Origin: a virus
Length of the DNA stretch: 23,118 bases
Virus record (IMG/VR): IMGVR_UViG_3300027573_000121
Location: 1 to 23,118 of that record
Reading direction: 5' to 3' (one strand)
The position numbers were made by a program, and so were the translations under genes. Position 1 is the first letter of the stretch. The number at the start of each line of letters is the position of its first letter. This document shows, one piece after another, positions 1 to 23,118 of this stretch. The notes under the pieces were generated by a model. That model was not told where the DNA came from. It searched no databases and saw nothing but the letters and a program-made list of their open reading frames with translations.

Positions 1-1
1 C

Positions 2-85
2 AGCCGCAAGAAAAGAAGATTCGTATTTGACACTATAGACTATCTGGAGGCAGCAATACTGGAGGCAGGGCTGAAATTAAAATGA
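2..85 (+). CDS. 3' end of an unidentified protein (partial)
   Basis: An open frame enters from the left edge and codes for 27 residues (ending ILEAGLKLK) before TGA at 83-85. The stop overlaps the ATG of the next gene as ATGA, which suggests translational coupling. The fragment is basic at its start and helical-looking. Too little remains to assign a family. Confidence 0.6.
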   Translation, partial: SRKKRRFVFDTIDYLEAAILEAGLKLK

Positions 86-426
86 GGCAGGACGAGAGCA
101 GGTTACAGCAGCAATGTATAGCCCTATTTAAAATACAGTACCCCCTCTACAGGGGCAGGCTGTGGGCTATACCCAACGGAGGACACAGGCACATAGTAAC
201 AGCGCAGAGGCTAAAGAGGGAAGGGCTAACAGCAGGTGTGCCTGACCTTATGCTATCCGTGCCTATGAAGGGGTACGGGGGCATGTTTCTGGAGCTAAAG
301 ACGAGCACGGGCACTATGAGCTTAGTACAGAAAGAGTTTTTTAAAAAGCATGAAGCAGCCTACTACTGTGTGACAGTCAGGAGTGTGGAGAACTTCATGC
401 AAGAAGTAGCAAAGTATTTAAGATAA
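82..426 (+). CDS. VRR-NUC domain nuclease
   Basis: This 114-residue protein has the compact layout of stand-alone VRR-NUC (PD-(D/E)XK superfamily) phage nucleases. An N-terminal acidic helix (residues 4-14) comes first. A GVPDLML segment near 52-58 supplies the catalytic Asp. FLELKT near 69-74 supplies the E-x-K pair, and a conserved Ser/Gln follows in SLVQKEF. Phage members of the family cut branched or structured DNA and are thought to act in recombination or in resolving DNA before packaging; that role is inferred here. The start overlaps the previous stop (ATGA). The gene ends before a host-type promoter, so it is probably the last gene of an incoming operon. Family assignment is strong; substrate is unknown. 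Confidence 0.85.
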   Translation: MRQDESRLQQQCIALFKIQYPLYRGRLWAIPNGGHRHIVTAQRLKREGLTAGVPDLMLSVPMKGYGGMFLELKTSTGTMSLVQKEFFKKHEAAYYCVTVRSVENFMQEVAKYLR

Positions 427-430
427 AAAA

Positions 431-463
431 GTTGGCGAGTGACATACACTCCCCTACATTTGC
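431..463 (+). promoter_or_regulatory. Bacteroidota-type promoter for the DnaA-like gene
   Basis: GTTGG near 431-435 serves as the -33 element and TACATTTGC at 455-463 matches TAnnTTTG, with a spacer of about 20 nt. Transcription should begin near 468, giving a leader of about 29 nt before the ATG at 497. Confidence 0.7.
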
Positions 464-496
464 AATACAATTTTTAACCGTACAATTTACCAATTT

Positions 497-925
497 ATGT
501 TTGACAGCTTTTGCATACCAATGCACCACCCACTAGCGGAATTTAACCAGAACCCTACAAGACTAAAGACCATGCACTTTTCAGAGGCCTGCCTTAAAAG
601 GTGGATACCGGAAGTTGAAAAAGTATTTGGCCTGAAACCTAAAGACCTCACCAAGCGCAGGGCAAGCGGAAAGCCAACAAGAAAAATAGGTGAGATAAAC
701 CTATCAGAACTACGCAGAGCCATAGTGCATGTAGTGTATGAGAGTGGCTACATTGGAGTGAAAGAGTTTGGTGCTGTGCTAGGCATAGACCATAGCAGTA
801 TAACGAACCTCAGGCAGACCGGAAACGAATACGCAGAGCAGCAAGACCACACCTTTGTAAATTATTGTAGAGCTGTAAGAACCGCACCCCTTTTGGGTTT
901 TGACGGCATACCCACAGTAGCCTAG
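497..925 (+). CDS. DnaA domain IV-like DNA-binding protein
   Basis: The protein has 142 residues. From about residue 44 to 112 it resembles the C-terminal DNA-binding domain of DnaA: a basic segment (FGLKPKDLTKRR), a helix with ELRRAIVHVVYESG, and GIDHSSI near 94-100, which corresponds to the DnaA signature G-x-DH-[ST]-[ST]-[VI] used to read DnaA boxes. There is no AAA+ ATPase domain, so it cannot act as a full initiator. Phage and mobile-element proteins of this kind could bind DnaA boxes at the phage origin, compete with host DnaA, or act as a repressor; none of these can be chosen from sequence. It has its own promoter. ATG 497 was chosen as the first start after the promoter; internal ATGs (521, 572) would still leave the domain intact. 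Confidence 0.7.
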   Translation: MFDSFCIPMHHPLAEFNQNPTRLKTMHFSEACLKRWIPEVEKVFGLKPKDLTKRRASGKPTRKIGEINLSELRRAIVHVVYESGYIGVKEFGAVLGIDHSSITNLRQTGNEYAEQQDHTFVNYCRAVRTAPLLGFDGIPTVA

Positions 926-956
926 TATTTGTGGGTATTTGCTTGTGTTACAATAG

Positions 957-987
957 TTGGTAGTTTCAGTAGAACTACCTACCTTTG
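957..987 (+). promoter_or_regulatory. Bacteroidota-type promoter, near-leaderless
   Basis: GTTGG around 956-960 and TACCTTTG at 980-987 fit the -33 and -7 elements with a 19-nt spacer. The predicted start of transcription (about 992-995) coincides with ATGs at 989 and 995, so the mRNA may be leaderless or the real start may be the later ATG at 1034. Confidence 0.7.
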
Positions 988-994
988 TATGGCA

Positions 995-1228
995 ATGTTC
1001 AAGATAGAGGAGTTTATAAAAGACAGACTACAAATGAACTACTTTGTAAACAATCAGAGGCATGTATTTACCACACAGCAACTGAAAGCCCTACTTGAAA
1101 ATTTCCTAACCGTGTACCAACGCTACCAAGATGAAACGCAACCAAGTTCTAACCGAGCTGTACAACTCAAGAGAGTTGGCAGACCTACTAACAAAGATGC
1201 AGCCCGAAAACCTAAGGGAGGACATTAA
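995..1228 (+). CDS. Small protein with AT-hook-like tail
   Basis: I do not recognise the family. From ATG 995 the product has 77 residues. The frame is open from 929, but that start lies upstream of the promoter. Other in-frame starts are 989 and 1034. The N-terminal half is mixed and helical; the C-terminus (KRVGRPTNKDAARKP) is basic and contains GRP, like the AT-hook-type tails of many small DNA-binding proteins. The last 98 nt overlap the following sigma-like gene in another frame. The gene starts immediately after a good promoter, which supports it being real. A role in DNA binding is only a guess from the tail. Confidence 0.55.
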   Translation: MFKIEEFIKDRLQMNYFVNNQRHVFTTQQLKALLENFLTVYQRYQDETQPSSNRAVQLKRVGRPTNKDAARKPKGGH

Positions 1229-1673
1229 GCAGGAGCTTTTTATTGTCCTGTGTGAACTCCCTGAGGCTAAACTTTTAGGCATGGCAGAAAGCAAGCAGCT
1301 TAGATTTTTCGCTACCCGTGTTATTCTCAACATGGTAAAAAGCAAGACCTCCCGTTTTTATTATCAATTCCGTAAGCAAGTCCACGTGGAGCTACCAGAC
1401 ATGGCAGGCACACCGGATGACGGAGATTTTACACTAGAGCAGTTTGAGCAGGACTATGCAGACAAACTAGCAGCCACCCTAGCAGCCAAAGACAAACTTA
1501 ATTGGTATCAGCAGGAGATACTAGAGCAGTATATCCTCCACGGAAGTGCTGGTAAAATGGTAAAGGACATGCAGGCAAGGCTAGGGGGTAACTGCATCCC
1601 CAAACGGTCAATTTTGCACACCGTAAAAGAGGCAACTACACAAATACGTAACCAAGTAAACAAAAACAAATGA
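1131..1673 (+). CDS. Sigma-factor-like protein
   Basis: This 180-residue protein has the look of the compact sigma-70-related proteins found in Bacteroidota phages. The N-terminal half (LREDIKQELFIVLCELPEAK, then LRFFATRVILNMVKSKTSRFY) resembles the helical region 2 core. The C-terminal half (NWYQQEILEQYILHG, then a basic stretch with IPKRSILHTVKEA) could form a region-4-like helix-turn-helix. If so, it would bind host RNA polymerase and redirect it to phage promoters; candidate targets are the AAAGYATATTTAG sites in the structural region (inference). It starts inside the preceding gene with a 98-nt overlap, and its TGA overlaps the next ATG, so the three genes look co-transcribed. No motif is decisive, so confidence in function is moderate. 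Confidence 0.55.
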   Translation: MKRNQVLTELYNSRELADLLTKMQPENLREDIKQELFIVLCELPEAKLLGMAESKQLRFFATRVILNMVKSKTSRFYYQFRKQVHVELPDMAGTPDDGDFTLEQFEQDYADKLAATLAAKDKLNWYQQEILEQYILHGSAGKMVKDMQARLGGNCIPKRSILHTVKEATTQIRNQVNKNK

Positions 1674-1924
1674 ATATTATCTACAACGTACTGCTAGCAG
1701 CATGTACAGCTTTTTATTTCGTGGAAGTTCTGGAACTCCACAAAGGCAAACTTTCATGGATGAACATTAAACCCTTTAACTGCACTATTTGCATGTCTGC
1801 TTGGTTCGGGCTGGCACTAGGCCTGACAGACGGCTTTGGTGTGCACAGTTTGGACATAATGATATTTAGCGGTATTGCAGGCATAGTCCTGAGGACTGTA
1901 ATATACAGGCTTTACAAATTCTAA
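1670..1924 (+). CDS. Small membrane protein with CxxC
   Basis: This 84-residue protein overlaps the previous stop by ATGA. It has a hydrophobic N-terminal segment (about 3-20), a central NCTICMSAWFGLALGL segment (about 37-52) combining a CxxC with the start of a second membrane helix, and a third hydrophobic stretch (about 62-80). The pattern P-F-x-C-x-x-C-x-x-x-W resembles small DUF1360-like inner-membrane proteins, which often occur in phages without a known role. No lysis function can be assigned: the topology is not diagnostic of a holin and no endolysin is adjacent. Confidence 0.7.
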   Translation: MNIIYNVLLAACTAFYFVEVLELHKGKLSWMNIKPFNCTICMSAWFGLALGLTDGFGVHSLDIMIFSGIAGIVLRTVIYRLYKF

Positions 1925-1938
1925 CCCCTATGAAAACA

Positions 1939-1967
1939 AGGGAGGCTCTGTAGGTCTCCCTATTTTC
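1939..1967 (+). terminator. Hairpin with short U-tract
   Basis: AGGGAG (1939-1944) pairs with CTCCCT (1956-1961) across an 11-nt loop and is followed by ATTTTCT. No promoter is visible between it and the ATG at 1988, so it may only partly terminate. Confidence 0.6.
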
Positions 1968-1987
1968 TAACCCCACAACCACAACCA

Positions 1988-2347
1988 ATGAAACAGGAGC
2001 ACATAGATATTTGCGAAAAGTACTTAAACAGGTGGCACATGCTACGGGATACTAAAACTATTTCAGGCATTACCGTGCAGATAGTAGACGAGCTTATAAA
2101 AGTCTACAAGGAACACAACAAGGGAAAGGAGAGCTTTTGCAGGTGGTGTCCTGACAGCATAGTAAGTCTGGTAAAGCAGGTGTACCTAGCCTATGAAAGG
2201 GACGCACCCAAGCCAGTTATTGAGACTGTGCTAGAGGTAAAAGTAGAGAGGCCAAACGGAGTAAAGCCTACACCCATAGCTGTTACATTTGATTCAATTT
2301 TACCAAAGACTGAAAAGCCAAAAAGACGTAACCAATGGAGCAAGTAA
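1988..2347 (+). CDS. Hypothetical phage protein with CxxC-PDS motif
   Basis: The 119-residue product is soluble and basic at its C-terminus (KPKRRNQWSK). Its most distinctive part is SFCRWCPDSIVSLVKQVY (about 48-65), a Cys-x-x-Cys followed by a helix; I associate similar segments with small Bacteroidota phage proteins upstream of ParB or terminase genes, but cannot name a function. It follows a terminator-like hairpin and an A/C-only leader (CCCCACAACCACAACCA) with no Shine-Dalgarno sequence. Its last 13 nt overlap the ParB-like gene, so the two are probably translated together. Confidence 0.65.
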   Translation: MKQEHIDICEKYLNRWHMLRDTKTISGITVQIVDELIKVYKEHNKGKESFCRWCPDSIVSLVKQVYLAYERDAPKPVIETVLEVKVERPNGVKPTPIAVTFDSILPKTEKPKRRNQWSK

Positions 2348-2877
2348 AAGAGGTAGCCCTGAGCCTAATAAAGCCTAACCCAAACAACCCACGGCTAATA
2401 AGGGATGACAGGTTTAAAAAGCTGGTAGCCAGCATAAAAAAGCACTCAGGCATAATGGCTCTGAGGCCTATTGTTGTGGAAAGCTGGAGCAATCCAATTA
2501 TCCTAGGTGGTAACATGCGTTTCAGGGCATTGAAAGACCTAGGCTATAAGTATGTGCCAGCAGAGTGGGTACGCACGGCAGAGAGCCTAACAGACAAGGA
2601 AAGAGAGGCTTTTGTGGTGCTGGACAATGCCAGCTTTGGAGAGTGGGACATAGACATACTAGCAAACACATGGGAGACAGCAGACCTACAAGCATGGGGC
2701 TTAGAGTTGCCTAGCTTTACTGCCCCTGTAAACGATTTGCAGCCCATTACAGACCACCAAAGCCAGCCCTTAGTACTTTCTGAGGAGGAGGCACAAGAGG
2801 CTCAGAATAGCCCTAATAGCACTAAAATAACAGAGGTGGTGTGCCCTGAGTGCAGCCACAGCTTTAGAGTTAGCTAG
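2335..2877 (+). CDS. ParB/Srx-like domain protein
   Basis: This 180-residue protein begins with a ParB N-terminal-like domain: IKPNPNNPR (about 12-20), then KKLVASIKKHSG, and GGNMRFRALKDLG (about 58-70), equivalent to the ParB GEHRxRA box that binds and hydrolyses nucleotide (CTP in true ParBs). A region rich in E/W (about 95-125) follows, then a flexible stretch and CPECSHSF near the C-terminus, which gives a Cys pair for a possible small zinc site. No helix-turn-helix partition domain and no ParA are visible, so plasmid-like partition is unlikely. Phage proteins with this domain commonly lie before terminase genes and may act as nucleases or DNA-modification partners. The specific role here is unknown. 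Confidence 0.8.
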   Translation: MEQVKEVALSLIKPNPNNPRLIRDDRFKKLVASIKKHSGIMALRPIVVESWSNPIILGGNMRFRALKDLGYKYVPAEWVRTAESLTDKEREAFVVLDNASFGEWDIDILANTWETADLQAWGLELPSFTAPVNDLQPITDHQSQPLVLSEEEAQEAQNSPNSTKITEVVCPECSHSFRVS

Positions 2878-2930
2878 CATTTACCCAAAACAAATTTTTT
2901 TATATATACTTTAAACCCACAACCACACAC

Positions 2931-3149
2931 ATGGAAAATAACCAAGTATCAAAAGAACAAGCAGAGCTTATACTGGCAGAGCTGGAGATGAACATTACCC
3001 AAGCATGGGCAAAGCACAAGTTCCTCAGCAAGCAGCTAGAGGCTTTAGAGAATGAAGCAGGCAAGCTGGAAAGAGACCACAAAAAAGTAGCGGCAGCTAT
3101 TGCCAGCGCAGAGCAGCCAGTAATAGAGGCAGAGCCAGTACAAGATTAA
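2931..3149 (+). CDS. Small coiled-coil protein
   Basis: This 72-residue acidic protein is almost wholly helical, with heptad-like spacing of Leu/Ile/Ala between about residues 8 and 60 (AELILAELEMN, then FLSKQLEALENEAGKLE). It probably forms an oligomeric coiled coil. The leader is A/C-rich (CCCACAACCACACAC) with no Shine-Dalgarno sequence. I see no recognisable promoter, only TATATACTTTA upstream, which is a weak match. Function unknown. Confidence 0.6.
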   Translation: MENNQVSKEQAELILAELEMNITQAWAKHKFLSKQLEALENEAGKLERDHKKVAAAIASAEQPVIEAEPVQD

Positions 3150-3154
3150 CACCT

Positions 3155-3412
3155 ATGAGAACAGCCACCCATTTTATAGCAGTTTGGGGCACAGGCACAA
3201 GCAGGACAGGGTATTCACAACTAATGGAAGTGAATGCCCTAACTGCATTCATAGACGGGCTGGCAGACTTTAAAAGCATCTACCCCGTAGCAGTATGGAA
3301 GATAAAAGAGGGGCACAAGGCAAGGTATAGCGAGGCAAACCTTTGGGCATGTGAAGGTAAACCAGACAGGATGACAGACAGCTACAGTAGGCTATATGAC
3401 AGAACGGCATAA
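3155..3412 (+). CDS. Hypothetical protein
   Basis: The 85-residue product begins 5 nt after the previous stop and so belongs to the same transcription unit. It has a beta-rich start (THFIAVWGTGTSRTGYS), a helix (NALTAFIDGLADF) and a second beta strand (YPVAVWKIKEG), suggesting a small alpha/beta fold. I cannot match it to a family. Confidence 0.55.
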   Translation: MRTATHFIAVWGTGTSRTGYSQLMEVNALTAFIDGLADFKSIYPVAVWKIKEGHKARYSEANLWACEGKPDRMTDSYSRLYDRTA

Positions 3413-3433
3413 ATAAGCATCTTACAAGCAATT

Positions 3434-3895
3434 ATGAAACCAAGAAAGAAGGGCAACCCAAAGCCAAAGACAGAGCAAATAGAGCCATACCAATGGCCTA
3501 AGGGACATAGCGGCAACCCTAACGGCAGACCCCGCAAGCTAATGAGCAAACTGGAGGGAGGCTACAAAAATGACGAGATAAACACCACAGTAATGAACAT
3601 AGCAGCCCTAGACATGGAAGGGCTAAAGAAAGTCTTTGAGGACGAAACAGCAACTATACTGGAAAGGTCTGTAGCCCATGCTTTATACAAAGGCTTTACA
3701 AAGGCCAGCCTGTATAATCTGGAGACGGTTATAACCAGAGCGCACGGCAAGCCAAAGGAGCAGGTAGAAATGAAGCAAGAGGTGAACCTTGCAGCTATGA
3801 CAGTCCACGTGGTAAAGGTGGACACACCACTAGCCAGCTCAGAGAGCGAAGTAGACACTACAAGGCCTGACACAAACACCAAGATAAGCCTTTAA
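3434..3895 (+). CDS. terS: Terminase small subunit candidate
   Basis: The 153-residue protein begins with the KGHSGNPNGRP motif (about 23-33), the signature of DUF5681-type proteins that commonly sit just before large terminases. A helical core follows (about 45-120), with ATILERSVAHALYKGFTKASLYNLETVI, compatible with oligomerisation, and a disordered acidic tail. Small terminases recognise the phage packaging site and regulate the large subunit. The assignment rests on the motif plus the TAATG overlap with the large subunit at 3893-3897; there is no clear helix-turn-helix, and DUF5681 alone is not specific to TerS. Confidence 0.7.
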   Translation: MKPRKKGNPKPKTEQIEPYQWPKGHSGNPNGRPRKLMSKLEGGYKNDEINTTVMNIAALDMEGLKKVFEDETATILERSVAHALYKGFTKASLYNLETVITRAHGKPKEQVEMKQEVNLAAMTVHVVKVDTPLASSESEVDTTRPDTNTKISL

Positions 3896-5061
3896 TGATA
3901 TTCCAGACCTCCCCACTATACGAGGCTAACCTGAACACCACAGCAGACGTGGTGGTAAACCAAGGCGGCACAAGCTCAGGCAAGACCTACAGCATAATGC
4001 AGGTACTGTTTACTATTGCCATGCAGGAAAATAACGCACTTATAACGGTAGTGGGGCAGGATTTCCCAAACTTAAAGGTAGGTGCACTCAGGGACGCACA
4101 GAACATTATTAGGGACAGTCCAGTACTACAGAGTGTCATAACCAAGGCCAACAAGAGCACCAGCACCTACGAGTTTGCCACGGGCAGCGTAATGGAGTTT
4201 ATGAGCTATGACGATTGGCAGGACGCAAAGAGTGGTAAGAGGGACTACTTGTTTATTAATGAGGCCAACGGCATACCCTATAACATGTACTGCGAGCTAG
4301 CCCTGAGGACACGCAAAAGGATATACATAGACTATAACCCAAATAGTGAGTTTTGGGTACACAGGGAGGTGCTAGGCAGGCCTACTGTGCAGCTCATAGT
4401 ATCTGACCACAGGCATAACCCTTTTCTGTCCCAAAAGACACGGGACAAAATAGAGGCACTAGCGGAGAGCGACACAGAGCTGTGGAGAGTGTACGCACGT
4501 GGACTGACAGGTAAGGTAGAGGGCTTAGTGTTTCGTAACTACGCAGCAGTACCAGCCCTACCAGACGGGGGCACATTTGTGGGCTATGGTATGGACTTTG
4601 GATTTACCAATGACCCCACCACCCTTGTGGAGGTATGGAAGCAAAACGGGGAGCTGTGGATTAATGAGTTAATCTATGAGACAGGCCTAACTAACCAAGA
4701 CATAAGCGAGCGCATGAAACTACTAGGCATCCCTCAGGGCAGGGAGATAACAGCAGACAGCGCAGAGCCTAAGAGCATAGAGGAGCTTAACAGGCTAGGC
4801 TGGAATGTACGGGGCGCTAACAAGGGGCAGGACAGCATACGTAATAGCATAGACATTCTAAAGCGGTATAAACTGAACCTGACACAGCGCAGCCATAACC
4901 TGAGGAGAGAGGTAGGTGGCTACAGGTGGAAGACAAATAAAAATGGCACACTAGAAAATGTGCCAGTAGATGCCAACAACCACACCATAGACGCTTTGAG
5001 GTACGTGGCTTTAAATAAGCTCTCAGAGAACGTGGGCAAGGGCAAGTATACAGTAGCCTAA
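3895..5061 (+). CDS. terL: Terminase large subunit
   Basis: The packaging motor and nuclease, 388 residues, of normal length for the PBSX/Terminase_3 type. Walker A is GGTSSGKT (24-31). Walker B is YLFINEAN (118-125) with Glu123 as catalytic carboxylate. A DYNPN motif (146-150) is probably the coupling/motif III region. The RNase H-like nuclease shows its acidic residues in GMDFGFTND (Asp234), TADSAEP (Asp288) and HTIDALRY (Asp366). The ATPase drives DNA into the prohead through the portal and the nuclease cuts genome ends. The start overlaps the small-subunit stop (TAATG). It lacks a portal gene next door: the portal is about 15.6 kb downstream. Confidence 0.96.
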   Translation: MIFQTSPLYEANLNTTADVVVNQGGTSSGKTYSIMQVLFTIAMQENNALITVVGQDFPNLKVGALRDAQNIIRDSPVLQSVITKANKSTSTYEFATGSVMEFMSYDDWQDAKSGKRDYLFINEANGIPYNMYCELALRTRKRIYIDYNPNSEFWVHREVLGRPTVQLIVSDHRHNPFLSQKTRDKIEALAESDTELWRVYARGLTGKVEGLVFRNYAAVPALPDGGTFVGYGMDFGFTNDPTTLVEVWKQNGELWINELIYETGLTNQDISERMKLLGIPQGREITADSAEPKSIEELNRLGWNVRGANKGQDSIRNSIDILKRYKLNLTQRSHNLRREVGGYRWKTNKNGTLENVPVDANNHTIDALRYVALNKLSENVGKGKYTVA

Positions 5062-5070
5062 ATAAGAACA

Positions 5071-5208
5071 ATGAGGAAGCTAATAGACAGATTTAATGAG
5101 GGCGCAGCCTTTATGGTGGGCATGGTAGCTGTAGCAGTTTTACTAGCAGCAGCAGTAGCCCTAGGCTGGCTACTGTCCGAAGTTATAGTATATCCTTTCA
5201 CCAGATAG
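5071..5208 (+). CDS. Single-pass small membrane protein
   Basis: A 45-residue frame (ATG 5071 to TAG 5206-5208) begins 9 nt after the large terminase stop. It has a basic, amphipathic start (MRKLIDRFNEG) and one long hydrophobic helix (about 14-38, rich in Val/Ala/Leu), so it should be an inner-membrane peptide. Size and topology would suit a small holin-like or spanin-like peptide, but no lysis enzyme is nearby. Its final 39 nt overlap, on the opposite strand, the end of the minus-strand gene at 5170-5367. Confidence 0.55.
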   Translation: MRKLIDRFNEGAAFMVGMVAVAVLLAAAVALGWLLSEVIVYPFTR

Positions 5209-5367
5209 CACCCTGAGGTAGTAAGCCTCAGCCTCCTCTAGTGTCTTAAAAGTCTTTGCAACCGGCTTACCGTTCTCGGTGTTAAGATAGTCCCACACGT
5301 GATAGCCCCACGTCTTTGTGTACTTTATTGCAGCCCCTTCTTTTTTACTTCCTTTTAGCGTAGTCAT
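5170..5367 (-). CDS. Small AP2/Arm-like domain protein (candidate)
   Basis: This 65-residue minus-strand protein has the pattern K-x-W-x-Y-H-V-W ... NGKPVAKTFKTLEEAEAYYL, which resembles the small AP2-like or Arm-type DNA-binding domains at the start of tyrosine recombinases (three strands and a helix). It could therefore be a small DNA-binding regulator, though this is a pattern match only. It lies 40 nt after the other minus-strand gene and has the leader CCCACAAAACAAACCACATG behind a G5/C5 hairpin. No separate promoter is seen, so it depends on the promoter at 5655-5687. It converges on the structural array, against the direction of all other genes. Confidence 0.65.
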   Translation of the reverse strand: MTTLKGSKKEGAAIKYTKTWGYHVWDYLNTENGKPVAKTFKTLEEAEAYYLRVLSGERIYYNFGQ

Positions 5368-5380
5368 GTGGTTTGTTTTG

Positions 5381-5400
5381 TGGGGGCTTTTACACCCCCG
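5381..5400 (-). ncRNA. Intercistronic hairpin before a minus-strand start
   Basis: GGGGG and CCCCC (5382-5386 with 5395-5399) form a stem with an 8-nt loop, 14 nt before the ATG at 5367 in the minus-strand mRNA. No U-tract follows; the next bases are ACAAAACAAACC, so a standard terminator is unlikely. A very similar arrangement precedes the gene at 17515. Confidence 0.5.
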
Positions 5401-5407
5401 TTTAAGT

Positions 5408-5626
5408 TTAGAATATCCAGCCGTTAGTGTCCAAAATCCTCTGTACTTGTTTCATTCCAAAAGCATGGCAAGTCATGGTATTTACATTTATCTTATGAGC
5501 ATAACTGGCCAAGTTAATAACGGTTATTTTGTTTGGGGTAACCCCTACTACTCTAAAGTTTCTAACCACGCCCTCTATCTCAGTTCTGAACTCCATTCCT
5601 GTTTTTATGTCTGTAGCTTTTTTCAT
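5408..5626 (-). CDS. Small beta-rich hypothetical protein
   Basis: The 72-residue protein starts KKATDIKTGMEFRTEIEGVV and continues with short alternating strands (FRVVGVTPNKITVINL), giving the impression of a small beta-barrel followed by a helix (MKQVQRILDTN). It is the first gene of a two-gene minus-strand unit with a strong host-type promoter and an A/C-only leader (AATAACACACAAACACACACAAA). I do not recognise the family. Its location inside late structural genes and its independent promoter suggest expression at another time than its neighbours. Confidence 0.7.
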   Translation of the reverse strand: MKKATDIKTGMEFRTEIEGVVRNFRVVGVTPNKITVINLASYAHKINVNTMTCHAFGMKQVQRILDTNGWIF

Positions 5627-5654
5627 TTTGTGTGTGTTTGTGTGTTATTGTATT

Positions 5655-5725
5655 GCAAATATATACCGGCCAAAATTACTATCCAAATTTATTTCAAATT
5701 ATTTTTTAAAATACTTTCCACGTGG
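5655..5725 (-). promoter_or_regulatory. Bacteroidota-type promoter with upstream AT block and CCACGTGG
   Basis: On the minus strand, TATATTTGC (5663-5655) is the -7 element and TTTG (5687-5684) the -33, with a 20-nt spacer. Upstream lie a run of A/T with a second TTTG and the palindrome CCACGTGG (5718-5725). The layout matches the promoter at 15834-15905, which faces the other way. Confidence 0.8.
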
Positions 5726-5771
5726 GTAGCTAACGCCCCTGTCTACTGAACGAGGGCAAGGGCTAGCACGG

Positions 5772-5795
5772 AAAGCCTCAAAGCATATTTAGGGG
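5772..5795 (+). promoter_or_regulatory. Candidate restart element AAAGCATATTTAGGGG (copy 1)
   Basis: The 16-mer AAAGCATATTTAGGGG (5780-5795), with AAAGCC just upstream, occurs again at 20227-20242. Both precede the first structural gene after an inserted block. YATATTTA resembles a -7 element with G changed to A, but no -33 match is visible here. Confidence 0.4.
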
Positions 5796-5809
5796 AAACA
5801 CACTACCAA

Positions 5810-6073
5810 ATGAGTACAATTATTAACACCATTGCCAGCGCAGTAGTTGGCCTAGCCACAGGGGTAATAGTGACAGACGGGGCACACAAGACCCATACCA
5901 CCTATGCAGAGCCAGTAAAGACTATCCAGATACCGCAGCCTACTATTATACTAGATGCCAGCGCAGCAGGCAGGAATAGGGGCAAGTTTGGCACACAGGA
6001 GAGTAAGAGAAAGCAGCTAAGGCAGAACCCCTCCTTTGCACGGAGTAAGAAATGCACCACTAAAATAAAGTGA
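5810..6073 (+). CDS. Small hypothetical protein with hydrophobic N-terminus
   Basis: The 87-residue product starts with a hydrophobic segment (about 4-22, IINTIASAVVGLATGVIVT), which could be a membrane anchor or an uncleaved signal. The middle is rich in Pro/Thr, and the C-terminal half is strongly basic (NRGKFGTQESKRKQLRQ, then SKKCTTKIK). The stop overlaps the next ATG (TGATG), so it is coupled to the 50-residue gene that follows. It is the first plus-strand gene after the minus-strand pair. No family recognised. Confidence 0.6.
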   Translation: MSTIINTIASAVVGLATGVIVTDGAHKTHTTYAEPVKTIQIPQPTIILDASAAGRNRGKFGTQESKRKQLRQNPSFARSKKCTTKIK

Positions 6074-6225
6074 TGGCAAAGGAAAAATATTTTTTACAAC
6101 TATTTCAGTTTACACACGGCAACAATGCTGTGCATTTATATCCTGCATGGAGGGCAAAGGTTTTGAGGAGTTGCCAAAGAATGAAAGCTCAACTAATGAT
6201 TAACCGTTTAAACAAACACAAATGA
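6073..6225 (+). CDS. 50-residue protein between two coupled genes
   Basis: A frame of 50 residues runs from ATG 6073 to TGA 6223-6225. Its start overlaps the previous stop (TGATG) and its stop overlaps the next start (ATGA), so it fits exactly between two real genes. It starts MAKEKYFLQLFQF, has a central HLYPAWRAKVL, and a basic C-terminus (INRLNKHK). The precise overlaps are the main evidence. It is too short for a confident family; a small tail or head accessory protein is possible from position. Confidence 0.65.
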   Translation: MAKEKYFLQLFQFTHGNNAVHLYPAWRAKVLRSCQRMKAQLMINRLNKHK

Positions 6226-6818
6226 ACTGGACAGATATAACCGTAGAACAATACCAAGGCCTGCACTCTATAATGACGGACAAGGCAGCAGACGAATGGG
6301 ACAAGGAAATAGCTTGCATAGCTTACCTGACAGGCAAGAACATAGACAGCATAATAGACATGCCCTACAGCGAGTATAAGGAGCTGCGTAAGGGCTTTGC
6401 TTTCCTGAGCGAGGATAAGATTGAGGGGCAGGCCAAGAAGGTTATAAAGGCCAACGGGAAGACCTACAGGGTACAGTTTAACCTTACAGAGCTGCCCGTG
6501 GCTAGGTACGTGGAGGTGAAACACTTTGCACAGGAGGACTATGTAAAGAACCTGCATTTAATGATGGCCAGTATAGTAGTACCAGACGGATTGCCTTATA
6601 GCCACAAGCACCACAGCCTCTATGCAGAGGACATGAAGAAAGCCAGCATAGTGGACGTGCATAACACAGGGGTTTTTTTTTGCAAATTATACGCAAGATT
6701 GATACCGAATATCAAGGGCTATATGGCACAGATGATGACGGAAACGGGGCTGACACCGATACAAGCAGCCAGCCACGTGGAGGGTTTATGCAACGCTATG
6801 GCTGGATTTACAATATAA
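6222..6818 (+). CDS. Tail assembly chaperone, short form (gpG-like)
   Basis: This 198-residue protein is the zero-frame product of the frameshifted chaperone locus. It starts with TDITVEQYQGLHSI, a common opening of these proteins in Bacteroidota phages, and is largely helical. It lies upstream of the tape measure, as the lambda G/T locus does, though with three genes between. Such chaperones coat the tape-measure protein and recruit tail-tube subunits; they are absent from the finished virion. Near residues 151-154 the gene contains T9 (6673-6681), where some ribosomes should slip. Beyond it the zero frame remains open for 46 codons, so this region is coding in two frames. Assignment rests on position, the slip site and the overlapping downstream frame. 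Confidence 0.8.
   Translation: MNWTDITVEQYQGLHSIMTDKAADEWDKEIACIAYLTGKNIDSIIDMPYSEYKELRKGFAFLSEDKIEGQAKKVIKANGKTYRVQFNLTELPVARYVEVKHFAQEDYVKNLHLMMASIVVPDGLPYSHKHHSLYAEDMKKASIVDVHNTGVFFCKLYARLIPNIKGYMAQMMTETGLTPIQAASHVEGLCNAMAGFTI
6673..6681 (+). promoter_or_regulatory. Programmed -1 frameshift site (T9)
   Basis: Nine T residues are read GTT TTT TTT TGC in frame zero (codons begin 6672). T TTT TTT at 6674-6680 is a valid X-XXY-YYZ slippery heptamer. The -1 frame has a stop at 6662-6664 and stays open from 6665 to 6946, so entry must occur by slipping here. RNA polymerase slippage on T9 is an alternative mechanism. Confidence 0.85.
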
Positions 6819-6949
6819 AACTATTGAGCACCCTAAAAGTAATATCACTAGATGAGGCATGGCAGATACCCACAAGGGAGGCCTTAAACCTGTTAAGCTA
6901 TTTGAAAGCAGAGGAGAGCTACCTAAAACACCTAAGAAATGGCAGTTAG
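6680..6949 (+). CDS. Tail assembly chaperone, T-domain frameshift extension
   Basis: After a -1 slip, translation continues from codon 6680 for 89 residues to TAG 6947-6949, making a fusion of about 242 residues with the first 153 codons of the gene at 6222. There is no ATG at the head of this frame (the codon at 6680 is TTG, inside the T-run) and no ribosome-binding feature, so independent translation is unlikely. The segment carries YGWIYNI and VISLDEAWQIPTREALNLL then YLKAEESYLKHL, the pattern expected for the chaperone T domain that contacts tail-tube protein. The last 11 nt overlap the next gene. The short/long product ratio matters for tail assembly in known siphophages; here it is unmeasured. 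Confidence 0.82.
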   Translation: MQIIRKIDTEYQGLYGTDDDGNGADTDTSSQPRGGFMQRYGWIYNIKLLSTLKVISLDEAWQIPTREALNLLSYLKAEESYLKHLRNGS

Positions 6950-7589
6950 CATAGCACAGTCACAAAAGGCTTTTATAAAGTCAAAGTTTATAACCCTTAA
7001 CCAGATAGGACAGGCTAAAGGTGTTGGCGGTGTGCCTCTGGACGAGGTAGAGCAGATACTTGTAGACTTAGCTATAAGGTTTAAGGTGGAGGCAGAGAGA
7101 AACCTTAACGAAACGGACAGCATGAGTAGTGCTAGGCTGGCCAACTCTATCCAGTTTGAGAGTGTGCAGTACATGGGTGGAGTATACAGCATAGAGATAA
7201 AAGTACTGGACTACTACAAGTTTATTGACAAGGGAGTAAGAGGGGTAAAGAATGAGAAAGGGGGCAGCTCCCCGTATAAGTTTAAGAACCTCTTTGTATC
7301 TGACGGCATGAGAAAGGAGATACGCAAGTGGCTAATACGGGAGGGCATGAAAGTTACCACTAAGCCAGTAACCAAGAAACACGCACTAGGCACAGAAAAG
7401 AAGGGCACGGCATTTAAGGGCATAGACAAGACAGATGCCTTTGCCACAGCCATAGCACGTAGCATTAAAAAGAAAGGGATAAGGCCTACTAACTTTTGGA
7501 CAGATGCAGAAAAGAAAGTGCATGAATACCTCCAGAGAAACGGAGGGCAAGGGTTTGAAGTAGCAATAATAAACGAATTAACTAGATAG
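6939..7589 (+). CDS. Tail completion / HK97 gp10-like protein candidate
   Basis: This 216-residue protein starts within the last codons of the frameshift extension. It contains an N-terminal helix, then YSIEIKVLDYYKFIDKGVRG (about 89-107), reminiscent of the Y-x-x-[FY]-[IV]-x-x-G-x-x-G motif in gp10-like neck and tail-completion proteins. The remainder is basic (KKHALGTEKKG) and ends with RPTNFWTDAEKKVHEYL, like the C-terminal helix of that family, though longer than most members. Proteins of this type close the tail end or join it to the head. The assignment is by pattern and position, so it is tentative. Confidence 0.45.
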   Translation: MAVSIAQSQKAFIKSKFITLNQIGQAKGVGGVPLDEVEQILVDLAIRFKVEAERNLNETDSMSSARLANSIQFESVQYMGGVYSIEIKVLDYYKFIDKGVRGVKNEKGGSSPYKFKNLFVSDGMRKEIRKWLIREGMKVTTKPVTKKHALGTEKKGTAFKGIDKTDAFATAIARSIKKKGIRPTNFWTDAEKKVHEYLQRNGGQGFEVAIINELTR

Positions 7590-7590
7590 T

Positions 7591-8766
7591 ATGGCAATAA
7601 CATTAAAGCAAGCCTCAGGAGCTTATGACTTTAGGCTAAGTGCACACAGCCCTTTGTGGTTTGTGGTGAGTAGTGATAACACGGCACAGGATAATTTCAA
7701 ATTTGTGTTTGAGGTGTTCATAGGTGGTGTAAAGGTAGCAACCCTAAAGAGGTGGCCACACCCTAGCACAATATATGGCAGTATTGACGTAGCCCCAATA
7801 GTGAGGAGCTACCTATCTAACAACTACCTGCTAGAGCCTAGCCCTGCCTCAGGTGCGTGGTACGTAGACTATGACGTAAAGGTAGGGGAGGAGTATGGTA
7901 GCCCACCAACTACCTATTTAAACCTAAACTCTTGGCTAAATGTAAGGGCTTACAACTCATACGAGGACATTACAGGCACGTACCTAAAGAGCCAAATATT
8001 TACCAAGCAGGACAAGCTACTGACGAGCAGGCCAATGACCTACGAGGGACGCAAAACAGAGCTAATAAGTGTGCCCTACTGGAACTATTCAGACCCTATA
8101 CTTACCCCCTACGATTTAAACGTATATGACAGCGCAGGTGGTTTGCTTATCACAGAGGAAAGGACTATGCTACTAAGTCACAACGTGGTAGACTGTAGCC
8201 TAGCAAACGTAGACCTTATTACAGACACTATAATAGCAAACGCAGCCAGCCTAGAGCTTGTGATTGGTAGTGAGACCTTCACTATTAACTACTGCGAGGC
8301 AAGGGCTTACACGGGCAGGACGGTGCACTTTTTGAACAAGTACGGAGGCTATGAAACCTATTCCTTTACTGGCAAGAGCAGGATGACGGCAGACATAGAC
8401 CGCAAAGAGTATGGCTTACAGCAAGACCAACTTTATGACAATGGCAGCACGGTAGCTATGACCCCGCTAGAGGAGGGCACTACTAACGTGTACAGGGGCA
8501 GCAAGAGGACAGCCCACGTGGGGAAAAGGTACAAGTATAAGCTGTCAAGCGCACACCTCTCAGACGAGGAGTTTACATGGCTTGCAGAGCTGGTGGCCAG
8601 CCCTATGGTATACCTGTACATGCCTGACTTTGACAATGTGCAGAAAGCTATGCCAGTTAAGATACTTAACACTAACTACGATTATCTTCGTATTGAAAGT
8701 GACAAAGTAAACTGCTTAGAGATTGATGTAGAGATACTTACGGACTTCAATTCACAATTCGCATAA
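7591..8766 (+). CDS. Tail structural protein, 391 residues
   Basis: The gene follows the previous one after 1 nt. The protein is beta-rich and has almost no long helix, as expected for a virion protein. Its best recognised segment is VHFLNKYGGYETYSFTGKSR (about 246-265), a W/F-L-N-[KR]-[YF]-GG pattern I associate with structural proteins upstream of the tape measure in Bacteroidota phages and prophages. It pairs with the 700-residue gene that follows. Likely part of the tail tip or baseplate; which protein cannot be told from sequence. Confidence 0.6.
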   Translation: MAITLKQASGAYDFRLSAHSPLWFVVSSDNTAQDNFKFVFEVFIGGVKVATLKRWPHPSTIYGSIDVAPIVRSYLSNNYLLEPSPASGAWYVDYDVKVGEEYGSPPTTYLNLNSWLNVRAYNSYEDITGTYLKSQIFTKQDKLLTSRPMTYEGRKTELISVPYWNYSDPILTPYDLNVYDSAGGLLITEERTMLLSHNVVDCSLANVDLITDTIIANAASLELVIGSETFTINYCEARAYTGRTVHFLNKYGGYETYSFTGKSRMTADIDRKEYGLQQDQLYDNGSTVAMTPLEEGTTNVYRGSKRTAHVGKRYKYKLSSAHLSDEEFTWLAELVASPMVYLYMPDFDNVQKAMPVKILNTNYDYLRIESDKVNCLEIDVEILTDFNSQFA

Positions 8767-8777
8767 AGTATATTTAG
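8765..8777 (+). promoter_or_regulatory. Candidate element AAAGTATATTTAG
   Basis: AAAGTATATTTAG lies 4 nt before the ATG at 8782. It matches AAAGCATATTTAG at 5780 and 20227 in 12 of 13 positions. No -33 match is seen. It may be a promoter-like site or an AT-rich translation start region. Confidence 0.3.
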
Positions 8778-8781
8778 CACT

Positions 8782-10884
8782 ATGACATGGGAGATATATG
8801 TAGAAGGGCAGAAAATAGACCCACCAGAGGGCACAAGTGCTCAAATAACATTTAACATAGATGACATTAGGGACTTTGCGGCACGTAACACGGCATTTAG
8901 CAAGACCATTATACTACCTGCCACAGCCACAAATAAGAAAGTATTTGGCCATGTGTTTGACGCTGGCAGCAGTAATATAGTGGACGATGAAAACCCTAAC
9001 GTAGGGTACGACTACAACGCTAGCAAGGCAGCTAGCTGCATTATGTTTATAGACCAGATGCAGGTATTTAAGGGTGTTATTCGTATTATGGACATAGTGG
9101 TGGACGGCAGCTACATGGAGTTTGAGGTGGCAGTATTTGGGGAGCTAGGTGGCTTAATCAGTAACATAGCAGACAAGAAACTGGAGCAGCTAGATTTTGC
9201 AGCCTATAACCACACATTTAACTTAGGCAACCTCACAGGCTCATGGTCAGAGGATTTTTTATTTCCCTCAGGCACGGGGTACTACTACCCACACATGGAC
9301 ATGGGGTACAGCACGGACAAAATCATTTTTCCTATTGAGAGCTTTAGGCCAGCCCTGCACGTGAGGGAGTATGTGGACAAGATGCTAGACCAAGCAGGCT
9401 ACACGTTTGCCTCAGACTTCATGGACACGGATTACTTTAAACGGCTTATTATACCCTTTAACGGGGCTTATCCTGCCAAGGTGGTACAGACAGCTTTTCA
9501 GGCTAGCATGGCAACCTACACCAGCCCTAGTGGTGCAGGCAGTACTGGATTTTTCCAGCAAATACCCATTAATGACGTAGTAGGCACTAACTATTTTAGG
9601 TTTGTGGCTGAGGCTGGAGCTGTCCCTGAGCACATTGTGTGGGACAGGGCAGATACGGTTAAGATGAAAGCTAAATTCACAGCAAACTGGACAAGAGCCT
9701 TAGGCACAGCGTTTAACCTCAAACTAACCATAGTGAGAGTGCCAAATGGCAACACAGCCATACCAAATGAGGAAATAGTGTTATATGAGGAGGTTGTGAC
9801 AGGCACAAGTGGCACAATAAACGTAGAGCTGCCTATAGACGTGGAGCAGGGTGATTGGTATAACCTGTGGAGTAACTGCACGGTTATAGACGGTAGTCAA
9901 ACCTTCACCTTTACCCCGTATAACTTTTACTTTGTAGGCTCTCCCGATATTGCTATCCCTCTTACGTTTAATGATAGCGTAGATATGAATAGCTGCATAC
10001 CTAAAAATGTATTTCAGCTAGACCTCCTCAAGTGGCTTATTAAAATGTTTAACCTGTATATCTACGAAGACCCTGACACGGTAGGGCACGTACTTATAAA
10101 GCCCTACGTGGACTTTTACGGTACTACTGTGGAGGATTGGGACGGCAAGCTAGACAGGAGCAAGCCATTTAAGTACACACCCATGGGAGAGATAAACAGC
10201 AGGAGCTATGAGTATACCTACAAAGATGACAAGGACTACTACAACGAGCTGTACAAGACAAAATACCAAGAGATATATGGCAGCAGGTTCTATGACACAG
10301 GGCTGGACTTTGTAAAGGACAAGAACAAGGTAGAGGTAGGCTTTAGCCCCTCCCCGCTAGTGCAGTACAGTAATAGTGACAGGGTGCAGGTAGCTGTGTA
10401 CAAAAAGAAAGAGGACGGCACAGAGGAGAGAATGGCACACGGGCTGCGTATACTGTTTAGGTCTGACGCACCACAGCCCTGCCAAGATTGGACTATTAGC
10501 TACATATCTGGAGGCACACCCCTGACTAACCTCATGGACTATGGCTATGCTTATGCAGGCCACGTGGACAGCGTAGACGCTCTAGCTAATGACTTAAATT
10601 TCGGTGTACCTCAGGAGCTATACTTTACAATAATTGCAGGAGACCTGAGCGCAAACCTGTTTAATGTTTTTTGGAGCAGGTACATAGGGGAGGTAAGCGA
10701 CAAGGACAGCAAGCTATTAAAGGGAAACTTTAAGCTAACTCCGCAAGATATTATGACTCTTGACTTTAGCAAACCTAAATATATTAATGGCCAGCTCTGG
10801 AGGCTAAACAAAATAATAGACTGGAGCACGGACGGTATAGAGAGTACAAAATGTGAGTTATTAAAAGTAATTGACTTAGTATAA
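8782..10884 (+). CDS. Large tail protein, 700 residues
   Basis: The longest protein in the window. Its N-terminal part includes DFAARNTAFSKTIILPATAT (about 31-50) followed by NKKVFGHVFDA, a motif typical of a large tail protein in Bacteroidota siphophages and prophages. The middle is beta-sandwich-like; the C-terminal third (KYTPMGEINSRSYEYTYKDD and YYNELY) resembles the region common to these proteins before the tape measure. It probably forms part of the tail tip or central hub that contacts the host surface. No enzymatic motif is visible. The two large tail genes precede the tape measure rather than following it, the reverse of lambda order. Confidence 0.6.
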   Translation: MTWEIYVEGQKIDPPEGTSAQITFNIDDIRDFAARNTAFSKTIILPATATNKKVFGHVFDAGSSNIVDDENPNVGYDYNASKAASCIMFIDQMQVFKGVIRIMDIVVDGSYMEFEVAVFGELGGLISNIADKKLEQLDFAAYNHTFNLGNLTGSWSEDFLFPSGTGYYYPHMDMGYSTDKIIFPIESFRPALHVREYVDKMLDQAGYTFASDFMDTDYFKRLIIPFNGAYPAKVVQTAFQASMATYTSPSGAGSTGFFQQIPINDVVGTNYFRFVAEAGAVPEHIVWDRADTVKMKAKFTANWTRALGTAFNLKLTIVRVPNGNTAIPNEEIVLYEEVVTGTSGTINVELPIDVEQGDWYNLWSNCTVIDGSQTFTFTPYNFYFVGSPDIAIPLTFNDSVDMNSCIPKNVFQLDLLKWLIKMFNLYIYEDPDTVGHVLIKPYVDFYGTTVEDWDGKLDRSKPFKYTPMGEINSRSYEYTYKDDKDYYNELYKTKYQEIYGSRFYDTGLDFVKDKNKVEVGFSPSPLVQYSNSDRVQVAVYKKKEDGTEERMAHGLRILFRSDAPQPCQDWTISYISGGTPLTNLMDYGYAYAGHVDSVDALANDLNFGVPQELYFTIIAGDLSANLFNVFWSRYIGEVSDKDSKLLKGNFKLTPQDIMTLDFSKPKYINGQLWRLNKIIDWSTDGIESTKCELLKVIDLV

Positions 10885-10893
10885 AATTATAAT

Positions 10894-12651
10894 ATGAGTA
10901 GTAAGACAGTAATAGGTGCAGAGTTTAGGCTGGATAGTGCAGACGCACTAGCGAGTGTAGGTAACGTAAAGAAAGCCCTTAAAGAGGCTAACCTTGCCCT
11001 ACATGCAGCACAGGCAGAGTTTGGGGAAATGTCAGCACAGGCTATTAAAGCAGCAAAGCAGGTAGCAAACCTGAGGGACGCACTAGGGGATGCTAAAAGC
11101 CTTACAGAGGCCTTTAATCCAGATAAAAAGTTTCAGGCATGGACTAGCGCACTAAACGGTGTGGTAGGTGGCTTTGCTGCCGTGCAGGGAGTTATGGGCT
11201 TAGTAGGTTCTGAGAGTGAGGAGGTGGAGAAAGCCCTACTAAAGGTACAGTCTGCCATGGCTATTATGCAAGGGGTGGATGCTGTTACAGATAGCATACA
11301 AGCCTTTAAAAATTTAGGGGTAGTTATCCGTGCCAGCACTATCTACCAGACAGCACACAACGCTGTAACAGCAGTAGCAGCAGCCGTTACAAGGCTGTGG
11401 AGCAAGTCTGTGGACACTACTACAGCGTCTTTTGCTAGGCTTAAATGGGCTATAGCAGCTACAGGTATAGGCGCTCTTTTAGTAGCTCTGTACTTTGTCA
11501 TAGATGCCATGGACTTGTTTGGAGACAGCACAGAGGAGGCAGCTAAGGCGCAGGAGAAACTAAAGGCAGCAACGGAGAGCCTAAATGCCTCAATAAGCAG
11601 GCAGTTAGATTTTCTGGACAGGACAAGAAAGCTGGAGAGGTTAAGGCTGGAGGCAGCAGGAGCTACAGCAGCACAGTTAGAGATTTTTGACCAGAACACT
11701 TACAAAAAGAGACTAAAGGCAGCAGAGAGAGGCTTGCAGGATGCTATAGACGCAGGCCTGAACCTGCAAGAAGCCACTAAGGTGCTCAATGACGTAAAGG
11801 AGGCTGAGGAGGCAAGATTACTCAACAATAGCATACAAAGAAATAAGGCAGCACATGACCAAAAGTTAAAAGACCAAGAGGAGGCACACAAGAAAGAGCT
11901 TGAAAAACTAAAAGCACAAGAAGATAAGAAAAACTTTTTAACCAGCCAGCCTGTCACAGGCTCTAGTGCTATCACGGACGCTATTAAGGCAGCAGACAAG
12001 GAGCGAAACGAGGCAGAGGACAAGAAAATAGAGGACGCTAAAGTGAAGGGTGGGCTATTTGTAGAGGTAGCACAGAACGTAGCAGGACACCTAGGTATGA
12101 TTAACGGCCAAATTACACAGAATGAGGCAGATAATGCAGAGGCAGCTAAGGCTATAAGAGAGCAAGAGGTACTGCATAAGGCGCAAATGATGCAGGCAAG
12201 TGCCTCTATTATGGACAGCCTAGCAGAGCTGGCAGGACGTAACACGGCAGCAGGTAAGGCTTTTGCCATTGCCTCTACAGTCATAAGTACGTACCAAGCT
12301 GCACAGACAGCCTATGCTAGCCAGTTCATGCCAGCACCAGACCCCTCTAGCCCTATCCGTGGTACAATAGCAGCAGCAGCCGCTATAGCTGGAGGCCTTG
12401 CACGTGTTAAAAATATTATGGCTGTAAAAGTCCCTAACGGTGGAGGAGGTGGTGGAGTTTCTATGCCCTCAGGAGGAGCTGGAGGAGGTGCGCCCCTCAG
12501 GCCTAGCTACGGCTCAGTTACCACCACGCTGGACAGGAACAGCATTAACAACATGGGAAACGGGGCTATTAAGACCTATGTACTTGAAACGGATGTAACA
12601 AGTTCGCAGGAGCAAATTAAACGCATAAACAGAGCCGCAAGACTAGGGTAG
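10894..12651 (+). CDS. Tape measure protein
   Basis: This 585-residue protein is helical and Ala-rich, with coiled-coil stretches (about 20-70 and 212-345), a hydrophobic segment suited to membrane insertion (about 185-207, IAATGIGALLVALYFVIDAM), further hydrophobic helices (about 85-103 and 155-166), and a Gly-rich tail (about 509-535). This is the usual makeup of a tape measure protein, which sets tail length and passes into the host envelope during DNA entry. With the usual 0.15 nm per residue, the tail would be about 90 nm, on the short side. It follows the chaperone locus by three genes rather than one. Confidence 0.85.
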   Translation: MSSKTVIGAEFRLDSADALASVGNVKKALKEANLALHAAQAEFGEMSAQAIKAAKQVANLRDALGDAKSLTEAFNPDKKFQAWTSALNGVVGGFAAVQGVMGLVGSESEEVEKALLKVQSAMAIMQGVDAVTDSIQAFKNLGVVIRASTIYQTAHNAVTAVAAAVTRLWSKSVDTTTASFARLKWAIAATGIGALLVALYFVIDAMDLFGDSTEEAAKAQEKLKAATESLNASISRQLDFLDRTRKLERLRLEAAGATAAQLEIFDQNTYKKRLKAAERGLQDAIDAGLNLQEATKVLNDVKEAEEARLLNNSIQRNKAAHDQKLKDQEEAHKKELEKLKAQEDKKNFLTSQPVTGSSAITDAIKAADKERNEAEDKKIEDAKVKGGLFVEVAQNVAGHLGMINGQITQNEADNAEAAKAIREQEVLHKAQMMQASASIMDSLAELAGRNTAAGKAFAIASTVISTYQAAQTAYASQFMPAPDPSSPIRGTIAAAAAIAGGLARVKNIMAVKVPNGGGGGGVSMPSGGAGGGAPLRPSYGSVTTTLDRNSINNMGNGAIKTYVLETDVTSSQEQIKRINRAARLG

Positions 12652-12652
12652 T

Positions 12653-12660
12653 CCACGTGG
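12653..12660 (+). repeat. CCACGTGG palindrome between genes
   Basis: One of 11 copies in the window and one of four outside genes. It directly follows the tape-measure stop and precedes an AT-rich stretch (TATATTTAA, 12677-12685) and the ATG at 12691. Confidence 0.5.
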
Positions 12661-12690
12661 CGTAATAACTAAAAATTATATTTAAAGAGT

Positions 12691-13302
12691 ATGAAAGATT
12701 TACCGGTTTACTTAATACAGATTAACGAGGACGAGGGAAGTGATTTAGAGGTGGATGCCGTGGCCATAGTGGACAGGCCAGCAGTAAAGAGGCATTTCCT
12801 TGCCTTTGACGAGCAAGAGGCTAGAATAGCCTTTAAAGTGGCTAATACGGACAGGAGAATTATTAGCGGGGTAGCTATACTGGCAGATACCCCTATTTAC
12901 AGGAAAGACGAGAATGGGAAAGAGTACTACACGGTGTTTAACAAGGAGACAATAGAGAAGATAGTGCAGAAATTCCATAAGAAGGGCTACCAAAAGAGTG
13001 TGAATGCTATGCACGACAAGGCGCAGGCAACCACAGAGGTGGTGGTGTTTGAGAGTTTCATATCGGATAATTCCAGAGGCATTAGGCCAATGGTAGGCTT
13101 TGAGGATGCACCAGAGGGTAGCTGGTTTATATCCATGCTAGTGGAAGATGACGAACTATGGCAGCGAGTAAAGGACGGAGACCTAAAGGGCTTTTCTGTG
13201 GAGGGCTTGTTTTCTTTTGCACGGGCAGGCAGTAAAGCTGTCTACTCAGACGAGGAGAGCCTAGAGGAAATTATCCGATTGCTAGCCCAATTTGAGGGTT
13301 GA
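12691..13302 (+). CDS. XkdF-like prohead protease
   Basis: The 203-residue protein matches the XkdF type (S78-like) of head maturation protease. It shows VDAVAIVDRPAVKRHFLAF (about 21-39), SGVAILADTPIYR (59-71), NAMHDKAQATTEVVVFESFI (105-124) and the terminal GDLKGFSVEGLF (163-174). His108 and Ser122 are candidate catalytic residues; GFSVEG is the family's C-terminal signature. These proteases cleave scaffold and capsid N-termini during head maturation. Immediately downstream come the scaffold candidate and major capsid protein, the normal partners, although a 375-nt gap separates them. Confidence 0.85.
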   Translation: MKDLPVYLIQINEDEGSDLEVDAVAIVDRPAVKRHFLAFDEQEARIAFKVANTDRRIISGVAILADTPIYRKDENGKEYYTVFNKETIEKIVQKFHKKGYQKSVNAMHDKAQATTEVVVFESFISDNSRGIRPMVGFEDAPEGSWFISMLVEDDELWQRVKDGDLKGFSVEGLFSFARAGSKAVYSDEESLEEIIRLLAQFEG

Positions 13303-13327
13303 TATAACACATATTTATAATAGAATG

Positions 13328-13366
13328 AAAGCCGCTACAGTACTGCACTTAGCGGTTTTTGTTTTT
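13328..13366 (+). terminator. Strong intrinsic terminator after protease
   Basis: AAAGCCGCTA pairs with TAGCGGTTTT (13328-13337 with 13350-13359) across a 12-nt loop, followed by TTTTTGTTTTT. A 23-codon frame spans it but is incidental. Confidence 0.8.
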
Positions 13367-13467
13367 CAATTCTCCACATACGAAGACTTACGTAGATAAA
13401 TAATCCCCAAAAAGAGCACACCTAACTACTATGAGCTGCAATGTGTTACAAAGGTAGGCGACACGCC

Positions 13468-13518
13468 AAGCAATCGCAAGACAACTCCGAAGCAATCGCA
13501 AGACAACTCCGAAGCAAT
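13468..13518 (+). repeat. Tandem 22-nt repeats
   Basis: A 22-nt unit beginning AAGCAATCGCAAGACAACTC occurs twice in perfect tandem (13468-13489 and 13490-13511), followed by the first 7 nt of a third copy. The unit length is two helical turns, which would suit protein binding on one face of the DNA. Confidence 0.85.
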
Positions 13519-13523
13519 ACAAT

Positions 13524-13570
13524 TAAAGAAGGGTTAAGAAGGTAAAGAAGGTAAAGAAAGTAAAGAAGTA
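13524..13570 (+). repeat. Purine-rich repeats GGTAAAGAA
   Basis: A run of G/A-rich sequence with near-repeats (GGGTTAAGAA, GGTAAAGAA, GGTAAAGAA, AGTAAAGAA) every 9-10 nt. Pyrimidines are limited to scattered T. It may be bound by protein or be a remnant of slippage. Confidence 0.6.
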
Positions 13571-13677
13571 TAATACTGTGATTTTCCATTCAAGCAAAGC
13601 CTAGTGCATGAAACCCTTACCCAAATTGCACGGCTTACACATAAAAATATTTACTGCTTTAAACCCAAAATCATTTC

Positions 13678-14178
13678 ATGACTAAAAACGCAAAAGAAGT
13701 AATTGCAGAAATTCGGAAACTGATTTTTGGTGAAGCACAACCAGAGGTAGCCCCTGTGGAGTCATTAGAAGCTCATAGCGAGCCTAACGCACCTGAGGCA
13801 GTAGAATTAGCTAGCCAAGAACCAGAGGCCGTAGAATCGCCTGAGATTGCCCCACAGCCTAGCCAAGAGTTTGGCAGCATCGAAGACCAACTTTTAAACC
13901 TACGCAAGCAGGTAGAGGTATTGTCTGAGTTTGCTCAACTAAAGCAGCAGGTAGACTACCTGAGCGGATGGGCTAAAGGTCAAATGTCAGTTAATGAAAA
14001 CTACAAAGCAGCTTTTGAGCAGCTTTTGCCTGTAGTGGAAGCAATGGCAGACAGTCCTACAGCAGACCCCGTGCACACACCAAGAGAAAAGTATTCTGAA
14101 GTATTAAACGCAGCCTCTAAAGACAGGGCAGCAAATTTTTTAACCTCTATCCGTGCAGCAAGAGCAGCACAAAAGTAA
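13678..14178 (+). CDS. Scaffold protein candidate
   Basis: The 166-residue protein lies between protease and capsid. It has a Glu/Pro/Ala-rich disordered part (about 18-65), a helical coiled-coil segment (about 68-125, DQLLNLRKQVEVLSEFAQLKQQV) and a basic C-terminal helix (FLTSIRAARAAQK), which is the usual design of a scaffold whose positively charged tail contacts the capsid subunit. It uses Ile ATT rather than ATA and few AGG codons, as the capsid gene does, unlike most genes here. Position and composition support the call; sequence similarity alone does not. Confidence 0.65.
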   Translation: MTKNAKEVIAEIRKLIFGEAQPEVAPVESLEAHSEPNAPEAVELASQEPEAVESPEIAPQPSQEFGSIEDQLLNLRKQVEVLSEFAQLKQQVDYLSGWAKGQMSVNENYKAAFEQLLPVVEAMADSPTADPVHTPREKYSEVLNAASKDRAANFLTSIRAARAAQK

Positions 14179-14197
14179 AAACCCCCATTAAAAAACT

Positions 14198-15160
14198 ATG
14201 AGTTTTTCAGTAGCAACATTGGCGGCTTATGTAAAAGACAATAGCGATATTCTCTTAACTAAGACCGTATTAAGCCCTAAGACGGCAAAATTAATTGAGG
14301 CAGGCGGCACAGTTTTGACTGGCGTAAAATCCTCAGAGAGAATTGGCATTTTTGACACAGACGCAGTATTTCAAGCAGGAGCTTGTGGATTTACTCCCTC
14401 AGGAACTACCGCTATTACTCAGCGTAGTGTAACTGTAGGTGATATTAAAATCGAGGAGAGCCTGTGCTATAAGACTTTGGAAGCAAAGTACACGCAGAAA
14501 ATGCTCACAGCAGGTGTTTTGTATGATAATCCTACTGACTTTAATTTCTACCAGCTTTGGGTAGACTTGAAGATAGCAGCAGCCTCCCGTGCATTGGACG
14601 TAGCTATTTGGCAAGGTGACACAGGTAGTGGTACTGCAAACCTTAACAAGTTTGACGGTTTTATTAAGCAGATTGTAGCAGCCTCAGACGAGCTGGACGC
14701 TAACGCTACCCCTTACATTGCTACCCCTATTACAGCAGTAGCAGGCATTACCTCCTCTAACGTCATTGCAGCATTGCAGGCAGTAGTTAAGAGAACAGCT
14801 ACAGAGGTTAAGCAAAGTGCAGACTTCCGTGTGTTCATCGGTTATGATGTTCTGGAGTCTTACACCCTTGCCTTGCAAGCAGCTAACCTGTACCACTACA
14901 AGCCTGAGAACAGCGAGGAAATTACTATTGTAGGCACAAACGTGAAAGCAGTAGCAGTAGCGGGTTTATCAGCAGCTACAGGTATGTTCGGTATGCGTCT
15001 TTCAAACATGGTTGTAGGTACAGACCTTTTGTCTGACCAAACACAGGTGGAAGTATGGTACGACAAAGCAGACCAAGCGGTAAATTATCGTAATGCTTTT
15101 AAATACGGTGTAGGCATTGCCTTTACCAATGAAGTAACCAAATTTATTCCTACTCCTTAA
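14198..15160 (+). CDS. Major capsid protein
   Basis: The 320-residue protein is of normal size for an HK97-fold capsid subunit. It follows protease and scaffold. Features include an N-terminal helical arm (LAAYVKDNSDILL), QRSVTVGDIKIEESLCYKTLEAKYTQ (about 76-102), many Ala/Val strands, and a C-terminal NYRNAFKYGVGIAFTNEVTKF (about 295-316) typical of the P-domain end. No delta domain is fused, in keeping with a separate scaffold. Its codon use is distinct: no CTA or AGG codons and a single ATA, although these are common in neighbours, which suggests selection for high expression. A terminator follows directly after the gene. Confidence 0.85.
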   Translation: MSFSVATLAAYVKDNSDILLTKTVLSPKTAKLIEAGGTVLTGVKSSERIGIFDTDAVFQAGACGFTPSGTTAITQRSVTVGDIKIEESLCYKTLEAKYTQKMLTAGVLYDNPTDFNFYQLWVDLKIAAASRALDVAIWQGDTGSGTANLNKFDGFIKQIVAASDELDANATPYIATPITAVAGITSSNVIAALQAVVKRTATEVKQSADFRVFIGYDVLESYTLALQAANLYHYKPENSEEITIVGTNVKAVAVAGLSAATGMFGMRLSNMVVGTDLLSDQTQVEVWYDKADQAVNYRNAFKYGVGIAFTNEVTKFIPTP

Positions 15161-15189
15161 TCTGGAGCTTAGGTAATTGAATAACCAAG

Positions 15190-15225
15190 GAGAGCCAGCC
15201 TAGCAATGGCTGGCTTTCTTTTTAA
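15190..15225 (+). terminator. Terminator or attenuator after major capsid gene
   Basis: AGAGCCAGCC (15191-15200) pairs with GGCTGGCTTTCT (15208-15219), loop TAGCAAT, followed by T-rich sequence. The next ATG is 15 nt away and no promoter fits between, so readthrough must supply that gene. Confidence 0.8.
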
Positions 15226-15239
15226 AACTAAGTAAAATT

Positions 15240-15764
15240 ATGGCATGTGTATTGACCACAGATTTAAACATTGACTGTAGAGACAGCATGGGCGGCTTGC
15301 GTAACATTTACGTCATGGAGTTTGCTAATGCAGAGACTATCACAGTCACAGCAGGTGTAGTAACCGCTATTGAGAAAGCCCTAGGTAAAAAGTTCTGGAA
15401 GTACCAGCTACCAAGGGAGACAGGGGTATTATCCTCTCCAATTAATCCAGACGAGAAAAACGGCAGCTTATTCTTTACCCACGAGGTTAAGATTGCAATA
15501 AACAAGCTGACTAGCCAAATAAGGAATGAAATTTTATTGCTTGCTAAAAACCGTTTGCTTATTGTTGGTGAAGACATGAACGGAGTCTACTGGCTAGTAG
15601 GTAGGCAAGGTGGTATGATGGTCTCTGGTGGTAACGGTGGTTCAACTGGAACAGCAGCAGGAGACCGCAACGGGGCAGAGCTGGAGTTTAGTGGTGTTGA
15701 GCCTGAGAACCAGATAGAAGTAGACGCAGCCACAGCAGCCACACTGCAAACAGCAGGGGTATAG
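15240..15764 (+). CDS. Major tail tube protein candidate
   Basis: The 174-residue protein begins MACVLTTDLNIDCRDSMGGLRNIYV, similar to small virion proteins of Bacteroidota phages in which a Cys/Gly-rich start is followed by alternating strands. The segment GVYWLVGRQGGMMVSGGNGGSTGTAAGDRNG (about 115-145) looks like a flexible loop inside a beta-barrel, as in tail tube subunits. Placing it with the tail tube rests on size, beta content and high expression context after the capsid gene. An alternative is a capsid decoration protein. It is supplied by readthrough of the hairpin at 15190-15225. Confidence 0.5.
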   Translation: MACVLTTDLNIDCRDSMGGLRNIYVMEFANAETITVTAGVVTAIEKALGKKFWKYQLPRETGVLSSPINPDEKNGSLFFTHEVKIAINKLTSQIRNEILLLAKNRLLIVGEDMNGVYWLVGRQGGMMVSGGNGGSTGTAAGDRNGAELEFSGVEPENQIEVDAATAATLQTAGV

Positions 15765-15791
15765 TGATAATTGTTTTGTGTGTTTTTGTGT

Positions 15792-15822
15792 AGAGGGAGA
15801 CCCCGTAGGTCTCTCTTTTTTT
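15792..15822 (+). terminator. Intrinsic terminator
   Basis: AGGGAGACC (15794-15802) pairs with GGTCTCTCT (15808-15816), loop CCGTA, then a run of T. It ends the head transcript just before the cassette promoter. Its GTAGGTCTC core resembles the hairpin at 1939-1961. Confidence 0.85.
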
Positions 15823-15833
15823 ATGCCCCTACT

Positions 15834-15905
15834 CCACGTGGCAAAAGAAAGTTTAAAAATAGTTTGCAAAAAGTTTGGTAGTAATGCAAACAGTACTATA
15901 TTTGC
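15834..15905 (+). promoter_or_regulatory. Extended Bacteroidota-type promoter with CCACGTGG
   Basis: TTTG (15874-15877), a 19-nt spacer and TATATTTGC (15897-15905) form the core. A block of TTTAAAAATAGTTTGC (15852-15867) lies upstream, and CCACGTGG (15834-15841) lies 32 nt before the -33. The block recurs at 18522 and 19208. Confidence 0.85.
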
Positions 15906-15947
15906 ATTACAGAAACACACACACAAACACAAACAAACACTTTTTTT

Positions 15948-17195
15948 ATGACTACCTCTACTTTTACTCAGACACAAGTACAAGCCCTGAAACAAGCCTA
16001 TGAGACTTTTGTAGCCAATGGCACTACACGCACATTTATGGCAACTATGCAGGATGCACTAGGGGCTGAGTGGTTTAGTGCACGTGGTATCTCCGAAAAG
16101 TTCGGGAAGGACTACAGGTATTTTTTGAAAGACTTTTTTGCTACAGAGGGGCAGTATGCTATATCTAACTACTTCAGCTCTACCCTTATTGGGTATGCTA
16201 TAGAGGCTCTACAGGCAAAGCTGGAGGTAGTAAAGGTAGCTCCAGTAGCTCAGGTTACAAAGGTAGAGGGCGGCAAGAATGACCTCCTTACAGCTACTAT
16301 GCAAATGTTACTGCCTATTCAGCAGATGATAGACACCAGAGTGACTGACTACCTAGAGAATGAGAGCGGATTACTTGCCCACGTAGACGAGAAGATAAAA
16401 GCAGAGGCTCAAAAGTTAGTACCTACTATGATAACCATAGGGGAAAGGCCTACAGTAACTATGACAGGCAAGCTGCACATGGCTTTTGAGAAAGCTCTTA
16501 GACGTGCAAACACACTCAAACAAATTTATGTTTCTGGAGAGGCTGGCACAGGTAAGACTACCCTAGCAAGCCAAATAGCTACAGCTATGGGCTTAGAGTT
16601 TGCACACATAAGCTGTACCATGGGCATGTCAGAGGCACACCTTTTGGGACGCATGGACGCACACGGTAACTACCTCTCCTCAGATTTTGTACGTATCTAT
16701 GAGAACGGGGGAGTATTTCTGCTAGACGAGGTAGACGCAGCAGACAGCAATACCCTGCTTATTATTAACTCAGCTCTGGCTAACGGACACATGGCTGTGC
16801 CTAACAGGGTAAAAGCTCCACGTGCAGCAAGACATAAAGATTTTATTTGTGTGGCAGCAGCTAACACATGGGGCTTTGGCTCAAACGACTTTGTAGGCAG
16901 GAACGTACTGGACGCAGCATTTTTAGACAGGTTTGCTATGGGTAAGCTGACCATTAGCTATGACACCAAGCTGGAGCAGGATATTAGTAAAGACTTTCCA
17001 GAAATGGCTATAGCTATTCACGCTATCCGTGCAAACGTGGTTTCTAACAGGATTAAGAGAGCTGTAAGCACTAGGGCTATAGTTGATGGGGTAAAGCTCA
17101 GAATGGCAGGAGACAGCCACGCAGAGGTGCTGGAGACGTTTATGACAGGCTGGACACCAGAGGAGAAAAAGAAAGCCATGCAGGGGGTTAAATAA
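15948..17195 (+). CDS. MoxR/CbbQ-type AAA+ ATPase
   Basis: The 415-residue protein has a helical N-terminal region (about 1-160) of unknown fold and an AAA+ core. Walker A is GEAGTGKT (197-204), Walker B is GVFLLDEVD (255-263), sensor 1 lies in AAANTWG (303-309), and a DRF arginine finger is near 327-329. The segment GMSEAHLLGRMDAHGNY and the use of ANGHM before the sensor are features of the MoxR/CbbQ/CobS type, which remodel or load metal into partner proteins together with VWA-domain proteins. The gene at 17515 is the apparent partner. It has its own promoter and an A/C-only leader. Partner and substrate are inferred; ATPase identity is firm. Confidence 0.9.
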   Translation: MTTSTFTQTQVQALKQAYETFVANGTTRTFMATMQDALGAEWFSARGISEKFGKDYRYFLKDFFATEGQYAISNYFSSTLIGYAIEALQAKLEVVKVAPVAQVTKVEGGKNDLLTATMQMLLPIQQMIDTRVTDYLENESGLLAHVDEKIKAEAQKLVPTMITIGERPTVTMTGKLHMAFEKALRRANTLKQIYVSGEAGTGKTTLASQIATAMGLEFAHISCTMGMSEAHLLGRMDAHGNYLSSDFVRIYENGGVFLLDEVDAADSNTLLIINSALANGHMAVPNRVKAPRAARHKDFICVAAANTWGFGSNDFVGRNVLDAAFLDRFAMGKLTISYDTKLEQDISKDFPEMAIAIHAIRANVVSNRIKRAVSTRAIVDGVKLRMAGDSHAEVLETFMTGWTPEEKKKAMQGVK

Positions 17196-17234
17196 CCCCT
17201 CCCTAAAACTTTTTTAAAAATACTTTGAATAAAG

Positions 17235-17266
17235 TTTGGTGGTAAAATACTTTCACCTATATTTGC
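17235..17266 (+). promoter_or_regulatory. Bacteroidota-type promoter
   Basis: TTTG (17235-17238), 19-nt spacer, TATATTTGC (17258-17266). An upstream block TTTAAAAATACTTTGAATAA resembles that of the other cassette promoters. The leader to ATG 17283 should be about 12 nt (ACAAACAAACACA). Confidence 0.85.
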
Positions 17267-17282
17267 AATACAAACAAACACA

Positions 17283-17474
17283 ATGACACAGACAAACACC
17301 CCGACAAATAACCCCTACATTGGCTGGACATTAGCAAACCTGACAGTAAGGCTAGCTAAAGAGACAGCGTGGTACAATGACATGCACAAGAGTAATAAAC
17401 TGTCAGCCTCTGGTAAGTCAATAAGGAGAGATATAAAGCAGATTAAGGAGGCAATACAGTTAAAAAGTAAATAA
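17283..17474 (+). CDS. Small helical protein between the ATPase and VWA-like genes
   Basis: This 63-residue protein has a Thr/Asn-rich start (TQTNTPTNNPYIGWT), a helix (LANLTVRLAKETAWYNDMHKSN) and a basic C-terminal helix (IRRDIKQIKEAIQLKSK). The gene has a strong promoter of its own and precedes the VWA-like gene, which has none, so the two are probably one transcript. A helper for the ATPase/VWA-like pair is possible from position only; no family recognised. Confidence 0.75.
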   Translation: MTQTNTPTNNPYIGWTLANLTVRLAKETAWYNDMHKSNKLSASGKSIRRDIKQIKEAIQLKSK

Positions 17475-17480
17475 CCCACA

Positions 17481-17500
17481 GGGGAGGGTAACACCTCCCC
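17481..17500 (+). ncRNA. Intercistronic hairpin before the VWA-like gene
   Basis: GGGGAGG pairs with CCTCCCC (loop GTAACA) 14 nt before ATG 17515. The following ACAAAATAAACC contains no U-tract, so it is not a usual terminator. The arrangement and the sequence CCCACAAAATAAACCACATG match that at minus 5366-5385 with one difference. Confidence 0.7.
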
Positions 17501-17514
17501 ACAAAATAAACCAC

Positions 17515-18462
17515 ATGCAAAACGTAAATTTAACCGGCTGGAAAGAGTGGACTAGAAAGCCTGTAAAAAAAGAGGAGCTTATTAACTGGACAGCTTACGA
17601 GAAAGGAAACAGCAGGCTGGTTATGTGGGACAGTTCAGCAGACTTTATAGAGTGCTGGAGGCAGAACGGGGAGAATAAGAGCTGGCAGCATCCGCTCTCA
17701 GGCAGGGACAGCAGGAGCTTGTGGGCATACGGTGAAGACTACAAGACGCTAGAGAACACGCTGGAGGCTCTGGAGAATGGGCAGATACTAGACAAGTACA
17801 TAGATAAAGTAGGGGAGGCAAAGAGCGAACTATTTAAGCATTGCCCACAGCTAGAGAACCTGCAAACTGTAGCCATGAGTAAGCGCAGGAGACGCAAGTA
17901 CGCAGAGGAGGGGGCAGAGCTGGATATAGACAGGTATATGTGTGCAGACCCCGCTATGTGGGTATCCTGCCCTCCCTCAGAGATACGCAAGAGGAGCGCA
18001 CGTATCTACATAGACGTATGGGGCACGTGTGGTACTACCTTTCAGACCTTCATAAACAGCATAGTGTTTGCAGCAGCTATGGCAGACATAATAGAGGCAG
18101 CAGGCATAACGCTGGAGATAGTGGTAGGGACTACAGCTACAAACTTTTGGGAGGGCAAAGGAGCATGTACTATAGCCTTTCCAGTAAAGCAGGCAAACGA
18201 GCCTATGGACATTAGCAAGCTCCTTACATTTGGCATCTCAGGCTTTCTACGTGGCCTGTGCTTTGACACCTACCACGGAATAGACGCAGAAAATTGGGAC
18301 AGTTCATGCGGTACGTTAATCTATGGGGGGCTAGAGGGAGCTGCCAGCTTAGAACCATTGGAGGCAGACATAGTGATGAAGGGAGGAGATGCTTACACAA
18401 ACCCTGACAAGGTGCAAATGATAGTGGGAAAGATAAAAACTTTACTTAATATAACTGATTAA
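17515..18462 (+). CDS. VWA-like (CobT-like) partner of the AAA+ ATPase
   Basis: The 315-residue protein has a basic spacer (SKRRRRKYA, 122-130) and a C-terminal domain (about 160-310) with a Rossmann/VWA layout: strand and loop ARIYIDVWGTCG (162-173), helix INSIVFAAAMADIIEAAG (180-197), strand TLEIVVGT, then strand ACTIAFPV and helix MDISKLLTFGISGFLRGLCF. This matches phage CobT-like or DUF7192-type proteins that accompany MoxR/CobS-like ATPases. The MIDAS metal site is degenerate: D-x-S-x-S is D167-V-W-G-T, with only the Asp retained. The partner ATPase is 320 nt upstream with a small gene between. Function unknown; metal loading or capsid/tail remodelling are possibilities. Confidence 0.6.
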   Translation: MQNVNLTGWKEWTRKPVKKEELINWTAYEKGNSRLVMWDSSADFIECWRQNGENKSWQHPLSGRDSRSLWAYGEDYKTLENTLEALENGQILDKYIDKVGEAKSELFKHCPQLENLQTVAMSKRRRRKYAEEGAELDIDRYMCADPAMWVSCPPSEIRKRSARIYIDVWGTCGTTFQTFINSIVFAAAMADIIEAAGITLEIVVGTTATNFWEGKGACTIAFPVKQANEPMDISKLLTFGISGFLRGLCFDTYHGIDAENWDSSCGTLIYGGLEGAASLEPLEADIVMKGGDAYTNPDKVQMIVGKIKTLLNITD

Positions 18463-18483
18463 TTTCGAGTGTTTGAGTGTTTC

Positions 18484-18522
18484 AGGGGTGGCCTTTTCAG
18501 GTCTGCCCCTCTTTTTTTTTTT
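18484..18522 (+). terminator. Intrinsic terminator
   Basis: AGGGG (18484-18488) pairs with CCCCT (18506-18510), possibly extended by G-U pairs, and is followed by C and about 11 T. It lies directly before the next promoter. Confidence 0.8.
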
Positions 18523-18571
18523 AAATAGTTTGCAAAAAGTTTGGTGATAACATACAAAGCACTATATTTGC
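18522..18571 (+). promoter_or_regulatory. Extended Bacteroidota-type promoter
   Basis: TTTG (18540-18543), 19-nt spacer, TATATTTGC (18563-18571). The upstream block TTTAAATAGTTTGCAAAAAG is nearly identical to that at 15852. Leader to ATG 18590 is A/C-rich. Confidence 0.85.
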
Positions 18572-18589
18572 AATACAAACAAACACAGT

Positions 18590-18883
18590 ATGAAAAAAAT
18601 CACCCTTACCACAGTCAAGAGTTTCTTAAAGAAAAACAAAGGAGCTATCTACATTAACGTAAAGTCTAGCTTTGACGGCATGACAGACGGATGCGAAATG
18701 CAGACTAAAGGCTTTAAACTGGCGCAGGCGGCAGAGCAGAACTTTTCAGACACCTTAGGCATAGAGGGTGCATGGTTCGTGGGTAGCAGCCGTGACTACT
18801 TTACAGCCTACGAGTGTGGACAGTTTACCGGAATTGAGGTCTATAACTCTTGCGGAAAGTTCATCTTAGCCGTTCAAAAGTAA
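18590..18883 (+). CDS. Small hypothetical protein
   Basis: The 97-residue protein opens with a basic helix (MKKITLTTVKSFLKKN) and continues in short strands (GAIYINVKSSFDGMTDGC and GIEGAWFVGSSRDYFTAYE). I associate similar openings with small uncharacterised proteins in Bacteroidota phages and plasmids. It has three Cys residues and no membrane segment. It has its own strong promoter and terminator-like hairpin, so it is an independent unit. Function unknown. Confidence 0.7.
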   Translation: MKKITLTTVKSFLKKNKGAIYINVKSSFDGMTDGCEMQTKGFKLAQAAEQNFSDTLGIEGAWFVGSSRDYFTAYECGQFTGIEVYNSCGKFILAVQK

Positions 18884-18925
18884 CCACGTGGGCAAGCCTC
18901 CTCCAGAGCGGGGAGGTAGCCCTTT
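18884..18925 (+). terminator. Two-step hairpin overlapping CCACGTGG
   Basis: GGGC (18890-18893) with GCCC (18919-18922) and CCTCC (18897-18901) with GGAGG (18912-18916) form a stem with a small bulge, followed by TTTAAAAA. CCACGTGG (18884-18891) overlaps its left foot. It sits 13 nt before ATG 18938 with no promoter between. Confidence 0.55.
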
Positions 18926-18937
18926 AAAAATAGTAAC

Positions 18938-19210
18938 ATGAAAAACAAGACACGGATAACCTCCACAGGTGGCAGCTACTTTGACAGCGTTATTGATGAC
19001 ACGGTATTTTTTACCGTGGAGACTAACCCTAGTGGAGACCATGAGTTCCCTAAAGGCGGCACTACGCTATGGATAACCACGTCCGATAGTTGCGGACTAA
19101 GGGAAACGCTTTCTGGCAATACCCACTACAAGCACAATGGCTTCCACAATGCCCCACGTGTGAAACCTCTGACCGTTAAGGAGTTAATAAAGGAGCTTTT
19201 AAATATTTAA
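18938..19210 (+). CDS. Small hypothetical protein
   Basis: The 90-residue product has alternating strands (TRITSTGGSYFDSVIDDTVFFTV), a loop with Gly/Pro, and a terminal helix (LTVKELIKELLNI). It follows the hairpin at 18884-18925 and needs readthrough from 18590 or an unseen promoter. Both flanking genes look intact. No family recognised. Confidence 0.65.
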   Translation: MKNKTRITSTGGSYFDSVIDDTVFFTVETNPSGDHEFPKGGTTLWITTSDSCGLRETLSGNTHYKHNGFHNAPRVKPLTVKELIKELLNI

Positions 19211-19269
19211 AAATAGTTTGCAAAAAGTTTGTAAAATGTTTGGTAGTTCAAATAAAAGCATTACCTTTA
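19208..19269 (+). promoter_or_regulatory. Bacteroidota-type promoter, duplicated upstream block
   Basis: TTTG (19239-19242), 19-nt spacer, TACCTTTA (19262-19269), one change from TAnnTTTG. The upstream block TTTAAAAATAGTTTGC is present and TTTG occurs three times (19217, 19228, 19239), as if part of the block were duplicated. The ATG at 19274 is at or next to the predicted start point. Confidence 0.7.
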
Positions 19270-19273
19270 CACC

Positions 19274-19702
19274 ATGACACACACAAACACACACAGCAGT
19301 AATACTTGCCCTAAATGCGGAGGAGCTGGTACTTTAGACTGGACTAGCCAAGACGGTGGAGTATGTTACAAATGTGAGGGTAAGGGCTATATAGGCGAAA
19401 TGCCTGCAGGCTTTGTAAAGTGCAGCACTAAGGAAATTAGAGAGGCAGCTAAGGAGCTGGTAAAGGTGGGTGTTTATAACTTAAAACAAAAAGACAGCAC
19501 GTTTAGGTGTTACCCAACCTATGAAATGGATGCAGATACCATTAAGGAGCTTGTCGAGAGGGGTAAGGTGTTTAGATTCAAGTATAGTAATTATTTTTTA
19601 ACTGTGCCAGACATGAGCATAACCTTTGGCGGAGATAGTGAGTACTGCTACAACTTAATAGTTGGTGGGGAGTTTTTGGAAATTAAACCAATAAAAAAGT
19701 AA
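19274..19702 (+). CDS. DnaJ-type zinc-finger protein
   Basis: The 142-residue protein has a DnaJ-like CxxCxGxG pair near the start: CPKCGGAG (12-19) and CYKCEGKG (31-38), one zinc-binding module. The rest (about 48-142) is an unassigned alpha/beta domain with helix STKEIREAAKELVKVG. There is no J domain, so it is not a co-chaperone of DnaK in the normal sense. Small phage proteins with this module are common and may bind nucleic acid or unfolded proteins. The start codon lies a few bases from the predicted transcription start, so the message may be leaderless. Confidence 0.7.
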   Translation: MTHTNTHSSNTCPKCGGAGTLDWTSQDGGVCYKCEGKGYIGEMPAGFVKCSTKEIREAAKELVKVGVYNLKQKDSTFRCYPTYEMDADTIKELVERGKVFRFKYSNYFLTVPDMSITFGGDSEYCYNLIVGGEFLEIKPIKK

Positions 19703-19709
19703 ACCACAC

Positions 19710-19740
19710 GAGAGCTGCCCACAGGTGTGGCTCTCCTTTA
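19710..19740 (+). terminator. Hairpin with weak U-tract
   Basis: GAGAGC (19710-19715) pairs with GCTCTC (19730-19735), with an inner CAC/GTG pairing, followed by CTTTAATT. It sits 12-16 nt before ATG 19752 and no promoter fits between. Confidence 0.6.
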
Positions 19741-19751
19741 ATTAAAAGCAA

Positions 19752-20003
19752 ATGAGAAACGCAGCAGACATAAGAGAAAGGCCTAAGGACATGGTAAGGC
19801 TCATTATGAGCAACCACAGGGACGGCACACTAATTACCACAGACATAGCCATAACCCACCTGCTTTACTTTGACGGGGAGCAGGAGGTGTTAGCCCCGCA
19901 ATGGATGCAGAGAGGGCTACTGCAAAAGTGGATTATAGAGAAAGGAAACAGGCTCTACAGGACGCAGTTAGAGCTAGTTAGTTGGCATGAGATATATTAC
20001 TAA
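19752..20003 (+). CDS. Small hypothetical protein
   Basis: The 83-residue product is mixed alpha/beta with a helix (RERPKDMVRLIMSNHRDG), a DIAITHLLYFDGEQEVLAPQ segment and a terminal WIIEKGNRLYRTQLELVSWHEIYY. The middle could be a small winged-helix-like fold. It depends on readthrough of the hairpin at 19710-19740. No family recognised. Confidence 0.65.
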   Translation: MRNAADIRERPKDMVRLIMSNHRDGTLITTDIAITHLLYFDGEQEVLAPQWMQRGLLQKWIIEKGNRLYRTQLELVSWHEIYY

Positions 20004-20004
20004 T

Positions 20005-20127
20005 ATGAACAAGGATATAAAGTATAGCCAGCACGAGAGGGTGCAGGCTCAGATACGCAGGCAAGAAAAGCGCCACAAGAAAGAAAGGCAGGCAGCTCTT
20101 GCACGGAAAGCAAGAAAGCCTATTTAG
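20005..20127 (+). CDS. 40-residue highly basic helical peptide
   Basis: A frame from ATG 20005 to TAG 20125-20127 codes for 40 residues, of which roughly 40% are Lys, Arg or His (RRQEKRHKKERQ, then ARKARKPI). It starts 1 nt after the previous stop and ends before a strong terminator, as the last gene of the cassette. The composition suits a nucleic-acid-binding helix. Its shortness leaves some doubt, but the spacing supports translation. Confidence 0.6.
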   Translation: MNKDIKYSQHERVQAQIRRQEKRHKKERQAALARKARKPI

Positions 20128-20164
20128 CTTTAGGTAGCATTTTTTTTGAGTTTGTTTAGTAGCA

Positions 20165-20196
20165 GCCCTCCCCTATCCATGGGAGGGCATTCTTTT
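20165..20196 (+). terminator. Strong intrinsic terminator at the cassette end
   Basis: GCCCTCCC (20165-20172) pairs with GGGAGGGC (20181-20188), loop CTATCCAT, then ATTCTTTT. It closes the 15834-20127 cassette. Confidence 0.85.
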
Positions 20197-20208
20197 GCCC
20201 TCTCCTCA

Positions 20209-20242
20209 TTTGGCGCAAAGCCCTAGAAAGCATATTTAGGGG
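20209..20242 (+). promoter_or_regulatory. Candidate restart promoter, AAAGCATATTTAGGGG (copy 2)
   Basis: Identical 16-mer to 5780-5795, again preceded by AAAGCC. Here TTTG (20209-20212) lies 18 nt before CATATTTA, giving a possible -33. The ATG at 20245 is 2 nt away, so a leaderless start would result if this is a promoter. Confidence 0.45.
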
Positions 20243-20244
20243 TA

Positions 20245-20646
20245 ATGATTCAGCTAACCAAGGGCACTACAGTAGACGTAATAGTGACGGCAACCGAGAA
20301 GGTGACGCTTACAGCACCATACTTTCTGTGGGTATTTACAAACCCTGAGACTGATAACACAGTTACGTGGATAGTCTCCAGCGTAGATGACCAAAGCCCT
20401 TTCCCTGAGCGGTACAATGACTTTAACATGGACGTGGACGTGGTGTTTTTTATGCAACCTGAGGGGCAATGGCACTACAAGATTTACGAGCAGGATAATG
20501 ACACCAACACAGACCCCACGCTAGCTACTACCCTTGTAGAGCAGGGTATGCTCATTTTAAACAAGGCAGCAGCCAGCATACGAACTATTAAAAAGTTTGC
20601 ACCTACAGCAGCCACAATAAAAGTATTTAATGAAACCACAGAGTAA
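20245..20646 (+). CDS. Small virion protein candidate
   Basis: The 133-residue protein is beta-rich: TKGTTVDVIVTATEKVTLTAPYF, then VVFFMQPEGQWHYKIYEQD (about 66-84) and a C-terminal VEQGMLILNKAA. The pattern of a Gly-Gln-W-x-Y-x-x-Y/F strand followed by a VE-x-G segment is familiar from small structural proteins in Bacteroidota phages near tail and head genes. It overlaps the portal gene by 17 nt. It probably forms part of the virion or an assembly factor, exact role unknown. Confidence 0.55.
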   Translation: MIQLTKGTTVDVIVTATEKVTLTAPYFLWVFTNPETDNTVTWIVSSVDDQSPFPERYNDFNMDVDVVFFMQPEGQWHYKIYEQDNDTNTDPTLATTLVEQGMLILNKAAASIRTIKKFAPTAATIKVFNETTE

Positions 20647-22558
20647 AACAGACACAGTACATGTGCTCCAGTTTGCCGCTAAGGATATACCAGAGTACAA
20701 GGAGACCACTAGCGGGGCACGTAAGATAGTAAACTACGGGGCAGATAATAAGTTTCCAGACTACCTGCTAGAGCTTTACAGCAAGTCTCCAAAGCACGGA
20801 GCTATAGTAAAAGGCAAGGCCATGTACATAGCTGGCTCAGGCTTTGAGTTTAAGGACAAGCAAAGCGAGGGGCTTAATGAGAGCCTAAAGACAGTAAACA
20901 GGTACGGGGAAAGCCTTAACAAGGTAGGCAAAAAGTGCATACTTGATAATGAGATTTTCTATGGCTTTTACCTCCAGATTATCTATGGCAAGGGAGGCAA
21001 GGTATCGGACGTGCTCCACGTGGACTACAACAAGATACGGAGCAATGCAGATAACAGCATTTTCTATTATAAAGAAGACTGGAAAAAGACCACAGGAGAG
21101 GTAACCCCTTACCCCTGCTTTAATCCTGACAAGCCCACAGGTACACAGATACTATACTACAAAGGCTACAGGGCTGGCATACAGACCTACACTATACCTG
21201 ACTACCTGAATAGTCAAATGTACATTGAAAGTGACATTTTAGTAGCTGGCCATGTGCTGAACAATGCAAATAGCGGATTTACGGGCAGCAAAATGATTTC
21301 CTTCAATGACGGAGAGCCTAGCCCTGATGAGGCAAGAACCATAGAGACTAAGCTAAACGACAAGTTTACTGGCAGCAAAGGCAGCAAGCTGGTGGTGAAC
21401 TTTTCAGCAAACCCTAACGTAGCCCCCACGGTGCTGGACTTAGGGGCTAGCGATATGTCAAAGGAGAACTTTACCCCTGTAGATGAGCTTATAAGTCAGA
21501 ATATTTTTACAGGACACCAGATTGTTAGCCCTATGCTTTTTGGGGTACGCGTGGAGGGGCAGCTAGGTGGACGTAATGAAATGAGGGAGGCCTACGAGAT
21601 ATTTAAAAACACTTACATAAATAACAGGCAGCAAGAGGTAGAGGAGGTGTTTAATACAGTACTAGCCCTTAACGGCCTGCCTGAGGTAAGAATTGTGCCA
21701 GTAGAGCCAATAGGCTACGAGTTCAGCGAGCAGACCATAGTACAGGTAGCTCCTAAGGCCTATATACTTGAAAAATTGGGCATTAACCCAAATGACTATG
21801 CAGAGGACGATGTAGAACCAGAGGCCAAGGACGAGGCTAAGAATGCCCCTGAGCAGGTAGAGGAGGACGAGGACACGGAAGGAGAGGACGTAAAGAGCAA
21901 GACTAAAAAAAAAGAAAAGTTTAGCAGTCTAGATGACGAACTAGCCCTTACCTTATTTTCTCAGGTAGGGGAGGACAGTAAAGGCTATTTTAGGTATAGC
22001 AGCAAGAAGGTTTGTTTTCATTCAGACGAGGAGTGCAGGGCAGGAGAGATACAGGGCTACAGGCAGGCATTTGCTGAGATAACCATACTAGAGGCTAACA
22101 TTATTGACCTGCTAAAGAAGGACAAGAGAGCTACCCCTGAGGTTATAGCAAAAGCTCTGGAGGTCTCCCCTGAGCTAGTGCAGAGAGTGTTAAGGACGCT
22201 CTCAGACAAGGGAATGATAAAAGTAGGCACGGAGAAAGTGGGAGACGAGAAGACCACCACAAGGGACGTAACAGAGGGAGGCAAGGAGGCTATAAGCAAA
22301 AGGACTCCAACGAGCACGGAGGTATTTATTAAATACAGCTACGAAGGTCCTGAGGATGAACGTAATAGAGATTTTTGCGCCCACATGCTAGACCTAGATA
22401 AGATATACTCACGTGTAGAAATTGAGCAGATAAGCCAAAGGCTAGGCTACTCAGTTTGGGAGCGCAGAGGGGGATTTTACACTAATTCAGTAACAGGGGA
22501 AACCACACCCTACTGCCGCCACTATTGGATGCAGCACATAGTTTTAAAAAGAAAGTAA
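20630..22558 (+). CDS. Portal protein with long C-terminal extension
   Basis: The 642-residue protein has a portal-type core (about 1-370): YGADNKFPDYLLELYSKSP (36-54), KHGAIVKGKAMYIAGSGF (55-72), VLHVDYNKIR (128-137) and the clip/stem-like region with SPMLFGVRVEGQLGGRNEM (300-318). After this comes an acidic and Lys-rich linker (about 391-430), a helical segment, a winged-helix-like section (about 486-545), and a terminal domain with DFCAHMLDLDKIYSR (581-595), RRGGFYTNSV and PYCRHYWMQHIVLK (627-640). That last domain resembles Mu gpF/SPP1 gp7-like head-morphogenesis fusions with paired Cys/His. Portals form the dodecameric ring where DNA enters. The portal call is strong, the extension call moderate. 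Confidence 0.78.
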   Translation: MKPQSKTDTVHVLQFAAKDIPEYKETTSGARKIVNYGADNKFPDYLLELYSKSPKHGAIVKGKAMYIAGSGFEFKDKQSEGLNESLKTVNRYGESLNKVGKKCILDNEIFYGFYLQIIYGKGGKVSDVLHVDYNKIRSNADNSIFYYKEDWKKTTGEVTPYPCFNPDKPTGTQILYYKGYRAGIQTYTIPDYLNSQMYIESDILVAGHVLNNANSGFTGSKMISFNDGEPSPDEARTIETKLNDKFTGSKGSKLVVNFSANPNVAPTVLDLGASDMSKENFTPVDELISQNIFTGHQIVSPMLFGVRVEGQLGGRNEMREAYEIFKNTYINNRQQEVEEVFNTVLALNGLPEVRIVPVEPIGYEFSEQTIVQVAPKAYILEKLGINPNDYAEDDVEPEAKDEAKNAPEQVEEDEDTEGEDVKSKTKKKEKFSSLDDELALTLFSQVGEDSKGYFRYSSKKVCFHSDEECRAGEIQGYRQAFAEITILEANIIDLLKKDKRATPEVIAKALEVSPELVQRVLRTLSDKGMIKVGTEKVGDEKTTTRDVTEGGKEAISKRTPTSTEVFIKYSYEGPEDERNRDFCAHMLDLDKIYSRVEIEQISQRLGYSVWERRGGFYTNSVTGETTPYCRHYWMQHIVLKRK

Positions 22559-22559
22559 T

Positions 22560-23063
22560 ATGAAACCTATAGCATATTTTTTGAGCGAGGAAACGCTAAA
22601 GGAGCGCACAGTAGTTAGTGCCCACGTGGACACAAAGCTACTTAACCAAGCAATTTGGGACGTGCAGGAGAGGGTAATGCAGCCCATACTAGGCACTACA
22701 CTTTATAACAGGCTGGTAGCTGGCATAGATGCAGAGGACTTAACGGCAGAGGAGACCACCCTACTGGAGGACTACCTGACCAATGCAATGCTTTTTTATG
22801 TCATTGCAGAGCTGCCCTACATGTTAGGCTACAAGTTCCACAACAAGAACGTACTAAAGAAGACAGCAGAAAATGCAGAGGCAGCTAGTATGTCAGAGCT
22901 TGCAGACGTGATGAAGTACTATATGAACAAAGCAGAGTTTTACGAGCAGAGGGCTATAGTATTTCTAAAAGAGCAGTACAAGCTAGGGATATTCCCTGAG
23001 TATGCAGAGTGCTACGACATGCCCCCTAACCAGAGTGGCTACAGGTGTGGCATAGTTCTTTAA
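22560..23063 (+). CDS. Head completion / connector protein (DUF6712-like)
   Basis: The 167-residue protein begins 1 nt after the portal stop. It contains VVSAHVDTKLLNQAIWDVQERVMQPILGTTLYNRLV (about 18-53), typical of DUF6712-like head-tail connector proteins in Bacteroidota phages, a Glu-rich helical segment, and FYEQRAIVFLKEQYKLGIFPEY near the end. It is mostly helical, as expected for an adaptor that fits under the portal. Position right after the portal supports the call. Confidence 0.72.
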   Translation: MKPIAYFLSEETLKERTVVSAHVDTKLLNQAIWDVQERVMQPILGTTLYNRLVAGIDAEDLTAEETTLLEDYLTNAMLFYVIAELPYMLGYKFHNKNVLKKTAENAEAASMSELADVMKYYMNKAEFYEQRAIVFLKEQYKLGIFPEYAECYDMPPNQSGYRCGIVL

Positions 23064-23080
23064 AACTTATATATAGCTAT

Positions 23081-23118
23081 ATGAAACCACCACCCAAAAA
23101 GAAGGGGCAGGTATCTGA
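23081..23118 (+). CDS. 5' end of a further gene (partial)
   Basis: A frame opens at ATG 23081 (MKPPPKKKGQVS) and continues off the right edge. The start is Lys/Pro-rich and basic; the family cannot be assigned from 12 residues. The leader is AT-rich (ACTTATATATAGCTAT). Confidence 0.5.
   Translation, partial: MKPPPKKKGQVS

Follow-up and report, generated by a model that had tools for sequence, protein, structure and literature searches.

The Phage and Its Genes

The window, meaning the whole 23,118-nucleotide stretch of viral DNA analyzed here, corresponds to the right part (positions 16557-39675) of a 39,675-bp IMG/VR contig, IMGVR_UViG_3300009678_000097 (G001, hereafter the contig). The window and the contig align over 23,119 bases with one gap as the sole difference (99.996% identity) and, being nearly identical, do not represent independent evidence. 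The genes include a tyrosine integrase, an XRE-type repressor, RecT, a DnaD-like loader, and a BT4734-like primase, which give the phage a temperate appearance, along with a terminase, a portal, a protease, a tape-measure-like protein, and a VRR-NUC-like protein. By gene content, this looks like a temperate phage of Bacteroidota. By terminase, its closest relatives (60-64% identity) are found in Mucilaginibacter, Hymenobacter, and Chitinophaga genomes, while its structural genes are closest to those of Chitinophaga prophages. Scattered along the phage DNA, both within and between genes, are copies of the palindromic octamer CCACGTGG (Table 1).

Table 1. Copies of CCACGTGG in the window and the contig, with the promoters and candidate proteins discussed in the text.
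Feature	Window	Contig	Strand	Context
CCACGTGG copy 1		573
CCACGTGG copy 2		9877
CCACGTGG copy 3		10989
CCACGTGG copy 4		15115
CCACGTGG copy 5	1382..1389	17938		Within gene 1131-1673, His-Val frame
CCACGTGG copy 6	3805..3812	20361		Within gene 3434-3895 (DUF5681), His-Val frame
CCACGTGG copy 7	5718..5725	22274		Intergenic; 30 nt upstream of minus-strand TTTG/TATATTTG promoter
CCACGTGG copy 8	6773..6780	23329		Overlap of genes 6222-6818 and 6680-6949
CCACGTGG copy 9	8514..8521	25070		Within gene 7591-8766, His-Val frame
CCACGTGG copy 10	10560..10567	27116		Within gene 8782-10884, His-Val frame
CCACGTGG copy 11	12653..12660	29209		Intergenic; 1 nt past stop codon of tape-measure-like gene, 30 nt before next start
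CCACGTGG copy 12	15834..15841	32391		Intergenic; terminator-like hairpin on one side, plus-strand promoter (TTTG 32 nt downstream) on the other
CCACGTGG copy 13	18884..18891	35441		Intergenic; immediately past stop codon, 46 nt before next start
CCACGTGG copy 14	21016..21023	37573		Within portal gene; His-Val-Asp also in relative L013, octamer absent there
CCACGTGG copy 15	22622..22629	39179		Within gene 22560-23063, His-Val frame
Bacteroidota-type promoter, TTTG/TATATTTG	5656..5687		-	Member of phage repeat family; octamer 30 nt upstream
Bacteroidota-type promoter	15874..15904		+	Repeat family shared with 5656..5687; octamer 32 nt upstream
"DnaA-like" protein	497..925		+	No match to Pfam, PHROGs, or relevant PDB family
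ParB_N-domain protein	2335..2877		+	Matches ParB/Noc N-terminal domains only
71-aa Arc/CopG-like ribbon-helix-helix protein		9633-9848		Ends 28 nt before copy 9877

Enrichment of the Octamer

The preliminary description had counted 11 copies in the window by eye, and both the count and every coordinate proved correct; the contig as a whole carries 15, or 378 per Mb. The chance figure of about 0.35 copies in that description lies near the expectation from the single-base composition of the window (0.23); when the window is shuffled with its dinucleotides kept, the mean is 0.13 copies and the maximum 1. Codon-preserving shuffles, the comparison that the preliminary description had proposed, keep every protein and its codon usage and, in the window, leave one copy in a gene overlap fixed. 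These yielded a mean of 1.30 copies and a maximum of 5 in 4000 shuffles of the window (11 observed), and a mean of 1.6 and a maximum of 6 in 3000 shuffles of the contig (15 observed), with none producing 10 or more copies. The enrichment of CCACGTGG is real and extends beyond chance and codon habit. Among all 6-8 bp palindromes in the contig, perfect and gapped, with 3- and 4-bp arms, the octamer ranks first in enrichment.

Two thirds of the copies lie within genes, and five of the 15 are intergenic. The four window copies initially described as intergenic are indeed so, against an expectation of 0.016 in codon-preserving shuffles. It had also been noted that coding copies encode His-Val, and all seven copies within genes of the window use this frame (xxC-CAC-GTG-Gxx). 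The frame is uninformative because the chance copies arising in shuffles fall in it as well, and frame preference was dropped as a sign of selection.

The 24 one-mismatch forms of CCACGTGG total 13 in the contig against 10.8 expected. Since these forms stay at background, it is the exact octamer that is favored, and the word shows neither the variant spread typical of a degenerate operator nor the depletion expected from a conversion process. The flanks, in which an extended consensus was sought, gave weak signals only, at +1 (A) and +4 (G).

The smallest gap between copies is 1055 bp, a value reached by 0.09% of random placements (p about 0.0009). Spacing is even among the 14 contig copies between 9877 and 39179 (CV 0.37, p about 1e-4), a subset picked post hoc, whereas evenness over all 15 copies, which takes in the 9.3-kb gap between 573 and 9877, is unremarkable (p 0.17). 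Even spacing is therefore suggestive only.

Relatives and Possible Hosts

Viral relatives searched in whole contain zero or one copy of the octamer. Fetched prophage-region loci contain zero to two, and none of these loci has any palindromic octamer enriched to a like degree. The relatives found through the capsid, primase, portal, XRE repressor, ribbon-helix-helix, and DnaA-like proteins likewise include none that is enriched in CCACGTGG. The searches found no close relative, in which the preliminary description would have looked for loss of the intergenic copies. At the sites of copies, a primase relative (L103) retains the residues PRGN and a portal relative (L013) retains HVD, with the octamer absent from both; relatives use other codons or residues at the places of the copies. 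Relatives were also considered as carriers of phage-specific words of their own. The top 8-mers of G003 and G417 are tandem repeats, and those of G020 are sequences upstream of starts.

Across about 990 Bacteroidota genomes, sampled in three draws, the maximum was about 60 copies per Mb, compared with 378 in the phage. Ranked by control ratio, the top outlier (G740) has a GC content of 61% and a modest enrichment in stretches chosen for holding copies, and is not comparable. A literature search on CCACGTGG in bacteria returned nothing relevant. Since neither the relatives nor the sampled Bacteroidota genomes are enriched, the octamer is, as far as visible, a trait of this one phage lineage. 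The enrichment is known from this one lineage only, and its retention over time is unproven because the two records are so nearly identical.

Candidate Readers of the Octamer

A contiguous 8-bp palindrome suggests a symmetric reader acting at the DNA level. Helix-turn-helix dimers need a wider spacing of half-sites than such a palindrome offers, whereas ribbon-helix-helix (RHH) dimers and restriction or modification enzymes are able to read short contiguous palindromes.

The regulators encoded in the first 3.5 kb of the window, among which the preliminary description had suggested a reader, are poor candidates. The "DnaA-like" protein has no match to a relevant family (Table 1), and its single-sequence structure model was too weak to use. 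In the ParB-like protein, no helix-turn-helix was detected, as its matches are confined to ParB_N and its solved-structure matches to the first ~100 residues. This protein also matches methyltransferase-fusion families; these matches aside, no methyltransferase was recognized among the scanned phage proteins. The divergent promoter region of the XRE repressor contains a perfect, operator-like inverted repeat, TACAAAGTTTGTA, and no CCACGTGG. With a putative operator of its own and no octamer in its divergent promoter region, the XRE repressor is unlikely to be the protein that reads CCACGTGG. For the integrase, the probable sites are three direct repeats, AAGTGCACCCC, close to its own gene.

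The best phage-encoded candidate may be the 71-aa Arc/CopG-like RHH protein, a tentative assignment drawn from a PHROGs Arc-like match (E 3e-6) and a Pfam RHH_5 match (8.6e-5) that falls below the Pfam curated cut-off. It is preferred because RHH dimers, in contrast to ordinary helix-turn-helix dimers, suit a palindrome of this kind. A search for relatives of the protein gave one weak phage match and none in 396 genomes, and its single-sequence structure model has no beta strand, which counts against it. Operators of the MetJ/Arc/CopG type are short contiguous palindromes bound by a symmetric dimer, usually arranged as adjacent pairs or arrays at promoters. CCACGTGG resembles them in being a short contiguous palindrome in a phage that encodes an Arc-like protein. 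It differs in that each copy stands by itself, at least 1 kb from any other, and it differs from classical operators in general in the large share of copies within genes.

A Proposed Dispersed Recognition Site

While the enrichment is firm, the function of CCACGTGG is a hypothesis. To the preliminary description, the palindrome looked like a protein-binding site, perhaps for an early regulator, with intergenic copies near gene starts or promoters. A recognition site at the DNA level is the best reading, as the octamer is exact and palindromic, occurs in coding and intergenic DNA alike, and is made with synonymous codons. Binding by a protein is plausible, whereas the proposed regulators and the promoter association are the weak parts of that description. 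Our leading explanation, offered tentatively and at less than even confidence, is that CCACGTGG serves as a recognition site dispersed over the whole phage genome and under DNA-level selection in one temperate Bacteroidota phage lineage, with a putative two-fold symmetric protein as its reader. A two-fold symmetric DNA-binding protein would read the octamer and, occupying about 15 spread sites, could act on the whole phage genome. Such a protein may silence or road-block transcription in the lysogen in a stoperator-like manner or, alternatively, may organize the phage DNA. As a weaker step of this proposal, the reader might be phage-encoded, with the 71-aa RHH protein as the best candidate. 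Against this explanation, a host chromosome would also contain any 8-bp site tens to hundreds of times.

A parallel in distribution may be drawn with the stoperators of the Cluster A mycobacteriophages, L5 and Bxb1 among them, which are asymmetric 13-bp sites that follow the direction of transcription and are bound by the immunity repressor (PMC6550527; PMC9283540). Both systems place about 15-30 phage-specific sites across a temperate phage genome, mostly off promoters. However, CCACGTGG is an 8-bp palindrome without direction, with most of its copies in genes, and the XRE repressor of this phage appears to have another operator. By definition, CCACGTGG is thus not a stoperator.

It is also possible, if doubtful, that the octamer serves as an exact palindromic address tag, placed across the phage genome at distances of at least 1 kb and independently of gene boundaries, which a phage-encoded symmetric reader would use to control the whole genome or to recognize it as its own. 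The literature searched contained no phage system with such palindromic address tags.

Alternative Explanations

HIP1 (GCGATCGC) is a highly iterated palindrome of whole host chromosomes in cyanobacteria, the internal sequences of which are recognized by orphan methyltransferases (PMC4390886). Like HIP1, CCACGTGG is an exact 8-bp palindrome that lies far above expectation within and between genes. It may therefore be a word of the same kind, reflecting some process of the host that involves a DNA methyltransferase or an enzyme like it, with the phage following the habit of its host. The true host possibly lies outside the sampled genomes. We regard this as unlikely, since HIP1 is host-chromosomal and linked to orphan methyltransferases, whereas CCACGTGG has been seen in one phage that has no recognized methyltransferase gene apart from the ParB_N fusion-family match. 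The Bacteroidota survey falls far below the density in the phage, its GC-rich best outlier being only modestly enriched. No sampled host carries CCACGTGG as a HIP1-like word.

The minimum spacing of ~1 kb, the even distribution, and the gene-independent location of the copies would suit a recombination or DNA-processing site, either of the Chi type or one to which a replication or packaging protein binds, that is favored at regular spacing, and the phage encodes RecT-family and VRR-NUC-like proteins. A Chi site is recognized in single-stranded form, is non-palindromic, and shows enrichment in the host chromosome. Although CCACGTGG is likewise a short sequence favored along a genome, a Chi-like role is weakened by its palindromic form and by the absence of enrichment in every sampled Bacteroidota genome. 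A literature search gave no Chi sequence for this group, and a DNA-processing site is considered improbable.

The copies at 5718 and 15834 had been described as lying upstream of promoters on opposite strands, and this is correct, the distances to the TTTG element being 30 and 32 nt. Situated some 30 nt upstream of the -33 element, the octamer could recruit a class I transcription activator. Nevertheless, this role is quite improbable as a general account, since CCACGTGG is absent from the other six of eight promoter-like matches and 13 of the 15 copies have no matching promoter. The two promoters are paralogs within one repeat family that has further members without the octamer, so the association may stem from a single duplication event. 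When the layout of promoter and octamer was scanned across IMG/VR, it was found only in this phage and in one viral contig with a single octamer. The promoter association thus stands for two copies and fails for the rest; promoter activation may be a local use of CCACGTGG that does not explain the 13 remaining copies.

Biased repair or conversion that creates CCACGTGG without function would account for an exact, lineage-specific word lacking obvious site logic. Such a process should deplete the one-mismatch forms, which are present at background, does not predict a minimum spacing, and has left no such enrichment in the roughly 990 Bacteroidota genomes sampled, making it very improbable. Finally, chance with codon habit is excluded, as codon usage does favor the His-Val frame (CAC-GTG) but the codon-preserving shuffles of the contig never exceeded six copies, and the intergenic copies are left unexplained.

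Significance of the Octamer

Short palindromes, being targets for cleavage by restriction enzymes, are commonly avoided in phage genomes. That one octamer has accumulated in this phage, and not in its relatives or in the sampled possible hosts, points to a strong function at the DNA level. If a reader of the proposed recognition site is found, CCACGTGG would offer a simple model of how a prophage genome can be marked or silenced throughout, and could be compared with the cyanobacterial HIP1 palindrome, which is still without an explanation.

Repeated elements in the phage

Window positions 1-23118 match positions 16557-39675 of G001, a longer phage contig. Both records stop at the same base, and their sole difference is one gap that follows window position 15057 or thereabouts; a single phage, assembled twice, may lie behind both. 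In addition to the octamer CCACGTGG, similar Bacteroidota-type promoters form a family repeated on both phage strands, with the layout TTTG/TATATTTG plus a AAAAATAGTTTGCAAAAA element upstream. The word CCTNAGG occurs 37 times in the whole G001 contig against a codon-preserving expectation of 16.6, an excess far less striking than that of CCACGTGG. In relatives, tandem-repeat tracts can pass in k-mer counts for over-represented words that are dispersed.

Elements near individual genes

The DUF5681 protein is possibly a small terminase. The perfect inverted repeat TACAAAGTTTGTA is unique within L008, a locus on G001, even with one mismatch allowed, and it is the likely operator of the XRE repressor. 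The three AAGTGCACCCC repeats resemble the arm-type integrase sites found in attP regions, and a copy of the octamer immediately adjoins the first of these. The integrase gene holds another copy, in its conserved HxxR box, and thus the active-site motif of the enzyme accommodates the octamer.

Coordinates of the features discussed
Feature	Record	Position	Context
Promoter family	Window	5656-5687, 15874-15904, about 17235-17265, about 18540-18570	
Promoter family	L008	7654-7686	
DUF5681 protein	Window	3434-3895	Directly upstream of large terminase
AAGTGCACCCC direct repeats	L008 (G001)	9865, 10062, 10074	Between ribbon-helix-helix gene and integrase start
Octamer	L008	10989-10996	Integrase HxxR box (SHVARHTF)
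TACAAAGTTTGTA	L008	11689-11701	Divergent region of XRE repressor
Tandem-repeat tracts	L012; L188/L189 (G417)	3899-4304; 19676-20090	15-bp unit and 18-bp unit

Follow-up and report, generated by a model that had tools for sequence, protein, structure and literature searches.

Two neighbouring genes of a phage, one for an ATPase and one for a protein of the Pfam family DUF7192, would encode a two-part remodelling motor resembling NorQD and CobST, in which the adaptor works without a MIDAS; we put the probability of this reading at about two in three. The adaptor family has kept the motif of the finger that couples NorD to its motor and has lost the MIDAS throughout, and the pair is near-obligate and widespread among phages.

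The window and its open reading frames

The window, by which we mean the whole 23,118-bp stretch of DNA analysed here, corresponds by sequence match to the right end of a 39,675-bp IMG/VR contig. Because the rest of that contig carries a tyrosine integrase, a divergent HTH gene, an amidase-like gene and a RecT protein, we take this Bacteroidota phage to be probably temperate. Three ORFs were found in the region of interest, of which those for the ATPase and the DUF7192 protein are full-length and have strong family matches; an NCBIfam search gave no relevant family.

15948–17195, plus strand: ATPase of predicted MoxR/NorQ type (AAA+), 415 aa, PHROG_249
17283–17474, plus strand: 63-aa ORF between the two genes, outside the conserved pair
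17515–18462, plus strand: predicted VWA-type adaptor, DUF7192, 315 aa

An ATPase of the MoxR/NorQ type

The ATPase matches AAA_5 above the Pfam cut-off (E 3.4e-19) and the family PHROG_249 (phrog_249; E 1.2e-50), which carries the name ‘porphyrin biosynthesis’. When its model is compared with the PDB, NorQ and CbbQ rank top (E 3e-11), and its closest solved relatives in sequence are Midasin, CbbQ, CobS and NorQ. The following elements were identified, with invariance judged in 60 relatives.

16536–16559, plus strand: Walker A, GEAGTGKT, residues 197–204; G197, G200, G202 and K203 invariant
16629–16682, plus strand: pore-loop/helix-2-insert region, SEAHLLGRMDAHGNYLSS, residues 228–245; aligned with the GRxLL of the NorQ helix-2 insert
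16716–16736, plus strand: Walker B, FLLDEVD, residues 257–263; D260, E261 and D263 invariant
16863–16931, plus strand: putative sensor-1 Asn306 to candidate Arg finger Arg328; N306, R328 and F329 invariant

The first-pass annotation had recognized a MoxR-type AAA+ protein with Walker A at residues 197–204 and a Walker B, and its numbering fits the ATG at 15948. The features that mark the MoxR clade, an AAA+ core (Walker A, Walker B, sensor 1 and Arg finger) plus a helix-2 insert, are all found, with the GRxLL motif in partial form (G234 in 60/60 relatives, R235 in 26/60). The roles of Asn306 as sensor 1 and of Arg328 as a candidate Arg finger are proposed by analogy with other AAA+ proteins. 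Judged by these motifs, the protein is an intact MoxR/NorQ-type AAA+ ATPase. Its N-terminal domain (residues 1–160), which had been described as unrecognized, gave no Pfam match and is helical in a model whose confidence is partly low there.

The DUF7192 protein has a reduced VWA-type fold in model and profile comparisons

The product of 17515–18462 belongs to DUF7192 (PF23822; E 4.7e-13, 49.5 bits against a curated cut-off of 27). Its sequence retrieved nothing meaningful from the PDB, and the Pfam VWA models matched none of 66 members of the family directly. An AlphaFold2 model (mean pLDDT 82.8) was more informative: in a Foldseek search of the PDB the only significant matches were VWA chains of NorD from NorQ–NorD complexes; four of these chains head the list, the best of them with E 4.3e-4 and probability 1.00. 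Global superposition on NorD is poor (TM-score 0.28–0.30, rmsd 9.3), and the VWA core appears reduced in the model, with its last strands missing. Among viral models, other DUF7192 proteins rank first and phage CobT/VWA proteins next. All these predicted structures are of single chains.

Profile–profile comparison of the family gave probabilities of 92.8 for NorD-type and 85.5 for CobT-type proteins, with reversed, column-shuffled and unrelated controls at ≤0.5; the values are pairwise and come from small reference alignments, and are not database E-values. For the NorD and CobT references, the comparison used only sequences retrieved from databases. On these models and profiles, the protein is of VWA type with a reduced VWA fold. 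The first-pass annotation had called it VWA-like and likened the pair to CobS/CobT, and both descriptions agree with the CobT-type profile match and the viral structural matches; neither structure nor profile led to a fold unrelated to VWA, the outcome that it had named as counting against it.

The finger motif is kept and the MIDAS is lost

In NorD a finger precedes the MIDAS strand, enters the NorQ pore and contacts the helix-2 insert (PMC13036017, PMC9976466). The profile alignment places EEGAELDIDRYMCAD (residues 131–145 of the window protein) opposite the NorD motif EDGDEIDINAAV, immediately before the MIDAS strand. The elements that could be aligned are as follows.

17896–17976, plus strand: predicted AAA-coupling finger, residues 128–154, with EEGAELDIDRYMCAD as its core; aligned to the NorD fingertip
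18013–18027, plus strand: MIDAS remnant DVWGT, residues 167–171
18187–18189, plus strand: invariant Lys225; Lys in 66 of 66 letters and also in 6/6 NorD-type references
18247–18252, plus strand: Leu245–Arg246, the MIDAS Thr replaced and the adjoining Arg kept; aligned to NorD STR

Within the finger, Gly133 (64 of 67 relatives) and Trp149 (49) are among the best conserved columns of the family; Asp137 is likewise present in 49, and position 144 is Gly in 63 and Ala in the window protein. The MIDAS has fared otherwise. A DxSxS/T motif is intact in just one of the 67 relatives, and at its first position Asn (35) outnumbers Asp (19). The Thr of the second site is found in none: position 245 is Phe in 29, Tyr in 22, Leu in 6 and His in 3, while Arg246, which aligns with the Arg following the NorD MIDAS Thr, is kept in 64/66. 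The final MIDAS Asp has no alignable counterpart. By the pattern DxSxS – T – D, DUF7192 is thus not a family of MIDAS proteins.

The degenerate D-V-W-G-T reported by the first-pass annotation is present at residues 167–171. Its further claim, that Ser/Thr had gone from the MIDAS, stands for the first Ser and for the second-site Thr, and falls for Thr171, which is retained; in the window protein the first strand has lost only that Ser, while both the separate Thr (position 245) and the final Asp of the site are missing. With Asp167 and Thr171 present, weak binding of metal by this protein may be conceivable. The loss had been presented as a trait of this one protein; as the site is missing family-wide, it marks DUF7192 and not the window phage.

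NorD mutants with altered MIDAS still bind NorQ and fail to activate the target (PMC9976466). The simplest reading of the alignments, by analogy with NorD, would be that coupling to the motor has been kept and that gripping of the target has moved elsewhere in DUF7192.

The two genes are near-obligate partners

tblastn of phage records with the window VWA protein gave no match, and relatives were for that reason reached via the ATPase; a search with an ATPase alignment collected 80 viral contigs. On 76 of them a DUF7192 gene lies on the ATPase strand, within about 320 bp in 75 cases and 4 kb off in one. The remaining four contigs end at or just after the ATPase gene, before DUF7192 could appear, so that all 76 testable contigs carry the pair. 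Gaps mostly fall between −98 and +131 bp; larger ones are 180 bp in one contig (L041), the 319 bp of the window phage and 4,042 bp in the outlier (L031). Pfam DUF7192 matches 66/66 of the dereplicated partner proteins. DUF7192 is usually downstream of the ATPase gene; in Enterococcus phages it is upstream.

Searches for the pair began from the ATPase, except for checks in Staphylococcus and Mycobacterium phages. Independent searches of the former for the ATPase and for DUF7192 returned 236 records in each case, and in Mycobacterium phages DUF7192 was found in 88 records versus 82 for the ATPase. The first-pass annotation had staked its case on co-occurrence across related phages, and the two genes do co-occur. 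Inter-protein distances of the two families are correlated (r 0.87, with 0/2000 permutations as high), a value uncorrected for shared phage ancestry. Isolates with the pair include phages of Acinetobacter, Sinorhizobium, Tunturiibacter, Enterococcus, Staphylococcus, Mycobacterium, Listeria and Lactobacillus, and a strict-pattern scan of genome contigs found at least 5 loci in 84,980 species, which is a lower bound. We conclude that the ATPase and DUF7192 form a near-obligate, widespread phage pair.

In most of the 76 loci the two genes overlap or adjoin. On this gene order the 63-aa ORF, the small protein that the first-pass annotation had listed between the two, is not part of the pair, and its inclusion in the system is not supported. 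A weak resemblance of this ORF to Sp-CxC (E 0.01, below cut-off) was rejected.

One genome carries two partners for one ATPase. Mycobacterium phage LeBron encodes a single ATPase (gp128), an adjoining DUF7192 protein (gp127) and a second DUF7192 protein about 3 kb further on (gp120). The finger is the most similar stretch between these paralogues: 21 of its 27 residues are identical (78%), as compared with 76/242 (31%) elsewhere. Similarity concentrated in the finger, here in one genome, is what one would expect of two proteins that bind to one ring but act on different targets. It is tempting to suggest, tentatively and at clearly less than even odds, that DUF7192 proteins are interchangeable, metal-independent substrate adaptors of a phage-owned AAA+ motor, with a shared finger and with specificity supplied by the remainder of the protein.

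The pair occupies a cargo cassette within the head region

In the window the head genes lie on one side of the pair and the portal gene on the other; the following signals are predicted around and between the two genes.

15792–15818, plus strand: terminator-like hairpin upstream of the cassette
15874–15904, plus strand: predicted Bacteroidota-type promoter TTTG-N19-TATATTTG, upstream of the ATPase gene; repeat family D2
17235–17265, plus strand: second promoter copy, before the 63-aa ORF and the VWA gene; repeat and motif match
18540–18570, plus strand: third promoter copy, before a 97-aa gene (18590–18883); repeat and motif match
20165–20188, plus strand: terminator-like hairpin downstream of the cassette, 7/8 pairs G–C

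TTTG-N19-TATATTTG, which we take to be the known Bacteroidota promoter form, matches four times in the window against 0.4 expected, a count reached in 0/100 shuffles; three perfect copies precede the ATPase gene, the 63-aa ORF and the 97-aa gene. The start that the first-pass annotation gave for the region, 15834, takes in the promoter region. Ten hairpins were found against 7.9 expected, so that the hairpins are weak evidence alone.

One relative (L104) shares the order protease, scaffold, capsid, 15240, 20245 and portal; the 4.5 kb of the window corresponds there to about 240 bp. The pair was absent from five relatives identified by their major capsid protein, in contigs of 20–39 kb and in searches part of which lacked a positive control. 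Because of the short interval in L104 and the five capsid relatives without the pair, we regard the genes as cargo and not as part of the head module; judged by its surroundings, the pair is an inserted, separately promoted cassette within the head region.

These observations bear directly on a role in virion assembly. Such a role has been proposed, by analogy with a two-tailed archaeal virus, for the MoxR–vWA–metallopeptidase pair of group 2.2 jumbo phages (PMC7824862), which likewise combines a phage-encoded MoxR ATPase with a VWA co-chaperone; given this precedent, the position of the window pair between head and portal genes might suggest a chaperone for particle assembly, and the first-pass annotation had linked it to the structural region. 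Against this, the cassette has promoters of its own, and the absence of the pair from five relatives that share the capsid gene means that a head of the window type does not require it. The pair lies near genes of DNA or nucleotide metabolism in phage 3-521, crAss-like cr125_1, Tunturi_4, phiM5 and vB_CECAV_04; in isolates it is usually found among early or DNA-metabolism genes, and in RHph_X2_24 it lies between head and tail genes on the opposite strand. The context thus differs from that of the jumbo phage pair in being mostly one of non-virion genes, and a peptidase domain was found in none of 66 DUF7192 members among the matches listed. We consider an assembly role improbable, and the link to particle assembly is not upheld.

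A cargo site with its own promoters in a probably temperate phage could also house a defence or superinfection-exclusion system, and MoxR–vWA pairs, some of them without the VWA aspartates, are known from conflict systems (PMC7159879). Ternary conflict systems of this kind (VMAP-type), however, require a third gene, and no third gene recurs within 6 kb of the pair, no family being present in more than 10 of the 80 loci. PADLOC gave no specific match, its weak ATPase matches being generic, and the pair is common in lytic phages. A defence function is therefore unlikely.

Published roles for related genes, namely hijacking of CobN, virion assembly and conflict, fit poorly because CobN was not found in 30 contigs, because the pair occupies a cargo position and has non-structural neighbours, and because a third component and a defence match are lacking. 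The first of these is an auxiliary metabolic role in which viral CobS and CobT subunits would associate with CobN of the host and increase its production of cobalamin, a proposal based on the wide distribution of viral cobST (PMC8651126). The CobT profile resemblance of DUF7192 and the ‘porphyrin biosynthesis’ name of PHROG_249 accord with it. Nevertheless, CobN was not found in 30 pair-bearing viral contigs, a result that is weak where the contigs are fragments, nor in the five bacterial assemblies that the scan of genome contigs had yielded (four of them MAGs, and one of the five with a weak ATPase match). The pair also occurs in phages of Staphylococcus, Lactobacillus and Enterococcus, hosts that are not known to have this aerobic cobalamin pathway.

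The viral CobS–CobT genes of cyanophages, haloarchaeal viruses and phage-plasmids encode a related ATPase and a VWA partner, and are called cobalamin genes (PMC8651126). The cyanophage partner is not DUF7192: the CobT-type proteins of cyanophage S-PM2 and of phage-plasmids are 660–740 aa long, have an intact MIDAS and are encoded upstream of the ATPase, whereas DUF7192 proteins are of about 300 aa, MIDAS-free and usually encoded downstream. Unlike DUF7192, CobT retains DxSxS, and so do the long CobT-type phage proteins that were examined. The cobalamin explanation is disfavoured, and we hold it very unlikely.

Least probable of all is that DUF7192 is not a VWA protein and that the ATPase acts alone, or with DUF7192 through some other mechanism, as the poor global TM-score, the lack of a direct Pfam VWA match and the extreme divergence of the family (median identity 18%) might suggest, since two independent methods rank the VWA of NorD and CobT best, with clean controls.

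Discussion

We favour, as stated at the outset, a NorQD/CobST-like remodelling motor with a MIDAS-free adaptor. By family resemblance the ATPase would form a ring, on which DUF7192 would dock with its finger entering the pore, as the aligned and conserved fingertip motif suggests, and the adaptor would relay ATP-driven movement to a target. Since the MIDAS is gone across the family, the grip on that target would not be through a metal-bound MIDAS, as it is in NorD; recognition would most likely involve the conserved N-terminal third of DUF7192 together with the variable N-terminal region of the ATPase. Rather than building the virion, the pair would most likely remodel a protein complex of host or phage in the course of takeover or lysogeny.

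NorQ–NorD, which serves to insert iron into nitric oxide reductase (PMC9976466, PMC13036017), is the best structural match for both proteins. Both systems set a MoxR/CbbQ-type ATPase beside a VWA partner, and the fingertip motif can be aligned, as can the invariant Lys and the Arg that follows the MIDAS Thr. Machines of the NorQD type feature a physical complex, a finger in the pore and the adaptor C-terminus on the post-sensor-1 loop. DUF7192 differs from NorD in lacking all three MIDAS elements, in being about half as long and in having another N-terminal region, and the window pair has no link to nitric oxide reductase. A two-gene phage ‘metalloprotein chaperonin’ has been described in Bacillus phage 0305phi8-36 as a MoxR protein with a second subunit (orf66/orf63; PMC2147016).

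Phage MoxR–VWA pairs are thus already known, and both protein families are in databases, as PHROG_249, PHROG_1909 and PF23822 (DUF7192), under names that carry no mechanism. DUF7192 is unmentioned in the literature searched, and work outside that scope may exist. What appears to be new is the recognition of DUF7192 as a NorD/CobT-type VWA adaptor that has kept the finger and lost the MIDAS family-wide, its near-obligate pairing with the ATPase, and the two-adaptor case.

About 890 sequenced phage records hold an ATPase of this MoxR/PHROG_249 kind. Such phage ATPases often carry the label ‘porphyrin biosynthesis’ or CobS and are interpreted as vitamin B12 genes; that a large share of them are paired with a MIDAS-free, NorD-like adaptor argues against the B12 label, and the pairing separates the DUF7192 lineage from the long, MIDAS-bearing viral CobT proteins. 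The finger, Lys225, Arg246 and Walker B are pinpointed as residues for a search for the target, with LeBron, a phage of Mycobacterium smegmatis, as a tractable system. If DUF7192 proteins are indeed interchangeable adaptors, some phages, such as LeBron, would have two adaptors per motor and would thereby remodel more than a single target during takeover; the pair would then be a phage counterpart of the multi-adaptor unfoldases, and a MoxR–VWA branch that works without a MIDAS. The family-wide loss suggests that contact between MIDAS and target, thought to be central to MoxR–VWA machines, is dispensable in a whole branch of them.

Other genes and a promoter-like match in the window

Outside the ATPase–DUF7192 pair, three features of the window were recorded:

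20630–22558: portal-like protein, 642 aa
19274–19702: cassette gene with two CxxC motifs, weak matches
5656–5687, minus strand: promoter-like match, TTTG-N20-TATATTTG

Residues 490–531 of the portal-like protein gave a winged-helix match, and its C-terminus, past the portal region, contains Cys. The CxxC motifs of the cassette gene product resemble a DnaJ-type zinc finger. The promoter-like match is the fourth in the window and lies on the strand opposite to the other three; the neighbouring region has no convincing gene.

Variation in the ATPase gene and in the layout of the pair

Further observations come from the following compared records:

L007 (phiM5) 1349–1546: small ORF within the ATPase gene, in a different frame (record annotation)
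L031 6838–10879: split pair
L113 (Staphylococcus phage K) 2748–3867: ATPase region as two annotated ORFs
L126 (Mycobacterium phage LeBron) 5021–5863 and 8825–9697, minus strand: two DUF7192 paralogues
L123 2094–5431 and L124 2055–5451: long CobT-type VWA gene with AAA ATPase

According to its record, the small phiM5 ORF was detected in the particle proteome. L031 is the sole locus in which the ATPase and DUF7192 genes are separated, by ∼4 kb. In contrast to Stab22, the phage K record divides the ATPase region between two separate ORFs, either because the gene is disrupted or because the sequence contains an error. In LeBron a single ATPase accompanies both paralogues, whose finger sequences (the predicted AAA-coupling segment) are nearly identical, and two DUF7192 places are also seen in many related phages.

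In L123 and L124, the VWA gene lies upstream of the ATPase gene and retains an intact MIDAS, the metal site lost across DUF7192. These records are Klebsiella and Acinetobacter plasmids of ∼108–116 kb that carry integrase genes; they are likely to be phage-plasmids.
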